Source: Pseudomonas sp. Leaf58 | Lineage (GTDB): Bacteria; Pseudomonadota; Gammaproteobacteria; Pseudomonadales; Pseudomonadaceae | Direction: 5' to 3' | NCBI RefSeq assembly: GCF_003627215.1 | Contig: NZ_CP032677.1 | Coordinates: 2,981,501-3,045,500 of the forward strand | Length of the DNA stretch: 64,000 nucleotides | Part shown: piece after piece, positions 1 through 64,000 of the stretch | Position numbering within the stretch: the first letter of the stretch is position 1 | Layout of the letters: every line of letters begins with the position of its first letter | The notes under the pieces: generated by a model | What the model was told of the DNA's origin: nothing | The model's input: only the letters and a program-made list of their open reading frames with translations | Database searches by the model: none | Position numbers and translations under genes: made by a program

Positions 1-2064
1 CCAGGTTGGCGCCGAGGGTGTAGGCGATGGCGGTGCGAACGGTATCGCTGCCCGCGCCTGCCGCCTCACTGATGCTGTCGCCCGCCTGGGCGACCAGATA
101 CAGGTCGTCGCCGGCACCACCGGCCATGCTGTCGTTGCCCGCGCCCCCGTCGAGCAGGTCGTTGCCATCGCCACCGGACAGGCTGTCGTTGCCGGCGCCA
201 CCCAACATGGTGTCGTTGCCGGCACCGCCTTGCAGGATGTCGGCGCCATCGCCGCCGTCCAGCTGGTTGTTGCCACTATTGCCGATCAGGGTGTTGGCCA
301 GCGTGTTACCAGTGCCGTTGAGGTGGGCGGTGCCCAGCAGGGTCAGGCGCTCGACATTGTTGCCGAGGGTATAGTTGATGCTCGCCTGCACGGTGTCGTC
401 GCCGCTGTTGGCCGCCTCGACCACCGCATCGCCAAGGTTGTCGACCACGTAGGTGTCATTGCCAATGCCGCCTTCCAGGCGGTCTGCACCGGTGCCACCA
501 TCGAGCAGGTCGTTGCCGCCGTTGCCGAACAGCGTGTCGTTGCCGCCCAGGCCTTGCAGCACATCGTCGCCAGGGTTGCCGTTGAGCACATCCGCGCCCT
601 CGGTCGGGGTGGCGGGCGGGTAATAGAGATTGCTGAGGATGTTGCTGCTGGTCCAGGTAGTGCCATCGGCGAACTGGATGCGGTCGATGGCATGGTCGGC
701 ATCGAGGAAATGCTGACTGACAGTGAGGGTTTCACCACTGGCCAGCACGCTCAGCACCAGGTCGTCGCCAACCCGCGTCAAGCGCACCTGGCTGGGGTTG
801 AGATCGGTCAGCCGCAGGCTGTCGAGGTCAGCGGCCAGGCCGCCGCTGTTGTCGATGACGTCGTTGCCATAACCCAGGCCATAGAGGTAGGTGTCGTTAC
901 CCTGCCGCCCCGCCAGCCAGTCATTACCGGCACCGCCGTTGAGGGTGTTGCCACCGCTGTTGCCGGTCAGCCGGTTGTCGAGGGCGTTGCCGGTACCGGC
1001 CAGGTTGGTGGTACCAGTTAGTTCGAGGTTTTCCAGGTTGGCGCCGAGGGTGTAGGCAATGGCGGCGCGGACCGTGTCGTTGCCCTCGCCCGCTGCCTCG
1101 CTGACGCTGTCGCCCGCCTGGGCGACCAGATAAAGGTCATCGCCGGTACCACCAGCCATGCTGTCATTGCCCGCTCCGCCATCGAGCATATCGTTGCCGT
1201 CACCGCCGGTCAGGCTGTCGTTCCCGGCACCGCCCAGCAAGGTGTCATTGCCAGCACCGCCTTGCAGAACGTCGGCGCCATCGCCGCCGTCCAGCTGGTT
1301 GTTGCCACTGTTGCCGACTAAGATGTTGGCCAGCGCGTTGCCGGTCCCGTTGAGATGGGCGGCGCCCAGCAGGGTCAGGCGCTCGACATTGTTGCCGAGG
1401 GTATAGTCGATGCTCGCCTGCACGGTGTCATCGCCGCTGTTGGCCGCCTCGACCACCAGATCGCCAAGGTTGTCGACCACGTAGGTGTCATTGCCAATGC
1501 CGCCTTCCATGCGGTCGGCGCCAGGGCCGCCATCGAGCAGGTCGTTGCCGCCGTTGCCGAACAACGAGTCGTTGCCGCCCAGGCCTTGCAGGACGTCGTC
1601 GTCGGGATTGCCGTTGATCAGGTCGGCACCCTCAGTCGGCGTAACGGCCGGGTAATAGAGGTTGGCCAGGATGGCGTTGCTGTCCCAGCGGCTGCCGTCG
1701 ACAAACTGGATGCGGTCCATGGCATGGCCGGCATCGAGGAAATGCTGGCTGACGGTGAGGGTTTCGCCAGTGGTCAGGACACTGAGCACCAGGTCGCTAC
1801 CGATCCGGGTCAGGCGGATCTGGTTCGCGTTGAGATTGGTCAACCGAATGGTGTCGACGTCGTTATTTGCGCCACCGGAATTGTCGATTACATCGAAGCC
1901 ATAACCCTGACCGAAACGGTAAGTATCGCTGCCGAGTCCACCTATGAGCAGGTCATTGCCGGTACCACCATCCAAAGTGTCGTTACCACCGTTACCCAAG
2001 AGTGTGTCATTGCCGCCCAGACCATTGAGGGTGTCGGCCGCTGAGCCACCCGTCAGGGTATTGG
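1..2064 (-). repeat. Tandem 1032-bp repeat inside the RTX gene
   Basis: The sequence beginning CCAGGTTGGCGCCGAGGGTG occurs at position 1 and again at 1033. The match continues at high identity through the following kilobase, giving two units (about 1-1032 and 1033-2064) in the same frame. The copies differ by scattered substitutions, mostly silent or conservative, so they are not an assembly duplicate of identical sequence. More copies may lie left of the window. Confidence 0.8.
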
Positions 2065-2092
2065 CGTTTTCATTACCATTGATGATTGCCAT
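1..2092 (-). CDS. RTX (haemolysin-type calcium-binding repeat) protein, N-terminal part, open at window edge
   Basis: The reading frame starts at the ATG complementary to 2090-2092 and runs without a stop to the window edge, giving about 697 residues with the C-terminus outside. The N-terminus (MAIINGNENANTLTGGSAADTL) goes straight into GGxGxDxLxGGxGND nonapeptides, the Ca2+-binding beta-roll of RTX proteins. Nonapeptide blocks alternate with a segment carrying TVSQHFLDAGHAMDRIQF and one carrying DTVQASIDYTLGNNVERLTLLG. These segments recur with a 1032-bp (344-residue) period. There is no N-terminal signal peptide, so secretion is probably by a type I system through a C-terminal signal not visible here. 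No enzymatic domain appears in the visible part. Likely a large secreted or surface repeat protein; the exact role is unknown. Confidence 0.88.
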   Translation of the reverse strand, partial: MAIINGNENANTLTGGSAADTLNGLGGNDTLLGNGGNDTLDGGTGNDLLIGGLGSDTYRFGQGYGFDVIDNSGGANNDVDTIRLTNLNANQIRLTRIGSDLVLSVLTTGETLTVSQHFLDAGHAMDRIQFVDGSRWDSNAILANLYYPAVTPTEGADLINGNPDDDVLQGLGGNDSLFGNGGNDLLDGGPGADRMEGGIGNDTYVVDNLGDLVVEAANSGDDTVQASIDYTLGNNVERLTLLGAAHLNGTGNALANILVGNSGNNQLDGGDGADVLQGGAGNDTLLGGAGNDSLTGGDGNDMLDGGAGNDSMAGGTGDDLYLVAQAGDSVSEAAGEGNDTVRAAIAYTLGANLENLELTGTTNLAGTGNALDNRLTGNSGGNTLNGGAGNDWLAGRQGNDTYLYGLGYGNDVIDNSGGLAADLDSLRLTDLNPSQVRLTRVGDDLVLSVLASGETLTVSQHFLDADHAIDRIQFADGTTWTSSNILSNLYYPPATPTEGADVLNGNPGDDVLQGLGGNDTLFGNGGNDLLDGGTGADRLEGGIGNDTYVVDNLGDAVVEAANSGDDTVQASINYTLGNNVERLTLLGTAHLNGTGNTLANTLIGNSGNNQLDGGDGADILQGGAGNDTMLGGAGNDSLSGGDGNDLLDGGAGNDSMAGGAGDDLYLVAQAGDSISEAAGAGSDTVRTAIAYTLGANL

Positions 2093-2328
2093 GACCTAAC
2101 CCCTTACACACTCGAGATTTTTACGGTCTCATCAGTGTAGATCGCAGTCCCCCCGTTCTCCCTCATCTGTTTGAATGATCCGACAAGCCTTTCGTCTGAT
2201 AATCGAACCACACAGAAGCGCTCTTTCCCGACCACCGGCATTGCAGAAAGCTCGACCATACGCCATATGAAGACGTAGCCTCGGCAAGTTCGACGGCGCT
2301 ACGCCAACCGCTAGTAGGAAGGCTTGTC

Positions 2329-3432
2329 ATGCCACGATTGGATATACAGAAGGCCTACGACGAATTAGTGGGCCTTTGTTATGAGTGCGTGCTGGACAAC
2401 TCCGCCTGGCGGCCACTGCTCGAACTACTGGTCGCGGCCAGCGGGCGACAGCAGGGCTTGTTGCTGTTCACCGATTACCTCAAGAGCGGTACTCACGCCT
2501 CCACCACGCTCAACCTGTGCGACCCCGCCGGGATCGACGTCTACAACCGCCACTACTGCAATCTGGATCCGGGCCTTGTCCTCATCCGCTCCCGCAAAGT
2601 GGGTGACTGGTACAACGACCTCATGGATTTCGGTCCCGAACGCATTCGGTGCGACCCTTATTATCAAGAGTTCTACTACCCCTACGGGCTACATAACCTC
2701 TCCTGCGTCAAGCTGCAGGAGCAAGCCGATTCAGGCATCTACCTAACCGTGCTCAACGAAGTCGGCTCGACCTTGCCAACCGCCGAACAGCAGGCCTTGC
2801 TGCTGCGGATTAGCCCGCACTTGCTCAAGGCCGCCAAACTCTCCAACAAGGTCAACCGCCTGGAACTGGAGTTGGCCACACGCGACCTGCTGCTCGACCA
2901 GCATCGCGCCTCGCTCTGGTTGCTGGACGACGACGGTCACGTACTCTATTGCAACCAGATGGCGGCGCAACACATGAGGGAGAGCACTTTCCCGCTCTAT
3001 GAACACTTCAACCGCCTGCACAGCAAGAGTCAGGATACCCACCTGCTAGGGCTGATCCGCCGCGCCGCCGGCAAGGACGGCAAGCGCCGCGCCGGCTGGC
3101 TGTGCCTCAACACCACCCAGCCGCAGGAGCTGCTGGTCACGCCGGTACCGGCCCAAGCCAGCTTCAACCAGCACTTCCAGAAGCCGCTGGTGCTGCTGGC
3201 ACTGCTGGAAAACCAGCCGCAATCTCAGCTGCTGTCCGAGCTCTTCCAACTCACGCCGGCCGAACAGCGTCTGGCTGAACTACTGGCTCAGGGTCACACT
3301 CCGGAAAACTGTGCCGCCCGTTTGAGCGTGTCCATCAACACCGTGCGCACGCAACTGCGCGCTCTGTTCCGCAAGACCGACACTAGCCGCCAGGCCGACC
3401 TGGTCAGTCTGATCGGTCGCTTGCGTGTCTAG
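2329..3432 (+). CDS. LuxR-family transcriptional regulator
   Basis: A 367-residue protein with a C-terminal LuxR/GerE helix-turn-helix (about residues 300-360: LTPAEQRLAELLAQGHTPENCAARLSVSINTVRTQL). The large N-terminal region is not an obvious autoinducer-binding or receiver domain. A central stretch (WLLDDDGHVLYCNQMA) resembles a PAS-like sensor. The start has a good ribosome-binding site (AGGAAGG before ATG). It is transcribed divergently from the RTX gene across 236 bp, so it may regulate that gene; this is inference. Its architecture matches the second LuxR-type regulator at 60.2-61.4 kb. The inducer is unknown. Confidence 0.85.
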   Translation: MPRLDIQKAYDELVGLCYECVLDNSAWRPLLELLVAASGRQQGLLLFTDYLKSGTHASTTLNLCDPAGIDVYNRHYCNLDPGLVLIRSRKVGDWYNDLMDFGPERIRCDPYYQEFYYPYGLHNLSCVKLQEQADSGIYLTVLNEVGSTLPTAEQQALLLRISPHLLKAAKLSNKVNRLELELATRDLLLDQHRASLWLLDDDGHVLYCNQMAAQHMRESTFPLYEHFNRLHSKSQDTHLLGLIRRAAGKDGKRRAGWLCLNTTQPQELLVTPVPAQASFNQHFQKPLVLLALLENQPQSQLLSELFQLTPAEQRLAELLAQGHTPENCAARLSVSINTVRTQLRALFRKTDTSRQADLVSLIGRLRV

Positions 3433-3708
3433 GCATCAGGCTTCCCTCTCGCATTCCGAAGCGGTGTTCGGGCTACCAGTTTGTCCTACTGGCCAAGTAG
3501 CGCGCCGAGAAACCTGCCGCTGTTCTAGCCGCATTGTCGATTACGTTCACTAGCTTGGGGTCGTCTGGTGCCGTTCGTGATAAGCGCCCCCATACGGACG
3601 CAGCACCGCCCTGCTTCTGGCCATCCCGCCATGGAGGTACACTGCAGTCCAGTATGCGCCACCTCAACAGCTGTCAGAAATTGCCATTCTTGATCGCACA
3701 TCCTGATG

Positions 3709-3744
3709 GGGGTATCCAAGGGTATTTCTGGGGGTACATTTCTG
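3709..3744 (+). repeat. Left copy of a 36-bp direct repeat flanking the cluster
   Basis: The segment starting GGGGTATCCAAGGGTATTTC and ending ACATTTCTG matches 20187-20222 at 32 of 36 positions in the same orientation. The two copies lie just outside the two ends of the biosynthetic cluster, as attachment-site or integrase-leader remnants of an island would. No integrase is present. Confidence 0.65.
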
Positions 3745-3901
3745 ATTTCGTTAACCAAAAATACCGCCCCAGAGCTATGTCCAAATGTTCTTCGGCGACC
3801 CTGACAGTCTTTAGGGAAACTCCAAGCAACTCACCCAGCACCCGGCAACGGCTGACTTCTGGGCTCAGAAAAGCTCGATTTGCAGGCGAGGATTATTGAA
3901 C

Positions 3902-3923
3902 ACCAGGGCAGCCCCCTGGTTTT
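3902..3923 (+). terminator. Possible intrinsic terminator
   Basis: ACCAGGG (3902-3908) pairs with CCCTGGT (3914-3920) and is followed by TTTT. The stem is short and no clear gene ends just upstream. Confidence 0.35.
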
Positions 3924-3995
3924 CTGGCTTTGACATGCTCCGGGCTCCACCCGAGCGCTGCTGGACTGTTTGTCTCTACCGCTAACCGGCAAGGC

Positions 3996-4025
3996 TTGAC
4001 TCTACCGTAAGGGGCAGACTTTACC
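3996..4025 (+). promoter_or_regulatory. MerR-type promoter/operator of the flavodoxin-like oxidoreductase
   Basis: A -35 TTGACT (3996-4001) and a -10-like TTTACC (4020-4025) are separated by 18 bp, longer than the usual 17, as in MerR-activated promoters. The spacer (CTACCGTAAGGGGCAGAC) holds an imperfect dyad. The same arrangement, with a better palindrome, precedes the ACP gene at 20018-20047. The predicted transcription start is about 20 bp before the ATG at 4054. Confidence 0.65.
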
Positions 4026-4053
4026 CTTGGCACTTCATTACCTGGAGTTTGTC

Positions 4054-4632
4054 ATGAAGAGCAAACGCATGCTCGTAATCCTCGGCCACCCTTCGAACGA
4101 CAGCTTTTGCGGCGCTGTGTCCGAACGTTATGTCGAGGCCGCCACGCAAGCAGGCCATGAGGTGCGCCTGCTGCGCCTGGACACCCTGGATTTCGATCCG
4201 GTCTTGCACGATGGCTATAACCAGATCCAGTTGCTTGAGCCCGATTTGATCGACGCCCAGAACGACATTACCTGGGCCGAACACCTGACATTGGTGTACC
4301 CGATCTGGTGGGGCGGCATTCCGGCGTTGCTCAAGGGGTTCTTCGACCGCGTGTTTCTGCCCGGTTTTGCCTTCAAGTACCGCAAGGGCTCGCCCTTCCC
4401 GGATAAGCTGCTCAAGGGCCGCACGGCTCACCTTTTGGTGACCATGGACACGCCACCGTGGTACTACCGGTGGGTGTATCGCATGCCGGGCCTGCACCAA
4501 ATGCGCAAGACCACCCTGGAGTTCTGCGGCATAAAACCCCTGAAAACCCTGACCTTCGGTCCGGTATTGGGCTCCAAGCCGGAACAGCGTGAAGCCTGGC
4601 TCAAACAAGTCCAGGCAGTCGCCAGCTGCTGA
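4054..4632 (+). CDS. Flavodoxin-fold NAD(P)H:quinone oxidoreductase-like protein
   Basis: A 192-residue protein of the NQO/MdaB/YwrO flavodoxin-like family. It opens with a flavin-phosphate-binding strand-loop (MLVILGHPSNDSFCGAV) and has the family block YPIWWGGIPALLKGFFDRVFLPGFAF. The expected reaction is two-electron reduction of quinones or similar electrophiles using FMN/FAD and NAD(P)H in the cytoplasm. The ATG at 4054 is preferred because TGGAG lies six bases upstream; an in-frame alternative at 4027 lacks this. It is followed by the MerR gene and has its own MerR-type promoter, so it is probably co-induced with the biosynthetic operon. It could protect against, or act on, an intermediate or product; this is unproven. 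Confidence 0.85.
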   Translation: MKSKRMLVILGHPSNDSFCGAVSERYVEAATQAGHEVRLLRLDTLDFDPVLHDGYNQIQLLEPDLIDAQNDITWAEHLTLVYPIWWGGIPALLKGFFDRVFLPGFAFKYRKGSPFPDKLLKGRTAHLLVTMDTPPWYYRWVYRMPGLHQMRKTTLEFCGIKPLKTLTFGPVLGSKPEQREAWLKQVQAVASC

Positions 4633-4728
4633 TCGGCCCCGGTCGGGCCGTGCCCCTGCGCTGTCCAGCCGAGCCTCCCTGCTGTGACACCTTGTCCAAC
4701 TTGGCTTCCCACCCCCTGACGCTTGTGC

Positions 4729-4766
4729 AAAGATGTCGCGCGCCTGTACGAGCACGCGACATCTTT
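4729..4766 (+). terminator. Hairpin between the oxidoreductase and merR
   Basis: AAAGATGTCGCG (4729-4740) is a perfect 12-bp inverted match to CGCGACATCTTT (4755-4766) across a 14-base loop, followed by T and C. It may terminate the upstream gene or act as an operator before the MerR gene. Confidence 0.6.
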
Positions 4767-4798
4767 TCGCTTCTGATGCGTCAACAAAAGGGATTTTC

Positions 4799-5182
4799 AT
4801 GTACATCGGCAAAGCTGCCCAGCTATCGGGCACCACCGTCAAAAGCATTCGACATTACGAAGAAATCGGCCTGTTGCCCCCCCCGCAACGCGAAGGCAAG
4901 TACCGCATCTACAGCCAGCAAAGCGTAGAGCTGCTGACCTTCATCAAATGCGCTCAGCAACTCGGTTTCAAGCTCAAGGAAATGCAGGCCATTCTGCAGG
5001 ATCATCGCGGCCAGGAGCTGCCCTGGGATCTGGCCATGCAGGCCATCGATAACAAAAAGCAGGAATTGATGGGGCAGATCCAGGCCTTGCAGCAAGTGCA
5101 TGACGGCTTGGTTGAGTTTGAGCTGAGCCTCAAAGATGCTCAGATGCAATGCCAGTTCGAACACCTGGAAAAAGCCCGCTGA
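4799..5182 (+). CDS. MerR-family transcriptional regulator
   Basis: A 127-residue protein with an N-terminal MerR winged helix (MYIGKAAQLSGTTVKSIRHYEEIGLLPPPQRE...YRIYS) followed by a dimerising helix (about 80-112). There is no C-terminal metal-binding Cys cluster. Cys51 (TFIKCAQQLGF) falls where the redox/aldehyde-responsive MerR proteins AdhR and NmlR carry their conserved Cys. Another Cys lies near the end (QCQFEH). MerR proteins activate promoters with over-long spacers, and two such promoters bracket this cluster (3996-4025 and 20018-20047). I infer it is the cluster's activator, perhaps sensing an aldehyde, quinone or the product. Confidence 0.88.
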   Translation: MYIGKAAQLSGTTVKSIRHYEEIGLLPPPQREGKYRIYSQQSVELLTFIKCAQQLGFKLKEMQAILQDHRGQELPWDLAMQAIDNKKQELMGQIQALQQVHDGLVEFELSLKDAQMQCQFEHLEKAR

Positions 5183-5201
5183 ATCCGCTCCGCCGCCCCT
5201 G

Positions 5202-5229
5202 AACGGCCATGGCGCCCCGTGCCGTTTTC
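5202..5229 (+). terminator. Possible terminator of merR
   Basis: AACGGC (5202-5207) pairs with GCCGTT (5221-5226), followed by TTC, in the short gap between the convergent merR and MMPL genes. Confidence 0.45.
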
Positions 5230-5251
5230 AGCACGCAGGCGCCCCGGCGAT

Positions 5252-7861
5252 TTAGCCTGGCACAGTCTCACCCCCCGGCTGCTCGCCCTCTTGCACTGCT
5301 GGCTGCAGCACAATCGAGGCAAAGAACCACGGCGAAATCAGCGTGACCAACAAAATGGTCATGAAGCCGCTGGATGACAGCGCCAGTATCACCAATACAC
5401 CCAGGTCAATGACGGGTTTGTAGGCGGAGAACAGCAGCGCGACAAAGCCCATCGAGAAGATCACGACGTTGACCACCGTCGAGCGCCCGACGCCCTGCAT
5501 GGCCGCCAGGATGGCCTCGTCGATCTCGATGCCCTTCTGCACCAGCATCTTGATCCGTGACAGCAGGTGAACGGCGTAATCCACGACGCCCACCACCAGG
5601 AACGTCACCAATGTGGTACCGATGTTCAACTCGATATCCAACAGGTACATGCTGCCGTACACCGTCACCGACGTGGTCAGCAACGTCAGCATGCCGAGGA
5701 TGCCCAGGCGTACTGACTTGAGCCAGAACATCATCATCAAGGTCACGGCCAGCAACGCCAGCGAGAAGCTCAGCACCTGACCCTGGGTGATTTCCTGCAA
5801 CACCCCGGTCCATATGTACGGCGTACCGGCATGGGTGACTTGCAGGTTGGCCGGTTTGTTGATGACCAGCCAGGCGTCCAGTTTATCGAGCATCGCCTGG
5901 TAATCGCCCGCCACAGAGGAGGTCATGGTGAACAGCGTCACCGCCTTCGAGTAATCGGCATTGAGCACGTTCTGCAAGTCAGTGCCGCCACCGTTCTCGA
6001 ACATCATGATGTGTTGTTCGATGAGCGAGTTGCCATCGACATCGAAGGTCTCCGGTTTCCCGTCATCATCGACCACCGTCACCTGCTCCACCGCCTGCGG
6101 CACCCGCAGGAAAGCAGGGTTCATGTCGTTGAGCACGAGGTTCATGCGCTTGATGTAGGTCGCCACCGAATAGGTGTAACTCACGTTCGGCTGGGCCTTG
6201 ATGAACTGGTCCAGACGTTCGAGGAACTGCACGGTTTCAGTGGTCAGCGCGCCACGCGGAGTCTTGGTGTCGAAAGCGATCCAGCCCGGCGATGTCCCCG
6301 CGACTCCGGCCCGGTTGATGAACTCGTCGGACATCCGCACCGGGCTGTCCTTCTTGAAGTAGGCAATGCCCGAGTCTTCGATATCCACCTTGAACGTGAA
6401 CACCGTCATCATCGCCAACAACGGCAGGGTCACCAGCAATACCGGCTTGCGCCAGCGAATCAGCCAGGCACAGAACACCACCAGATAGTGGGAGATCAGC
6501 GACTCTTTGAGTTGCACTTTGCGCGGGACAGCATCTTTGCCCCAGATCGAAATCCACGCCGGAATCAGTAGCAACGAGATGATCAGCGCCGCCGTCAGGC
6601 CGATGGACATGAACACGCCAAAGTTGCGGATGCTGACAATGTTGTTGGTGGTGGAAATCAAGAACGTCGCAATAGTCGTGACCGTTGTCAAAACTACGGG
6701 CGTGACCATCAGGCGCTGGGTTTCACGGTTGGCTTCGCGGAAAGACTTACCCGAATTGAGCTGTTCGTAATACTCGGCCATGACGTGGATCGCGTCGGCA
6801 CAACAGATGGTGAACAGGAACACCGGCAAGACACTGGTGAGCAAGTCCATCGGCACACGCAGCAGCGCCATCAGGCCAAGGGTCCAGATGGTGCAGAACA
6901 GGATATTGAACAGCGGCAGCACCACGCCAAGTGGTTTGCGAAAGAAGAAAACCAGCAGAGAGGTCACCAACAGGAACACAATCGGGAACAGCATCGCCAA
7001 GTCGTGATCGATGATTTCCTGCTGGGCCGCAATGAAGATCGGCATGCCAGCGATGAACACCTCATCGGTGAATTCCGGGTGAGCGGCCTGGTACTTCGCG
7101 ATGATCTCGCGGACCTGGTGATAGGCACGCAACTGGGCCTGAGCGTCGTCCTGTTTGGTGCCCAGTTCGGCGACGACCATGGCGACTTTCTTGTCCGCCG
7201 AGACGACGCCACCGACCATCTGCTCGTTGCCCATGATCTGCGCTTCGACCTTGATCGGGTCCATATCCAGGGCGTGCAAGGTCTTGTGGATCCACAACTC
7301 GCCATCGGCACTCAAGCTGATGTTTTCCAGGTCAGCCATCGAGGCCATTTCCTGGATCGGGTTGAGCCGCTCGGCAAGAAAGCTCAGGAACTGCAGGTCA
7401 TGGCTGTCCCAGTGCCGGGCAATCCCATGGTCGCGCAGCGCTTTGGCGGCAGCGTAATCGTTCTGCGAAAAACCCTCGGCGAGGATCTGCACCAGCAAAC
7501 CCTGGGCATCATGGTCGCCACTGTGGAGTCCGACGATGCGCTGCAGTTCGACCCGGTCCTCATCGTTCGCCAGCATCAACCGGCGTATGGCCTGGGACAG
7601 CTCGAACTGGGCGTTCAGCGACGTGGTGTTGAAGACACTCTCGGGGTTGTTCAGCGCCACCATGACCGAGTCATACGTGCCAGTGAACTCGCGCTGCAAA
7701 TCAATGATCGTCTTGCGCGCCGGGTGAGTGTCCTTGAGCAGATACGGATTGGTGTCCGACATCAGCGCGCCGAGGGTGTAGGTGAAGTAGGCGGTGATCG
7801 CCACCAGCACGAACACAATTGCCCGCGCATAGCGCTCGACGAAGTTCAGGTATCTTTCCAT
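5252..7861 (-). CDS. RND superfamily (MMPL-type) exporter
   Basis: An 869-residue inner-membrane protein of the RND/MMPL family. There is an N-terminal transmembrane helix (YARAIVFVLVAITAYFTY), a large periplasmic loop, a bundle of membrane helices around residues 280-430, a second periplasmic loop, and a second bundle near residues 700-840 (SFSLALLAVTLMMMFWL, GTTLVTFLVVGVVDYAVHLLSRI, with the GxxxD-like relay). The symmetric layout is standard for RND transporters. Such proteins use the proton gradient to move hydrophobic molecules such as lipids, polyenes or hopanoids. It is the last gene of the biosynthetic operon, directly after the LolA-like carrier and outer-membrane barrel genes. The likely cargo is therefore the cluster product (inference). 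Confidence 0.9.
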   Translation of the reverse strand: MERYLNFVERYARAIVFVLVAITAYFTYTLGALMSDTNPYLLKDTHPARKTIIDLQREFTGTYDSVMVALNNPESVFNTTSLNAQFELSQAIRRLMLANDEDRVELQRIVGLHSGDHDAQGLLVQILAEGFSQNDYAAAKALRDHGIARHWDSHDLQFLSFLAERLNPIQEMASMADLENISLSADGELWIHKTLHALDMDPIKVEAQIMGNEQMVGGVVSADKKVAMVVAELGTKQDDAQAQLRAYHQVREIIAKYQAAHPEFTDEVFIAGMPIFIAAQQEIIDHDLAMLFPIVFLLVTSLLVFFFRKPLGVVLPLFNILFCTIWTLGLMALLRVPMDLLTSVLPVFLFTICCADAIHVMAEYYEQLNSGKSFREANRETQRLMVTPVVLTTVTTIATFLISTTNNIVSIRNFGVFMSIGLTAALIISLLLIPAWISIWGKDAVPRKVQLKESLISHYLVVFCAWLIRWRKPVLLVTLPLLAMMTVFTFKVDIEDSGIAYFKKDSPVRMSDEFINRAGVAGTSPGWIAFDTKTPRGALTTETVQFLERLDQFIKAQPNVSYTYSVATYIKRMNLVLNDMNPAFLRVPQAVEQVTVVDDDGKPETFDVDGNSLIEQHIMMFENGGGTDLQNVLNADYSKAVTLFTMTSSVAGDYQAMLDKLDAWLVINKPANLQVTHAGTPYIWTGVLQEITQGQVLSFSLALLAVTLMMMFWLKSVRLGILGMLTLLTTSVTVYGSMYLLDIELNIGTTLVTFLVVGVVDYAVHLLSRIKMLVQKGIEIDEAILAAMQGVGRSTVVNVVIFSMGFVALLFSAYKPVIDLGVLVILALSSSGFMTILLVTLISPWFFASIVLQPAVQEGEQPGGETVPG

Positions 7862-7894
7862 GAATGAGGGTTCCAGATGAATCGAGAGCGGCGC

Positions 7895-8731
7895 TTAGCG
7901 GGCAGACACGGCGTATTCCGGCAAGTCGCCGGCTTTCAGCCCGCGCTTGATCGCGGTCTGCGTGAACAGGCGGTCGTCCAGCGCGACGTTGTACTGCAAC
8001 TGGTTGAAGCGCAGCTGAGAGCGCGTACCGGCGATGAAGTCCTCGGTTTCGCTGAGGGTAATGCTGTCGATCTGGTCGATGGTTTCAGTCTTCAGGGTTC
8101 GCATCTGCTTGAACATCACACCTTTTACATCGAAGAAGTCCTGGCGCAGCACCAGTGAGTTCTTCTTGTCAACCCAGACCTTGAGCTTGTTGTAGCCGGT
8201 CTTGGCCAGCACGGCAGGCGTCGCCGGCTCACGCTCGATCACGTAGCAATCGCGGCCCTGCAACTGCTCTTCGCCAACCAGCGTTTGGCGATAGTCTTCG
8301 GCGCGAATCTTGTCGAGGTCGGCATAGGAGTAGTCGCTACCCATGAACGCCCCGCGTTTGTCGGTGGTGGAAATCCTTCGGGTCTGTCGGCTGACCGGCA
8401 AATACATCCATTGGCTGTCTTCGAGGCCCAGGGCCTCGCGCGGGTTTTCAATGTGGAAGGCGACGTCACGCACATCACTCGGCGCGGAGAAATACATGGT
8501 GAATTTGTCGCTGTCCGGGTAATCCTTTTGCAGGTAGCTGAACTCGCGGATGCGGCTGTTACCTTGCTTGTCGATCAGGATCAGGGACACCTGGGACATG
8601 AAGCTCTTGCCGTCATCGCGGTCCCGGGCCTGGCGAATGATGTCGTCGGCCGTGCGTGTTTCAGCTGCCATGGCGGCAGCGGCGCTCAGCAGCAGTGCGC
8701 TTACAGTCAGGGTCTTGAAGATGGGCAACAT
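7895..8731 (-). CDS. Periplasmic LolA-like outer-membrane lipoprotein-sorting-type protein
   Basis: A 278-residue protein with a Sec signal peptide (MLPIFKTLTVSALLLSAAAAMAAETR, cleavage near AMA-AE). The rest matches the 'outer membrane lipoprotein-sorting protein' family: DDIIRQARDRDDGKSFMSQVSLILIDKQGNSRIREF, then MYLPVSRQTRRISTTDKRGAFMGSDYSYADLD, and LKVWVDKKNSLVLRQDFFD. The fold is a half-beta-barrel that shields lipids, so it probably carries a hydrophobic cargo across the periplasm. The start has a signal peptide immediately after it; the frame extends upstream only by overlapping the barrel gene. It sits between an MMPL exporter and an outer-membrane protein, suggesting a dedicated export path. 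Confidence 0.85.
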   Translation of the reverse strand: MLPIFKTLTVSALLLSAAAAMAAETRTADDIIRQARDRDDGKSFMSQVSLILIDKQGNSRIREFSYLQKDYPDSDKFTMYFSAPSDVRDVAFHIENPREALGLEDSQWMYLPVSRQTRRISTTDKRGAFMGSDYSYADLDKIRAEDYRQTLVGEEQLQGRDCYVIEREPATPAVLAKTGYNKLKVWVDKKNSLVLRQDFFDVKGVMFKQMRTLKTETIDQIDSITLSETEDFIAGTRSQLRFNQLQYNVALDDRLFTQTAIKRGLKAGDLPEYAVSAR

Positions 8732-8781
8732 CGCGATTTCCTTTTCATTGTTTGAGTGGTTCGCACACCGCACCGGTGTGG

Positions 8782-10065
8782 TCAGAACAGATAACCGGCG
8801 GATAAGCGCACCTGGTCGCGGTTGGCGTACGCACCGAACTGGCGGTCGGGCTTGCCGAAGAACACATCGACTTCGAGCCCCAACTTGAGCCAGTCCACCG
8901 GTTTGTAGGTGAAGATCCCCTGAACGAAACTGTCGTCCTGCGCTGGCGGCGACATGCCGAAAACCAGACGGGTCTTGAGGCGATCCTGGAACTGCGAGCC
9001 TTCGGCAGACACAGTGAACAGGTCGTCGCGTTTGTCCTGGACCATGCCGGGCTGCCAGTCGAGCAGCCGCTGATGTTGCCACTGCATCGAGATCAGCCAG
9101 TCCCGCAATAGGTAATCGACGCCCAGCAGCGACTTGGTCATCGCCGTCTGGTCGCTGCCGTAAGCGCGGTAAGGATTGGTGACGCGCCAATTGTCGAAAT
9201 AGGCGACTTCACTGCGTACCACGATGCTGTGGCCGGCATCGATGGCCACACTTGAGCCGCCCATGGAATAGCGCGGGAATTGCCGTTCGAGGCGAATCAG
9301 GCCCTCTTCGGTCTGGCCTTCGACGGCGTAAACCGGGTCCTGTTGGCGGGCGTTGAGGGCAACGAAGCTGACATCCACCGTGCCGATCCGGCCGTTGGCA
9401 CTGGCGCCGTAACCGAAGCCACTGTGACCGTCATAACCGGGCCGCGAATCGACCACAAACATCTGCGGATCGGGTGTGGCAAAGATCGGTGCATCGAACT
9501 CGCTGCCGACGGCCGGCGCCTGGTTTTTCACAAAATCAGTGATCACCAGCGCTTCCAGCTCCCACTCGGCGACCGGCTGCAGCAGGCGAATCATCGGCAC
9601 GGCGATGCGGCTGTCTTCCAACAGACCGATCACACCCTCGCGATAATCCAGCGGGTTGATCTGATCGAGCACCCGTAATTCATCTGCACGCCCCCACACC
9701 ACCTGCTGCCAGCCCACCGTCAGCTCGCCGTCACCGACGTAGAGCCCCCAGTAAAGGTGCCGCCAATCGGCAGTCGCCCGGTAATCGTCCCGGGCTTGCG
9801 CGCTGTATGGGTTGTTGCCGTCATAACGGAAGTCGTAACGGGCTCGGCCCTTGGCCTTGTAGTAGCCGCTGTCCCAGGCATCCTCCAGGCTGAACTTGAG
9901 GTACACGGCCTTTTGCGTGACCTGGTCGTCACCGTGCAGACGCACGGCCGTGGCAACGCCGATCTCCGCTTCATGATGCTCCGGCAACCACTCGGCGATC
10001 GCCACTGGCGAGCCGAGGCTGACCAGCGCGGCCAAAAGGCCGCGGTTCAATCCCAGTCGAGCCAT
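8782..10065 (-). CDS. DUF1302-like outer-membrane beta-barrel protein
   Basis: A 427-residue protein with a signal peptide (MARLGLNRGLLAALVSLGSPVAIAEWLP). It then has alternating amphipathic strands typical of outer-membrane barrels, for example RHLYWGLYVGDGELTVGWQQVVWGRADELRVLDQINPLDYRE, and a terminal aromatic residue (VRLSAGYLF). The WGRAD...DxxNPxD block is characteristic of DUF1302-like proteins, which often neighbour MMPL transporters. The start at 10065 is three bases below the end of the preceding SDR gene. It is probably the outer-membrane element of the export path. A specific pore function cannot be shown from sequence. Confidence 0.75.
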   Translation of the reverse strand: MARLGLNRGLLAALVSLGSPVAIAEWLPEHHEAEIGVATAVRLHGDDQVTQKAVYLKFSLEDAWDSGYYKAKGRARYDFRYDGNNPYSAQARDDYRATADWRHLYWGLYVGDGELTVGWQQVVWGRADELRVLDQINPLDYREGVIGLLEDSRIAVPMIRLLQPVAEWELEALVITDFVKNQAPAVGSEFDAPIFATPDPQMFVVDSRPGYDGHSGFGYGASANGRIGTVDVSFVALNARQQDPVYAVEGQTEEGLIRLERQFPRYSMGGSSVAIDAGHSIVVRSEVAYFDNWRVTNPYRAYGSDQTAMTKSLLGVDYLLRDWLISMQWQHQRLLDWQPGMVQDKRDDLFTVSAEGSQFQDRLKTRLVFGMSPPAQDDSFVQGIFTYKPVDWLKLGLEVDVFFGKPDRQFGAYANRDQVRLSAGYLF

Positions 10066-10067
10066 GG

Positions 10068-10832
10068 CTACATTCCCAACCCGGCACCGCCGTCGATCAT
10101 CAGGCTTTGCGCCGTGACACCACTCGCCTGCGGGCTCGCCAGATAACGAACCATGGCCGCCACTTCGTCGCCCTGAATGAAGCGCCGTAGGGGCAACTTC
10201 TTCTTGGCATTGCGCAGGATTTGCTCGTGGGTGATCCCGGCGATGCGCGCTTGAGCCGCCAATTCGCCTTGCAGCATCGGTGTGTCGATCCAGGCGGGCA
10301 GGATGGCATTGACGGTAATTCGCCGTGGCGCCAGGTCCAGCGCCAAGGCTTTGGTCATACCGATGATGCCGTGCTTGGAGGCGCAGTAAGCGGTGTTGCG
10401 GACCTTGCCCGCTCGGCCGAGGATCGACGACATGTTGACGATCCGCCCACCATCCGCCAACAGTGGCAGGCACAACGAGGTGACGTAAAAGGTGCCGTTG
10501 AGGTTGATCGAAATTACCTTGTGCCAGTTGTCGAGGTCTTCGGGTTCGTTCTCGTCGCAGACCCCGGCGCTGTTGACCAGCACATCGACAAAGCCGACCC
10601 GGTTGGCCAGGCCCTTGAACAGAAGTTGCAGGCTGGCGAGATCGGCGATGTTCGCTTGATGGGTTTCGATGCGAGCGGCAAATTCGCCCTCGGTGACCCA
10701 CCTCTGCAAGGTTGCCAGATCCCGATCAAGCAAGATCAAAAGGTGCTCGGCCTGGGCTGCAAAATTTTCCGCGACGGCGCGGCCAATACCATTGGCCGCG
10801 CCGGTAATCACAATCGTGCGTGCCTGGCTCAT
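10068..10832 (-). CDS. Short-chain dehydrogenase/reductase (probable beta-ketoacyl reductase)
   Basis: A 254-residue classical SDR. It has the cofactor loop TGAANGIG (about residues 11-18), NSAG (about 87-90), the catalytic Ser in VNMSSILG and the YxxxK motif YCASK. It is related to, but clearly different from, the FabG-like reductase immediately upstream, with which it overlaps by four bases (ATGA). Having two ketoreductases suggests that two different keto positions are reduced, or that this one acts on a late intermediate. It ends three bases before the barrel gene, so it is in the same transcript. Confidence 0.85.
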   Translation of the reverse strand: MSQARTIVITGAANGIGRAVAENFAAQAEHLLILLDRDLATLQRWVTEGEFAARIETHQANIADLASLQLLFKGLANRVGFVDVLVNSAGVCDENEPEDLDNWHKVISINLNGTFYVTSLCLPLLADGGRIVNMSSILGRAGKVRNTAYCASKHGIIGMTKALALDLAPRRITVNAILPAWIDTPMLQGELAAQARIAGITHEQILRNAKKKLPLRRFIQGDEVAAMVRYLASPQASGVTAQSLMIDGGAGLGM

Positions 10833-11566
10833 AACATTTTCAATCCACCGTTGACGGACAAGACTTCGCCCGTGACGTACAGGCCGCGCTCGGCCAGATA
10901 CAGCACCGCGTCGGCAATTTCTTCAGGCCGGGCGAACCGTTTGATCAACAGCCGCGACTGGATTTCCTGCTCATGGGCGCCGACCAGTGCTTCGCTCATG
11001 TCGGTGCTGACGATGCCGGGAGCCACCGCGTTGACCCGGATGTTGCGCGGCGCCAACTCCACCGCCAGTGCGCGTGTCAATGCTTCTACACCGCCTTTGG
11101 CGGCGGCGTAGTTGCTCTGGCCCTTGCCGGGCTTTTGCGCGGCCACCGAACTGAGGTTGACGATGCACCCGCTGCGTTGGCGCATCATGCAGGGCAGCAC
11201 CTGCTGACAGCACAACAACGTGCCGACCAGGTTGGTCTGGATGACCTCGGTGATGTCGCTCAACGATTGCGTGGCGAGCAAACCGTCACGGGTAACACCG
11301 GCGTTGTTGACCAACAAGTCGATACGCTCGAAACGTTGCTCGACCCGTTCAAAAAACGCCTGAATGCTCTGCGCATCCTTGATATCACACTGCACGGCCA
11401 GGCACTCCCGGCCGAGCCCCTCGACCTGCGCCTGCAAAGCAGCGGCTGACGCCTCGTCACGGACATAACTGAAGGCAACCTGATAACCCGCGCCGGCCAG
11501 GGCCAGCACGATGGACTTGCCAATGCCGCGACTGCCGCCGGTCACGACAGCTATTTTCTGAGTCAT
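10829..11566 (-). CDS. FabG-like 3-oxoacyl-ACP reductase
   Basis: A 245-residue protein with all FabG hallmarks: TGGSRGIG (about 9-16), NNAG (about 89-92), the catalytic Ser (VNLSSVAA), YAAAK, and PGIVSTDM after the active site. It is expected to reduce beta-ketoacyl-ACP to beta-hydroxyacyl-ACP with NADPH in the cytoplasm. It lies between the transaminase-reductase fusion and the second SDR, in the same operon as the ketosynthases and ACP. This supports processing of beta-keto groups during chain assembly. No dehydratase gene accompanies it in the cluster. Confidence 0.9.
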   Translation of the reverse strand: MTQKIAVVTGGSRGIGKSIVLALAGAGYQVAFSYVRDEASAAALQAQVEGLGRECLAVQCDIKDAQSIQAFFERVEQRFERIDLLVNNAGVTRDGLLATQSLSDITEVIQTNLVGTLLCCQQVLPCMMRQRSGCIVNLSSVAAQKPGKGQSNYAAAKGGVEALTRALAVELAPRNIRVNAVAPGIVSTDMSEALVGAHEQEIQSRLLIKRFARPEEIADAVLYLAERGLYVTGEVLSVNGGLKML

Positions 11567-11575
11567 GACCGCTCC

Positions 11576-14446
11576 TTAAAGTGAGTTTTGAGTTTTGAAT
11601 TGCGCGAGGGTGAAGCCGTGGGTCGCGGCCAGTGCGCGGACCTGCTGAACTTGCTCACGGCTGATATCGCCGTAGGAGCCGTGCTGGCTCATGCCCGACA
11701 AGCCCATCAACACCGACTCGGCCATGCACGCATACAGCTGACCTTTTTTCAGATAGGCCCGCACGTTGGGCGCCAGGCCGTCGTCAAACGGCGTCTGGAC
11801 GATGCCGCCGTGCATGTAGAGCACGTCTTCGCGTTGGCTCGGCAGGTCTTGATGGACGTTCAGCGGCACGGCGATATCGCAAATCACGCTGCGCTCGGCG
11901 AAATGTTCGGCACCGAGGAACGGCTGAGGCGCATTGGCAGCGCACAGGACAATCCGTGCGCCCTTGAGGGCGTCGAGATCGTGGGTGACCGTGATGAAGG
12001 CGTTCGCGCCAAGGCGCTCATCCACCAGACGGGCGATGTGCAAACCGAGGTCGGCTTTTTGTCCATGTAAGTGCAACAAGCCACGAAAACCATCAAGGGT
12101 CAGCAGTCGCTGCGCCAACCGGTCGTGTTCGGCCGTGCCTTTGAGGATCGAACGGGCCGCGTCGGCGTAAATCTGTTGCGCAGTTTTCTCCAGGCGCCGA
12201 ACCGAGCCGTCACGACCGCTGCCAATCAGAATCAGGTGATCGACGGTGGCGGACAGCACCGAGGCATAGGTCGACGCAACGTTACCGGCGGCACCGACAA
12301 CGGCAGCGGTTTGCTCGCGCAGTGCCAGACCTTGCTGTACACAGCCTTGCTCGATGGCTTCGAGCCCCATGCCGATGGTCAGGGCATTGCCGGACGTCAG
12401 GGCCATGTCGGCAATCTTCAGCGCCTGACAATTGTTGGTGACGATCGAGGTGTACATCCCGAGGCCGGCGATGTTGCAGCCATCGGCGCGGGCATCGGTG
12501 ACACGCCTGCCGACTTCTTCGCGAATGCTGTCCAGGTCACCGCTGAGGATGTACTCGGCCATGGCATCCGAATCCATGCACAGCGGGTACAACGTGAACT
12601 CCACCGCCATGCCGAGGCGTGACCGAATGATCACCGGGCCGACTGGCACAGCGCGGCGTTCAGGCTTGGTGCGATTGATGAACGTGCGTTTTTGTTCCGG
12701 GCTCAGGGCTGCCAGCGAGGGATCGACGTCACCGAGGATATCGGCATCGATCAGGTGGTTGATGAACGCTACCCGAGCGACGACTTCGACCTTGGCATCG
12801 ATGTTTTCAACGGGCTCGGCCCCCCGAAAATCGTCTTGACGGGCTGGCACGGCGGCAATCGAGTCCGCGCAGATACCCGCCGCCAACGGCAACGCATCGC
12901 CACGGCGCAGCATGTCGCAGACCCGTTGCAGGGCTCCGATCAGCCCGTCGATTTCGCTCAGGGTGATACAGGCTGGCGGCTCCAGGCGAATCACGTTGGA
13001 GTTGCTGCCCGACGGTGCTACCCGCAACGCTTCGAATTGCAACAGGTAACCGGCGATCAAGTAACCCAAGGCATCGTTGTACTGGGCCGACGCCTGTACC
13101 AGCGAGCTGCTGACACTCAAGTCATGCAATTCCAAACCCACCAGCAAGCCACGCCCGCGCACATCGGCAATCACATCCGGATAGGCCATCTTCAGTTCAT
13201 TGAGCGAGGCTTTGAGGTAGGCGCCCTTGGTGCGTATGTCTTTGAGCATCGCGTCGTCATTGGCGAACAACCGGCGCAATGCCGACAGCGCGATATGGCA
13301 GGACGGATCGTCCTCGGCGAAGGTCGAGCTGTGGATGTAGCTGAACTCGCCTTCGTAGTGGCTGCTGCGGATCACCGTCGCGGCGATTTTCATCAAGCCG
13401 CCGCCGAGGGCCTTGGACAGGCAGTAATAGTCGCCTTGCAGGTTGAACTGGCTGCTGGCAAGAAACGTCCCGGCGCGACCAAAACCCGACTGCACTTCAT
13501 CGACCACCAGCGGGCATTGTTGCTCGTTACACAGCTTGCGCAGCCCCAGATAGAACTCGGCCGCGAACTCGTTGATACCGCCTTCACCCTGAATCGGTTC
13601 CATCAACACGGCGGTAATCGCACTGAACGGCAGTTGCAGCACGTTCAGGTGTTCGCCGTCCCATTGCAGGCTCAACCAATGGTGCGTGTGCCGGGCCGGC
13701 AATTCCTGCAACTGATGGGGCTGCTGTGGGTCGATGAACTCGACGTTCAGACCAAAACGGGCAAACGGCGCGCGGTACTGACGGCCATAGGTCAGTTGCA
13801 CGGTATTGACCAATTTGCCGTGGAAGCTGCCGCGCAGGGCGACGAATACCGGTTCGATGTGCAACTGCGCCAGGTTGTGTTGGCGAACGGCTTCAACCAC
13901 CTGACGCAAGGTCACGCTGTTCAGGGTGGCCGGCAGGACACCTGCAGGCAGGTCGAGGTCGGCCACATCCAGCTCGCGGTAAGCGCGTTCGCTGGCGGTC
14001 AGGCGGGCCAGGGTGAAATCGATGTCGTCGAACTGCTTTTTCAGGCTCTTCTGGCGACGAAACTCCGCGTGCTTGACGGCGATTTCCACCGCCTCCGCGC
14101 CACTGTTGGAGAAAGTCGAAATATAACGTTCGGTGTTCTTCAGTTCGCGATTGAAGGCGTCGCTGAGCTCTCGCCCCAATTGCCCGGCCGCACCGCGGAT
14201 CGACATTTGTGCGTTGAACGGCACGTCGCTGCGCAGCAGCGCACATAGCTGATCGACAAACTGTGGGTCGTTGTGGCCGAACAGTGCCGCACCGTAACCG
14301 CCGAGAAAGTCGGTGACCGTGACCATATCGCCCTTGGGGTTGCGGTAGAACAACTGGCTACCGAGGGCGCGCTGAAATTCAATCTCCAGGCCCAGTGCCT
14401 GGAGCAGGCCGACGAATTTGGGCCGAACGAAATCGCGATAATCCAT
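11576..14446 (-). CDS. Bifunctional class III aminotransferase / acyl-ACP reductase-like fusion
   Basis: About 956 residues. Residues ~1-500 are a class III PLP aminotransferase: TFSNSGAEAVEIAVK (111-125) for PLP phosphate binding, MEPIQGEGG (282-290), VDEVQSGFGRAG (315-326) with the PLP-ring Asp, and the Schiff-base Lys345 in CLSKALGGG. Residues ~560-956 resemble long-chain acyl-ACP reductases: LTSGNALTIGMGLEAIE (687-703), a Rossmann loop VVGAAGNVAS (716-725) and ICDIAVPLNV. Together they would reduce an ACP-bound acyl chain to an aldehyde and transaminate it to a primary amine. The ATG at 14446 is chosen because AAGGGA lies ten bases upstream; the ATG at 14455 is too close to it. Substrate length is unknown. 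Confidence 0.85.
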   Translation of the reverse strand: MDYRDFVRPKFVGLLQALGLEIEFQRALGSQLFYRNPKGDMVTVTDFLGGYGAALFGHNDPQFVDQLCALLRSDVPFNAQMSIRGAAGQLGRELSDAFNRELKNTERYISTFSNSGAEAVEIAVKHAEFRRQKSLKKQFDDIDFTLARLTASERAYRELDVADLDLPAGVLPATLNSVTLRQVVEAVRQHNLAQLHIEPVFVALRGSFHGKLVNTVQLTYGRQYRAPFARFGLNVEFIDPQQPHQLQELPARHTHHWLSLQWDGEHLNVLQLPFSAITAVLMEPIQGEGGINEFAAEFYLGLRKLCNEQQCPLVVDEVQSGFGRAGTFLASSQFNLQGDYYCLSKALGGGLMKIAATVIRSSHYEGEFSYIHSSTFAEDDPSCHIALSALRRLFANDDAMLKDIRTKGAYLKASLNELKMAYPDVIADVRGRGLLVGLELHDLSVSSSLVQASAQYNDALGYLIAGYLLQFEALRVAPSGSNSNVIRLEPPACITLSEIDGLIGALQRVCDMLRRGDALPLAAGICADSIAAVPARQDDFRGAEPVENIDAKVEVVARVAFINHLIDADILGDVDPSLAALSPEQKRTFINRTKPERRAVPVGPVIIRSRLGMAVEFTLYPLCMDSDAMAEYILSGDLDSIREEVGRRVTDARADGCNIAGLGMYTSIVTNNCQALKIADMALTSGNALTIGMGLEAIEQGCVQQGLALREQTAAVVGAAGNVASTYASVLSATVDHLILIGSGRDGSVRRLEKTAQQIYADAARSILKGTAEHDRLAQRLLTLDGFRGLLHLHGQKADLGLHIARLVDERLGANAFITVTHDLDALKGARIVLCAANAPQPFLGAEHFAERSVICDIAVPLNVHQDLPSQREDVLYMHGGIVQTPFDDGLAPNVRAYLKKGQLYACMAESVLMGLSGMSQHGSYGDISREQVQQVRALAATHGFTLAQFKTQNSL

Positions 14447-14484
14447 GACAGTCATATCCCTTGAAAGTAAAAAAGAGGCGGTAG

Positions 14485-15696
14485 TCAGCGGCAGTCCTGA
14501 GTGACCTTTGCGCTGTAGAGCACTTGATAGGCGGCGCTGAATCCGTTGTCGTCGCGGTTCAGCACCAGGCAATGCGCAAGGCTCGCGGCGTGGGGCGCGC
14601 CCTGAATAAACGGCAGGTTCGCCACTGGCTGCTGCAAACCGGCAATCGGCGGCACGCTTTGGGCCTGCAATGCGCAACGCGCAAGCATCAGATCCACCAG
14701 GCTCGGCGCCGCGCTGAGAATGCCGTTGATCGCCAACCCGCTGGTGATGTGCGAGGCGCGTGCAAGGGCCAGCGTCTGGCACAACACGCGGTCTTTGTGC
14801 GCATCGCCGGTGCCGCTGCACACCAACACATCGGTTGGGCTGTCGGGCAGGCTCAAGCGACCGAGGGTGGCATGGGCCGTCATGTCGGCGAGGCACGCCT
14901 GAGGACCGGCCGGAAGGTCTTCGCGCCGGCGCAGCACCAATGCTGCCGCTCCCTCCCCGGCAATGCCGCCGGTGCCCCGAAGGTCAAACGGCAGCAGAGT
15001 GTTCGAGCCGTTGGCGCTGATGACACCCGCCTGGACCAACCCGGACAGCGCCAGGGCATCCAGCTCGCTGCCCGCACCGACAACGATTGCCGCGTCAATT
15101 CGGCCATCCTGCAAAGCGGCCGTAGCCTCACGCAAGGCTGCCAGGTTGCCGGCGACACCTTGCATATAGGCGTTGCACTCACCCACCAGTTTCAGCGCCA
15201 GGCTGGTGACACCCAGCAAGCAGTTGCTCAAGCCTTTGAGCACCAGAAAAGGGTCCTGGGCACGGTCTTGCAGGATCCGTTTGGCGAACGCCGCCATGTC
15301 GGCGACGCCGTCCTGCCGACAGCCGAGCAACAACTCGGCATAGGATTCCAAAGACGGATGGGTGTAGCCGCCCTGACAGCAATACAAACCGAAACGGACA
15401 TCCGGCTGCTCATCGGCCAGGCCTGCTTCTTCCAACGCCTGACGTACCGCGCTGATACCCCAGATCACTGCCGGCGTGCAGTAACGCTGAAGGTTTTGCG
15501 CAAGGTCTTGTCGGCTGCGTTGGTGGTCCTGATCCTGAATTTGCCCGAACGCCACCACGCGTTCGCTGCTGAACCGTCGGGCGTTCAGCGCCGTAATTGC
15601 ACTGCGCCCTTCGGTTGCGGCCGCCCAGAAAGACTCGACACCCCAGCCGCTGGGCAACACGCAACCCGCACCGGCAATCGCGACCGCCTGTTTCAT
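14485..15696 (-). CDS. Ketosynthase-like chain-length-factor-type protein (no active-site Cys)
   Basis: A 403-residue thiolase-fold protein of the beta-ketoacyl synthase family. It starts MKQAVAIAGAGCVLPSGWGVESFW and retains the GAGSELDAL and GTGGIAGEGAAALVL blocks. The nucleophile elbow reads ...NAYMQGVAGN, with Gln where condensing enzymes have Cys. The His motifs are also lost (CSGTGDAHKD, no NKSxxGH). This matches the KS-beta or chain-length-factor partner of type II polyketide synthases, which pairs with an active KS. It overlaps the active KS just upstream by four bases (ATGA at 15693-15696), so the two are probably translated together as a heterodimer. Confidence 0.8.
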   Translation of the reverse strand: MKQAVAIAGAGCVLPSGWGVESFWAAATEGRSAITALNARRFSSERVVAFGQIQDQDHQRSRQDLAQNLQRYCTPAVIWGISAVRQALEEAGLADEQPDVRFGLYCCQGGYTHPSLESYAELLLGCRQDGVADMAAFAKRILQDRAQDPFLVLKGLSNCLLGVTSLALKLVGECNAYMQGVAGNLAALREATAALQDGRIDAAIVVGAGSELDALALSGLVQAGVISANGSNTLLPFDLRGTGGIAGEGAAALVLRRREDLPAGPQACLADMTAHATLGRLSLPDSPTDVLVCSGTGDAHKDRVLCQTLALARASHITSGLAINGILSAAPSLVDLMLARCALQAQSVPPIAGLQQPVANLPFIQGAPHAASLAHCLVLNRDDNGFSAAYQVLYSAKVTQDCR

Positions 15697-16991
15697 CGCG
15701 GCCCCTCTTGGTACTTGCCCAGCGCCAGTGAAGTGTTGAGGCCGCCGAAACCGAAGGAGTTGCTCAGGGCAACGTCGACCTTGCGCTCGACCGCTTGATG
15801 GGCGCAGTAGTCGAGGTCGCATTGTTCGTCGGCATCATGCAGGTTCAGGGTCGGCGTGACCCGATCATCCCGGCACGCCAGGGCCGTGAGCATGAACTCC
15901 GGTGCTCCGGCGGCCGCAATCAGGTGGCCGAACTGGGATTTGTTGGCCGTCACCAGTAACCGCCGATAATGGTCGCGCTCGGCGAACAGGGTCTTGATCG
16001 CCAGGGTTTCGGCGGCATCGTTGAGGGGTGTCGACGTACCGTGGGCATTGATCAGATCGACCTGTTGCGGCTCCAGCCCGGCATCCGTCAGGGCCGCCTG
16101 CATCGCCAGCACCGCTCCCCGGCCCTGCGGGTCGGGTGCGGTGATTTTGTAGGCATCCAGGCTGCTGCCGAAACCCAGCACTTCGGCGTACGGCGTTGCC
16201 CCTCGGGCGAGCGCCCGTTCGAGGGTTTCGAGCACTACAAAACCACCGCCTTCACCCGCAATCAAGCCACTGCGATGGCGGTCGAACGGCCGACACAGTT
16301 CGGTGCCCCAACGCTGTTCGCTGCTGGCGGCGCCGAGCAGATACAGCGCGGTCATGGTGTCCAGGCTCAGCACCGAATCGGCGCCCCCGGCAATGGCCTG
16401 CTCGACCTCGCCGCGACGGATCATCTGGAATGCATTGCCGATAGCCTGGGACGCTCCCGCGCAGGCGCTGCTGATATTGATCACCGGGCCTTCACTGCCG
16501 ATGCCATCGGCAATCACCCGCGCAAGGCGGTCGTTGCTCTGACACAGTGAACTGTCAGGATCGACCTGCGCCTGTCGCGCCATCAATTGAGCCCAGGACG
16601 GCGCCTGCGCCGGGTTATCCGCCAGGCTGAGCAGCATGTCCTGCAAACGATGTGCAGGTGCGCCGGACGCTGACAATACCGCCGCGCCACGCAACTGTTC
16701 GGGGCTCAGACCACTATCGGCAATGGCTTGGGTAGCCGCGACCCAACCAAAGCGGGTGCGTTTTTCCAGCGACAATCCCCAGGCCGGATGGTCTTTCAAG
16801 TGTGCCGGCATCAAGCCCATATCCACGGGCGCTGCGTAACGCACGGGGAACGCACCCGCCTCGACGCCTTGCGGTTGCCATGGCCGAATGCAATGCTCGC
16901 CGGCCAACATTCTTTGCCACATGGACTGCCACTCGAAACCGAAGCCGGTGACGGCGCCCATGCCCGTGATCACGATCCGTGTGGGGCTCAT
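15693..16991 (-). CDS. Beta-ketoacyl-ACP synthase (active KS, second pair)
   Basis: A 432-residue FabF-type ketosynthase with an intact triad: Cys177 in ISSACAGAS, His317 in INAHGTST and His356 in NKSQFGH. It also has the terminal NSFGFGGLN glycine loop. It condenses malonyl-ACP with a growing acyl chain. The start MSPTRIVITGMGAV at 16991 overlaps the end of the preceding KS-like gene by four bases, and its own end overlaps the next KS-like gene. Upstream in-frame codons fall inside the previous gene and are not needed. Together with 14485-15696 it forms a KS/CLF-type pair. Confidence 0.9.
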   Translation of the reverse strand: MSPTRIVITGMGAVTGFGFEWQSMWQRMLAGEHCIRPWQPQGVEAGAFPVRYAAPVDMGLMPAHLKDHPAWGLSLEKRTRFGWVAATQAIADSGLSPEQLRGAAVLSASGAPAHRLQDMLLSLADNPAQAPSWAQLMARQAQVDPDSSLCQSNDRLARVIADGIGSEGPVINISSACAGASQAIGNAFQMIRRGEVEQAIAGGADSVLSLDTMTALYLLGAASSEQRWGTELCRPFDRHRSGLIAGEGGGFVVLETLERALARGATPYAEVLGFGSSLDAYKITAPDPQGRGAVLAMQAALTDAGLEPQQVDLINAHGTSTPLNDAAETLAIKTLFAERDHYRRLLVTANKSQFGHLIAAAGAPEFMLTALACRDDRVTPTLNLHDADEQCDLDYCAHQAVERKVDVALSNSFGFGGLNTSLALGKYQEGPR

Positions 16992-18070
16992 GGGTAACTC
17001 TCCATTGTCTCTGTGTCCGAGGATGTTCTGGCCAGCAGCACCGCGCCCCAATGCCCGCCTCGGCTATGTTCGAGCAACAGCGTGTAACGGCTGCAATCCA
17101 GTGCCCAGGTCACAGCGATTTCGCTAAGCAAGGCGCTGGCGCCCAAGTCACCTACCAACGCCTTGGAGTGTTCGAGGGTGTGCCCGGATAGGGTAAACAA
17201 CGCGGCAATCTGCGGATCCTGTGCATCGGCGACGACTTGCCCGACATCGCTGAGGCACAGTTTTTCGTTGCTCAAAGCACGCTCAATGACGTCGCGACCG
17301 ACCGCCAGTCCACGCTCGGGTTGCACGCTGTAACCACGGGCAAACCCGGCAATACGCAACGCAGATTGAGCACCGCTGCCCGGGTTGGTCGTCAGCAACA
17401 GTGCCGCAGCACCTTCGCCGAAAACCCACGGGCTGGGGTTCACAGGTGGGTGAGTAGCGTCACGCAGGTACAACGCCGGGGTGATGTTCGGACTGCTACT
17501 GACGACGACGGCAGCATCGGCACGGCCTTCGCTCAGATGGGCAGCGGCCTCCATCAAAGCATCCAGCCCCGCATTGCCCTGGGAGCAAAAACCGCCCATG
17601 GGACCCTTGCAACGCAAGGCCTCAGCCGCGTGGGCCATGACGCTGCTGTTGAGCATCATCAGCGCATGCAGCGGCGGTGTGTGGGCAAAGAATTGCGCCA
17701 ACAGATCTGCCGGTTGTGCGCCAATGGCCTGCACTGCATCCCAGCACGAGCTGGGGCCATCCACTTCCGGAATGGCAGCGGTCAATGCGATCCGCTCGTC
17801 GGGCAGTTCCAGCCCACGCAAGGTCTCGGCGAGACGGCCGGCGCAATACAGCAGGCGCGCGCCCTGAGGCTCAAGGCTGCGGGACAGTTTGCGGTCGTAC
17901 ACACCAGCTGGCAAGGCGGGCGCTGCGACACAATGGGCCAGACGTACCGGGTCAAAATCCAGCGGTTGCGCGGCCTGAGGTTGACTGCCACGAGACGCAC
18001 ATTCAGTTCCGGCGGCGTTGAGTACCGACGCAGCAGTGATATAAACAGCGGTTGAATTGGATCTGGTCAT
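16988..18070 (-). CDS. Divergent ketosynthase-like protein (no active-site Cys)
   Basis: A 360-residue protein recognisable as KS-like by the block GFCSQGNAGLDALMEAAAHLSEGRADAAVVVSSS and by WVFGEGAAALLLTT. The elbow Cys of true KS is best aligned with Gln in SQGNAG. The HGTxT segment is replaced by VADAQDP, and NKSxxGH by ALVGDLGAS. It is shorter than usual (about 410) and lacks the C-terminal FGFGG loop. It sits directly after the first active KS (two bases apart), so it is likely its chain-length-factor or scaffold partner. It might also select the starter unit; that cannot be decided from sequence. Confidence 0.75.
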   Translation of the reverse strand: MTRSNSTAVYITAASVLNAAGTECASRGSQPQAAQPLDFDPVRLAHCVAAPALPAGVYDRKLSRSLEPQGARLLYCAGRLAETLRGLELPDERIALTAAIPEVDGPSSCWDAVQAIGAQPADLLAQFFAHTPPLHALMMLNSSVMAHAAEALRCKGPMGGFCSQGNAGLDALMEAAAHLSEGRADAAVVVSSSPNITPALYLRDATHPPVNPSPWVFGEGAAALLLTTNPGSGAQSALRIAGFARGYSVQPERGLAVGRDVIERALSNEKLCLSDVGQVVADAQDPQIAALFTLSGHTLEHSKALVGDLGASALLSEIAVTWALDCSRYTLLLEHSRGGHWGAVLLARTSSDTETMESYP

Positions 18071-18071
18071 G

Positions 18072-19346
18072 TCATGCCCTGCCCAGCACCAACGAACTGT
18101 TCACGCCACCAAACCCGAAGGAGTTGGAGAGCACGACATCGATCGGTTGCTGCAACGGTTCGCAAAGGAATTTCAACTCCGGAAATTCGGATTTATCCGG
18201 CTGAAAATTGAGGGTCGGCAAGGCCACGCCCAACTGAATGCTCATCAACGACAGCACCGCCTCAATGGCACCACTGCCGGCCAACGAATGCCCTACGGCA
18301 GATTTGTTGGCGGTGAACGTCATCTGCTCCAGGGTTTCGCCGAAGACCTGCGCCAGGCCCAGGGCTTCGCAACGGTCATTGGCCTGTGTCGACGTACCGT
18401 GAACATTCACATGGTCCACAGCCGCACTGGTCAGTTCGGCATCGACCAGGGCCGCCGTCATGCAGGCGGCATACTTGCTGCCGTCGCGGCTGCTGGAGGT
18501 GATTTTCTCTGCCTCGCACAGATTCGCGTAACCCAGCACCCGGCCCAGCGAACAGGCCTGACGACGCTCGGCATGCTCGCGGGATTCCAGCACCAACAGC
18601 GCCGCCCCTTCACTCAGCACAAAACCGCAGCGGTCCGGCATGAACGGCCGGCTCTGTTCTTGTGGGGAAAAGTCCACTCGCTGGCAGAGTGCGCCCAGCC
18701 CATCAAAGCTGTAGTAGGACAATTCATGGGCCATCAACTCCACCGCGCCACACAACGCCAGGTCGATCTCGCCACGGGCGATCGCTCGATAGGCGCTGCC
18801 GATGGCCATGGTGCCGGCGGCACAGGCATCGGAATGTGTGGAGATATGGTCACGTACACCCAGCCATTTGGCGAGATGGCGGGTTTGCTGATCAACCCGC
18901 CGGGCAAACGCCCCACCGCTGAGGGTGTGGTTATCCAGGTACTGGTCGAGATCGACCCGCCCCTGATCGTCCATATAACGGCTGGCGTCCCGCAAATCAC
19001 CGCTCACGCAATGTTTGTTGGCCCCGACGAAAATACCGCTGGCGACTCGGGCAAATGCGCCGTCGGCCAACCCGGCATGGGCCAGCGCCTGACGGGCCAC
19101 GTAATGCGCCAGCCATTCCTGGCGGGAGGTGGTCTGCAGGTCGCCCGGAAAGGCCGCCGCGATGACCTGCCATTGTTGCTCATCGACAAATCCGGCCGCC
19201 GGGTTCGCAAACCCCAGTTCGACAAACGCCGGGTGCTGGCGAATGCAGGAACGGTTTTCGCTGATCGTCGTGAACAGCGAGGCCGCATCCAGTGCCGTGG
19301 GAGCCACCAGGCCATAGCCGGTGACCAGAACCTCTCGGGCCTGCAT
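18072..19346 (-). CDS. Beta-ketoacyl-ACP synthase (active KS, first pair)
   Basis: A 424-residue ketosynthase with catalytic Cys175 (HSDACAAGT), His316 (NVHGTST) and His353 (NKSAVGH), and the NSFGFGGVN loop. The ATG at 19346 follows a G-rich Shine-Dalgarno-like run; a TTG three bases upstream is the only other start. It lies 11 bases after the ACP gene and two bases before the KS-like gene. The order ACP-KS-CLF-KS-CLF suggests two heterodimeric condensing enzymes sharing one carrier protein, as in highly reducing type II systems such as aryl polyene clusters. Confidence 0.9.
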   Translation of the reverse strand: MQAREVLVTGYGLVAPTALDAASLFTTISENRSCIRQHPAFVELGFANPAAGFVDEQQWQVIAAAFPGDLQTTSRQEWLAHYVARQALAHAGLADGAFARVASGIFVGANKHCVSGDLRDASRYMDDQGRVDLDQYLDNHTLSGGAFARRVDQQTRHLAKWLGVRDHISTHSDACAAGTMAIGSAYRAIARGEIDLALCGAVELMAHELSYYSFDGLGALCQRVDFSPQEQSRPFMPDRCGFVLSEGAALLVLESREHAERRQACSLGRVLGYANLCEAEKITSSSRDGSKYAACMTAALVDAELTSAAVDHVNVHGTSTQANDRCEALGLAQVFGETLEQMTFTANKSAVGHSLAGSGAIEAVLSLMSIQLGVALPTLNFQPDKSEFPELKFLCEPLQQPIDVVLSNSFGFGGVNSSLVLGRA

Positions 19347-19357
19347 CAAGGCACCCC

Positions 19358-19927
19358 CTACGCCGAAGCCTTCAACTGGGTGGCCGCGTAATGCTCAACC
19401 AACAGACGCGAGATCGAGTCACCGTCCAGAGGGGTCAGGCGAGCACTGCAACCGCCACACACCACTTGTTTGCGTTCATTGAGTTGGGCATGAACCGCGC
19501 CACACTCAGGGCAGGTCTCGGGGAGGTAGTTGAAAACGTTATGGCATTGCTGCGCCCAGTTACGCACGGTGGTGGCCGAGAAGACATCGCCCGGCTGCAT
19601 GCCCACGTGCAACTGGCCCGGCGCATAAGCGCTGAGGCTCTGCTCCAGCAAGGCCACGCCGTCCTGCGTGATTCGGCCTTTTTCGACAAACCGGGTGGCG
19701 TCGCCGAACACCGCTACCGCGTGATCCAGCACGCTGGTTTTCGGCAAGGTGCAACCGTACTGACGGCCCAGCTGGAAGCTCAGGTCGACGATGTCCAGCG
19801 AGTCGGCGCTGAGGTCGTCAACGATACTGCTGTGCTCTGCCACGTCGCCCCTATCCAACACCAGCAACTGCGCAAGAATCTCCTGTGTACTGCTGATAAC
19901 GCTGTCCAATTCCAACGGATTATTCAT
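19358..19927 (-). CDS. Acyl carrier protein fused to a C-terminal zinc ribbon
   Basis: A 189-residue protein. Residues ~1-80 form an ACP with the phosphopantetheine attachment Ser43 in LSADSLDIVDL. A linker follows, then a zinc-ribbon-like module with Cys139-x2-Cys142 and Cys157-x2-Cys160 (CPECG ... CGGC). Ordinary ACPs are about 80 residues, so the extension is notable. It is the first gene of the minus-strand operon, with an AGGGA ribosome-binding site and a MerR-type promoter about 90 bp upstream. It should carry the chain through both KS/CLF pairs to the reductase-transaminase. No phosphopantetheinyl transferase is encoded here, so a host enzyme must activate it. Confidence 0.88.
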   Translation of the reverse strand: MNNPLELDSVISSTQEILAQLLVLDRGDVAEHSSIVDDLSADSLDIVDLSFQLGRQYGCTLPKTSVLDHAVAVFGDATRFVEKGRITQDGVALLEQSLSAYAPGQLHVGMQPGDVFSATTVRNWAQQCHNVFNYLPETCPECGAVHAQLNERKQVVCGGCSARLTPLDGDSISRLLVEHYAATQLKASA

Positions 19928-20017
19928 TGATTGTTTCCCTACAAAAGCCGCATTGAATGAATAAAGTCACCGGGCCAAAAAAGCTGTTTTCAGGCCAGAT
20001 CTATCGAGGGCCGGGAG

Positions 20018-20047
20018 TCTAAAGTCTCCCCCTAAGGGGAGAGTCAA
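20018..20047 (-). promoter_or_regulatory. MerR-type promoter/operator of the biosynthetic operon
   Basis: Read on the minus strand: TTGACT (20047-20042), an 18-bp spacer (CTCCCCTTAGGGGGAGAC) and TTTAGA (20023-20018). The spacer contains the near-perfect palindrome CTCCCC-TTAG-GGGGAG. It shares TTGACT, spacer length and spacer pattern with 3996-4025, which supports recognition of both by the cluster's MerR protein. Confidence 0.7.
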
Positions 20048-20186
20048 CGCGCCATCATTTCTTTCTGTGAGAAATCCCGACGCGCCCTAAAACCTTGGAT
20101 TTATGCAGCTCAAGGGTGCTTGGAGAGGAATCGAAAAATGACAAAAACGATTGCTTGAAACAGCACGATAGTTCCAGAAGTCTGCT

Positions 20187-20222
20187 GGGGTATCGAAGTG
20201 TATTTTTGGGGGAACATTTCTG
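20187..20222 (+). repeat. Right copy of the 36-bp direct repeat flanking the cluster
   Basis: GGGGTATCGAAGTGTATTTT...ACATTTCTG matches 3709-3744 with four mismatches, in the same orientation. The interval between the copies is about 16.5 kb and contains exactly the MerR-controlled cluster. Confidence 0.65.
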
Positions 20223-20471
20223 TCCTTGCGCGACGTAAATTTCAGGCACGGTGTCGGACCGACTTCAGGCTCGGATACCACACGCCGGGGCTGATCCAAT
20301 TCCTAGGCACATACTTATTACTAATGAGTATTTAAATTATATTTTTATATCTTTTAAGATATAAAAACCGGACCACCGGACCCTCGATTTTTCCCGCCGC
20401 CTCCTTGCGCCCTTGCCAAAGCAGCGCAGGGGCAAGGCATCCAGCGCGACCGTGATAAATAGAGAATCCTC

Positions 20472-21851
20472 ATGTCCGATCCAACTCCCCTGCTCTTCGG
20501 CCTCTACGAGCAAGCCAGCGTCGGCTGTGGCGGTGCGCCCAGCCTGTGGACGCATCCGGCCGACGAGCGCCTGGGCATCAACACCCTGAAATTCTGGTCG
20601 AATCAGGCGCGCATCGCCGAACAGGCCAACCTTGACCTGTTCTTCTTCGCCGACGTACTGGGCTTCTACGACGTGCATGGTGGCAACCATGACGCCGCCC
20701 TGAAATGGGCCGTGGAAGCACCGGCCAATGACCCGCTGCTGCACATCCCGGCGTTGGCCGCGCTGACCGAGCACCTGGCCTTCGGCGCGACGGTGAGTAC
20801 CACCTACGAACACCCATTCAGCCACGCGCGGCGCTTCAGCACGCTGGATCACCTGACCGACGGGCGCATCGGCTGGAACATCGTCACCTCTTACCTGAGC
20901 AGCGCGGCGCGCAACTTCGGCCTGAATCAGATGATCCGCCACGACGACCGCTACGCGCGCGCCGAAGAGTTCATGGAGGTGGTCTATAAACTCTGGGAAG
21001 GCAGCTGGGCCGATGATGCGGTGGTCGCCGACAAGGCAAAGCAGCTATACGCCCGTGGCGAGCGGGTACGCCCAATCGACCATGAAGGCACCTACTACCG
21101 GGTAGCCGGACCACACCTGACGGCGCCTTCGCCGCAACGCAGCCCGTTGTTGATCCAGGCGGGATGGTCCGGACGGGGCCGGCAGTTCGCCGCCAAGCAT
21201 GCCGAGCTGATCTTCACCGCCAAGTCCGACCCGCTGGAGATTCGCGCCGGGCTCGACGATATCGCTCGCCAGGCAGTGGCTAACGGCCGCGCCGCCGATG
21301 ACGTGAAATCGCTCACCGTGCTGCGGATTGTCACCGCGCCGACCGCCATTGAGGCGCAGCAGAAATACGATCAGTTGCAAAGTCACTATCACCTAAAGGC
21401 GCAACTGGTCAGCTATGCCGGCGACACTGGCATCGATATCGGCCGCTATGCCGACAACGAGCCCCTGACCACCCAGACCGAAGGCATGACCTCTTACGTG
21501 ATGCGCCCCGATGGCAGCGGCAAGCCGCTGACCGCCGGCGACGTGCGTCAGCGCTTCGCCAAGGTCACCCGTGGCACCGATCTGATTCTGGTCGGCACGC
21601 CAGCCCAGGTAGCCGAAAAGATCGAGGAACACGCGCGGCTTTCTGGCACCACCGGCTACATGCTCAACCCGCTGATCAGCCCCGGTACGCTGACCGACTT
21701 TGCCGAATGGGTCGTGCCCGAGTTGCAGAAACGCGGGCTGTACCGCACTGCCGCGCAACGCGGCACCTTGCGCTCACGCTTGCGCGGTGACGGCGCCAAC
21801 CATCTGCCAAGCAATGCCTATGGAGCACGCTTCAGGTTTACTCAGGGCTGA
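20472..21851 (+). CDS. NtaA/SnaA/DszA-family FMN-dependent monooxygenase
   Basis: A 459-residue bacterial-luciferase-fold monooxygenase. Family blocks include TLKFWSNQARIAEQANLDLFFFADVLG, EHLAFGATVSTTYEHPFSHARRFSTLDHLTDGRIGWNIVTSY (classic NtaA/DszA flavin-site region), RYARAEEFMEVVYKLWEGSW and LLIQAGWSGRGRQFAAKHAE. Such enzymes use FMNH2 and O2 to cleave C-S or C-N bonds in sulfones, sulfonates or chelates. The ATG follows a weak GAGAATCCTC. It stands alone between AT-rich flanks, with its own terminator, beside the sulfur-scavenging genes, so an organosulfur substrate is likely. A reduced-flavin partner is encoded next door (22217). The exact substrate is unknown. Confidence 0.88.
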   Translation: MSDPTPLLFGLYEQASVGCGGAPSLWTHPADERLGINTLKFWSNQARIAEQANLDLFFFADVLGFYDVHGGNHDAALKWAVEAPANDPLLHIPALAALTEHLAFGATVSTTYEHPFSHARRFSTLDHLTDGRIGWNIVTSYLSSAARNFGLNQMIRHDDRYARAEEFMEVVYKLWEGSWADDAVVADKAKQLYARGERVRPIDHEGTYYRVAGPHLTAPSPQRSPLLIQAGWSGRGRQFAAKHAELIFTAKSDPLEIRAGLDDIARQAVANGRAADDVKSLTVLRIVTAPTAIEAQQKYDQLQSHYHLKAQLVSYAGDTGIDIGRYADNEPLTTQTEGMTSYVMRPDGSGKPLTAGDVRQRFAKVTRGTDLILVGTPAQVAEKIEEHARLSGTTGYMLNPLISPGTLTDFAEWVVPELQKRGLYRTAAQRGTLRSRLRGDGANHLPSNAYGARFRFTQG

Positions 21852-21866
21852 TTGCCGTGACGAAAA

Positions 21867-21900
21867 AACCCGCCCAGCTTGCGCTGGACGGGTTGGTTTT
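21867..21900 (+). terminator. Intrinsic terminator of the NtaA/DszA-type monooxygenase gene
   Basis: AACCCGCCCAGC (21867-21878) pairs with GCTGGACGGGTT (21883-21894), with one mismatch and a 4-base loop, followed by a T-rich tail. Confidence 0.85.
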
Positions 21901-22014
21901 AGGCCCACCCAGTTAAAACTAAAAAGCATATAAATATTTACTTATATTATTTTTAGAGATAACAAAATATCTCTATAAGTGAGCCATCAGGAGCGCATCC
22001 AGCGCCTCGACCCG

Positions 22015-22104
22015 CTGTTGCAGCCGCCATTGTTGCCACAGCAACAGGCCGGCAACTGTTTGCTCGGCAACAGCGGATCAACAAATCGTCTGCCAAGGCA
22101 ACAG
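22015..22104. promoter_or_regulatory. Cluster of GGCAACAG/CTGTTGCC repeats (putative SfnR upstream activating sites)
   Basis: Copies occur at 22015 (CTGTTGC), 22031 (TGTTGCC), 22041 (GCAACAG), 22051 (GGCAACTG), 22066 (GGCAACAG) and 22097 (GGCAACAG). They lie 50-140 bp upstream of a sigma-54-type promoter, the place where enhancer-binding proteins act. The same octamer recurs at 34367-34430, before the other sigma-54 promoters. Confidence 0.6.
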
Positions 22105-22156
22105 CCCTGCGCTTGTCACCAGGCCTGCGCCCCAGTTTTTACGGGGGCTTCGCTCT

Positions 22157-22171
22157 TGGTACAGGGCTTGC
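22157..22171 (+). promoter_or_regulatory. Sigma-54 (-24/-12) promoter of the msuE-msuC-sfnR operon
   Basis: TGGTACAGGGCTTGC has GG (22158-22159) and GC (22170-22171) separated by exactly 10 bases, matching TGGYAC-N5-TTGC. It lies 46 bp before the FMN reductase start. Confidence 0.75.
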
Positions 22172-22216
22172 TCAAAGGACTGAGCCTACACCAACAGCCC
22201 TACAGGAATTTACCGG

Positions 22217-22780
22217 ATGAGCACTCCTTTCAAAGTCGTCGCCGTCTCTGGCGGCACCGCCCGCCCCTCGCGCACCCTGGCCCTGACCGAGGCCATCGTC
22301 AGCGAGGTTGGCCGGCGTCTGAACATCGATGCGCACCTGATCGAGCTGGGCAACATCGCCCGCCCGCTGGGCAGCGCACTGTGGCGCAAGGAGTTGCCGG
22401 AAACCGTCGAACATGAGCTGCGCCAGATCGAGTCGGCCGACCTGTTGATCGTCGCCGCGCCGGTCTATCGCGGTACCTACCCAGGGCTGTTCAAGCACCT
22501 GTTCGACCTGATCGGCCAGGACGCCCTGATCAACACACCGGTACTGCTCGCTGCTACCGGTGGCAGCGAACGCCATGCCCTGGTGCTCGAACACCAGCTA
22601 CGCCCGCTGCTGAGCTTCTTCCAGTCGCTGACCCTGCCCATCGGGGTCTACGCCAGCGAAGCCGATTTCGCCGACTACCGTATCGTCAGCCCAGCCTTGC
22701 AGGCACGTGTGGAGCTGGCGGCGGAACGCGCCGTAAGCGTGTTCAGCAACCAGGCGCATGCGCTGCGCAAGATCGCCTAA
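22217..22780 (+). CDS. msuE: NAD(P)H-dependent FMN reductase (MsuE/SsuE family)
   Basis: A 187-residue flavodoxin-fold reductase. It has KVVAVSGGTARPSRTLAL at the start (FMN-phosphate loop), [20 protein letters not shown] (the SsuE/MsuE signature) and [22 protein letters not shown]. It supplies FMNH2 to two-component monooxygenases such as MsuD/SsuD, SfnG and MsuC. The protein contains no Cys and only the initiator Met, fitting expression during sulfur limitation. It is first in an operon with the MsuC-like enzyme and SfnR, behind a sigma-54 promoter. A second paralogue lies at 33653-34213, so which one serves which oxygenase is unclear. Confidence 0.88.
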   Translation: MSTPFKVVAVSGGTARPSRTLALTEAIVSEVGRRLNIDAHLIELGNIARPLGSALWRKELPETVEHELRQIESADLLIVAAPVYRGTYPGLFKHLFDLIGQDALINTPVLLAATGGSERHALVLEHQLRPLLSFFQSLTLPIGVYASEADFADYRIVSPALQARVELAAERAVSVFSNQAHALRKIA

Positions 22781-22793
22781 GGAGCGCGAACGC

Positions 22794-23981
22794 ATGAGAA
22801 CCCATCAACAACCCACCGTGCTCAGCCCCTTGCAAACCGCCCGTCGCCTAGCGACGGAGTTCGCCGAAACCGCCGTCGAACGCGACGAGGCCGGTGGCAC
22901 GCCCAAGCAGCAGCGCGATGCGATCCGCCAGAGCGGCCTGCTGGCCTTGAGCATCCCGACGCAGTTTGGCGGCCTCGGTGCCAGTTGGAGCGAAACCCTC
23001 GGCGTGGTGCGCGAGTTCGCCAAGGTCGACAGTTCCATCGCCCATGTCTTCGGCTTCCAGCACCTGATGCTGGCGACCGTGCGCCTGTTTGCCCGCCCAG
23101 ATCAGTGGCAACCCTGGTTCGAGCAGACCGCGCGCAAGAACTGGTTCTGGGGCAATGCCCTCAATCCGCTGGACACCCGTACCGTACTCAAGCGCTTCGA
23201 TGGCTGGTACGAGTTTTCCGGCAAGAAGAGTTTCTGCTCCGGCGCCAGCGATTCTGAAATGCTGATCGCCTCGGCCATCGACGAACGCGCCGGTGGCAAG
23301 TTGCTGATCGCCGCCATTCCCAGCGCACGCACCGGCATCACACTGCATAGCGACTGGAACAACATGGGCCAGCGCCAGACCGACAGCGGCAGCGCCACCT
23401 TCGAGCGCGTGCGCGTGGAGGCGAACGAACTGCTGCTCGACCCCGGCCCGCTGAGCACGCCGTTCGCCTGCCTGCGCCCGCTGATCGCCCAACTGCATTT
23501 TGCCTACATCTTCCTTGGCATCACCGAAGGCGCCCTGGAAGAAGCACGCCAGTACACCCTCAAGGAGGGGCGCCCGTGGTTCCGCTCCAAGGCCCAGCAC
23601 GTCAGTGAAGACCCTTACATCCTGCGCCATTACGGCGAATTCTGGGTCGGTTTGGAAGGCGTGCGCCTGCTGGTGGAACGTGCTGCCGAGCAGCTCGATG
23701 CCGCCTGGCACAAGGAACACGCCCTGGGTGCCGAAGAGCGCGCACAACTGGCGCTGGCCATCGCCACCGCCAAGGTAGCGGCAGTGCGCACCGGCCTGGA
23801 CATCTGCAACCGGCTGTTCGAGGTGGTCGGCGCGCGCGCCACCCACGCCTCGCTCCGCTTCGACCGTTACTGGCGCAACCTGCGCACCCAGAGCCTGCAC
23901 GACCCACTGGACTACAAGCTCCATGAGCTGGGTGAGTGGGCGCTGAACCAGACGCGACCTACGCCCACCTTCTATTCATAG
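22794..23981 (+). CDS. msuC: MsuC/SfnB-type acyl-CoA-dehydrogenase-fold flavin monooxygenase
   Basis: A 395-residue protein with the acyl-CoA dehydrogenase/DszC fold: N-terminal helices (RQSGLLALSIPTQFGGLGASWSE), the middle-domain block GWYEFSGKKSFCSGASDSEMLIASA, and GLEGVRLLVERAAEQLDAAW. The C-terminal RYWRNLRTQSLHDPLDYKLHELGEWAL is the block typical of DszC/MsuC/SfnB oxygenase relatives rather than true dehydrogenases. P. aeruginosa MsuC, which oxidises methanesulfinate, is of similar size. Start at 22794 with GGAG eight bases upstream; it follows the FMN reductase by 13 bases. The precise substrate (methanesulfinate or another sulfinate) is inferred from context. Confidence 0.82.
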   Translation: MRTHQQPTVLSPLQTARRLATEFAETAVERDEAGGTPKQQRDAIRQSGLLALSIPTQFGGLGASWSETLGVVREFAKVDSSIAHVFGFQHLMLATVRLFARPDQWQPWFEQTARKNWFWGNALNPLDTRTVLKRFDGWYEFSGKKSFCSGASDSEMLIASAIDERAGGKLLIAAIPSARTGITLHSDWNNMGQRQTDSGSATFERVRVEANELLLDPGPLSTPFACLRPLIAQLHFAYIFLGITEGALEEARQYTLKEGRPWFRSKAQHVSEDPYILRHYGEFWVGLEGVRLLVERAAEQLDAAWHKEHALGAEERAQLALAIATAKVAAVRTGLDICNRLFEVVGARATHASLRFDRYWRNLRTQSLHDPLDYKLHELGEWALNQTRPTPTFYS

Positions 23982-23989
23982 GGATTCCC

Positions 23990-25093
23990 ATGCAACTGCT
24001 GACCCTCCCCCCTTCGCCGACACTGGCTACCTCGATCCGGGCGACCGCACAGGTCTTCGAAGACCCTAGATCGCAGGCGCTGCTCGCCCACTTGCAACAG
24101 GTCGCCCCCAGCGAGGCCAGCGTCCTGATCATCGGTGAGACCGGCACAGGCAAGGAGTTGGTTGCACGCCATATCCACAATCTCAGTGGCCGGCGCAACG
24201 GCCCCTTCGTCGCGGTCAACTGCGGAGCCTTTTCCGAATCGCTGGTGGAGGCAGAACTGTTCGGCCACGACAAAGGCGCCTTCACCGGCGCCCTGGCGGC
24301 CAAGGCCGGCTGGTTCGAGGAGGCCAATGGCGGCACGCTGTTCCTCGACGAAATAGGCGATCTGCCCATGGCCATCCAGGTCAAGCTGCTGCGCGTGTTG
24401 CAGGAGCGCGAGGTGGTACGCCTGGGCTCGCGCAAGAGCATCCCGATCAACGTGCGCGTGGTCGCCGCCACCAACGTGCAACTGGACAAGGCCATCGGCG
24501 CCGGCAACTTCCGCGAGGACCTCTACTACCGCCTCAACGTCGTCAGCCTGCAGCTCTACCCGCTGCGCGAACGGCCAGGCGACATCCTGCCGCTGACCCG
24601 CCACTTCATCAAAACCTACTGCAACCGCCTGGGTTACGGCGAAGTGCGCCTGTCCCCCGAGGCCGAGCGCAAGCTGGTGAGCTACGACTGGCCTGGCAAC
24701 ATCCGCGAGCTGGAGAACGTCATCCACCACACCCTGCTGGTGTGCCGCAACGGCCTGGTGCAGGACGACGACCTGCGCCTGTCGCACCTGCGCATCGAGC
24801 GCCAGGAACAGCCACAGGTCTTGCCCGTGGAGAACGCCGACGAGCAATTGCTACGTGCCTTCCACCGCTTGTTCGAGGAGCAAGCCGGTGGCCTGCACGA
24901 GAAGGTCGAGGACAGCCTGCTGCGCGCGGCCTATCGCTTCTGCCACTACAACCAGGTGCACACGGCCAGCCTGCTGGGGCTGAGCCGCAACATCACCCGC
25001 GCGCGGCTGATCGCCATCGGTGAGCTGGTCGTCAATCGACGCCGGCCGCAGACGCAGGCCCATCCCGATCGGGCCGTGCAATTGTCAATCTGA
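23990..25093 (+). CDS. sfnR: SfnR-like sigma-54-dependent transcriptional activator
   Basis: A 367-residue enhancer-binding protein with no N-terminal receiver domain. The AAA+ domain begins almost at once: Walker A GETGTGKE (about residues 48-55), the sigma-54-contact loop GAFTGA, Walker B GGTLFLDEIGD, sensor FREDLYYRLNV and the arginine-finger region. A C-terminal Fis-type helix-turn-helix follows (QVHTASLLGLSRNITRARLI). This is the architecture of SfnR, which activates dimethyl-sulfone and methanesulfonate genes under sulfur starvation in Pseudomonas. The start at 23990 overlaps nothing and lies 8 bases after msuC. The nearby -24/-12 promoters and GGCAACAG repeats are its probable targets. 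Confidence 0.88.
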   Translation: MQLLTLPPSPTLATSIRATAQVFEDPRSQALLAHLQQVAPSEASVLIIGETGTGKELVARHIHNLSGRRNGPFVAVNCGAFSESLVEAELFGHDKGAFTGALAAKAGWFEEANGGTLFLDEIGDLPMAIQVKLLRVLQEREVVRLGSRKSIPINVRVVAATNVQLDKAIGAGNFREDLYYRLNVVSLQLYPLRERPGDILPLTRHFIKTYCNRLGYGEVRLSPEAERKLVSYDWPGNIRELENVIHHTLLVCRNGLVQDDDLRLSHLRIERQEQPQVLPVENADEQLLRAFHRLFEEQAGGLHEKVEDSLLRAAYRFCHYNQVHTASLLGLSRNITRARLIAIGELVVNRRRPQTQAHPDRAVQLSI

Positions 25094-25183
25094 TAACGAA
25101 CACGCCAGGCCTGCCCGTACGTGCGCTTCCGAGCAGGAGCCGCAGGCCCTTCCAGACGCCCAACCGCACAAGGATCGATTCCC

Positions 25184-26314
25184 ATGAGCCTGGATATCTT
25201 CTGGTTCTTGCCCACATCGGGCGACACCCGCTACATCGGTCACTCCGCCAGTGGCCGCCCTGCCACCAATGCCTACATGCGGCAGATCGCCGTGGCAGCC
25301 GACCAGCTCGGCTACGACGGTTTGCTGATTCCCACCGGTGCCAGTTGCCTGGATCCGTGGGTCACCGCTGCCAGCCTGGTGCCGGTCACCCAGCGCATCA
25401 AGCTGCTGGTGGCCCTGCGCACCTCGCTGGGCAATCCCACCGCTTCCGCGCGCCAGGCCGCCAGCCTGGATCAAGCCAGCGGTGGGCGCCTGCTGCTTAA
25501 CGTGGTGCCCGGCGGCGACGCCACCGAGCTGGAGGCCGATGGTGTCTTCCTCGCCCACGACGAGCGCTACGCCGCCTCTGACGAATTTCTCAGCATCTGG
25601 CGCCGCCTGTTACAGGGCGAGAAGGTCGATTTCGACGGCACACACCTCAAGGTACGCGGCGCGCAGAACTTCTTCGAATCGGTGCAGAAGCCTTACCCGC
25701 CGCTGTACTTCGGCGGCTCCTCCCCTGCCGCCCACGAACTGGCGGCCAAGCACGTCGATGCCTACCTGACCTGGGGCGAGCCACCCGCCGCCGTGGCCGA
25801 AAAAATCGCCGACGTGCGCGCCCGCGCCGCCAGGCTCGGGCGCACGGTGCGCTTCGGTGTGCGCCTGCATGTGATCGTGCGCGAAACCAGCGAGCAGGCC
25901 TGGGCCGCCGCCGACGAGCTGATCAGTCACCTGGACGATGCCACCATCGCCGCCGCCCAGGCCAACTACGCCAAGATGGACTCCGAGGGCCAGCGGCGCA
26001 TGGCCGCGCTGCACGGTGGCGAGCGCAATAAACTGGAGGTCGCGCCCAACCTCTGGGCCGGTGTCGGCCTGGTACGCGGCGGCGCCGGCACCGCGCTGGT
26101 GGGCGATGCGGAAACCGTCGCCGCACGCCTGCTGGAATACGCCGACCTTGGTGTCGACAGTTTCGTGCTATCCGGCTACCCCCACCTGGAGGAAGCCTAT
26201 CGCTTTGCCGAACTGGTGTTCCCGCTGCTGCCTGGCAAGGGCAGGGTCACGGTCGAGGGCGCCTTCACCGGCGGTGCATTCGACGTGCGCGCTGGCAAGG
26301 AGAACGTCGCATGA
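25184..26314 (+). CDS. FMNH2-dependent alkanesulfonate monooxygenase (SsuD/MsuD)
   Basis: A 376-residue protein, very close to E. coli SsuD throughout ([11 protein letters not shown] start, [71 protein letters not shown]). The residues matching SsuD Cys54, Arg226, His228, Arg297 and Tyr331 are all present. It desulfonates alkanesulfonates to aldehyde and sulfite using FMNH2 and O2. Whether it prefers methanesulfonate (MsuD) or longer chains cannot be told; beside MsuC and SfnR, MsuD is likely. ATG 25184 aligns with SsuD. Its stop overlaps the amidohydrolase start by four bases. Confidence 0.92.
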
Positions 26315-27159
26315 AGGTCATCGACCTGCGCTGCCGTCCGGCCTATTTGCATCCGTTCTTCGGTGGCGTGCCGGGCTCGCCTGAGCACGCTGTCGCCCGC
26401 TGGCTCAATCGCCGCGTCGGCACCCGTGGTGCAGATAACCACTTCGAGCGCTCGCTGACGCCCGAAGGCTTCCTTGCCGAAGTACGCGAGGCGGGCCTGC
26501 ACAAGGCCGTGGTAGTCGGCCGCCATACGCCGAGCCAGCACCTGCCTAACGATACGATCCACGGCATCGTCGATGGCCACGACGAACTGCTCGGCATCGG
26601 CTCGGTGGATCCGACAGTGCAAGGTATCGACGGCGCACTCAAGGAAATCGACCGCGCCATCGACCTGCTCGGCCTGGCCGGCATCGACCTGGAACCCGGC
26701 TTCGCCGAGCCGGCGCGACACCCGGACGATCTGCTCTACTGGCCGATCTACGAGCACCTGCAACAGCGCGGTATCCCACTGTTCTTGATGAGCGGGCCGA
26801 CCACACCGAACCCGAGCCACAACGACCCCGCGCGCCTGGCAGCCGTGGCTCGCGCCTTTCCGGCCCTGCAGATCGTGGTCTACCACGGCTACTGGCCCAA
26901 CGTGCAACAGGCTATCGGTGTGGCTTTCCGCTACGAGAACATCCACCTGGTGCCGGACATGTACCTGTTCCTGCCCGGCAGCGAAGGCTACGTACAGGCG
27001 GCCAACGGTTTCCTCGCCGAGCAATTGCTGTTCGGATCGTCCTACACCTTCCGCCCGATCCGCCAGAGCATCGAGGACGCCCAGCGCCTGGGGCTCAAGG
27101 ACGAGGTGGTGGAGAAGTTCTTCAGTAGTAATGCCCAGCGCTTGTTCAAGCTTGGCTAG
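26311..27159 (+). CDS. Amidohydrolase-2-like protein lacking the usual metal ligands
   Basis: A 282-residue TIM-barrel protein of the amidohydrolase-2 type, with the pattern of strand motifs: VIDLRCRP at the N-terminus, [38 protein letters not shown] and [11 protein letters not shown] near the end. In active members the first strand is DxHxH and the last is FGTDYPF. Here HxH is replaced by RCR and the metal Asp by Ser, so ordinary Zn-dependent hydrolysis seems impossible. It is translationally coupled (ATGA) to the SsuD/MsuD gene, so it may act on or bind the desulfonation product. The function is unknown. Confidence 0.7.
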
Positions 27160-27190
27160 GCGCGCTACGACAAGTGCTTGAGGGAGCGAA

Positions 27191-27216
27191 CTGGCCGAGG
27201 CATGCGCCTCGGCCAG
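27191..27216. terminator. Bidirectional hairpin between convergent genes
   Basis: CTGGCCGAGGC (27191-27201) and GCCTCGGCCAG (27206-27216) form a perfect 11-bp stem with a 4-base loop, midway between the amidohydrolase and LivK-like genes. There is no strong T-run on either side. Confidence 0.6.
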
Positions 27217-27226
27217 CCCTGCTGCA

Positions 27227-28552
27227 TCAGCCTTCCTGGTTGCAATCGCGCGGGGTGATGCCCTTCTCCTTGGCGTACGTGTGCGATGACGCCTCGATGA
27301 TCGGCCGCAGCAGCGCGCGGTCGGCCTGCACCCAGTCGCTGATAAGGTTCCATTTCTGCCCGTCCCACTGCTGGAACCGCACCGCACCGCCACCTTCGTG
27401 GTCGGAGCACGACAGTTTCAGCGGCTGCACCAGGCCCTTGGCGCCGAGGGCCTGCAGGCGTGCGTCGTCCAGGTTGAGGTGCTCGAAGCCCCAGCGCACC
27501 TGCTCGCCAGTCAGAGGCTGCTGACCGAACTTTTCCTGCGCCAGGCGCAGCGCCTCGACGTTGAGGATGCCGTTGACCACCCCGAGGTTGTAGTACACCG
27601 TGCCGAAGCGCTTGGGATCGGCCAGGTCACCCTGCCCCTTGTCCACCACCTGCTGCTTGATACCCTGCAGCACCGGGAAGCCGGTGCCGGACGGGTGCGT
27701 GGTGATGGAGATGAAGCCCTTGGCGGCGGCACCGGCCGGGGCTGCATCCTCTTCCGAGTTGCTCCAGATGTTGCCGATGATGTGATCAGCAGGGAAACCG
27801 ACCTTCTGCGCGGTCTTCAGCGCCACCGGGTTCATCACGCCCCAACCACGCAGGATCACCCAGTCCGGTTTGAGCCGGCGAATGTTCAGCCACTGCGACT
27901 GCTGCTCGTTGCCCGGGTGCGGCACTTCCAGCAGGGTCAACTCGAAGCCGTACTTGTCGGCCAGGGTCTGCAGCACCTCGTTGGTTTCCTTGCCGTAGGG
28001 CGAGCCGTGGTACAGGGTGACGATCTTCTTGCCTTTCAGGCCCTGCTCACCGCCGGCTTGCTGGGCGATCCAGTTGACGATGGCCGACACCTCCGAATAG
28101 GGGTTCAGCTGCAACGGGAAAACATAGGGAAACACGCTGCCATCAGTGGAGTCGGTGCGCCCGTGGTTGATGGTGATCAGCGGCAGCTTGTCGGCCGTCG
28201 AGCGATCCAGGGTGGCGTAGGCAATGCCCACCGACAGCGGGTTGGTGGCGGCAGCCGGCGCGCCGTTGAGGCCACCCTTGAGGCGCTCATAGCACTCCAC
28301 GCCCTTCTCCACCACGTACTCGGTTTCGCACTCGCTCCAGGTCAGCTTGACGCCGTTCACGCCGCCGTTGGCGTTGACGTACTTGAGGTAATCGATGAAG
28401 CCGCCAAAGAAGCCGGTACCGCCGGCGGCATACGGGCCGACGCGGTAGCTCTGCAGCGGAAAGTATTGTTCGTTGGCCGCGTGCACGTTGAGTGCGCCCG
28501 CAGCGAGACTCACGGCCAGCGCCAGGCGGCCGAGGACGGATCGGGTGGACAT
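27227..28552 (-). CDS. Branched-chain-amino-acid-type ABC transporter substrate-binding protein
   Basis: A 441-residue LivK-family periplasmic binding protein. Signal peptide MSTRSVLGRLALAVSLAAGALNVHAANEQ, then family blocks GGTGFFGGFIDYLKYVNANGGVNGVKL, SVGIAYATLDRSTADKLPLI, VTLYHGSPYGKETNEVLQTLADKYGFEL and PDWVILRGWGVMNP. It captures the ligand for the LivHMGF-like importer encoded alongside. The start at 28552 is set by the signal peptide. As the last gene of a run starting with FMN reductase and SfnG, the ligand is probably an organosulfur compound rather than an amino acid (inference). Confidence 0.88.
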   Translation of the reverse strand: MSTRSVLGRLALAVSLAAGALNVHAANEQYFPLQSYRVGPYAAGGTGFFGGFIDYLKYVNANGGVNGVKLTWSECETEYVVEKGVECYERLKGGLNGAPAAATNPLSVGIAYATLDRSTADKLPLITINHGRTDSTDGSVFPYVFPLQLNPYSEVSAIVNWIAQQAGGEQGLKGKKIVTLYHGSPYGKETNEVLQTLADKYGFELTLLEVPHPGNEQQSQWLNIRRLKPDWVILRGWGVMNPVALKTAQKVGFPADHIIGNIWSNSEEDAAPAGAAAKGFISITTHPSGTGFPVLQGIKQQVVDKGQGDLADPKRFGTVYYNLGVVNGILNVEALRLAQEKFGQQPLTGEQVRWGFEHLNLDDARLQALGAKGLVQPLKLSCSDHEGGGAVRFQQWDGQKWNLISDWVQADRALLRPIIEASSHTYAKEKGITPRDCNQEG

Positions 28553-28624
28553 CGTGATTATCCTTAGCAAATCAGTGGGTAGTGTTGGGGTGCAGGCGGC
28601 CATCCGCCCGCTGCATGGGTTCGC

Positions 28625-29692
28625 TCAGTAGCGCAACGGCCAACGCCGTGCGCGCTCGCGAAAACGTTGCCAGAGGCGCGCCAGGCCCTCCGGTTCCTTG
28701 ATCAGGAAAACGATGATCAACGTGCCGAAGATGATCTTCTGCAGGTTCTCCACCTGCCCGGCATCGATCAGCCCGGCTGGCAACAGCGCAGCCAGGTTCG
28801 ACAGCAGGACGGGGAACAGCACGATGAACGCGGCGCCGAGGAAGTTGCCAAGGATGCTGCCTAGGCCGCCGATGATGATGATGAACAGGATCTGGAACGA
28901 ACGGTTCAGGTCGAAGCCATGCGGCTCCACCGTGCCCAAGTAGGTGAAAGCCCAGAGCGAACCGGCGATGCCGAGCAGGAAGCCGCTGATGGCGAACGCC
29001 AGCAGCTTGGTCTTGAGCAAGGGAATGCCGATCACCGCAGCAGCGGTATCCATGTCGCGCACCGCCATCCAGCTGCGCCCCAGCTCGCTGCGTACCAGGT
29101 TGGCGCCCAGCCAGAACAGCGCACTGACCACTGCAAGCGTCAGCAGGTAGCGCCCTGCCGGCGACGACAGGTCATGGCCGGCCACCACCAGTGGCGGTGC
29201 GCTGATCACCCCGGAGGCGCTGTCATTGCTGAACCAGCTGAAACGCGTCAGCGCCCATTGCACGAAGAACTGCGCCGCCAGGGTCGATACCAGCAGGTAG
29301 AAGCCCTTGATGCGCAGGCTCGGCAGGCCGAAGAGGATCGCCACCAGCGCCGCCACCAAGCCGCCGAGCAGCAGGCTGGCGAGCAGTGGCAGGCCCGCCA
29401 CGCGCAGCTCGAAGTTGTAGGCGGCAAAGGCGCCCACTGCCATGAAGGCCGCCGAACCCAGTGACAATTGCCCGGCATAGCCGGTCAGCAGGTTCAACCC
29501 GAGCCCTGCCAGCGACAGCACCAGAAATGGAATCAGGATGGCGCTGAACCAGTAGTCGTTGCCCAACAGTGGCACGCCGATGAAGGCGAACACTAGCCAG
29601 GCTGCCAATGCCAGGCGATCCTGGCGCAGGCGGAAGAACCGACGGTCATCGGCGTAACGCAGGCTGAACTGGCCAGCTTCTCGATACAACAT
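28625..29692 (-). CDS. ABC transporter permease, LivM type
   Basis: A 355-residue inner-membrane permease. Membrane segments include LAAWLVFAFIGVPLLG, FSAILIPFLVLSLAGLGLNLLTGYAGQLSLG (the LivM signature), LLLGGLVAALVAILFGLPSLRIKGFYLLVSTLAAQFF and FQILFIIIIGGLGSILGNFLGAAFIVL. The ATG at 29692 is preferred, with GAGGAG eight bases upstream; a GTG nine bases earlier is less well placed. It pairs with the LivH-type permease immediately upstream to form the channel. Confidence 0.9.
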   Translation of the reverse strand: MLYREAGQFSLRYADDRRFFRLRQDRLALAAWLVFAFIGVPLLGNDYWFSAILIPFLVLSLAGLGLNLLTGYAGQLSLGSAAFMAVGAFAAYNFELRVAGLPLLASLLLGGLVAALVAILFGLPSLRIKGFYLLVSTLAAQFFVQWALTRFSWFSNDSASGVISAPPLVVAGHDLSSPAGRYLLTLAVVSALFWLGANLVRSELGRSWMAVRDMDTAAAVIGIPLLKTKLLAFAISGFLLGIAGSLWAFTYLGTVEPHGFDLNRSFQILFIIIIGGLGSILGNFLGAAFIVLFPVLLSNLAALLPAGLIDAGQVENLQKIIFGTLIIVFLIKEPEGLARLWQRFRERARRWPLRY

Positions 29693-29704
29693 GCTCGACA
29701 CTCC

Positions 29705-30586
29705 TCAAACCCGTTCGATGGCGCGCTCGCCGAACAGCCCGGCCGGACGGACCAGCAGGAACAGCAGGGCCAGCACATAGGGAAACCAGTTTTCCAGGCC
29801 GCCACCGATGATCGGCCCGAGGTAGACCTCGGCAAGCTTTTCCGCGGCCCCGATGATCAAGCCGCCGACGATCGCGCCCGTGATCGAGGTGAAACCGCCG
29901 ATGATCAGCACCGGCAAAGCCTTGAGTACCACCAGCGAGAGCGAGAACTGCACCCCCAGGCGCGCACCCCAGAGCAGCCCGGCGACCAGCCCGACGAAAC
30001 CGGCGACGGCCCATACCACTGCCCACACTTTGGGCAGGCGGATGCCGATGGCCATGGCCGCACGCGGGTCGTCCGCCACCGCACGCAATGACAGGCCAAT
30101 GCGGGTACGGTTGAACAGCAGCGACAACAGCAGCACCAGGGTTGCCGCCGTGGCGGCGGCGAACAGGTCGAACTGCGACAGCAGCAGGCCACCCAGCTCA
30201 AGCGGCTCGTCGCTGATGCCCAGCTCAAGGCCATGCACCTGGGCACCCCACAACGCCTGAGCGGCGCCTTCGATGATGTAGGCAAGGCCCAGGGTGGCCA
30301 TGAACAGGGTGATCGGCGAGCGGCCGACCAAGGGGCGCAGCACGGCGCGCTCGATCAGCAGGGCCAACAGCACCATCGCCGCCAGGGTGACGAGAAATGC
30401 CAGCCAGAACGGCACGCCGCGCTCCAGCAGGCTGACGAAGGTCAGCGCGGCGAACAACACCATCGCCCCTTGGGCGAAATTGAACACACCGCTGGCCTTG
30501 TAGATCAGCACGAAACCGATGGCCACCAGGGAATACATCACCCCGGCCAGCAGGCCACCCATCAACACTTCGAGAAAGAACTCCAT
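29705..30586 (-). CDS. ABC transporter permease, LivH type
   Basis: A 293-residue permease beginning MEFFLEVLMGGLLAGVMYSLVAIGFVLIYKASGVFNFAQGAMVLFAA, the LivH family opening. It has further helices (FWLAFLVTLAAMVLLALLIERAVLRPL; VVLKALPVLIIGGFTSITGAIVGGLIIGAAEKL with the GxxxxxGAxxGG cytoplasmic loop). It lies 20 bases after the ATPase gene and 12 bases before the LivM-type gene, in the same transcript as SfnG. Confidence 0.92.
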   Translation of the reverse strand: MEFFLEVLMGGLLAGVMYSLVAIGFVLIYKASGVFNFAQGAMVLFAALTFVSLLERGVPFWLAFLVTLAAMVLLALLIERAVLRPLVGRSPITLFMATLGLAYIIEGAAQALWGAQVHGLELGISDEPLELGGLLLSQFDLFAAATAATLVLLLSLLFNRTRIGLSLRAVADDPRAAMAIGIRLPKVWAVVWAVAGFVGLVAGLLWGARLGVQFSLSLVVLKALPVLIIGGFTSITGAIVGGLIIGAAEKLAEVYLGPIIGGGLENWFPYVLALLFLLVRPAGLFGERAIERV

Positions 30587-30606
30587 GGAACGCTCCTGTA
30601 CTCGGG

Positions 30607-31389
30607 CTAGGCCGCGGCTGGGCGCACGCCCAGGTAGGCGGCGATCACGTCAGGGTCATGGCGAACCTGATCGGGCGTGCCGTCGCCGATCTTGCGCCCA
30701 TAGTCGAGCACTACCACGTGATGGGAAATATCCATGACCACGCCGATGTCGTGCTCGATCAACACCACGGTGATGCCGAACTCGCGGTTGATCTCAACGA
30801 TGAAGCGGCTCATCTCGCGCTTCTCCTGTGCATTCATGCCGGCCATCGGCTCGTCGAGCAGCAACAGGCGTGGCTCGGCGGCCAGCGCGCGGGCCAGCTC
30901 GACGCGCTTCTGCAGGCCGTAGGGCAAGGTACCGACGACCTCGTCGCGCCATGGCTGAATGCGCAGGAACTCAATCACCCGCTCGGCGGCGGCACGCTGG
31001 CGGTCGTCTTCGGCGGGTGCGCGGCCGAAACGCAACGCCTGTTCCAGCCAAGAGCTGCGACGCTTGAGGTTGCGCCCGGTGAGCACGTTGTCGAGCACGC
31101 TCATGCCCTTGAACAGCGCGATGTTCTGGAAGGTACGCGCGATGCCGCCAAGGGCCGCTGCGTGCGGCTGCATCGCCCGCCGCTCCTGGCCGGCGAAACG
31201 AATGCGCCCCTGCTGCGCCTGGTAGACGCCATTGATGATGTTCAGCAGCGAACTCTTGCCGGCGCCATTGGGGCCGATCAGCGCGCAGATCTCCCCATCG
31301 GCGACGCTGAAACCGATATCGGTGATGGCCTTGACGCCCTGGAACGACAGGTTGATGCCTTCCAGCTCGAGCAATAGAGGATTCGACAT
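30607..31389 (-). CDS. ABC transporter ATP-binding protein, LivG type
   Basis: A 260-residue ATPase: Walker A GPNGAGKSS, Q-loop ARTFQNIALF, signature LPYGLQKRVELARAL (a divergent LSYGxQ, usual in LivG), Walker B LLLLDEPMAGM and H-loop IEHDIGVVMDISHHVVVLDYG. The ATG at 31389 is used; a GTG at 31398 overlapping the upstream stop is an alternative. It couples ATP hydrolysis to import through the LivH/LivM-like pair, with the LivF partner encoded separately at 37997-38773. Confidence 0.9.
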   Translation of the reverse strand: MSNPLLLELEGINLSFQGVKAITDIGFSVADGEICALIGPNGAGKSSLLNIINGVYQAQQGRIRFAGQERRAMQPHAAALGGIARTFQNIALFKGMSVLDNVLTGRNLKRRSSWLEQALRFGRAPAEDDRQRAAAERVIEFLRIQPWRDEVVGTLPYGLQKRVELARALAAEPRLLLLDEPMAGMNAQEKREMSRFIVEINREFGITVVLIEHDIGVVMDISHHVVVLDYGRKIGDGTPDQVRHDPDVIAAYLGVRPAAA

Positions 31390-31398
31390 GGGCAGCAC

Positions 31399-32523
31399 TC
31401 ACGCAGGCTGAACCTGGCCCTGCGGCCAGGCGGTGGATGGGCGCAGGTGTTGCGCGGCCTGCCACTGCGGGGCTTCCGGCCAGGCCCGTGGTGCAACGCC
31501 AAGGGCGGCGAAGAACGCTTGGGCCTCAGCTGGCAAGGCCTCGCCGACCAGCAACGGCACTCGAGTGCGGCTCAGCCCCAATACATCGCGCAGCGGCCGG
31601 CGTAGCAGCCAATGGCCAAAGCTGTTGCGCAGCACCCCGTCGCGACCGTCCAGGGCCCAGTCGAGCCAGCGCCGGAGCAGGCTGCCGGGCAGCGGCAGGC
31701 GCTGCTGCGCCTCTCCAAACAGCCGGCCGTAGCTGTCGTGGGTACCGAGCACCAGGGTTGGGCCCAGCTCGCGGCGGTCGTTGTCACGGGTCGCCAGGCT
31801 TTCCGGGAAATTCAGGCGAAACCCGGCCAGCAGCCAGGGCGCCAGCAGGTAGCGCGCCTGCCCGCTGGCGGCGAAGCTACGCGCCGCCAGGGCTTCCTCG
31901 GCCGAGCTCAGGCGTTCCTGTTCGATCAGGCGCAGCCCTTCATCGAGCAGTTGCGCGTGCCTGAGCCAATGCTGCTGGGCCTGCCCGGCTTCCAGGCGAT
32001 GGAAGCTGAACGCAGGGAGCTCGCCACGGGCCAGGATCGGCAAGTCACCTTGCAGCGGCTGCGCGACCAGGCTGGCGTAGCCATCCACGCCGGATGCCGA
32101 CAGGCCACGCGCATCGGCGTAGAACAGCAGGCGGGGGCTCAGGCCCGCCTGGCGCACCCGTTCGACCTCCTCCTGGCCCTCGGCGAAGACGAAAGCACTC
32201 CCCAGTTCACGCAGCAAGGTCACCTGCTCATCGCCTGCGGCCAACGGGTCGAGCAGTGCCGCGACACCACCCAGCCACTGCGCCGCCAGGCTCGCCAGCA
32301 ACGCCTCGGGGCGTGGCCGGCTGAGGATCACCAGGCTGTCACCAACCGCAAAACCGGCTGCGCGCAGGCTCGTGGCCAGCCCCTGAACCTCGGCCAGCAG
32401 TTGCCTCCAACTCCGTTGCTGCCACAAACCCAGGTGCTTGTGGCGCAGCGCTACATCACCTGCGCGCTGGCGCGCGCGGGCCAGCAGGCTGGCCGGCAGG
32501 TTGTCCGCGAGTTCCTCGTGCAT
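31399..32523 (-). CDS. Truncated AMP-binding (acyl-CoA synthetase-like) protein without catalytic motifs
   Basis: A 374-residue protein. The first ~150 residues follow the N-terminal part of the acyl-CoA synthetases often encoded with Liv-type transporters (LWQQRSWRQLLAEVQGLATSLRAAGFAVGDSLVILSRPRPE). Later, LLAGFRLNFPESLATRDNDRRELGPTLVLGTHDSYGRLF and LRDVLGLSRTRVPLLVGEALPAEAQAFFAALGV match the same family. The ATP-phosphate loop (TSGTTGxPKG) is absent, and the protein stops where the YGxTE motif and the whole C-terminal domain should be. It has no Cys and only the initiator Met. An open frame and sulfur-poor composition argue against simple decay. A non-catalytic, perhaps ligand-handling role is possible. 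Confidence 0.72.
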   Translation of the reverse strand: MHEELADNLPASLLARARQRAGDVALRHKHLGLWQQRSWRQLLAEVQGLATSLRAAGFAVGDSLVILSRPRPEALLASLAAQWLGGVAALLDPLAAGDEQVTLLRELGSAFVFAEGQEEVERVRQAGLSPRLLFYADARGLSASGVDGYASLVAQPLQGDLPILARGELPAFSFHRLEAGQAQQHWLRHAQLLDEGLRLIEQERLSSAEEALAARSFAASGQARYLLAPWLLAGFRLNFPESLATRDNDRRELGPTLVLGTHDSYGRLFGEAQQRLPLPGSLLRRWLDWALDGRDGVLRNSFGHWLLRRPLRDVLGLSRTRVPLLVGEALPAEAQAFFAALGVAPRAWPEAPQWQAAQHLRPSTAWPQGQVQPA

Positions 32524-32534
32524 GGTGGGGCGCC

Positions 32535-33626
32535 TCAGGCCAAGGCCAATGATGCGGCCTTCGCCTGCTCCAGTTCGCGCACCAGCGGCAGTACATGCTT
32601 GCCGAAGTACTCGACCTCTTCCTGAAAGTGCAGGAAGCCGGAGAGGATCAGATCAACGCCAATTGCCTTGAGCGCGACGATGCGCTCGGCGATTTGCCGT
32701 GGCGTGCCGATCAGGTTGGTCTTGAAGCCGTCGTTGTACTGCACCAGATCCTCGAAGGTGGATTTGGCCCAGTTGCCCTCGCCTTCGGGGCTGGCCGAGC
32801 CAGCATTCTTCACTTCGCTGCCGAAGCCGTTGACCGCTTCCGGGTCGGCTTTGGCGATGATCTCCGCCAGCACCGCGCGGGCTTCTTCCTCGGTGTCGCG
32901 GGCAATGATGAAAGCGTTCACCCCGATCTTCACCGAATGGCCGTTGGCGGCCGCCTTGTTGCGGATATCTTCGACCTGAGCCTTGATCCCCTCGACGGTG
33001 TTGCCGTTGGTGAAATACCAGTCCGATACCCGTGAAGCCATGTCACGCGCGGCTCGCGAGCTGCCGCCCTGGAAAATTTCCGGATGCGGGCGCTGCAGCG
33101 GCTTGGGCTTGAGGCTGTAGTCGTGGAAGCGGTAGAAGTCGCCGTGGAAGCTGAAGTTGTCCTGGGTCCAGATACCCTTGAGGGCACGGATGAATTCCTC
33201 GGAGCGGCGGTAGCGCTCGTCATGGTCCAGCCAGGGCTCGCCGATGGCACGAAACTCTCCTTTGAACCAGCCGGACACCACGTTGATGGCGACACGACCA
33301 CCGGTAAACTGGTCGATGGTCGCCAGTTGCTTGGCTGCCAGTACCGGCGTCCACGGCCCTGGCAGAATCGCGGCGATCACCTTGAGCTTCTCGGTGGCGG
33401 CCAGCAGGGCGTGGCTGATCGTCACCGACTCATGCTGATTGTCAGCGCCATAGCCAGCCGTGAAGCGGATCTGCGACAACGCGTACTCGAACCCGGAGCG
33501 TTCGGCGATTTGCGCTAGTTTGCGGTTGTAGTCGATGTCCCAATGGGTACGTTGCTCGATCTTGCTAACGACGAGGCCGCCGCTGACATTGGGTACCCAG
33601 TAGGCAAATTTGATCGGTTGGCTCAT
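32535..33626 (-). CDS. sfnG: Dimethyl-sulfone monooxygenase SfnG
   Basis: A 363-residue FMNH2-dependent luciferase-fold monooxygenase, matching SfnG in length and opening (MSQPIKFAYWVPNVSGGLVVSKIEQRT). Key blocks: GFEYALSQIRFTAGYGADNQHES, GGRVAINVVSGWFKGEF (flavin site), HPEIFQGGSSRAARDMASRVSDWYFTNGN, and YNDGFKTNLIGTPRQIAERI. It oxidises dimethyl sulfone to methanesulfinate, feeding the MsuC and MsuD/SsuD steps encoded upstream. It contains no Cys and two Met. It follows the second FMN reductase, its likely FMNH2 source, by 26 bases. Confidence 0.92.
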   Translation of the reverse strand: MSQPIKFAYWVPNVSGGLVVSKIEQRTHWDIDYNRKLAQIAERSGFEYALSQIRFTAGYGADNQHESVTISHALLAATEKLKVIAAILPGPWTPVLAAKQLATIDQFTGGRVAINVVSGWFKGEFRAIGEPWLDHDERYRRSEEFIRALKGIWTQDNFSFHGDFYRFHDYSLKPKPLQRPHPEIFQGGSSRAARDMASRVSDWYFTNGNTVEGIKAQVEDIRNKAAANGHSVKIGVNAFIIARDTEEEARAVLAEIIAKADPEAVNGFGSEVKNAGSASPEGEGNWAKSTFEDLVQYNDGFKTNLIGTPRQIAERIVALKAIGVDLILSGFLHFQEEVEYFGKHVLPLVRELEQAKAASLALA

Positions 33627-33652
33627 GACGATATCTCCTGTTGCACGGAAAG

Positions 33653-34213
33653 TCAGGCCGCCGTGGCGACCGGGATCTGGAAGAAGGTGTTGACGGTATC
33701 GAGTACCCGCTCAATGCGTTCGAACTGCGCGGGCTCGGCCAGGCGATGCTGGTCGAAGGCCTCGACGCTGGCGTACAGGCCATACGGCAGGGTGTGGGCC
33801 TGGAAGAAGGCGAACAGTGGGCGTAGCTGGTGATCGATCATCAGCGCATGGCGCTCGCTACCACCGGTGGCGGCCAGCACGACCGGCACGCCCTTGAGTG
33901 ACTGATGGTCGACCAGGTCGAACAGATGCTTGAACAGGCCGGTGTAGGACGCCCGGTAGACCGGGCTGCCGACCAGCAGCAGATCAGCCTGCTCGATCGC
34001 CTGCAGATGCGGTTGCAACGCGGCAGAGGCGCTGTCGCGCTCGAGCGAGCCCGACAATACGTCGGCCAGCGCGGCGATACGCACCCAATGCACGTCCAGG
34101 TTCGGCAACCTTGCCTGCAACCTTTCCACCAGGGCCTGCAGCAGCCCATGAGTACGTGATGGCGCACGCAGGCTGCCAGAGACCACCACGACTTTGATAA
34201 CGCTTGCGCTCAT
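33653..34213 (-). CDS. NAD(P)H-dependent FMN reductase (second MsuE-like paralogue)
   Basis: A 186-residue flavodoxin-fold reductase ([78 protein letters not shown]), clearly paralogous to 22217-22780. ATG 34213 is preferred because AGGAGGG sits six bases upstream; the ATG at 34219 abuts it. No Cys and two Met. First gene of a seven-gene minus-strand operon (FMN reductase, SfnG, AMP-binding-like, LivG, LivH, LivM, LivK types) behind a -24/-12 promoter. Confidence 0.87.
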
Positions 34214-34257
34214 GTACATCCCTCCTGCCCGTATGGGCTACGTTCGGGAGTACCTGA

Positions 34258-34272
34258 GCAGCAACCGTGCCA
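34258..34272 (-). promoter_or_regulatory. Sigma-54 (-24/-12) promoter of the FMN reductase-SfnG-Liv operon
   Basis: Minus-strand TGGCACGGTTGCTGC has GG and GC separated by 10 bases. It lies 45 bp before the start at 34213. Confidence 0.65.
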
Positions 34273-34494
34273 CCCAATAAAAGTCTTTTAAATCAATACG
34301 TTGATCGATGTATCAAACAGCTCTTGCTGCACCTGCGCAAGCAAGCTGTTGAATGAATGACCGCCAGGCAACAGTGACGCCAGGAAGCCCAGCTGACCGC
34401 CTGGCAACAACCGTTCAACAGGCTGTTGCCAGCGGTACAGCCTGAGTGTCGGCGAGAAAATACAAGCCACTGATTTAAAAGGTTTTTTTGGAAA

Positions 34495-34508
34495 GGCACA
34501 GAGTTTGC
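34495..34508 (+). promoter_or_regulatory. Sigma-54 (-24/-12) promoter of the SfnB-like gene at 34553
   Basis: GGCACAGAGTTTGC matches GGCAC-N5-TTGC exactly, with 10 bases between GG and GC. It lies 45 bp before the ATG. Confidence 0.75.
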
Positions 34509-34552
34509 GAGGGCACCACGGTCCGTAATCGCACCAATCGAGGAGAACCGCG

Positions 34553-35791
34553 ATGACCGCTCAAGCCCATGTGCCACATCTATCTACCGGCACCGACTAC
34601 CCATCCCTTGCCGCCCGCTTCCGCCCGGTCTTCGCGCGTATCGCCGAAGGCAGCGTGGAGCGCGAACGCACCCGCAGTCTGCCCTTCGAGCCCATTCGCT
34701 GGCTCAAGGAAGCCGGCTTCGGCGCCGTGCGCGTGCCCATCGAGCACGGCGGTGCGGGGGCCTCACTGCCGCAATTGTTCCAGCTACTGATCGAGCTGGC
34801 CGAAGCCGACTCCAACGTGCCGCAGGCGCTGCGCGGGCACTTCGCCTTTGTCGAGGATCGTCTCAATGCCCATGCCAGCGCACCGCAGGACGTCTGGTTC
34901 AAACGCTTCGTCGAAGGCGATCTGGTGGGCTGCGCCTGGACAGAGGTAGGTGCGGTGAAAATTGGCGACGTCATCACCCGTGTCTCGCGCCAGGGTGACC
35001 AGTGGGTGGTCAACGGTACCAAGTACTACAGCACCGGCAGCCTCTTTTCCGACTGGATCGACCTGTTCGCCCGCCGCGACGACACTGGCGCCGACGTGAT
35101 CGCGGCAATCCGTACCCAGCAGCCCGGCATCACCCAGAGCGACGATTGGGATGGCTTCGGCCAGCGCACCACCGGCAGTGGCACCTCGGTGTTCGAGAAC
35201 GCGGTGGTCGAGGAAGAGAACATCTTAGACTTCGCCACCCGTTTCAAGTACCAGACGGCCTTCTACCAACTGGTGCTGCTCGCCGTCATCGTCGGTTCAG
35301 GCCGCGCAGCTGTGCGCGACTTCAGCCAGGAAACCGGCAAGCGTTCGCGCGTGTTCAGCCATGGCAATGCTGCAGCAGTCAGTGAGGATCCACAGGTGTT
35401 GCAGGTTATCGGCAGGGCTTCGGGGCTGATCTATGCCGCCGAGGCCGGCACCCTACGCGCCAGCGAGGCCGCGCAGCAGGCTTACGTGGCGCGCTTCGAC
35501 AATGACGAAAGCGCCGAGCGCCAGGCTAACATCGCCGCCGAGCTGGAGTCGGCCCAGGCCCAGGTGGCCGCCGTGGAGCTGGTGCTGCGTGCCACCAGCG
35601 ACCTGTTCAACACCCTGGGTGCGTCCGGCACCAGCACCACCAGGCAACTCGACCGCCACTGGCGCAACGCCCGTACCGCCGCCTCGCACAACCCGGTGAT
35701 CTACAAGGAACGCATCATCGGTGACTGGCACGTCAATGGCAGCGAACCGCCCTATGTCTGGCAGATCGGCGGTGGCGCCAAGCAGCGCTGA
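34553..35791 (+). CDS. SfnB/DszC-type acyl-CoA-dehydrogenase-fold oxidoreductase
   Basis: A 412-residue protein with the acyl-CoA dehydrogenase fold (IRWLKEAGFGAVRVPIEHGGAGASLPQLFQLLIELAEADSNVPQALRGHFAF; GDQWVVNGTKYYSTGSLFSDWI; DDWDGFGQRTTGSGTSVFENAVV). It ends with the DszC/SfnB-type LDRHWRNARTAASHNPVIYKERIIGDWHVNG. Members use reduced flavin and O2 on organosulfur compounds rather than dehydrogenating CoA esters. It has one Cys and only the initiator Met. It is monocistronic, behind a sigma-54 promoter and before a strong terminator. The substrate is unknown. Confidence 0.83.
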   Translation: MTAQAHVPHLSTGTDYPSLAARFRPVFARIAEGSVERERTRSLPFEPIRWLKEAGFGAVRVPIEHGGAGASLPQLFQLLIELAEADSNVPQALRGHFAFVEDRLNAHASAPQDVWFKRFVEGDLVGCAWTEVGAVKIGDVITRVSRQGDQWVVNGTKYYSTGSLFSDWIDLFARRDDTGADVIAAIRTQQPGITQSDDWDGFGQRTTGSGTSVFENAVVEEENILDFATRFKYQTAFYQLVLLAVIVGSGRAAVRDFSQETGKRSRVFSHGNAAAVSEDPQVLQVIGRASGLIYAAEAGTLRASEAAQQAYVARFDNDESAERQANIAAELESAQAQVAAVELVLRATSDLFNTLGASGTSTTRQLDRHWRNARTAASHNPVIYKERIIGDWHVNGSEPPYVWQIGGGAKQR

Positions 35792-35819
35792 AAACACCTC
35801 TCCACGCCCGCTGCAATCA

Positions 35820-35860
35820 CGCCCACCCCGAGCCCGGCTCGCGGGTGGGCGTATTTTTTC
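35820..35860 (+). terminator. Intrinsic terminator after the SfnB-like gene
   Basis: CGCCCACCC (35820-35828) pairs with GGGTGGGCG (35843-35851), followed by TATTTTTTC. Confidence 0.88.
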
Positions 35861-36074
35861 AGCGCGCCACTAGGGCCAAAGGCCGTGCCTGATGACCTGT
35901 TCGTGCAGCAGCAGCACTTACGAAATCTGCCTCCCACGAAACACTCCACAAAAGAAACATTTCCTTTTATTTCAGCAACTTAGAGAGTGGCACGAAAGAT
36001 GAAAAGAGGACTGTGCCACGCCAACCGAACGCACGGAGGCGGCATCGACCTCACACTTCGAAAGGAAGCCATGC

Positions 36075-36686
36075 ATGCGCCTCTCCGCACCCTGGTCCCG
36101 CCCTGCTCTGCTCGGCGGTCTGCTCCTGGGGCTCAGCGCCCCAATACTCGCTGCCGAGAGCCCCTGGCTGATTCGCGCCGGCATCAGCAAGATCGTCCCG
36201 ACCTCCGACCCCGGCAACATCACCCCCGGCAAGATCGACATCGACAACGATACCGGGCCGAGTTTCAACGTCGCCTATTTCTTTACCCCCAACCTGGCGC
36301 TGGACGTCCTCGGCGGTTTGCCGTTCAAGCACAACATCCAGCTCAACGGCGGCAAGGTCGGCAGCACCAAGCACCTGCCGCCGATCGTATCCCTGCAATG
36401 GCACTTCGCACCGGGTGCCAAGGTGCGCCCCTTCGTCGGTGTGGGGCTGAATTACACCTACTTCTACGACGAGCACCTGGACAACGGCGCCAAACTTGAA
36501 CTCTCCGACTCTTGGGGCGCCGCGCTCCAGGCCGGCCTCGACTTCGCCCTCGACAAGCAGTGGAGCCTGGGCGGCGATGTGCGTTACGCCCGCATCGACA
36601 GCAACGTGAAGATCGACGGGCAGAAGGTCGGCAGCGTCGACGTCGACCCGTTCATTTACAGCCTCAACCTCGCCTACCGTTTCTGA
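36075..36686 (+). CDS. ompW: OmpW-family outer-membrane protein
   Basis: A 203-residue protein with a signal peptide (MRLSAPWSRPALLGGLLLGLSAPILAAESP) and the OmpW signature: WLIRAGISKIVPTSDPGN, TGPSFNVAYFFTPNLALDVLGGLPFKHNI, LPPIVSLQWHFAPGAKVRPFVGVGLNYTYFYDE, and a terminal SLNLAYRF. It is an eight-stranded barrel that passes small hydrophobic molecules. The mature part contains no Cys or Met. It precedes the SfnB gene by 12 bases, implying one transcript and a role in uptake of organosulfur compounds. A TGGCAC element at 35988 resembles a -24 box, but the matching -12 GC is missing. Confidence 0.9.
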   Translation: MRLSAPWSRPALLGGLLLGLSAPILAAESPWLIRAGISKIVPTSDPGNITPGKIDIDNDTGPSFNVAYFFTPNLALDVLGGLPFKHNIQLNGGKVGSTKHLPPIVSLQWHFAPGAKVRPFVGVGLNYTYFYDEHLDNGAKLELSDSWGAALQAGLDFALDKQWSLGGDVRYARIDSNVKIDGQKVGSVDVDPFIYSLNLAYRF

Positions 36687-36698
36687 AGGAACCCATCA

Positions 36699-37937
36699 AT
36701 GAGCGAAAACCACCTGCAGCAGCGTGATGAAACCATCGTGCTGCGCCAATCCAGCATCCCAGCCCACCGTCTTGGCAGCGAGCGCGAAGCCATCGCGGCA
36801 GCGCACGCCCTGGCACAGGACTTCCGCCGCGAAGCCGCCGCCCGTGATCGCGAACGCCGCCTGCCCCTGGCGGAGCTGGAGGCCTACTCGCAAAGCGGCC
36901 TCTGGAGCATCATCGTGCCCCAAGCCTATGGCGGCCTGGGCGCCAGTTACCGCACCGTCGGCGAGGTGTTCAAGATCATCTCGGCAGCCGACGGCTCACT
37001 CGGCCAGTTGCCGCAGAACCACTTCGTCATTCTCGCCCACATCGGTTTCGACGCCAGCGAGGAGCAGAAGCGTTTCTTCTTCGACCTCGCCCTGTCCGGC
37101 GCACGTTTCGGCAATGCCTTCTCCGAGCGCAATGGCAAGCATGTCGCGGACTTCCAGACCCGGATCACCCACGCTGGCGACGACTACCTAGTCAACGGGC
37201 AGAAATTCTTCTCCACCGGCGCCCTGCTGGCGCACTGGATTCCCATCGTCAGCGTGGACGATCAGGGGCGCCCGCACCTGGCCGTCGTGCCACGGGAAAC
37301 CGAAGGGCTCAAGGTGATCAACGACTGGTCCAGCTTCGGCCAGCGCACCACGGCGAGCGGCACGGTGCTGATCGAGCAGGTCCGCGTGCCGGCCAGCCAG
37401 GTGGTGCCGATCTGGCAAGCCTTCGACCGCCCCACGGCTGGCGGGGCGATCTCGCAGTTCATCCAGGCGGCCATCGATGCAGGGTTGGCCCGAGGAGCGT
37501 TGGCCGACACCCTGGACTACGTGCGCCGGCATACCCGCCCCTGGATCGACTCCGGGCTGGACAAGGCCACCGATGACCCTTACATCCTCCAGCAACTGGG
37601 TGATCTACAGATTCGCCTACGTGCCGCCGAGGCCGTACTGGACCTGGCGGCGGACGCCATCGACCTGGCGCTACGCGAACCCAGCGAAGAGAGTGTGGCC
37701 GAGGCCTCCATCCGCACCGCCGAAGCCAAGGTGCTCACCACAGAGGTGGCCATCCTCGCCAGCAACCGCCTGTTCGAACTGGCCGGTACCCGCTCCACCC
37801 TAGAGGAGTACGCCCTCGACCGTCACTGGCGCAATGCTCGGGTACATACCCTGCACGACCCGGTACGCTGGAAATACCACATCATCGGCAACTACCTGCT
37901 CAACGGCATCAAGCCGCCGCGCCATCCCTGGAACTGA
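36699..37937 (+). CDS. sfnB: SfnB-family sulfur acquisition oxidoreductase
   Basis: A 412-residue acyl-CoA-dehydrogenase-fold enzyme. N-terminal SREAIAAAHALAQDFRREAAARDRERRLPLAELEAYSQSGLWSIIVPQAYGGLGASY-type region, then FGNAFSERNGKHVADFQTRIT, YLVNGQKFFSTGALLAHWIPIV, WSSFGQRTTASGTVLIEQVRVPASQVVPIW and DRHWRNARVHTLHDPVRWKYHIIGNYLLNGI. This agrees with SfnB proteins of sulfone and sulfonate use. There is no Cys in the whole protein and only the initiator Met. Coupled to OmpW upstream. The oxidised sulfur compound is not known. Confidence 0.87.
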   Translation: MSENHLQQRDETIVLRQSSIPAHRLGSEREAIAAAHALAQDFRREAAARDRERRLPLAELEAYSQSGLWSIIVPQAYGGLGASYRTVGEVFKIISAADGSLGQLPQNHFVILAHIGFDASEEQKRFFFDLALSGARFGNAFSERNGKHVADFQTRITHAGDDYLVNGQKFFSTGALLAHWIPIVSVDDQGRPHLAVVPRETEGLKVINDWSSFGQRTTASGTVLIEQVRVPASQVVPIWQAFDRPTAGGAISQFIQAAIDAGLARGALADTLDYVRRHTRPWIDSGLDKATDDPYILQQLGDLQIRLRAAEAVLDLAADAIDLALREPSEESVAEASIRTAEAKVLTTEVAILASNRLFELAGTRSTLEEYALDRHWRNARVHTLHDPVRWKYHIIGNYLLNGIKPPRHPWN

Positions 37938-37996
37938 GCGCGGCCCTGGCCGGGCGCAGGGCTCGGTCAGGGCATTGCTGCAGAGGTCGGTGCCTA

Positions 37997-38773
37997 TCAG
38001 CCGGCCTTGCCGCCCAGGTAGAAATGCTGGATGTCTTCCTGTGCCGCCAGCTCGGCGGCGGCCCCCTCACCCACCACCCGGCCGTTCTCCAGGATGTAGG
38101 CGTAACTGGCATGCCGCAGGGCGACGTTGATGTTCTGTTCGGCGATCAGAAAGCTCATCCCTTCCTGGGCGTTGAGCTGGGCGACGATGGCAAAGATTTC
38201 CTCGACGATAATCGGTGCCAGGCCCATCGAAGGCTCGTCGAGCAGCACCAGGCGTGGCGTGGTCATTAACGCGCGGCCAATGGCGAGCATCTGTTGCTCG
38301 CCGCCCGAGGTCAGCCCGGCCTGTGCCTTGCGCTTGGTCTTCAAACGCGGAAACCAGGCGTAGATACGCTCCAGTTGCTGTTCCAGCTCGCGCCGCGTTG
38401 GGTTACGCAGAAAGCCGGCGCAGCGCAGGTTCTCCTCGATGGTCAGGTGAGCGAATACATGCCGCCCCTCCAAGACGTGGACGATCCCCTCGCGTGCCAA
38501 CGCGTGGGCCGCGACACCGGCGGTGTCCTGCCCCTGAAAGCGGATTTGGCCACGGCTGACCTGCGCACGGTCGGCCTGGACCAACCCGGAGATCGCCTTC
38601 AGCGTAGTGCTTTTGCCAGCGCCGTTGGCGCCAAGCAGCGCGACGATATCGCCCTGCCCGACCTGCAGTGAAACCCCGGCCACAGCGAGAATAGCGCCGT
38701 CGTAGATTACTTCGATGTCGTTTACCGCCAGCAGCGCTTGGTGCGCGGCGGGTGCAAGAATCGCATGGACCAT
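37997..38773 (-). CDS. ABC transporter ATP-binding protein, LivF type
   Basis: A 258-residue ATPase: Walker A GANGAGKST, Q-loop, EGRHVFAHLTIEENLRCAGF, signature LTSGGEQQMLAIGRALMTTPRLVLLDEPSMGLAPIIVEEIF (a typical LivF stretch) and H-loop. It supplies the second nucleotide-binding subunit for the LivGHM-type importer at 27.2-31.4 kb, from which it is separated by the OmpW/SfnB region. It stands alone and is convergent with SfnB. No -24/-12 promoter is evident upstream. Confidence 0.88.
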   Translation of the reverse strand: MVHAILAPAAHQALLAVNDIEVIYDGAILAVAGVSLQVGQGDIVALLGANGAGKSTTLKAISGLVQADRAQVSRGQIRFQGQDTAGVAAHALAREGIVHVLEGRHVFAHLTIEENLRCAGFLRNPTRRELEQQLERIYAWFPRLKTKRKAQAGLTSGGEQQMLAIGRALMTTPRLVLLDEPSMGLAPIIVEEIFAIVAQLNAQEGMSFLIAEQNINVALRHASYAYILENGRVVGEGAAAELAAQEDIQHFYLGGKAG

Positions 38774-39144
38774 GGATGCCTTCCTCGTGCAGCGCTCTCG
38801 GCGCCCGTTGATCGTTGGTGTTCGGCCACCGCGCTGAGGCGTTGAGGTGGCAGGAGGGGCCAGGTCGATACGCCCAGTAGCAAACTATCCGAGCCACCCC
38901 GCAGCACCGACACAGGATCCATGCCAAAAAATAAAAAGCTTTAACAACAGTCGCTTACAAAAAAACAAAACAATAGAGATGCCTGCCTGAGGACAGCGCT
39001 GCTGAACGACTGCCCAGCCACGAACAGTTGCTCGCGCCAGGCAAATGTTCAACTGCAAGAGAGCTGCCTTGCCGGATAAGCGATCTGAACCGCGCTTGGT
39101 TTTCCTCGGTCACAAATCGAAACGCAATCAAGTGGGTGGCGTGC
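38774..39144. other. 371-bp intergenic region
   Basis: Between the divergent LivF-type gene and the small membrane protein. It includes an A-rich tract around 38926-38972. I see no gene and no confident promoter. Confidence 0.5.
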
Positions 39145-39393
39145 ATGATGGATGACTGGATCGACTTTCTCGAATGGCCGGCGATGGCCCTGACTGTGGC
39201 CGCCGCCTGGTGCATTGGCTCGCGGCGGCCCGGCCGGCGCAAACTTGGGTTCTGCTGTTTCATCGCGAGTAATGTGCTGTGGGCAGCCTGGGGCTGGCAG
39301 GCGCAGGCCTGGGCGCTGATCATTTTGCAGGTCTGCCTGTGTGTCATGAACCTGCGTGGCTGGAAAAAGAACACGGCGATGGAGCCGGGCTGA
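39145..39393 (+). CDS. Small membrane protein of unknown function
   Basis: 82 residues starting MMDDWIDFLEWPAMALTVAAAWCIGSRRPGRR. There are two or three hydrophobic segments (PAMALTVAAAWCIG; LGFCCFIASNVLWAAWGW; AWALIILQVCLCVMNLRGW) and a positively charged loop after the first. The pattern FIxSNxxWxxWGxxxxAxxLIxLQxxLxxMNxRG resembles small two- or three-helix proteins common in Pseudomonas with no assigned role. The start is chosen where the hydrophobic protein begins; a longer in-frame start at 39028 adds a tail of non-membrane sequence. Confidence 0.65.
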   Translation: MMDDWIDFLEWPAMALTVAAAWCIGSRRPGRRKLGFCCFIASNVLWAAWGWQAQAWALIILQVCLCVMNLRGWKKNTAMEPG

Positions 39394-39502
39394 ACTGAGT
39401 GCCGTGCTTGTTCATCCTACTGCGCCAACCGTTTCTCGCATCACAGGCCTCATTCAGCCTGTACCATGCCTGCCCGCCACACGCCCGGCACTGTCGAAGG
39501 GC

Positions 39503-39532
39503 AAAAAGCCGCACAGGGTGCCTGTGCGGCTT
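39503..39532 (-). terminator. Intrinsic terminator of the creatinase gene
   Basis: A perfect 12-bp stem AAGCCGCACAGG/CCTGTGCGGCTT (39506-39517, 39521-39532) with a 3-base loop. On the minus strand it is followed by a run of five T. Confidence 0.88.
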
Positions 39533-39538
39533 GGTCAG

Positions 39539-40750
39539 TTACTTCTTGATGATGTTGTGCTCTGGGCCGTACGGGAACTTGGTGATGTTTTCACTGCCGT
39601 GCTCATTGACGATCAGGATGTCATGTTCACGGTAGCCGCCAGCACCGGGCAGGCCCTCGGGCAGCATGATCATCGGCTCGATCGATACCACCATGCCGGG
39701 CTCGAGTACGGTGTCGATGTCTTCACGCAACTCTAGGCCTGCCTCGCGACCGTAGTAGTGGCTCAGCGTCCCGAACGAGTGGCCGTAGCCAAACGTGCGG
39801 TATTGCAGCAGATCGTGCTCCAGGAAGATCTCGTTCAACTGCAGGGCGATATCGCTGCAGCGCATGCCGGGCTTGACCAGTTTCAGGCCCGCCTCATGCA
39901 CCTTGACGTTGACTTCCCAAAGGCGCAGGTGTTCATCGGAGCAGTGGTCCAGGAAAAGCGTCCGTTCCAGCGCGGTGTAGTAACCCGCGATCATCGGGAA
40001 GCAGTTGAGGCTAAGGATGTCGCCCTTGTTGACCTTGCGCGACGTCACTGGGTTGTGGGCGCCGTCGGTATTGATGCCGGACTGGAACCAGGTCCATGTA
40101 TCCATCAGCTCGGAGTCCGGGTAAGTACGGGCGATTTCACGCACCATCGCTTGGGTAGCGTGCAGCGCCACTTCGTACTCAGGGACCTGATCACGCAGGG
40201 CCTCCACGACCGCTGCACCACCGATGTCGGCAACCCGGGCCCCCTGCCGAATGATCGCGTGTTCCTCAGCCGACTTGATCATGCGCATGCGCATGCACGG
40301 CGCGGCGATATCCACCAGTTCGGCCTGCGGATAACGGCTGGCCAGTTTGTCGCGGTTCATCAGGTTCAGGTGGTCGAACTCGATGCCGATACGCCCAGCC
40401 TTGGGCAGTGCCTGCTGAATCGCGACAAAATAGTTATCACGCTGCCAGTCGGTGTAAATGATGTTGTCGGTACCGACCGTACGGCGCCATGGCTGGCCAC
40501 CATCGATGTTGGCGCTGATCGACACGACCGCTTCCTGCGTTACCACCAGTGCATAGGGGCGGCCGAACGAGCAGTAAAGGAAGTCGCTGTAGTAGTTGAT
40601 ATTGTGGTAGGAAGTGAAGACCGCAGCATCGATATTGTTTTGTGCCAGGTAACTGCGCAACTTGGACTGACGGTTGGCATATTCCTGTTGCGAGAACGTT
40701 GGCTTAACTTTTTTGCCGTTCTTGATCTGAATGGTTGTTGGCATTTGCAT
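39539..40750 (-). CDS. Creatinase (creatine amidinohydrolase)
   Basis: A 403-residue M24-fold protein matching P. putida creatinase in length and along its sequence (FTSYHNINYYSDFLYCSFGRPYALVVT; GGQPWRRTVGTDNIIYTDWQRDNYF; CMRMRMIKSAEEH; FQSGINTDGAHNPVTSRKVNKGD; YRTFGYGHSFGTLSHYYGREAGLELRED; PGAGGYREHDILIVNEHG). It hydrolyses creatine to sarcosine and urea. The catalytic His is in the GINTDGAHNP block. Unlike M24 aminopeptidases it needs no metal. With creatininase, a transporter and a GlxA regulator nearby, it completes creatinine to sarcosine plus urea. No sarcosine oxidase is in the window. Confidence 0.95.
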   Translation of the reverse strand: MQMPTTIQIKNGKKVKPTFSQQEYANRQSKLRSYLAQNNIDAAVFTSYHNINYYSDFLYCSFGRPYALVVTQEAVVSISANIDGGQPWRRTVGTDNIIYTDWQRDNYFVAIQQALPKAGRIGIEFDHLNLMNRDKLASRYPQAELVDIAAPCMRMRMIKSAEEHAIIRQGARVADIGGAAVVEALRDQVPEYEVALHATQAMVREIARTYPDSELMDTWTWFQSGINTDGAHNPVTSRKVNKGDILSLNCFPMIAGYYTALERTLFLDHCSDEHLRLWEVNVKVHEAGLKLVKPGMRCSDIALQLNEIFLEHDLLQYRTFGYGHSFGTLSHYYGREAGLELREDIDTVLEPGMVVSIEPMIMLPEGLPGAGGYREHDILIVNEHGSENITKFPYGPEHNIIKK

Positions 40751-41144
40751 GTCTTCTATTCCTTGGTAGTGAGCAGCAGAGAGGCCCAGTTATCGGTGCC
40801 ACTGGTGATCATTCGACCAGATAAACCGAATGCTTTTTTGCGCGAATCCGACCCGTAAGTGATCAGATCCGTCGCCCTGCAAACGAGGCTAAAGGCTGCG
40901 AAGGCGCAGAAAATCTGCACCGAATTTCAGGCGTCGTTGTTTGAAAAGGCGGTTTGGCTGCAGGGTACTCGCCACGCGTTCCCGCGCGCGCGAGCAGCAC
41001 CTTTTATTGGGGTCTATGGCGATAGCAGGCAGAAAACCAACAACGCAGTGGGCAGGCTATATGCGGGGTTTTAAACCCTGCAGTGCGGGCCCGTTGCAGT
41101 CGCGCCCATTGCAGGCGCAAACCCCGGCAACAGAGGGTGACGAT
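40751..41144. other. 394-bp gap between creatinase and the broken regulator gene
   Basis: No gene found. It should contain the creatinase promoter (minus strand). A motif ATCCGACCCG near 40846 partly resembles the CCGACCTG half-sites at 45918 and 46011, but the match is weak. The part next to 41144 may hold decayed 3' sequence of the regulator pseudogene. Confidence 0.45.
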
Positions 41145-41708
41145 TCAGTGTGCGCGGTGCGCGAACAAGCGTTCAACAACGGGCCGCGAAACCCCGATCA
41201 GCGCTGCCAGTTCGTTGATTCCAAGTAGGGGGTAGGTAGACGGCGTGATCAACGCCAGGGTCTGCTGGACCTGTTCCGAAACGCGACTCGGCGTATGCAC
41301 ATACCGGATGTGACCGGCAGGCAGGTCTGCCTGATCGGCAACGGGGGGCAACAACCACGTCACCTGCCCCACCGAGCGGCGCATCGTCGGCCTCGATACA
41401 CGGTGGCGCGGTTGTAGCGCGCCTGTGCCTGAACCCATTTCATCACCGCGGCACACAATCAGTACATCCAGTGGTTTCGCCTGGCTCAACTCCACGGTGG
41501 CCGTGGCAATGCCGTTGCTCGCCTTCAACGACCAACCGCTAAGACTAAGGATCTGCCACTGGCACACAGCGCACCGGGCAACTTCATTGGCAAGGCGCAA
41601 CGGCTCCAACGCGGCGGCCAACGCGTAGAAATCGAACCCTTCGCTCAACAAGAAGCCAATGCGCACGGTGCTTACCCGCTGCTGGGCGACTTCAGTTAAA
41701 TGCTGCAT
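41145..41708 (-). pseudogene. Broken GlxA/AraC-family regulator gene
   Basis: A 187-codon frame, whereas the family is about 320-340 residues. The first ~85 residues match the DJ-1/PfpI-like domain of GlxA regulators (VRIGFLLSEGFDFYALAAALEPLRLANE...LDVLIVCRGDE). The following segment (MGSGTGALQPRHRVSRPTMRRSV) has lost the family sequence. The expected CxGSxxLAxAGLLxG block is missing. Near the end a helix-turn-helix piece reappears (TPSTYPLLGINELAALIGVSRPVVERLF) and then stops after RAH, lacking the second helix-turn-helix. This indicates a large internal deletion and C-terminal loss. An intact relative is at 48593-49609. Confidence 0.75.
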
Positions 41709-41799
41709 GTACTGCCTCCTTCTTTACCCACGCAGCGTTTACTGCGAACTTCACGATTGTCCCAGCAGTTGCTTGGCCAGATATGTCAGATTTCGACCC

Positions 41800-42888
41800 C
41801 TAATTGCCACGCAAAATCAGCGCACGCGCATCAGCCCAGCCGGCATACACGGTCTGGCCGGCCTTCAACTCAAGCGCGTGGTAGTCCGCGTTCGGCCGCT
41901 GCACCTGCAACTCCAGGCCGTCGCGGGTTTCCAGGTAAACGTTGACCATCGAGCCGTTGAACTCCTCACCCACCACCGTGCAAGGCAACTGGCAATCGGC
42001 TGTCGGTTGCGTGGTCAGGTTGATATGTTCGGCGCCGATGCACACCGTTACCTCCTCCCCCAAACCAACCGTGCGGCCTTCAGGCACGCGTGCACGGAAG
42101 CGACCATGGGGCGAATCGATTCGAACCAGCCCTGTATCGATGAAACCAAGGGCAACCCCGGCGAAAATGTTCTTGCCACCCACGAATTCGGCGACAAAAC
42201 GGTTATGTGGTTCCAGAAAGATATTCTTCGGCGAACCCATCTGCTCGACCCGACCGCGGCTCATGATCACCACCCGGTCAGCCATGGCAAAGGCTTCCGA
42301 TTGGCTGTGGGTGACGTACACAAAGGTGATACCCAAGTCCTTCTGCAAACCGGTCAACACCGCCTGCATGCGCACACTCAAGTGCGCATCGAGCGCGCTG
42401 AGCGGCTCATCCAGCAGCAGGATCGACGGTTCGGTGACCAGCGAACGAGCCAAGGCTACGCGCTGGCGCTGCCCGCCGGAGAGCATACTGATGTCCCGCG
42501 TGGCGAACTCCGCCAGGTCAAGCCGTTCTAGCCATTGCAATGCTTTCTTGCGCCGCGCGGCCTTGGCCATACCGCGCATCCGCAAGCCAAATTCAACGTT
42601 TTCCACCACATTCAAAAACGGGAACAACGCCAGGTTTTGCCACACCAGCGGCGTGTCTCGTTGCCACGAGTAAAGGTCGTTGATGCGCTGGCCGTTCAAG
42701 CGAATCTCGCCTGAGCTTGGCTTGTCGAGCCCAGCCAGCATGCGCAGCGTGGTGGTTTTGCCACAGCCGCTGGAGCCCATGATCGCCACGAACTCGCCCT
42801 TGTAGATTTCCAGGTTCATCGGTTCGACAGCCACGAAACTGCCGAAGTGTTTCACCACGTTGTCGAATACCACTAACGGTTGCGTCAT
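41800..42888 (-). CDS. ABC transporter ATP-binding protein (PotA-like, polyamine/opine type)
   Basis: A 362-residue ATPase: Walker A GSSGCGKTTT, Q-loop VWQNLALFPFLNV, signature LSGGQRQRVALARSL, Walker B ILLLDEPLSALD, H-loop VYVTHSQSEAFAMADRVVIM, and a C-terminal TOBE regulatory domain. ATG 42888 (MTQPLVVFDNVVKHFG) has AGGA seven bases upstream; the longer start at 42909 is less likely. It powers the PotB/PotC-like permeases encoded just upstream. Lying inside the creatinine genes, the ligand is likely creatinine or creatine (inference). Confidence 0.9.
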   Translation of the reverse strand: MTQPLVVFDNVVKHFGSFVAVEPMNLEIYKGEFVAIMGSSGCGKTTTLRMLAGLDKPSSGEIRLNGQRINDLYSWQRDTPLVWQNLALFPFLNVVENVEFGLRMRGMAKAARRKKALQWLERLDLAEFATRDISMLSGGQRQRVALARSLVTEPSILLLDEPLSALDAHLSVRMQAVLTGLQKDLGITFVYVTHSQSEAFAMADRVVIMSRGRVEQMGSPKNIFLEPHNRFVAEFVGGKNIFAGVALGFIDTGLVRIDSPHGRFRARVPEGRTVGLGEEVTVCIGAEHINLTTQPTADCQLPCTVVGEEFNGSMVNVYLETRDGLELQVQRPNADYHALELKAGQTVYAGWADARALILRGN

Positions 42889-42916
42889 GTTCAAGTCCTG
42901 CATAGGCATGAAGGGT

Positions 42917-43726
42917 TCAACTGCGTTTGCCGTCAGCGGGCTTTTTCTGCCGGCTCATCAGCAACAGCTGCGCGAGGGTCGTCAGCGTGATCGTGGTGAT
43001 GAACACGAGCGTGCCGATAGCGTTGATGGTCGGGCTCACTTGGCCTTGCAAGGTATTGAGAATGCGCACCGGCACCGTCTCGTTGAGCCCCGAGACAAAC
43101 CAGGCAACCGCGAACTCGTCGAACGACACCGCCATGGTCACGAACAGTGCGGCGAAAATGCTTGGCGCTGTGAACGGCAGGATCACACAGCGCATGGCGT
43201 TCCACTGGCTGGCGCCGAGGTTCCAGGCCGCCGCCTCCAGTTGCGGGTCCATCTGCGCCAGGCGCATGCGGATAACCGCCATCGCAAAAGGCGAACACAT
43301 CACAATGTGGCTGATCATCACGGCCTGCAGCTCGCCCGACAGGCCGACCCGCGACAAGAACGCCAGCATCGCCAGGCCAAGGATCACCACGGGGATGGTC
43401 GGTGGCAGCAGTGCCAGCGCCATGTACACCGACTTGCCGAAAAAGTGGTAACGGAAGTCGGTATACGCCGCAGTAAAACCGAGCAGCGTAGAAACCAACG
43501 AGACCACCACCCCGACGACCAGGCTGTTCTTGAACGCTTGCCACACTTGCGGGTCTGCTGCGATCGCCTCGTACCAGCGCAAACTGAACCCACCCAGCGG
43601 CAAGGATGGGAAACGGTCGACATTGAAGGAGAACACGAAGCTGCCAATGATCGGCGTGAGGATGAACAGGAAGACCACGGCGACAAAGCTGCGCAACATG
43701 AAGTTGATGACACGATGCTCGTTCAT
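42917..43726 (-). CDS. ABC transporter permease (PotC-like)
   Basis: A 269-residue permease starting MNEHRVINFMLRSFVAVVFLFILTPIIGSFVFSFN. It has the PotC-type order of helices and the EAA-loop-like segment EAAAWNLGASQWNAMRCVILPFTAPSIFAALF. The start at 43726 overlaps the end of the PotB-like gene by four bases. A much longer upstream reading frame lies inside that gene and is a shadow. Confidence 0.9.
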   Translation of the reverse strand: MNEHRVINFMLRSFVAVVFLFILTPIIGSFVFSFNVDRFPSLPLGGFSLRWYEAIAADPQVWQAFKNSLVVGVVVSLVSTLLGFTAAYTDFRYHFFGKSVYMALALLPPTIPVVILGLAMLAFLSRVGLSGELQAVMISHIVMCSPFAMAVIRMRLAQMDPQLEAAAWNLGASQWNAMRCVILPFTAPSIFAALFVTMAVSFDEFAVAWFVSGLNETVPVRILNTLQGQVSPTINAIGTLVFITTITLTTLAQLLLMSRQKKPADGKRS

Positions 43727-44643
43727 GCGCGCCTCCGGTAGGCATAGCGAACCATCAGGAACGCCACCATGAGCAAGGTCACGATCATCGTCGTGGCAAT
43801 GACCGCCGCACGCGGCCATTGCTGCCCTGATTTGGTGGTGTCGGTAATGAGCGTGCTCAAGGTCGGCGGTTGGCCGCCACCGAGGTAAAGCGGGCTGACA
43901 AAATCGCCGAAAGTCATGATGAAACAGAACAGCGCCGCCACCACGATGCCCACCCGCGCCGACGGTATGATCACCAGAAACACCGTGCGCACACGGCCTG
44001 CGCGTAAGTTGTGCGCCGCTTCGATCAATGTTCGGTCGATGTACATCAGGCTGAACACCTGCAACAGCACCACCAGCGGCAAGCACAGGGTGAAGTAACC
44101 CACGTAACTGCCGAAGGCAGTATTGAGCATGGGCAATGGCCCTATTCCCAGCAGTGCCAGCGCGCTATTGAGCAAGCCTTGATCGCTGAGGAAGACTTGC
44201 CAGGAATAGGTGCGGACCAGGTAGCTGGTGAAAAAAGGTGTAATCAACAGCAAGATCAGCCACTGCCGGGTCGCTGCGCGAAACTTGAAGGCAATGGCGT
44301 AGGCGCAGGGGAACGCCACGACACTGATCAGGGCACAAGCACCTGCTGCCATGGCCCAGGTGTGGAAGTAGGCATCCCAGAAGAACCCGCGGCTGAACAT
44401 GTAGCTCCAGTTCAGGCTTTCGAATGCCGGTTGCATGCGAAAGTTGCGGACTAACCAGAAGCTGATGGTCACCAGGAATACCAGCGGGAATACAAAGAAC
44501 ACCCATTGCCAGATCAGTATCGGTAAAGAAAAACTCAACCCATACCAAGGCAGGCGAAAGCTTCGCCTGCTTTGAGCAGAAGCACGCGTGTCACTGGGTT
44601 GCTCACGGGCGGGCAGCGGGGGCGATACCTTGTTCGAGATCAT
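43723..44643 (-). CDS. ABC transporter permease (PotB-like)
   Basis: A 306-residue permease with a charged N-terminal extension of about 45 residues, then helices (LIWQWVFFVFPLVFLVTISFWLV; ACALISVVAFPCAYAIAF; WLILLLITPFFTSYLVRTYSWQVFL). The EAA loop is EAAHNLRAGRVRTVFLVIIPSARVGIV. It forms the channel with the PotC-like subunit. It lies 24 bases after the binding-protein gene. Confidence 0.9.
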   Translation of the reverse strand: MISNKVSPPLPAREQPSDTRASAQSRRSFRLPWYGLSFSLPILIWQWVFFVFPLVFLVTISFWLVRNFRMQPAFESLNWSYMFSRGFFWDAYFHTWAMAAGACALISVVAFPCAYAIAFKFRAATRQWLILLLITPFFTSYLVRTYSWQVFLSDQGLLNSALALLGIGPLPMLNTAFGSYVGYFTLCLPLVVLLQVFSLMYIDRTLIEAAHNLRAGRVRTVFLVIIPSARVGIVVAALFCFIMTFGDFVSPLYLGGGQPPTLSTLITDTTKSGQQWPRAAVIATTMIVTLLMVAFLMVRYAYRRRA

Positions 44644-44667
44644 TACGCCGGTCCTCGTTGCGCGCCG

Positions 44668-45795
44668 TCAAGCGCCCTTGTATTCCGACCAAAAGTCGTT
44701 CCATTGCTCCAAGTTCTGTTGCACCGGGAGCGCGCGGTACTGGATACGTCCCTCGCGGATATCGTCCATGACGTTGCGCTGGCCCAGTACCATGCCCTGC
44801 CGTTTCGCTTCAGCCGGGTCGACTTGGTTGAGCAACGCCCAGCCGCGCTTGTTGGGTATCAGCGCTGGATAAGCCTCCATCTTCGCCGACTTAACCTGGC
44901 CTTCGGGTGAGGTGATGTATTGAATGAACTTTTTTGCCAGCTCGGGGCTACGGGCCTTTTTCGCAATGCAGTAGGATTCGGTCCACTGCAAGCCACCCTC
45001 CTCTGGCACGACGGTTTTCACCGGGGCCCCGGCACGCTGCAGAACACCGGTGATCCAGTCGCCAATGCCACACATCGCATGCACCTGGCCATTCTTCAGC
45101 GAGGCGAACGTTCCGCCATAGTCGAAGAAGCCGCCCACTTGGCTGCGCAGGCTCAAGGTTTTTTCCTGCACCTTTTTCCACTGCGCAGCATCAATGTCGT
45201 AGGGCAGACGGTTGTTATTGAGCAGGCTAACTTGCCCAAGATTCGGCAAGTGCCAATCGAAGTGCCCCACCTTGCCCTTTAGACTTTCGTCCCAGAATAC
45301 CTGGTAACTTTTGACTCTGGATTCGGCCAGCAGTTGGGTATTGAAGGCAATCCCAAGAAAACCAAAGCGGACCATCACCGAATACAACTCATCCCCCTTC
45401 CAGTGGCCCGGGAAGTGTTGGAATTCTGGAAAGAAGTCATCGAACGGGTAATCCGCCGGGTCTAGTCGCTCGATATAATCGGCTGCGTTAAGTTGCTGTA
45501 CATACTCGGCATCCGACAAGATCAGGTCGAATGTACCGGGTGGCGACTGGGCTATCAGCCCAAGCATGTTATCGCCGCCGGTGTAGTATTTGGCACGCAC
45601 CTTGATACCGTGCTGGCGCTCGAAATCAGCCACGATATCGGGGGCGGCATGCCCGGCCCAAGCCAATATCACCAGTTCTTTTTCTGCTGCGCCCCAACTG
45701 TTGCTGGGCAGCCAGGTGCCCAGTGCTGCCGCACCGGCAAGCACGCTGCTGTTTTTGATGAATGTACGGCGTGACAAATCGGCGCGATACGTCAT
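44668..45795 (-). CDS. ABC transporter substrate-binding protein (spermidine/putrescine type)
   Basis: A 375-residue periplasmic binding protein. The N-terminus MTYRADLSRRTFIKNSSVLAGAAALGTWLPSNSWGA has a twin-arginine-like SRRTFIK motif before the hydrophobic stretch, suggesting Tat export. The fold matches PotD-type proteins (ELVILAWAGHAAPDIVADFERQHGIKVRAKYYTGGDNMLGLI; SPELAKKFIQYITSPEGQ). It is the first gene of the importer operon, divergent from creatininase. The binding specificity, probably creatinine or creatine, is inferred from location. Confidence 0.9.
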   Translation of the reverse strand: MTYRADLSRRTFIKNSSVLAGAAALGTWLPSNSWGAAEKELVILAWAGHAAPDIVADFERQHGIKVRAKYYTGGDNMLGLIAQSPPGTFDLILSDAEYVQQLNAADYIERLDPADYPFDDFFPEFQHFPGHWKGDELYSVMVRFGFLGIAFNTQLLAESRVKSYQVFWDESLKGKVGHFDWHLPNLGQVSLLNNNRLPYDIDAAQWKKVQEKTLSLRSQVGGFFDYGGTFASLKNGQVHAMCGIGDWITGVLQRAGAPVKTVVPEEGGLQWTESYCIAKKARSPELAKKFIQYITSPEGQVKSAKMEAYPALIPNKRGWALLNQVDPAEAKRQGMVLGQRNVMDDIREGRIQYRALPVQQNLEQWNDFWSEYKGA

Positions 45796-46123
45796 GAAGA
45801 TATCCTCGGTAATCAAAACATGCCTTGGCACCGTCGTGTTCTCGTCACGCCTGGCCACATTTTTATCGCCTTGTTGATTACCGATTGCAGCAGATTGCCA
45901 TCAGGGCGGTTTGCACTTTTCCGACCTGTAGTTTTTCAAACTCGCCCCTCGCCGCGCGGCCAGGGCCACCCAGCGCCCACGGCTACAGCTGCGGCAGCAT
46001 TGGTCAACTCCAGGTCGGAAACTGACAATTCCTGCAGGTTGCAATCTGATCCAATTGCGACATCTGCTACCTGCTACAAGCCGGACGACCTCAACGATTA
46101 CAAGAACATAGAGAGACCACCCG
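45796..46123. promoter_or_regulatory. 328-bp divergent control region of the creatinine genes
   Basis: Between the importer and creatininase genes. It contains a perfect 11-bp inverted pair, TTTCCGACCTG (45918-45928) and CAGGTCGGAAA (46011-46021), and a nearer dyad GCAAT-N8-ATTGC (46041-46058). These are plausible sites for the GlxA/AraC-type regulator controlling both directions. There is no gene. Confidence 0.55.
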
Positions 46124-46897
46124 ATGAACGATAGCGTAGTGATTGGCGAACTCACCTGGCCGGAGTACGCCCAGCGTGTAGCATCCGGCAGCCCGATTTT
46201 CTTACCCGTGGGCGCCCTGGAGCAACACGGCCATCACCTGTGCATGGAAGTGGACGTCTTACTACCCACTGCGCTGTGCAAGGCGGTAGCGCGCAATGTT
46301 AACGGCCTGGTACTGCCTGCCCTGGCCTACGGCTACAAGTCGCAACAAAAGTCGGGCGGCGGCAATCACTTCCCCGGCACCACCAGCCTGGATGGCGCGA
46401 CATTGACGCATACCATCCAGGACATCATCAGGGAGCTGGCCCGGCATGGCGCGCGCCAGCTGGTGCTGATGAACGGGCACTACGAGAACTCCATGTTCAT
46501 CGTCGAAGGCATCGACCTGGCGCTGCGCGAGCTGCGTTATGCCGGCATCACCGACTTCAAGGTCGTAGTCCTGTCGTACTGGGATTTCGTCAATGCCCCC
46601 GAGGTGATTGAGGAGCTGTACCCGGACGGATTCCTTGGTTGGGACATCGAGCACGGGGGAGTCTTCGAGACCTCGTTGATGCTCGCCCTGCACCCCGACA
46701 AAGTCGACCTGGCCCGCGCCGTCGATCATCCGCCCGCCACCTTCCCCCCCTACGATGTGTTCCCGATCATGCCTGAGCGCACACCGGCCTGTGGAACCCT
46801 GTCATCACCCAAGGGCGCCAGCCGCGAGAAAGGCGAGTTGATTTTGCGCGTCTGCACCGAAGGCATCAGCAACGCCGTCCGCGAGGCATTCAACTAA
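46124..46897 (+). CDS. crnA: Creatininase (creatinine amidohydrolase)
   Basis: A 257-residue protein matching P. putida creatininase along its length: GELTWPEYAQRVASG, LPVGALEQHGHHLCMEVDVLLPTA (Glu and His metal ligands), YGYKSQQKSGGGNHFPGTTSLDG, NGHYENSMFIVEGIDLALRELRYAG, SYWDFVNAPEVIEELYPDGFLGWDIEHGGVFETSLMLALHPD, and HPPATFPPYDVFP. It interconverts creatinine and creatine with a binuclear Zn/Mn centre. It is first in a plus-strand run followed by an amino-acid permease. Confidence 0.95.
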   Translation: MNDSVVIGELTWPEYAQRVASGSPIFLPVGALEQHGHHLCMEVDVLLPTALCKAVARNVNGLVLPALAYGYKSQQKSGGGNHFPGTTSLDGATLTHTIQDIIRELARHGARQLVLMNGHYENSMFIVEGIDLALRELRYAGITDFKVVVLSYWDFVNAPEVIEELYPDGFLGWDIEHGGVFETSLMLALHPDKVDLARAVDHPPATFPPYDVFPIMPERTPACGTLSSPKGASREKGELILRVCTEGISNAVREAFN

Positions 46898-46980
46898 GCG
46901 TCACGACACTGCATTAATTGTCCAGAGCACCATTCGCATTAGCTGTTCACCCGCCATCTATAACAACAAGGGTAATGATA

Positions 46981-48366
46981 ATGTCCAGCCACTCTACTCT
47001 GGCCCCCGGCCTCAAGCAGCGCCACGTCACTATGCTCTCAATAGCCGGCGCTATCGGCGCCGGCCTTTTCATCGGCTCGGGGCATGCTATTGCCGCAGCC
47101 GGCCCAGCCGCCATCCTGGCCTACATCATGTCCGGCACACTGGTTGTGCTGGTCATGCGTATGCTCGGTGAAATGGCAGTTGCCTCCCCTGATACCGGTT
47201 CGTTTTCCACCTATGCCGAACGCGCCATGGGGCGCACGGCCGGTTTTACCATTGGCTGGCTGTACTGGTGGTTCTGGGTGCTGGTCATTCCAATCGAAGC
47301 GATTGCCGCAGCGGCTATCCTGCATGCGTGGTTCCCGGCGATTGAAACCTGGGAGTTCGCACTGGCCGTTACCGCCTTGCTGACCGTCACCAACTTGTTC
47401 AGCGTTGCCCGCTATGGCGAGTTCGAGTTCTGGTTCGCCATGCTCAAGGTCATTGCCGTGCTGGGCTTCATCGCCCTGGGTGCGCTGGCCCTGACCGGCG
47501 TGCTGCCAAACCTCAGCGTCAGTGGCGTGGTCAAGCTGAGCAATGACTTCGGCGGCTTCATGCCCAATGGCATGGCTGCTGTAATTGGTGCCATGCTGAC
47601 CACGGTGTTCAGCTTCATGGGCACTGAAATCGTCACCATCGCCGCCGCCGAGTCGAAAAACCCCTCCAAACAGATCACCCGCGCCACCAACTCAGTCGTC
47701 TGGCGCATGGGCATCTTCTATATCGTCTCGGTGTTCCTGATCGTCTCGATCGTGCCTTGGAACGACCCTATGCTGGTGCAGGTCGGCTCCTATCAAAGAG
47801 CCCTTGAGCTGATGAATATCCCGCACGCCAAGATGATCGTGGATATCGTCGTCCTGATCGCCGTTGCCAGTTGCCTCAACTCGGCGATCTACACCGCATC
47901 GCGCATGGTCTACTCGCTCAGCAAACGTGGCGACGGCCCGGCATTCCTTCAGCGCACCTCATCGGTCGGCGTGCCATTCGTCGCGGTACTGGCCAGCACC
48001 GCTGTAGGCTTCCTGACTACGGCGTTGAACTACTTCGCACCGGACGAGGTGTTTTCCTTCCTGCTGGCGAGCTCCGGTGCGGTAGCACTGCTGGTTTACC
48101 TGGCCATCGCGGTATCGCAACTGATCCTGCGCAAGCAGATGACCCGCCGCGGTCAGGTCATGGCCTTCAAGATGTGGTTGTTCCCTTGGCTGAGCTACGT
48201 GGTCGTCGCCTCCATCATCGGCATTCTGGCGATGATGCTGATCATGCCAGGCCACCGCATGGAAGTGCTGGCAACCGGTGCGCTGGCATTGTCCATCGTG
48301 TGCATGAGCTCGATCTTCTCGGCCAAGAAACCCCCACTGCCCAGTGCTGCAGCCAAATCCGCCTAA
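46981..48366 (+). CDS. APC-family amino acid/amine permease (GabP-like)
   Basis: A 461-residue, roughly 12-helix permease of the AAT family: LKQRHVTMLSIAGAIGAGLFIGSGHAIAAAGPAAILAYIMSGTLVVLVMRMLGEMAVASPDTGSFSTYAERAMG is the family opening, and FSFMGTEIVTIAAAESKNPSKQITRATNSVVWRMGIFYIVSVFLI is the central signature. The ATG at 46981 follows AAGGG. It lies between creatininase and a regulator, so it may import creatinine, creatine or sarcosine; the substrate is not provable from sequence. It is followed by a strong terminator. Confidence 0.9.
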   Translation: MSSHSTLAPGLKQRHVTMLSIAGAIGAGLFIGSGHAIAAAGPAAILAYIMSGTLVVLVMRMLGEMAVASPDTGSFSTYAERAMGRTAGFTIGWLYWWFWVLVIPIEAIAAAAILHAWFPAIETWEFALAVTALLTVTNLFSVARYGEFEFWFAMLKVIAVLGFIALGALALTGVLPNLSVSGVVKLSNDFGGFMPNGMAAVIGAMLTTVFSFMGTEIVTIAAAESKNPSKQITRATNSVVWRMGIFYIVSVFLIVSIVPWNDPMLVQVGSYQRALELMNIPHAKMIVDIVVLIAVASCLNSAIYTASRMVYSLSKRGDGPAFLQRTSSVGVPFVAVLASTAVGFLTTALNYFAPDEVFSFLLASSGAVALLVYLAIAVSQLILRKQMTRRGQVMAFKMWLFPWLSYVVVASIIGILAMMLIMPGHRMEVLATGALALSIVCMSSIFSAKKPPLPSAAAKSA

Positions 48367-48385
48367 AACTGGCTAAGCCGCTTTC

Positions 48386-48417
48386 CCCTGCGAAGGCTAT
48401 GCCTTCGCAGGGTTTTT
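48386..48417 (+). terminator. Intrinsic terminator after the creatininase-permease genes
   Basis: CCCTGCGAAGGC (48386-48397) and GCCTTCGCAGGG (48401-48412) form a perfect 12-bp stem with a 3-base loop, followed by TTTTT. Confidence 0.93.
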
Positions 48418-48592
48418 CACTTTTTAGCGTCAAGCCGTAAACAGGGGGCGAATATCGGCCAGTGTGCCCCTCTAGCCCGATCGCGCCGTGTAGTATGCCC
48501 TCTACGTTGGCATAAATACCTTGTTCACAATAAATTGCCGCTATCGGCAAACAAGCGCAGAGCACATCATTTTGCATTGAAGGAGCCGTTTG

Positions 48593-49609
48593 ATGGGTAC
48601 GCTGAAATCCCCCCCGCTGGCCACGGGATACCCTGTCAATGCCCCCCCGCCCAAGATCATCGGGTTTTTGGTAATTCCCAATTTCACCACCATCGGCTTC
48701 GCCTCTGCCGTAGAGACCTTGCGCATGGCTAACCTGGCCGCGCGTAGGACGATGTTCCAAACGCTGATCATCGCCGCCGACATGGAGCCGGTGAGCGCCA
48801 GCAACGGCATGCGCATCCTGCCTGAATACAGCATCAAAGATGCGCCCAAGCTGGACATGCTGTTCGTGGTCGGGCCGAACCCCATCGTCTCCGACCACAA
48901 TACCCGCGCCATCCTGAACTGGCTGCGCAAGCTCGCCCATGATCAGGTGGCACTGGGTGGCATTTGCACCGGTAGTCATTTGTTGGCGCGCGCCAATTTG
49001 CTCACCGGTTACCGCTGCACCATCCACTGGGAAGATATCGAAGCGCTGAAAGAGCGTTTTCCGGGAATCATCATTTCCAACCAGTTGTTTGAACTTGACC
49101 GTGACCGGTACACCAGCTCTGGTGGCGTGGCCTCGATGGACATGGTCTTGCAACTTATCAGCCGTGAACCTGGCGGGCGCGACATCGCCGCACATGCGGC
49201 CGAATTGCTGCTATGTGATCGAGTCCGCAGCTCACAAGAACGCCAGCGCGTGCCCTTGCGACAACGGCTAGGTACCTCCCAACCCAAGCTCAGCCAGATC
49301 GTCAGCATCATGGAAGCCAACCTTGAAGACCCCATGACCCTGGAGGAACTGGCACAGTTGAACGACATTTCAGTTCGCCAGTTGGAGCGTCTGTTTCACA
49401 AGCACCTGCAAAGTACCCCCAGCCAGTATTACCTTGAATTACGCCTGTCGCGCGCCCGGCAACTGTTGCTGCACAGTGAGTCGCAAGTACGCGATATCGC
49501 ACTCGCCTGTGGCTTCATTTCGCCAGCGCATTTTTCCAAATGCTACAGCCGTTTCTTCGGTGTTTCTCCTATCGGGGAGCGCAAGCAGGTAGCCGCGGCT
49601 CATTGCTGA
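48593..49609 (+). CDS. GlxA/AraC-family transcriptional regulator
   Basis: A 338-residue protein: an N-terminal DJ-1/PfpI-like ligand domain (IIGFLVIPNFTTIGFASAVETLRMANLA...LDMLFVVGPNP; LGGICTGSHLLARANLLTGYRCTIHWEDIEAL) and a C-terminal AraC double helix-turn-helix (MTLEELAQLNDISVRQLERLFHKHLQSTPSQYYLELRLSRARQLLLHSESQVRDIALACGFISPAHFSKCYSRFFGVSP). Relatives in Pseudomonas control use of carnitine, glycine betaine and dimethylglycine. Next to creatininase, control of the creatinine genes is likely. The ATG at 48593 has AGGAG nine bases upstream. Confidence 0.9.
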   Translation: MGTLKSPPLATGYPVNAPPPKIIGFLVIPNFTTIGFASAVETLRMANLAARRTMFQTLIIAADMEPVSASNGMRILPEYSIKDAPKLDMLFVVGPNPIVSDHNTRAILNWLRKLAHDQVALGGICTGSHLLARANLLTGYRCTIHWEDIEALKERFPGIIISNQLFELDRDRYTSSGGVASMDMVLQLISREPGGRDIAAHAAELLLCDRVRSSQERQRVPLRQRLGTSQPKLSQIVSIMEANLEDPMTLEELAQLNDISVRQLERLFHKHLQSTPSQYYLELRLSRARQLLLHSESQVRDIALACGFISPAHFSKCYSRFFGVSPIGERKQVAAAHC

Positions 49610-49680
49610 TCATGCGGCCTTGCCGACCTGCACAAGACAACCCGCTAACCCACCCCTGATCCAGCACATTGCAAAGGTGT

Positions 49681-49703
49681 TTATTTGTAATTATTTCTCA
49701 TTT
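49681..49703. promoter_or_regulatory. Fur-box-like site upstream of the ECF sigma factor
   Basis: On the minus strand this reads AAATGAGAAATAATTACAAA, close to the Pseudomonas Fur pattern AATGAGAATAATTATCATT. It lies about 50-70 bp before the GTG start of the sigma factor, where Fur would repress it when iron is plentiful. Confidence 0.6.
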
Positions 49704-49750
49704 ACACTTCGATCCTCGCTTCGTAGCCTCGCTTTCTTTCAGGATGAACC

Positions 49751-50275
49751 GTGTCATTCGACCCCGCCAAACCGACGCTGCTGTCTACCTTGGTACGTCA
49801 CTACGACGATCTGGTGGACCACATTCGTCGACGCTTCGGCGACCGCAGCATGGCACGCGAGGTTGTGCATGACGTGTGTGTGCAATTGCTCGAGCGCGGT
49901 GAGAAGGAAGACGTTCACACCCCACTGGCCTTGCTGCGCAAAATTTCCACCGACACCGCCGTCAGTCGCTACCGTAGCGAGCGTCGCCGCGCCGCCTGGG
50001 TAGAGGCCATCGCCGAACTGCCTGAGGTGGCCTGCCCCGCGGCGACGCCGATAAGCCGGTATGACAGCGAGCGCGAGTTTCAATTGCTGGTCAACGCCAT
50101 CGCTGAGCTCCCACCCCGTTGCCAGGCCGTTTTCGTCATGCACAAAATTCACCAAATGCCCCAGGTCGAAGTAGCCGATCGCCTCGGTATTTCCATCAAG
50201 ACCGTGGAAAAGCACCTACGCCTGGGGTTGGCGGCATGCCGGCAACGGCTGGGACGCGATGAGGGGCAAGCATGA
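49751..50275 (+). CDS. ECF sigma factor (FecI-like, iron-starvation type)
   Basis: A 174-residue ECF sigma factor: region 2 (LLSTLVRHYDDLVDHIRRRFGDRSMAREVVHDVCVQLLE) and region 4 (AIAELPPRCQAVFVMHKIHQMPQVEVADRLGISIKTVEKHLRLGLAACRQRL). The GTG start has AGGATG five bases upstream. Its stop overlaps the FecR-like gene (ATGA), and a TonB-dependent receptor follows. This is the usual cell-surface signalling trio: ligand on the receptor, then FecR, then sigma activates the receptor gene. Confidence 0.93.
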   Translation: MSFDPAKPTLLSTLVRHYDDLVDHIRRRFGDRSMAREVVHDVCVQLLERGEKEDVHTPLALLRKISTDTAVSRYRSERRRAAWVEAIAELPEVACPAATPISRYDSEREFQLLVNAIAELPPRCQAVFVMHKIHQMPQVEVADRLGISIKTVEKHLRLGLAACRQRLGRDEGQA

Positions 50276-51108
50276 CCAAGCAACCGGAACCGGCGCCATT
50301 GGACGACGCACTGGGGCGGCACCGCGAACAGCTCAAGCAGCTGTTCCCCGTGCCGCCTCGTAGGCCAGCCCGCTCCAAAGCACTCAAGCCAGCCGGTATC
50401 ACGCTTGCGCTTGCGGTCGCCTTTGCCGCCTTGGCCTGGCTTAACCCCGCCTATAACAGCGAGCGTTTCGCTACCCGCGTGGGTGAACAGCGCACGGTGC
50501 TGCTCAGCGATGGCAGCACACTGCTGCTCGACAGCGGCACTCAAGTCGATGTCAGTTGGCACCTGCTTAGCCGCAAGGTCAGCCTGCGCGCTGGGCAAGC
50601 CCTGTTCGAAGTATCCCCGGCCTTGTACCGCCCCTTCGTAGTGTCCGCTGGTCTCGCTAACGTCAAGGTGCTCGGTACGTTGTTCAATGTTCGTCGCCTG
50701 GATCACGACAACGTCCGGGTGACCTTGGCGCGTGGGCGCGTGGAGGTCGCCGCAACGGCTGCTGGGCAAACGCCTGTCATCCTCCTGCCAGGGCAACAGG
50801 TCGACGCCATTGGTGGGCACCTGATGCCGGTGGCAAAGGTCGACGCCACCAAGGCGACGGCCTGGAAAGAGGGCCGTATCGTGTTCGAGCAGACGCCGCT
50901 GGACGAAGCGCTGGCTTTGCTGCGCCACTATCGCAAGGCCCCCATTCACCTCAGCGACCCAAGCCTGGCCGCGCTGAAAGTGACCGGGGTGTTCGAGGCG
51001 CGCAATGTCGACCGGCTATTGGATCTGCTGCCAAGCATCCTGCCCGTTACCGTGCTGGCACAAAAGGATGGCAGCGTGCAGGTCCAACGCAAACCGACTG
51101 GAAAATAA
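50272..51108 (+). CDS. FecR-like anti-sigma factor / sigma regulator
   Basis: A 278-residue protein: cytoplasmic N-terminus, one membrane helix (ITLALAVAFAALAWLNPAY, about residues 42-60), then a periplasmic FecR domain (TRVGEQRTVLLSDGSTLLLDSGTQVDVSW; VKVLGTLFNVRRLDHDNVRVTLARGRVEV) and a C-terminal STN-binding part (AWKEGRIVFEQTPLDEALALLRHYRKAPIHL). It transmits the receptor signal to the ECF sigma factor. Confidence 0.93.
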   Translation: MTKQPEPAPLDDALGRHREQLKQLFPVPPRRPARSKALKPAGITLALAVAFAALAWLNPAYNSERFATRVGEQRTVLLSDGSTLLLDSGTQVDVSWHLLSRKVSLRAGQALFEVSPALYRPFVVSAGLANVKVLGTLFNVRRLDHDNVRVTLARGRVEVAATAAGQTPVILLPGQQVDAIGGHLMPVAKVDATKATAWKEGRIVFEQTPLDEALALLRHYRKAPIHLSDPSLAALKVTGVFEARNVDRLLDLLPSILPVTVLAQKDGSVQVQRKPTGK

Positions 51109-51183
51109 TTCTCAACCGCAGGTAGGGTTTCGCAATGCCCATGGCGGCTATTGGAAAAACACCACCTAAAAGGAATTCGAGAA

Positions 51184-53619
51184 GTGCATTTTCCTCTTCG
51201 CAGTCGTCAACTACGTCTGTCATTGCTTGCCAGTAGCTTGCTCATCGCAATGTCGGCCCAAGGCCGGGAAAGGGTGAACGTGGATCTCCCCGCCGCACCG
51301 TTGGGTGAGGCCATCAACGCCCTCGCACAACAGTCTTCGGTGCAGATCATCTTTGCCAGCGATCTCGGTGCGGGCCACAACGCACCCGCGGTGAAGGGGC
51401 AGTTCACCCCCGAGGAAGCACTTCAAACGCTACTCAAGGGCAGTGGCTTGCAAGTACAGGCCAAGGACCAGCGCACATTCGTCATCATTGCCCAGGCTGC
51501 CCCTGCCAGCCCCGAAACCCCAAGCGTGCCGGTGGAAATGGCGCAGATGGAAATCACCGCCTCGCGCACCAGCAGCAGCCTGGTTTCCGCGACCCGGCAA
51601 TCCACCCTGCTTGAGCACGAACAACTCCAAGAATTACGCCAGGGTTCAGAAAGCCTGGCCACGATACTGGCCAAGGCGGTTCCGGGCATGTCCGACTCCA
51701 GCCGAACCGTCACCGAGTACGGCCAAACCCTGCGCGGGCGCAGCCTGTTGGTCATGGTCGACGGGGTGCCGCTCAATACCAACCGCGACTCTTCGCGCAA
51801 CCTGGCCAACATCGACCCGGCACTGATCGAACGGGTCGAAGTCATCCGCGGTAGCAGCGCTATTTACGGCAGCGGCGCCACCGGTGGCATCATCGCCATT
51901 ACCACACGGCCTGCCGGTGGCGAAAACCGTGCCGAAACCAGCTTGAGCGCCACCTCGCCGCTTACCCGCCTGGGTAGCGATGGCCTGGGTGGCCAGTTCC
52001 AACAGTATTTTGCCGGCGCCCAAGGCGCGGTGGATTACGCCTTCGACTTCGGTACCCGTCACATCGGTGGCTCGTACGATGCGCACGGCGAGCGGATCGC
52101 CCCAGAGCCCAGCCAAGGCGACCTGTTCGACTCGAACATCTACAACATCGGCGGCAAGCTGGGGCTGCACATCGACGAAAACCAGCGCATCCAGCTTGCA
52201 GCCAGCCACTACGACGCACGCCAGGACACCGACTACGCCACCGACCCAAGCGTCGCCAAACTCGCCGCAGGCTCAGTGCCGGCCAATGCCATCAAGGGCC
52301 TGGACCTCGACGAACAGAACCGCATCCGCAACACTCTGTTGAACCTGGAGTACGAGAACCTCGACATTCTCGGAAGCCGGCTTTCTGCACAAATGTATTA
52401 CCGGGACTACTTCACCCGCTTCACCCCGTTCGACGCCCGGGCCGTTGCCACCCGTGGCGGCAACGTAGACCAGATCATGCAAAACAGCGAAGTTTTTGGC
52501 AGCCGCCTTACCCTGCGCACGCCCCTTGGCGACAGCGGCAGTACCGAGCTGGTGTGGGGTGGCGACTATAACCAGGAACGCAGCGACATGCCGCTGGATG
52601 TCTTCGACCCGGCGGCGTATGACGCCAGTGGCGGCCTGGTCTTCGACAAGACTGGCAAGCTCACCTACCTACCGGCGCTCAAAACCCGAAGCGCCGGTGC
52701 CTTCGCGCAGCTACAGCATCGCTTCAATGAGCAGTGGTCGGTGGACGGCGGCCTGCGCTACGAATACTCCACCGCCAAATTCGATGACTTCGTGCCATTG
52801 TCCGAATCCAAGGCTGCTTCCCCAGTGGCGGTGAAGGGCGGCGACATTCATTACGATGCGCTGCTGTCGAACCTTGGCATCGTCTATTCGCCAGTGGTTG
52901 GCCAAGAAGTCTACGCCTCCTTCAGCCAGGGCTTTCAATTGCCCGACGTGGGCATTCAGCTGCGCAATGCGCGCCGTGGCTTCGACCTCGATGCCTCGAA
53001 CCTGGAGCCGGTCAAAACCAACAACTATGAGCTTGGCTGGCGCGGCGAACTGGGCAGCAACACCCTGGGCACGTTGGCATTGTTCTACACCACCTCCAAA
53101 CTGGGGGACGTGCAAAGTTTCAACAATGGCCTGATTCTGACCCGTACCAAGGAGCGCATCTACGGTGCTGAAGCCAGTGCCGATTGGCTGTCGGACGATG
53201 CGATATGGGGCACCGGGGGCAGCGCAACCTGGATGCGTGGGCGCGAAAAGCCCGATGGCAAAGGCTGGCAAGACATGACCGGCTATCGCGTACCACCACT
53301 GAAACTGACCGCTTACGTGCAATACAAGCCGACCTTGGACTGGAGCAACCGCTTGCAAGCCACGTTCTTCGATGGCAAAGACTATAGGCTCGATGGCCTG
53401 GACAGCTTTGGTCGCCACCAGGTCAGCACCTATACCACAGTGGACCTGGTCAGCCAGTACCAAATTTCCCCCGACGATAAGGTCAGCGTCGGCATCCAGA
53501 ACTTGTTCAACCGTGACTACTACCCGCTCTACAGCCAATTGCTGCGCAATAACAACAACACCAGCCACTTGCCGGCACCCGGCACTGTGTTGACGGCCAG
53601 CTATACGCATAATTGGTAA
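51184..53619 (+). CDS. TonB-dependent siderophore receptor with STN signalling domain
   Basis: About 811 residues. The GTG at 51184 (AAGGA about ten bases upstream) begins MHFPLRSRQLRLSLLASSLLIAMSAQGRE, a signal peptide; a TTG at 51151 is possible but poorer. The STN domain (~residues 30-110: VNVDLPAAPLGEAINALAQQSSVQIIFASDL...TLLKGSGLQV) contacts the FecR protein. Then come the TonB box/plug (MEITASRT; GQTLRGRSLLVMVDGVPLN; IERVEVIRGSSAIYGSGATGGIIAITTR) and a 22-strand barrel ending in TASYTHNW. The plug resembles receptors for ferric siderophores such as aerobactin- or schizokinen-type compounds, but the ligand is not identifiable with certainty. Confidence 0.92.
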   Translation: MHFPLRSRQLRLSLLASSLLIAMSAQGRERVNVDLPAAPLGEAINALAQQSSVQIIFASDLGAGHNAPAVKGQFTPEEALQTLLKGSGLQVQAKDQRTFVIIAQAAPASPETPSVPVEMAQMEITASRTSSSLVSATRQSTLLEHEQLQELRQGSESLATILAKAVPGMSDSSRTVTEYGQTLRGRSLLVMVDGVPLNTNRDSSRNLANIDPALIERVEVIRGSSAIYGSGATGGIIAITTRPAGGENRAETSLSATSPLTRLGSDGLGGQFQQYFAGAQGAVDYAFDFGTRHIGGSYDAHGERIAPEPSQGDLFDSNIYNIGGKLGLHIDENQRIQLAASHYDARQDTDYATDPSVAKLAAGSVPANAIKGLDLDEQNRIRNTLLNLEYENLDILGSRLSAQMYYRDYFTRFTPFDARAVATRGGNVDQIMQNSEVFGSRLTLRTPLGDSGSTELVWGGDYNQERSDMPLDVFDPAAYDASGGLVFDKTGKLTYLPALKTRSAGAFAQLQHRFNEQWSVDGGLRYEYSTAKFDDFVPLSESKAASPVAVKGGDIHYDALLSNLGIVYSPVVGQEVYASFSQGFQLPDVGIQLRNARRGFDLDASNLEPVKTNNYELGWRGELGSNTLGTLALFYTTSKLGDVQSFNNGLILTRTKERIYGAEASADWLSDDAIWGTGGSATWMRGREKPDGKGWQDMTGYRVPPLKLTAYVQYKPTLDWSNRLQATFFDGKDYRLDGLDSFGRHQVSTYTTVDLVSQYQISPDDKVSVGIQNLFNRDYYPLYSQLLRNNNNTSHLPAPGTVLTASYTHNW

Positions 53620-53741
53620 GGCCGTGCACCATCACCGGGCCGGTGCAGGGCCCGGTGGTCATAGCCTTCAGGCAGGCACGCTGTAGCTCTGGTTGGGTAG
53701 CGGCCCACGCGCCTTCATGCGGCCCTTGACGAACATCAGGG

Positions 53742-54872
53742 TCACTCAGCGGATGTGGGCAGCATTACCTCAAACGTCGTCCCTTGCGCTTCGCTCGACT
53801 CCACCTCAATCCTGCCGCCATGGCTCGCCACTATCTCCGAAGCGATGAACAGCCCAAGGCCAAGCCCGGCCGCCGAGCCCCGTTCGCCCGATGAATAGCT
53901 TGAGTATCGCCCTTCGGGTTTGAACAGAAACGGTATCACTTCGGGGGGAATAGGCTCACCCGAGTTATGAACCGTTATCCGTGGAACACCTTGCAGGTTG
54001 CCCAGCGTAACCGTGATCGGGGCCGTCGAATCGCCATGTCGAAGGGCATTGCCTATCAGGTTGGTGAACACCTGCGCGATCCGCTCAGCATCGAACTGCC
54101 CGGTGATGTGCGCCTGCTCATCCAATAAAATGCTTGCCCCCGGGAACGCCGTGCGTAGTTCGTCTACAACAGCGTGGCAGATCAAGTTCAACTCAACCTG
54201 CTGCAGGTGCACTGGAATGCCCGTACCCAGGTTGCAACGGGCCAGGTCCAGCAGGTCGTTGATCATCAGGTTCGCCCGGCGGGCACTGGTACACACCTGG
54301 CTAGCTAGCACTTTGCCCTTCTCGTTCAACCCCTTCTGCCGATGGATCAAGTCGCCTGCCATGAGTATGGCGCCCAAGGGGGAGCGCAAATCATGGCCAA
54401 GCACTGCGAGCACCATTTTGCGGGTGGATTCGACCGCTGCCCCATAGGCCGCAATCGATTCCACCAGCGCCTGGTCAATGGCCTCATTGAACCGAATGAT
54501 GTCCTGAACTTGATGCGCCTGTGCAAACACCTCCTGGGCAAGCCAGAGTGACAAAACACTTGAACGCAAAGCCCGGTACTCGGACACCATCTGATCCATC
54601 GAAAAACCAGCGATCAAACGGGCAACCGCATGGGTCTGCGCGGCTGTATCGCTGGATGTCCTGGGCCCTTTTCCCTGCGCCTTTTCGGCCTGTTGCTGCC
54701 TGCTCTGCGACGTTCGCATGTCTGCCGCAACAGTGCGTAATATCTTTTCCGCATGGTTTCGCAAGCCGGTAGAGTCCTGCTTGGGCAGGTCTGTATCAAC
54801 CGAGCGCGCGTACCGCTCCCACGCCTGGAGTATCGCCTCCATGCTGTTCTCGATGAAGTCGGACAGCCTCAT
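53742..54872 (-). CDS. Sensor histidine kinase (cytoplasmic, RsbRD-type N-terminus)
   Basis: A 376-residue kinase without transmembrane helices. The N-terminal helical domain (residues ~5-150) resembles the RsbRD/RsbU-type sensory module. The HisKA domain contains LGHDLRSPLGAILMAGDL (phospho-acceptor His) and the HATPase domain has FTNLIGNALRHGD (N box), ITVHNSGEPIPPEVIPFLFKPE, and AGLGLGLFIASEIVASHGGRIEVESSEAQGTTFEV. It is divergent from a single-domain receiver 147 bp away, the probable partner. The signal is unknown. Confidence 0.9.
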   Translation of the reverse strand: MRLSDFIENSMEAILQAWERYARSVDTDLPKQDSTGLRNHAEKILRTVAADMRTSQSRQQQAEKAQGKGPRTSSDTAAQTHAVARLIAGFSMDQMVSEYRALRSSVLSLWLAQEVFAQAHQVQDIIRFNEAIDQALVESIAAYGAAVESTRKMVLAVLGHDLRSPLGAILMAGDLIHRQKGLNEKGKVLASQVCTSARRANLMINDLLDLARCNLGTGIPVHLQQVELNLICHAVVDELRTAFPGASILLDEQAHITGQFDAERIAQVFTNLIGNALRHGDSTAPITVTLGNLQGVPRITVHNSGEPIPPEVIPFLFKPEGRYSSYSSGERGSAAGLGLGLFIASEIVASHGGRIEVESSEAQGTTFEVMLPTSAE

Positions 54873-55019
54873 AGGGGTCTCGATCCTCTACTTATCAACC
54901 GTCCGAACAGCCTAGCCGATCTAGCGCCAGCGGTAGAACGAAAGCGTTGTACCTTCCGTCAGCCTTTGAAAACGACTCGTTATAAGCGATGTCTAGTGAC
55001 CATAGGCAGGGAGAGTGAT

Positions 55020-55379
55020 ATGCGCAGCCGAGTGCTAGTGGTCGAAGACGACGAAATCCTTCGCTGGCTCATGGCCGAAGCGGTAACGCACTTGGGCCAC
55101 GATGTCACCGAGTGCGCCACCGCGGATGAAGCCCTGCAGCAACTCGACGACCCCGCTCTTGCCTTGGTAGTTACCGATGTAGGCCTGCCCGGCCACCTCA
55201 ACGGCTTGGACCTGGCAAAAGCGATCTGGGCCAGCCTACCGCAGCTTCCCGTCATCATCGTGTCCGGCAACACGGTGCTCACGCCTGGGTTTCTTCCGTC
55301 GAATGCCCGTTTTATTAGCAAGCCTTGCACCTTGGATGGGTTAAGCCGCGCGCTAGACGAGTTGCTAGGGACTGATTGA
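55020..55379 (+). CDS. Single-domain response regulator (CheY-like receiver)
   Basis: 119 residues, receiver domain only: acidic pocket VVEDDE (positions ~7-12), phospho-acceptor Asp in LVVTDVGLPG, the switch residue in VIIVSGNT and Lys in FISKPC. There is no DNA-binding or output domain, so it must act by protein contact or as a phosphate relay. Start ATG 55020 after GGGAGAG. It is probably the target of the divergent kinase. Confidence 0.9.
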   Translation: MRSRVLVVEDDEILRWLMAEAVTHLGHDVTECATADEALQQLDDPALALVVTDVGLPGHLNGLDLAKAIWASLPQLPVIIVSGNTVLTPGFLPSNARFISKPCTLDGLSRALDELLGTD

Positions 55380-55500
55380 ACTCAACAGCAACACGCTGTT
55401 GGCTAGTTGAAACGGACGATCCCCGCCTCCCCCCACTGCGCTACCGTCATTGCCAGGCAACCGCCTGCCCGCGTTTGTAGCATTAATGACTGGAGAACTT

Positions 55501-56250
55501 ATGAGGGTACTGGTAAGCGTCAAGCGAGTGGTCGATTACAACGTCAAGGTGCGCGTCAAGGCGGACAATACCGGTGTCGACCTGGCAAATGCCAAGATGG
55601 CCATGAACCCCTTCTGCGAAATCGCCGTGGAAGAGGCCGTTCGCCTGAAGGAAAAAGGCATTGCGAGCGAGATCGTCGTCGTTTCCGTCGGCCCACCTAC
55701 TGCCCAGGAACAACTGCGCACTGCCCTGGCCCTGGGTGCCGACCGTGCCATCCTGGTCGAAGCCGCTGACGAACTGAACGCCCTGGCCGTGGCCAAGGCG
55801 CTGAAAGCCGTTGTCGACAAAGAACAGCCGCAGCTGGTCATCCTCGGCAAGCAGGCCATCGACAGCGACAACAACCAGACCGGCCAGATGCTCGCCGCGT
55901 TGACCGGCTACGCCCAAGGCACCTTCGCCTCCAAGGTTGAGGTGGCTGGCGATAAGCTGAACGTCACCCGTGAAATCGACGGCGGCCTGCAAACCGTTGC
56001 GCTGAGCCTGCCCGCCATCGTCACCACCGACCTGCGCCTGAACGAGCCGCGCTATGCGTCGCTGCCGAACATCATGAAGGCCAAGAAGAAGCCGCTGGAA
56101 ACCCTTACCCCAGACGCGCTGGGCGTTTCCCTCGCCTCCACCAACAAGACCCTGAAGGTTGAAGCCCCGGCTGCCCGCAGCGCTGGCGTCAAGGTCAAAT
56201 CGGTGGCCGAACTGGTCGAGAAGCTGAACAACGAAGCGAAGGTGCTTTAA
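55501..56250 (+). CDS. etfB: Electron transfer flavoprotein beta subunit
   Basis: A 249-residue Etf[57 protein letters not shown]-binding-region [24 protein letters not shown], and [31 protein letters not shown] (the recognition loop that docks on acyl-CoA dehydrogenases). The ATG at 55501 follows GGAG and gives the normal family length; a frame extension to 55450 is not needed. With EtfA it carries electrons from acyl-CoA dehydrogenases and similar enzymes to ETF-ubiquinone oxidoreductase, which is not in the window. Confidence 0.95.
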
Positions 56251-56266
56251 TCATGAGGAGCCTGAA

Positions 56267-57211
56267 ATGACTGTCCTGGTTGTCGCAGAACACGAGAACG
56301 GTGCCGTAGCCGCGGCCACCCTGAACACTGTTGCCGCAGCTGCCCAGATCGGTGGTGATGTGCACGTGCTGGTCGCCGGCCAGAACGTGGGCGGCGTTGC
56401 CGAAGCCGCTGCCAAGATCGCCGGTGTGGCCAAAGTGCTGGTTGCCGACAACGCAGCCTACGCCCACGCCCTGCCGGAAAACGTCGCGCCGCTGATCGTT
56501 GCGCTTGTTGATCAAAACGGGGCAAAGGCTTACAGCCACGTGCTGGCCCCCGCTACCAGCAACGGCAAGAACATCCTGCCGCGCGTCGCCGCGCTGCTGG
56601 ACGTGGACCAGATCTCCGAGATCATCGCGGTCGAGTCCGCAGACACCTTCAAGCGCCCAATCTACGCCGGTAACGCCATTGCCACCGTGCAATCGAGCGC
56701 GGCCATCAAGGTCATCACCGTGCGTAGCACCGGCTTCGATGCCGTGGCTAGCGAAGGTGGTTCGGCTGCTGTTGAAGCGGTTGGCGCTGCGCACAATGCC
56801 GGTATCTCGGCCTTTGTAGGTGAAGAGCTGGCCAAGTCCGACCGCCCAGAGCTGACTGCTGCCAAGATCGTCGTTTCCGGCGGCCGTGGCATGGGCAACG
56901 GGGACAACTTCAAGCACCTGTACAGCCTGGCCGACAAGCTGGGCGCGGCCGTCGGTGCCTCGCGCGCCGCCGTTGACGCCGGCTTCGTGCCCAACGACAT
57001 GCAGGTCGGCCAGACCGGCAAGATCGTTGCACCGCAGCTGTACATCGCCGTCGGTATCTCTGGCGCAATCCAGCACCTGGCCGGCATGAAAGACGCCAAG
57101 GTGATCGTGGCGATCAACAAGGACGAAGAAGCGCCGATCTTCCAGGTAGCCGACTACGGCCTGGTCGCTGACCTGTTCGAAGCCGTGCCGGAGCTGGAGA
57201 ATCTGCTCTGA
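56267..57211 (+). CDS. etfA: Electron transfer flavoprotein alpha subunit
   Basis: A 314-residue Etf[38 protein letters not shown] start, and the C-terminal FAD domain ([117 protein letters not shown]) is typical. It follows EtfB by 16 bases with AGGAG before the start. A terminator follows. Confidence 0.96.
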
Positions 57212-57230
57212 TTGACCTGTGTCAGCTGTG

Positions 57231-57263
57231 AAAGCCGGCCTCGTCAAGAGCGCCGGCTTTTTT
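57231..57263 (+). terminator. Intrinsic terminator after etfA
   Basis: AAAGCCGGC (57231-57239) pairs with GCCGGCTTT (57252-57260), followed by further T (57261-57263). Confidence 0.85.
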
Positions 57264-57288
57264 CGTTGCCTTGCAACGGCCCCACGCT

Positions 57289-57462
57289 TCAGCGCACGCC
57301 AGGCAAGCCTTGAAAACTTGGCAAGACGTGCATGCAGCCGGGAATCTGCCGGCACGCCTTGGCCGCCGCCGATTCGGGCGCGGCCGAAGCGATCAGCGTC
57401 AGCCCGATGATCAAGGCCACTGACAGTGGCACGCAGTACGCCAAAAAGCTCTGTATCTTCAT
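57289..57462 (-). CDS. Small secreted peptide (57 residues), unknown function
   Basis: A frame found by reading the minus strand: MKIQSFLAYCVPLSVALIIG... continuing to ...CRQIPGCMHVLPSFQGLPGVR and a TGA stop. The first ~25 residues are a good signal peptide or membrane anchor, with likely cleavage in SAAPESAAA. The mature part has two Cys separated by four residues (ACRQIPGC) that could form a small disulfide loop. GAGGGG precedes the ATG by about six bases. It starts 57 bases after the end of the Rieske oxygenase gene on the same strand, so the two are probably co-transcribed. I recognise no family. Confidence 0.5.
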   Translation of the reverse strand: MKIQSFLAYCVPLSVALIIGLTLIASAAPESAAAKACRQIPGCMHVLPSFQGLPGVR

Positions 57463-57518
57463 CACCAACCCCTCGTTCGGCGCCGCACCAGCCCCAGGCT
57501 GGCGCGGCGCTGTGGCCC

Positions 57519-58559
57519 TTAGCGTTCATCCACCGTGACAATCTCGCGGCGCTCGGCCATGCTCGCCGGCACCTGGTCTTCGTCCGTGAAGAACTGCTGG
57601 TACCACTCACGCAGTTGGTAAACCGGGCCGTCGTTTTCGGCCAGCACCGGCTTGTCGATACGCACCTTGTGCTTCCAAATAACCACATCCTGGTAAAACG
57701 ACTCACGGTTGCTCTGAACGTAGGCCTTGGCAATCTCGCCATTCTGCTCATCGGTAAGGCCAGGCACGCGCTTGACCATGCAGCCAAACCGCAGCACGAA
57801 GCTGTCTGGCGTAACCGGTACGTGGCTGTTGAGCAAGATCGCGTGCACGCGCAGGTCGCCGAACATCGAGCTCAATTCGGTGAAGTGCGTGGCCGGCCCG
57901 TAATACGCCGAAGGCGCGATCAGGTCGCCACCCAGGCGCTCGGAGTCGCCATGGAAAATCTGCCGGCCAATATGCCCTTCGAACACGTTGGCGAAATACT
58001 TGGTCGGGGTGCCGTGCACCGGCCCGAAGTGCTGCGCATCGACCAGGTTGTCGACCAGCTCGCGCGGGTTGGTGTCGATCAGCATGGTGTCGATGTTCCA
58101 GTCGTGGATCCACTCCGGGTCGTCCATTTCTGGCAAGTGCGGAATGACCACGCCGTCCTTGGGCGGGCGCCCTTCGGGGTTGTTCCACACGAACAGCAGG
58201 TTGTTTTCCTCACAGGTCAGCCAACTGCGCGTCTTTGCCTTGGGCGGTATGCGCTTGCAATAGGGGATCTCCACGCACTTGCCACTGGTATCGTATTTCC
58301 AGTGGTGAAACGGGCACACCACGGTGTCGTTTTCGATGGTGCCCTGGGACAGGTCGGCGCCCATGTGCGGGCAAAACGCATCGAGAATACTGATGGCACC
58401 GGCACTGTTGGCAAAGGCCACCAGGCGCGTGCCGAAAACGTCCAGGGTATGCAGCTTGCCATCACGGTAGTCGTCGGCCACGCCCAGGCAATGCCAGCCC
58501 CTGGCATAACGGTGCGCGCGCTGGGCGCTTTCGATGGAAAGTTCGGCGAGTTTGGTCAT
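57519..58559 (-). CDS. Rieske non-haem iron oxygenase, KshA-like
   Basis: A 346-residue oxygenase. The N-terminal Rieske domain has CPHMGADLSQGTIENDTVVCPFHHWKYD (Cys-x-His ... Cys-x2-His) for the 2Fe-2S cluster. The catalytic domain has ELVDNLVDAQHFGPVHGTPTKYFANVFEGHIGRQ, with the D-x2-H-x4-H-type iron ligands. Opening RGWHCLGVADDYRDGKLHTLDVFGTRLVAFANSAG and the EGHIGRQ stretch closely resemble 3-ketosteroid 9-alpha-hydroxylase oxygenase (KshA), which opens ring B of steroids. No ferredoxin reductase (KshB) is adjacent. A steroid-like substrate fits the neighbouring DUF1329, LuxR and MMPL genes but is inferred. Confidence 0.82.
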   Translation of the reverse strand: MTKLAELSIESAQRAHRYARGWHCLGVADDYRDGKLHTLDVFGTRLVAFANSAGAISILDAFCPHMGADLSQGTIENDTVVCPFHHWKYDTSGKCVEIPYCKRIPPKAKTRSWLTCEENNLLFVWNNPEGRPPKDGVVIPHLPEMDDPEWIHDWNIDTMLIDTNPRELVDNLVDAQHFGPVHGTPTKYFANVFEGHIGRQIFHGDSERLGGDLIAPSAYYGPATHFTELSSMFGDLRVHAILLNSHVPVTPDSFVLRFGCMVKRVPGLTDEQNGEIAKAYVQSNRESFYQDVVIWKHKVRIDKPVLAENDGPVYQLREWYQQFFTDEDQVPASMAERREIVTVDER

Positions 58560-58698
58560 GTTGTTGTTATTCCTGTAGTGGATACGCCAGTCACCGGCAA
58601 TACCCCTGCGGTCCTAGGGGGAATACCTGGCAGCTATCTTTGAGCAGCCGGCTCGGGCCCTCATCCTTCAATCGGACTAGGTCAGGCCCGAGCGCGCC

Positions 58699-60111
58699 TC
58701 ATTGGCCGAAACGCCGCGCCGCCTCCGGGCCAAAATCGCGTGGGCTGAAGCCGGTGCGGTTGAGCTGGTAGCCATTGCGCTGCTGGTTGATCAGGTTGAA
58801 CGCCAGGTAGCTGCCGGCGTTGAGGTCGTGGTACAGGCCCACGCCGGCTTGCGGCCGTTGCGACTCGTAGGCATAGAAGTAGTTGACCATCGAGGTGCGC
58901 CACAGCTCGCCGCGGTTGTCATAGTTGTCGGCCATGATCGGGAACCAGGTGTCCTCGTCGATGTACAACTTGCGCTTGCCATACAGGTGGCGATAGCCGG
59001 GCTTGAGGGTGCCTTCCAGCTCCCACACCCGATGGCGCTCGTAGCGCATGGCCTGCGGATCGAGGTGCCCAGGCGTCAGCAGGGTGGCGTACTTGAGGTC
59101 CGGGGCATGCACGCGGTAAGCGTTGTAGGGGATGAACATTTCCCGCTTGCCGACGATTTTCCAGTCATAGCGCTGGCCCGAGCCGTTGAACAGGCGTACC
59201 TCGTCGACGGTGATCGAACCACCACTGCCCGGGAACGACATGTCAAAGCCGTACCCCGGCGATTGCCGCACCCTGCGCGTGCCCGGGTCATAGCGCCAGG
59301 CCTGGCGCGGTTCGGTCTTGTCGTTCCAAAACTCGGTACCGGTGTTGATCTCGCCTTTGTCGCGTTGCGGCAACAGGGTTTCGTTGAGGTAGAACGACGA
59401 GTTGCCCACCGTATCGCCCACTTTGCCCGGTTCCAGCGCCGGTGCCAGGTTGCGCGAATGCACCCGGCCCCAGTTGATATTGCCGTCCTTGAGCACGTAG
59501 GCGTTGTCGGAGATGTACTCCTCGGTCCAGGCGCGCAAGGTAAAGGTCGAGGCGTTCTTCAACAGTTCGAGGCCGCTGCGCGGCACCGGGAATGGCGTGC
59601 CCCCGGTCTTGCCGACCACGCCTTCGCCATCGTCCACCAGCTTGGCCACCTTGGCATTCTCGCGGGTGGCCTGGCACACCGCGTCGTCGAAGCGGAAATC
59701 TCGGTGGCTGGGGTAGATCGGCATCTTGAAGGTGGCCGGGTACAGCTTGAACAGCGCCTTCTGCCCGTCAGACAGGGCATCACCGTACTGGGCCAGGTTG
59801 TCAGCCGTGATCACGAACAGCGGTTTCTCGTCCGGATAGGGGTCCACCGGATGCTGGCCTGTGCCCTTGAACGAGACATGCGGCGGCACACCCAACCACT
59901 TGCCAGCATAAGGGGGAATACTGCCATCAGCGTTGCCGGCCGGGTCCGCGCCCATGCAGGTGAGATCCTTGCCCAGGCGCTCGACATCCTCGGGGGCGGC
60001 CAGGGCAATACCCGGGCTCGCGGCCCCTAGCAGCAGGCCGATGGCCAAGCCGCGCACAGCGCTACTGCGCGCGTGGGCCAGGCAGCGGTGGGCCGGATTA
60101 CTGTCGGTCAT
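58699..60111 (-). CDS. DUF1329 periplasmic protein (LolA/LolB-like fold)
   Basis: A 470-residue protein with an extended signal peptide (RSSAVRGLAIGLLLGAASPGIALAAPED). The body matches DUF1329: ERLGKDLTCMGADPAGNADGSIPPYAGKW, FPVPRSGLELLKN, AWRYDPGTRRVRQSPGYGFD, MFIPYNAYRVHAPDLKYATLLTPGHLDPQAMRYERHRVWELEGTLKPGYRHLYGKRKLYIDEDTWFPIMADNYDNRGELWR. These proteins are predicted to bind hydrophobic ligands in the periplasm and usually accompany DUF1302 barrels and MMPL transporters. No DUF1302 gene is visible here; it may lie beyond the window edge. Confidence 0.88.
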   Translation of the reverse strand: MTDSNPAHRCLAHARSSAVRGLAIGLLLGAASPGIALAAPEDVERLGKDLTCMGADPAGNADGSIPPYAGKWLGVPPHVSFKGTGQHPVDPYPDEKPLFVITADNLAQYGDALSDGQKALFKLYPATFKMPIYPSHRDFRFDDAVCQATRENAKVAKLVDDGEGVVGKTGGTPFPVPRSGLELLKNASTFTLRAWTEEYISDNAYVLKDGNINWGRVHSRNLAPALEPGKVGDTVGNSSFYLNETLLPQRDKGEINTGTEFWNDKTEPRQAWRYDPGTRRVRQSPGYGFDMSFPGSGGSITVDEVRLFNGSGQRYDWKIVGKREMFIPYNAYRVHAPDLKYATLLTPGHLDPQAMRYERHRVWELEGTLKPGYRHLYGKRKLYIDEDTWFPIMADNYDNRGELWRTSMVNYFYAYESQRPQAGVGLYHDLNAGSYLAFNLINQQRNGYQLNRTGFSPRDFGPEAARRFGQ

Positions 60112-60198
60112 TATTGTTCTCCTTGGTTACCGATAGCGGTGGCCCAGTATCGGTAGGCCCTCGCACAAGGAGCATCGTCCGCTCGGACTAACGCCCCG

Positions 60199-61422
60199 CT
60201 ACAGGGCCTGTCCCACCGGCCCCGGCGGCGCCAAAGGCGCGGCTTCGCCCAGCGCGACCACACTGTTGAGCATGATCCGCACCAGCTCGGTCTGGCGCCG
60301 CACGCCGGTCTTGGAGAAGATCGAGCGCAGGTGCGCGCGGGCCGTGTTGCGGCGAATGTTGAGGCGCTCGGAGGCCTCCTCCAGCGACAAGCCGTTGGCC
60401 AGTTCCAGTGCCAGGCCAGTCTCGGCCGGGGTGAGGTGGTACAGCTGCGAGGTCACCCCGCTACTTGCCAGCGACTTGCCCACTGCGTCCCGCACATACA
60501 CCACCACGGTCGGCTTGCCCTTGCCCTCGACCAGCTCCTGGCTGGGGATCAACTCCACCACCAGCCCCAGGTTGACCTGCCCGGAAGGGCGCGAAACCGA
60601 CATGGCCTCGGCACCCTGCCCGGCCGTTTGGCCAAGGCGGCTGCGCAGAAAGGCCGAGCGCACCAGCCGGGCCAGCTCGCGGTTGTCGCTCGGGTACGTC
60701 GCCTCCAGGCGGCCACCTACCAGCTTGAGGCCGTCATTGCTGGCGAGAATCTCACGGGCCACCGGGTTCAGTTGCAACACGCTGCCGGTTTCATCCAGCA
60801 CGATGGTCGCCACCGCCAGGCGGTTGATGGCCTGGGAGTACAGCGTGCCCAGCGACGCACTGCGGTCGAGCAAGGCGTGCATGTGCAAGGCACGGCGCAG
60901 GTGCGGCACCAGCATGGCGCACAACGCCCGTTCGATGGCAGCGAACCGTGCTTGCTCACGCGGTCGGTTGATGCGCAGGCGCACAGTGCCGCCGTCCGGC
61001 ATGCTGATATCGACACCGAGCATGTGGAAGCAGCCGTAAGGTTCGCAATACAACAGGTAGAACGCTGAACCGGCCCACTCGGCATCGCTCATCAACTCGT
61101 CGATGGTGAACACCGTGTCCACCGGCAGGCGGTCGAACAGCGAGGCTTTTTCGCAATAGGCAAAGTGGTTGACCCCGCCTTCGCCGGGCTCGACATCGCC
61201 GGCCACCATCATCGGCGACAGCAACGGCTCATCCAGCACGCGCAGGATCAGTGTCACGTAGCTTGCTGCGAAGACCTCGCGCAGTTGCTGCAGGGCCTCG
61301 TTCAGGCGCCGCGTGTCGAGCGCGGCGTCATACATGTTGCCGATCAGCCGCTCGTACTCAGCCAGTTCGATACCCAGTTGGGCCAGCACCTGGGCATTGG
61401 ACAACGTGGTTTGCATAGGCAA
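60199..61422 (-). CDS. LuxR-family transcriptional regulator
   Basis: A 407-residue regulator with a C-terminal LuxR helix-turn-helix (YHLTPAETGLALELANGLSLEEASERLNIRRNTARAHLRSIFSKTGVRRQTELVRIM) and a PAS-like central part (LAVATIVLDETGSVLQLNPVAREIL). The N-terminal 150 residues are a possible ligand-sensing domain. It lies between the DUF1329 and MMPL genes on the same strand, a common arrangement for regulators of DUF1302/DUF1329/MMPL loci. It probably responds to the hydrophobic substrate. Confidence 0.88.
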   Translation of the reverse strand: MPMQTTLSNAQVLAQLGIELAEYERLIGNMYDAALDTRRLNEALQQLREVFAASYVTLILRVLDEPLLSPMMVAGDVEPGEGGVNHFAYCEKASLFDRLPVDTVFTIDELMSDAEWAGSAFYLLYCEPYGCFHMLGVDISMPDGGTVRLRINRPREQARFAAIERALCAMLVPHLRRALHMHALLDRSASLGTLYSQAINRLAVATIVLDETGSVLQLNPVAREILASNDGLKLVGGRLEATYPSDNRELARLVRSAFLRSRLGQTAGQGAEAMSVSRPSGQVNLGLVVELIPSQELVEGKGKPTVVVYVRDAVGKSLASSGVTSQLYHLTPAETGLALELANGLSLEEASERLNIRRNTARAHLRSIFSKTGVRRQTELVRIMLNSVVALGEAAPLAPPGPVGQAL

Positions 61423-61488
61423 GCCCCCAGCGCGGGGCCGGTAACCCCGGCCCGCGCATGCTCGTAATGGTGTCGGGCGCAGCGCCCT

Positions 61489-63855
61489 TCAGTGCCCTAC
61501 CGCGGCGTTCGGCAGCAGGTTACGTGCCACCAGTGGCCGGCCGCGGTCGAACCAGGCCGCCAGTGCCGGCAGCAGGAAGATCGCGCCGAACACGTTCACC
61601 AAGAACATGAACGCCAGCAGGATGCCCATGTCGGCCTGCAGCTTGAGCGGCGCGAAGGCCCAGGTGCCCACCCCAATCGACATGGTCAGCGCAGTGAACA
61701 CCGCCGCCGTGCCGCGCTGGCACATGGCGCGGTAAAAGGCGTTGCGCAGGTCTTGGCCGTCAGCCATTTCATGCTGAATGCGCTCATACAGGTAGATGCC
61801 ATAGTCCACCCCCACCCCAACCCCCAGCGCCATCACTGGCAAGGTCGCGACCTTCAGGCCAATGCCCAGCCACGCCATCAGCGCGTTGCACAGGATTGCC
61901 ACGATGCCCAGCGGCACCACGATGCACAGCACCGCACGCAATGACCGGAAGGTCAGCAAGCAAAACAGCCCAACCGAACAGAACAGTGCCGCCAGCATCC
62001 AGACCTCGGCCTGCTTGACCGCCTCGTTGGCCGCGGCCATTACCCCGACATTGCCCCCGGCCAGGTGAAACGTGGCCTGCGCCACCTGCACGTTGGCGAT
62101 GATACGCCGGGCCTCGCTGACCACATGGGCCACGGTCGCGCCTTCGTGGTCGTTGAGGAACACCAGCACCTGCATGCGCTGGCAACCTTCGGTGACCAGC
62201 CCCGAATCCGGCGTATACGCCATCGAGCCTTGCTGCAGGCCCCGCGCCGACCCAGGTATGGCGGCCCAGCGCGGGTTGCCCTCGTTGTTGCCAGCAATCA
62301 TTGCCTTGCCCATGCCGGCCACACTCTGCACCGACTGCACCCCGGCGACGTTGCGCATCTGGAAGTCGAACGACTCGACAGCGCGCATTACCGCCGGGGC
62401 CAGGCAGGCTTCGTCGATGCCGTGGGTTTGGACGAATACCGCCAGCACGTCGAGGCCGATGGCGTAGCTGCTGACGATGCGCTGGTTGTCCTGGTTGTAG
62501 CGCGAATCGGCACGCAGCTCCGGCGCGCCAGGGCCGATGTCACCCACCGCCAGTTGCCGCGCCTTGAACACCCCCACCCCCAGCAGCAGCAGGCTGATGC
62601 TGAACACCAGCAACGCAGGCCCAGGCTGCGCCAGTGCCGACAGGCGCCACCACAGCGGGTGGTGCCGCGCATCTGCCTGCACCGCCGCCGGCGGCTTGAC
62701 CTTGAGGTAGGACAGCAGCAACGGCAACACCATCTTGTTGGTGACGATCATCAGCATCACCCCCAGGCAGGCCGTTACGCCCAGTTCGTGCACGATCGGG
62801 ATGTCGATCAGCATGATCACGGCAAAGCCCAGGGCATTCATCAGCAGCGCCAATGCACCGGGGATGAAAATTTTGCAGAAGCCGGAATGGGCCGCCTGCG
62901 CTGCCGTTGCCCCGGCCAGCACGTCCTGCCGCCAGGCATTGGTCATCTGTACGGCATGCGACACGCCGATGGAGAAGATCAAGAACGGCACCAGCACCGA
63001 CATCGGGTCGATACCCAGGCCCAGCAGCGGCAGCAGCCCCAGCAGCCAGACCACCGGCAGCAGCGCCACCAGCAATGCCACCAGGGTCAGGCACAAGGAG
63101 CGCGAGTACACCCAAAGCAACAGGGCGGTAATCAGCAAGGCGACGACGAAGAACAACAGCACCGTGCTCAGCCCCTCGACCACATCACCCACCAACTTGG
63201 CGAAGCCCACCACATTGATCTCGATGTCGGCGCTGGCGTAGCGCGCGCGGATCTCCTCCAGGCGTTTGGCCACCTCCACGTACGACACCGGCTGGCCGGT
63301 ACGCGGGTCGCTGTCCTGTAGGTCGGCACGCACCAACGCCGCGCGCTGGTCATTGGCTAGCAGGCGCCCTACCTGGCCGGCGCGTGCGGCATTGCTGCGC
63401 ACCTTCTGCAGGTCTTCGGCGGTGCCGGTGTACTGCGGCGGCACCACCAGGTCACCGACAAAACCCTCTTCGGTCACTTCCACATAGCGCACATTGGGGG
63501 TGAACAGCGAGGTCACGCTGGGCCGGCTGACCCCAGGGATGAAAAACACGTCATCGGTGACGCGTTGCAGTACCTCGAGGAATTCAGGCCGGTAGATATC
63601 ACCCTCGCCCTTCCAGCGCACGCTCACCAGCAGGCGGTTGGCCCCGGTGAATGCCCGGCTGAAATCGAGGAAATTGAGCATATACTCGTGGCGCACCGGG
63701 ATCTGCTTGTTGAACCCGGGGTCCAGGCGCACGTGGGTAGCGCTGTAACCCAGCGCCAGGCTAATCAGCAAGAACAACCCAAGCCAGGCCCGCCTGGCGT
63801 CCAGCAGCAGGTCGGCGCCAGCGCGTACCCAGCGATCGGTGCGGCTGCGGCTCAT
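61489..63855 (-). CDS. RND superfamily (MMPL-type) transporter
   Basis: A 788-residue transporter with the RND double-repeat layout: first helix AWLGLFLLISLALGYSATHVRL; periplasmic domain; helices VLLFFVVALLITALLLWVYS, LVALLVALLPVVWLLGLLPLLGLGIDPMSVLVPFLIFSIGVSHAVQM; second periplasmic domain; helices VWMLAALFCSVGLFCLLTF, VLCIVVPLGIVAILCNALMAWLGIGLKVATLPVMALGVGVGVDYGIYLYERI. It is smaller than and not closely similar to the 5.2-7.9 kb MMPL protein. It overlaps the upstream YCF48-like gene by ATGA. Likely moves a hydrophobic compound such as a steroid; direction and substrate are unproven. Confidence 0.9.
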   Translation of the reverse strand: MSRSRTDRWVRAGADLLLDARRAWLGLFLLISLALGYSATHVRLDPGFNKQIPVRHEYMLNFLDFSRAFTGANRLLVSVRWKGEGDIYRPEFLEVLQRVTDDVFFIPGVSRPSVTSLFTPNVRYVEVTEEGFVGDLVVPPQYTGTAEDLQKVRSNAARAGQVGRLLANDQRAALVRADLQDSDPRTGQPVSYVEVAKRLEEIRARYASADIEINVVGFAKLVGDVVEGLSTVLLFFVVALLITALLLWVYSRSLCLTLVALLVALLPVVWLLGLLPLLGLGIDPMSVLVPFLIFSIGVSHAVQMTNAWRQDVLAGATAAQAAHSGFCKIFIPGALALLMNALGFAVIMLIDIPIVHELGVTACLGVMLMIVTNKMVLPLLLSYLKVKPPAAVQADARHHPLWWRLSALAQPGPALLVFSISLLLLGVGVFKARQLAVGDIGPGAPELRADSRYNQDNQRIVSSYAIGLDVLAVFVQTHGIDEACLAPAVMRAVESFDFQMRNVAGVQSVQSVAGMGKAMIAGNNEGNPRWAAIPGSARGLQQGSMAYTPDSGLVTEGCQRMQVLVFLNDHEGATVAHVVSEARRIIANVQVAQATFHLAGGNVGVMAAANEAVKQAEVWMLAALFCSVGLFCLLTFRSLRAVLCIVVPLGIVAILCNALMAWLGIGLKVATLPVMALGVGVGVDYGIYLYERIQHEMADGQDLRNAFYRAMCQRGTAAVFTALTMSIGVGTWAFAPLKLQADMGILLAFMFLVNVFGAIFLLPALAAWFDRGRPLVARNLLPNAAVGH

Positions 63856-64000
63856 GGCTGAGCCTCCTGGCTGACCGCAACGGTGGGTTGCTGGCCCTGG
63901 AACACGCCGCGTTCACCGGCCACCAGCAGGTGGCGGCCACTGAGGCCCACAGCCGAGGTCAAGGTGCCCAAGCCGCTGCGCTGGTCGATGCCCAACAGGT
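63852..64000 (-). CDS. C-terminal end of a YCF48/BNR-repeat-like protein (cut by window edge)
   Basis: The last 48 residues are visible and end QGQQPTVAVSQEAQP at a TGA overlapping the MMPL start (ATGA). The preceding VGLSGRHLLVAGERGVFQ matches the blade pattern of YCF48/photosystem-II-assembly-like beta-propellers, which commonly neighbour DUF1329 and MMPL genes. The rest is outside the window. Confidence 0.6.
   Translation of the reverse strand, partial: LLGIDQRSGLGTLTSAVGLSGRHLLVAGERGVFQGQQPTVAVSQEAQP

Follow-up and report, generated by a model that had tools for sequence, protein, structure and literature searches.

A koreenceine-type biosynthetic operon in Pseudomonas sp. Leaf58 and a neighboring MerR-family gene that may share its promoter motif

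Described koreenceine clusters and the Leaf58 locus

Koreenceine is a hemlock-alkaloid-like antibiotic, a tetrahydropyridine alkaloid produced by a type II polyketide synthase. Koreenceines A to C, which are tetrahydropyridines, and koreenceine D, a chlorinated amide, have been isolated, and deletion of the kecA-kecK cluster of Pseudomonas koreensis is reported to abolish koreenceine production (PMC6498172). Koreenceine has also been reported to shape rhizosphere communities, with inhibition of Bacteroidetes and strong expression changes in neighboring bacteria (PMC9239112). In the published classification, the cluster of P. koreensis CI12 belongs to clade A and strain SWI36 represents clade B (PMC6498172). 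Two proteins of other pathways, PigE (prodigiosin) and TamH (tambjamine), combine reductive release and transamination in a single polypeptide, as KecF does, although the domain order of PigE is the opposite (PMC10829540).

We analyzed a 64,000-nucleotide stretch of the Leaf58 genome (NZ_CP032677.1; here called the window). It contains 11 co-directional genes on the minus strand (positions 5252 to 19927; 14,676 bp) that encode, in order, an acyl carrier protein (ACP), a ketosynthase (KS), a chain-length factor (CLF), a second KS and a second CLF, a transaminase-reductase fusion, two reductases, and three transport proteins. Gene number, order, and predicted functions are those of kecA-kecK as published for P. 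koreensis CI12 by Lozano et al. in 2019 (PMC6498172). The gene content and 14.7-kb size are also those published for PP_2777-PP_2787 of strain KT2440 and for the SWI36 cluster (PMC10829540, PMC5458470, PMC12490732). Protein lengths equal those listed for SWI36 in 9 of the 11 genes, and the two remaining SWI36 lengths, 956 and 417 amino acids (aa), fit alternative starts at 14446 (kecF) and 10035 (kecI). Among 18 kec loci compared, including this one, 17 had all 11 genes in order, and the 18th (L010) is cut by a contig end. We conclude, with a probability of about 0.95, that these genes form the operon for koreenceine biosynthesis, kecA-kecK, probably of the P. putida type. The cluster is already known: a preliminary description had pointed to no described cluster with exactly this set, whereas the same 11 genes have been published as kecA-K (PMC6498172). 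What may be new is the neighboring regulator gene, which apparently has a DNA switch in common with the cluster.

Biosynthetic and transport genes

Pfam matches and motifs identified all of the core enzymes listed in the preliminary description, namely, one ACP, two KS proteins with Cys-His-His residues, two KS-like proteins with Gln, and two reductases. KecA (19358 to 19927; 189 aa; PF00550, 3.2e-7) is an ACP with a C-terminal Cys4 zinc-ribbon-like extension. Its DSLDI motif and the four Cys residues are invariant in the 18 loci; its structure model (mean pLDDT, 45.0) was too poor for a fold search. The KT2440 homolog, PP_2777, has been reported to support no activity in a reconstituted FAS. 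KecB (18072 to 19346) and KecD (15693 to 16991) are alpha ketosynthases (PF00109/PF02801) whose Cys/His/His motifs are kept in all 18 loci. KecC (16988 to 18070; 360 aa) and KecE (14485 to 15696; 403 aa; PF00109 only) are CLF-like, as in the kec clusters, with Gln at the position of the Cys nucleophile (SQG in KecC). The SQ motif of KecC is present in 17 of 18 loci, the exception being L018, where kecC stops after 118 aa, and the MQG motif of KecE is likewise present in all but L052, where kecE carries a deletion. KecC had no match in Pfam or NCBIfam; its position and length are those of the SWI36 protein, and it is the least conserved of the enzymes (59% identity to P. mandelii 6A1 and 58% to L057).

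KecF (11576 to 14455; 959 aa) has the kec domain layout, an N-terminal class III transaminase followed by an acyl-ACP-reductase-like (AAR) domain. The transaminase half of the fusion proposed earlier is clear (PF00202, 5.4e-57, residues 45 to 512). The C-terminal half gave a weak Pfam score (Shikimate_DH, 0.0045) and no significant match of its own; hence, the label "acyl-ACP reductase" rests on published accounts of homologs (PMC6498172, PMC10829540). For the KT2440 homolog PP_2782, transaminase activity has been shown (PMC10829540); its AAR activity is putative. KecF is 95 to 98% identical to its counterparts in L009, L010, and L052 and 81% identical to that of P. mandelii 6A1. In a KecF tree built without KT2440 or other P. 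putida sequence, Leaf58 KecF fell in a group of four rows separate from the P. mandelii rows (96/100). This fits the published clade B, as does the 96.7% identity of KecG to its KT2440 counterpart, and the Leaf58 cluster is a candidate member of that clade.

KecG (10829 to 11566) is a ketoacyl-ACP reductase identical at 236 of 244 residues (96.7%) to PDB 9ng1, the PpFabG4/PP_2783 enzyme of KT2440, for which others have shown a chain-length preference. KecH (10068 to 10832; PF13561, 5.3e-53) is a second reductase, of the SDR family. The expected LolA-like carrier and MMPL exporter are KecJ (7895 to 8731; PF17131, 2.7e-50) and KecK (5252 to 7861; MMPL/RND; PF03176, 3.5e-23). KecI (8782 to 10065; 427 aa, or 417 aa from a TTG at 10035) is a probable outer-membrane protein. 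It has a signal-like N terminus, a C-terminal Tyr-Leu-Phe, and an all-beta structure model, features compatible with the barrel proposed for it but short of proof: Pfam and NCBIfam searches gave no family match, and the model (mean pLDDT, 33.9) is of very low confidence and too poor for a fold search.

These genes suggest the following pathway. KecB/KecC and KecD/KecE would be two KS/CLF pairs that lengthen a C10 starter, carried on KecA, with two malonyl units. KecG and KecH, together with a host dehydratase and enoyl reductase, would act on the beta carbons so that a 5-keto group remains. Release as an aldehyde by the C-terminal half of KecF would be followed by transamination by its N-terminal half, and the amine would close on the 5-keto group to give a cyclic imine, the tetrahydropyridine antibiotic, which would be secreted, probably through KecI, KecJ, and KecK. 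Chain building by KS/CLF pairs, reductive release, transamination, export, and reliance on host enzymes had all been anticipated in the preliminary description, and the gene content supports these predictions. Its proposed end product, a primary amine in or beyond the outer membrane, is not supported, since the published products missing from the deletion mutant are the koreenceines; kecA-K is a close match to a characterized cluster with a different product, which that description had itself named as evidence against its proposal (PMC6498172). Given the kec identity of the cluster, the amine would thus be expected as an intermediate.

The MerR-family gene and the common promoter motif

Convergent with kecK, on the plus strand, lie a gene for a MerR-family regulator (merR, 4799 to 5182; PF13411, 4.1e-18, with PF00376 and PF09278) and a gene for a flavodoxin_2-family NAD(P)H oxidoreductase (NQO, 4054 to 4632; PF02525, 3.4e-40). 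Both had rightly been treated as part of the unit, although their strand places them outside the operon. The regulator reached none of the MerR subfamily cutoffs searched (CueR, CadR-PbrR, SoxR, and NmlR), the best score being 74.2 bits for CueR against a cutoff of 147.4; its Cys51 and Cys118 are invariant in 25 of 25 rows.

A putative MerR-type operator/promoter (20020 to 20047, minus strand) precedes kecA, with a -35 element TTGACT and a 20-bp spacer containing a palindrome. A near-identical palindromic motif (3996 to 4023, plus strand) precedes NQO-merR. The combination of a MerR helix-turn-helix domain with a -35/-10 spacer of 19 to 20 bp that holds a dyad is characteristic of MerR-type promoters. 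A strict scan for a 20-bp spacer plus dyad detected the kecA site in 16 of 18 loci, missing L053 and L057, and missed many NQO sites. With a plain consensus match in its place, the best match before kecA lay at 108 to 121 bp in 18 of 18 loci (1 to 7 mismatches), and the best match before NQO had 2 to 6 mismatches in all 28 rows, of which 24 were distinct. Shuffled controls (60 per row, preserving base content but not dinucleotides) never gave fewer than 8 mismatches. The sites of G186/L057 are poor, with 0 pattern matches, 7 and 6 mismatches by consensus, and no match to each other. A search of the 6.34-Mb genome at up to 3 mismatches found no third operator site, and a reversed-pattern control gave 0 matches. 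Since the consensus and genome patterns were derived from the two Leaf58 sites, the match of these two is built in, and it is the absence of a third site and the matches in other genomes that are informative. The start of merR was considered as a further operator site and rejected, with 11 to 16 mismatches in 30 of 30 rows.

From these sequence comparisons, MerR probably controls the kec antibiotic operon and the neighboring oxidoreductase gene, switching on both through the near-identical palindromic promoters. Neither a link between merR and kec nor a common promoter motif was found in the literature searched, and the main text of PMC6498172 does not name the MerR/NQO pair. In that study, a MerR gene is not named for any of the 16 loss-of-inhibition mutants published, which counts against MerR control; 2,500 mutants were screened, perhaps short of saturation (PMC6498172).

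It is also conceivable, though unlikely, that MerR and NQO are a common Pseudomonas pair beside which kec lies by chance, the kecA dyad being fortuitous or the site of another regulator. MerR homologs occur in 153 of 398 genomes, and 133 of these lack a kec-type KecF. The location of NQO can differ: no NQO was detected next to kec in L053 or L084, and in G402 it lies away from kec with its own partial MerR-like neighbor (39% over 61 aa). Even unlinked, this G402 NQO (65% identical) still carries the motif, 59 bp upstream of the ATG. Against chance adjacency, a convergent merR adjoins the cluster in all 20 genomes that carry kec. Its distance from kecF is 6.4 to 6.5 kb in 19 of them, and in the 20th, where the contig is split, it lies next to kecK. 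The kecA motif is present in all 18 loci, at 108 to 121 bp.

If MerR does control kec, the arrangement could be a self-amplifying circuit, a tentative reading that we place a little short of even odds. MerR would sense redox or electrophile stress from the alkaloid or its aldehyde intermediate through the conserved cysteines and would activate both the operon and an oxidoreductase that protects the producer; the inherited or moved unit would then be 13 genes, not 11. In published RNA-seq of a P. koreensis kec deletion mutant, a gene named azoR, which might be the kec-adjacent oxidoreductase, drops more than 270-fold. With a dedicated MerR and two mapped operators, the way in which koreenceine production is switched on could be tested directly in a laboratory P. 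putida.

Product and genomic setting

The cluster might instead be a koreenceine-cluster relative that makes something else, for instance an open-chain amine of fatty or polyketide origin or a compound that differs in ring size or in the length of its chain. The product cannot be read from sequence by itself. Identity between the 11 Kec proteins and their counterparts in P. mandelii 6A1, whose cluster is of the clade A type, is 59 to 81%, which leaves room for a difference in chain length or oxidation state. Chain-length factors are able to alter how long the chain becomes, and KecC is the enzyme that has diverged most. Moreover, Flavobacterium johnsoniae is reported to be inhibited by P. koreensis but not by SWI36 (PMC6498172). 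However, the gene set and key residues are those of kec, and koreenceine C, the sole koreenceine reported from clade B, was detected from SWI36, whose protein lengths match (PMC6498172). We therefore regard a different product as improbable and a koreenceine as the expected one.

KS/CLF genes with LolA-like and MMPL proteins are reminiscent of aryl-polyene clusters, and a PigE-type profile and a CrmG chain were among the best KecF matches, but an aryl-polyene or prodigiosin-type pathway can be dismissed, since the PigE profile score (261.6) is far below the cutoff of 850, the domain order is reversed, the operon has no dehydratase or ammonia-lyase gene, and the near-complete kec match contradicts it.

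The genomic site differs from that of SWI36, whose listed neighbors (ORFs 1 to 11 of the published Table 1) are unlike those in the window. The unit of kec operon, merR, and NQO is bracketed by a 36-bp direct repeat (89% identity; 3709 to 3744 and 20187 to 20222, both on the plus strand), and the LuxR gene of the left flank is present in just 2 of 398 genomes.

Identity of the operon and its proposed route

The window spans C1:2981501-3045500 of a 6.34-Mb, two-contig genome that named relatives place in the genus Pseudomonas. Eleven close-packed genes, several with start/stop overlap, run on the minus strand from 19927 to 5252; family searches assigned them, in order, as ACP, KS (ketosynthase), KS-like, KS, KS-like, class III transaminase fusion, SDR, SDR, a protein with no family assigned, LolA_like, and MMPL. 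A literature search on this enzyme set led us to the koreenceine cluster. In the available text of Lozano et al. (PMC6498172), kecA encodes the ACP, kecB and kecD the KSs, kecC and kecE the chain-length factors (CLFs), kecF an aminotransferase with a C-terminal acyl-ACP-reductase-like domain, kecG and kecH reductases, and kecI, kecJ, and kecK transport functions; the gene order there is identical to that of the window operon. Excerpts on the P. putida-group strain SWI36 (PMC5458470/PMC10829540/PMC12490732) give protein lengths of 189, 424, 360, 432, 403, 956, 245, 254, 417, 278, and 869 amino acids and a cluster size of 14.7 kb, against 14,676 bp here. The window protein lengths are the same except for KecF (959) and KecI (427), for which other in-frame starts would yield 956 and 417. 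KecG is identical to KT2440 PP_2783 (PDB 9ng1) at 236 of 244 positions. We conclude that the window cluster is an already known cluster. The preliminary description had the gene families and conserved motifs right but did not recognize the cluster; merR and the flavodoxin-like gene, which it listed in addition, are convergent neighbors of the operon.

With the window counted, 18 kec loci were compared, and 17 of them share this gene order; the locus L010 runs off the end of its contig. Wherever the gene in question is present, the locus retains the active-site motifs of both KSs, the phosphopantetheine serine motif in the ACP, and Tyr-x-x-x-Lys in the two reductases; the Gln of each CLF-like protein is kept in 17 of 18. 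Two copies look damaged: kecE of L052 (around 7150) has a deletion close to the gene start, and kecC of L018 ends after 118 amino acids.

The route proposed in the accessible parts of PMC6498172 extends a decanoyl-type starter with two malonyl units to a C14 chain, with reductions by KecG/H; KecF turns the thioester into an aldehyde and then transaminates it, and the amine cyclizes nonenzymatically to a tetrahydropyridine. Among the P. putida homologues, as far as the excerpts go, PP_2782 (KecF) has demonstrated transaminase activity, its reductase half being a predicted function (PMC10829540), and PP_2783 accepts medium-chain, not short-chain, substrates (PMC12490732/PMC10829540/PMC5458470). 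The dehydratase, acyltransferase, and PPTase, listed earlier as missing steps, are expected to be supplied by the host, and a PPTase-family gene lies elsewhere in the same genome.

KecA (19358-19927) carries a C-terminal extension, CPxC...CxxC, that is Cys4 zinc-ribbon-like, invariant in 18/18 loci, and matched below threshold by a Pfam zinc ribbon (0.002). Its KT2440 homologue, PP_2777, is described in the same excerpts as having an unusual predicted structure and being inactive in reconstituted FAS (PMC12490732/PMC10829540/PMC5458470). The tail may explain this odd behavior, and this conserved feature may be a new element here. A structure model of KecA was of too low quality to add to this.

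Extent of the shared unit

Nucleotide similarity to the loci L009 (96%) and L052 (97%) extends from about 3940 to about 20180 and then ends; the only other similarity is a shorter common stretch further left. The shared unit therefore takes in NQO, a flavodoxin_2-family oxidoreductase gene (4054-4632, plus strand), and merR (4799-5182, plus strand), and is larger than the 11-gene operon. A MerR homologue occurs in 153 of 398 genomes, and each of the 20 kec-bearing genomes has one. In 19 of these, merR and kecF share a contig and lie 6.4 to 6.5 kb apart; in the twentieth, G035, where the contig is split, merR adjoins kecK. Because genome G238 keeps NQO-merR (99 to 100%) with kecK only as an 18% remnant (97%), we suggest that it has lost the kec cluster. 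The locus L067 (9014-10691), with NQO-merR and only a kecK remnant (18% of length), suggests operon loss.

A 36-bp direct repeat (89%; 3709-3744 and 20187-20222) flanks the unit on both sides. A pattern built from both copies found no third copy in the genome at up to 3 mismatches. Possibly, the repeat was left behind by an insertion. Adjoining kec, at 20472-23981 (plus strand), are genes for NtaA/DmoA-family FMN-dependent monooxygenase, FMN reductase-like, and acyl-CoA dehydrogenase-like proteins.

Putative operator sites and possible regulation

The putative operators 5′ of kecA (TTGACTCTCCCCTTAGGGGGAGACTTTA) and 5′ of NQO (TTGACTCTACCGTAAGGGGCAGACTTTA) share a TTGACT −35 box, and in both a palindrome occupies the 20-bp spacer; this is the layout of MerR-activated promoters. 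At up to 3 mismatches, these were the only two sites in the genome (reversed-pattern control, 0). Consensus matches precede kecA in 18/18 loci, 108 to 121 bp from the start, and NQO in 28/28 rows (24 distinct), at 56 to 59 bp; consensus matching placed no motif before merR in 30/30 rows. In a chosen set of 16 genomes, exactly two sites were counted in 12, a single one in three, and none in G186; the operator of L057, from that same source, is degenerate, which counts against the shared-operator reading. G402 has its NQO away from kec, next to a partial MerR-like gene, and this NQO still carries the motif. G238 has one additional site, with no clear gene 3′ of it.

According to the available portion of PMC9239112, kec deletion in a producer lowered azoR, encoding a flavodoxin_2-domain reductase, more than 270-fold, and kecA-K were down 12.5-fold at low inoculum. 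Both decreases would fit product-responsive control, azoR being either the kec-adjacent NQO or a separate gene. The putative MerR/NQO regulatory link may be a new element here.

Relatives and other KecF-like fusions

Scanning genome contigs with KecF turned up 13 loci, each with a Pseudomonas title, and KecF of at least 73% identity is present in 20 of 398 genomes of the genus, the window's own among them. A KecF tree of 29 rows has a single very long outgroup branch, which leaves its root unsure. The window clusters there with L052, SID14000, and P. tehranensis (96/100), apart from a group of 21 rows that includes P. mandelii (93/86); L053/L054 and L057 are separate. This grouping, of rows without KT2440 KecF, appears to fit the division into clade A (P. 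koreensis/mandelii) and clade B (P. putida) given in the available text of PMC6498172.

More distant fusions were also seen. That of L055 (8204-11245; 36% identity) had no KS genes found near it; its neighbors encode a protein bearing a phosphatidylglycerol lysyltransferase C-terminal domain and a fatty acid desaturase, and it is possibly part of another amine-lipid pathway. L056 (2-16087) combines a KecF-like fusion (29%) with LolA_like, MMPL, and two AMP-binding ligase genes. L059 (1138-15747) has a PigE-profile fusion of 870 amino acids among KS-like and LolA-like matches, together with a fatty acyl-AMP ligase and an epimerase-like protein; fusions of this type (about 33% identity) occur in 7 of 398 genomes.
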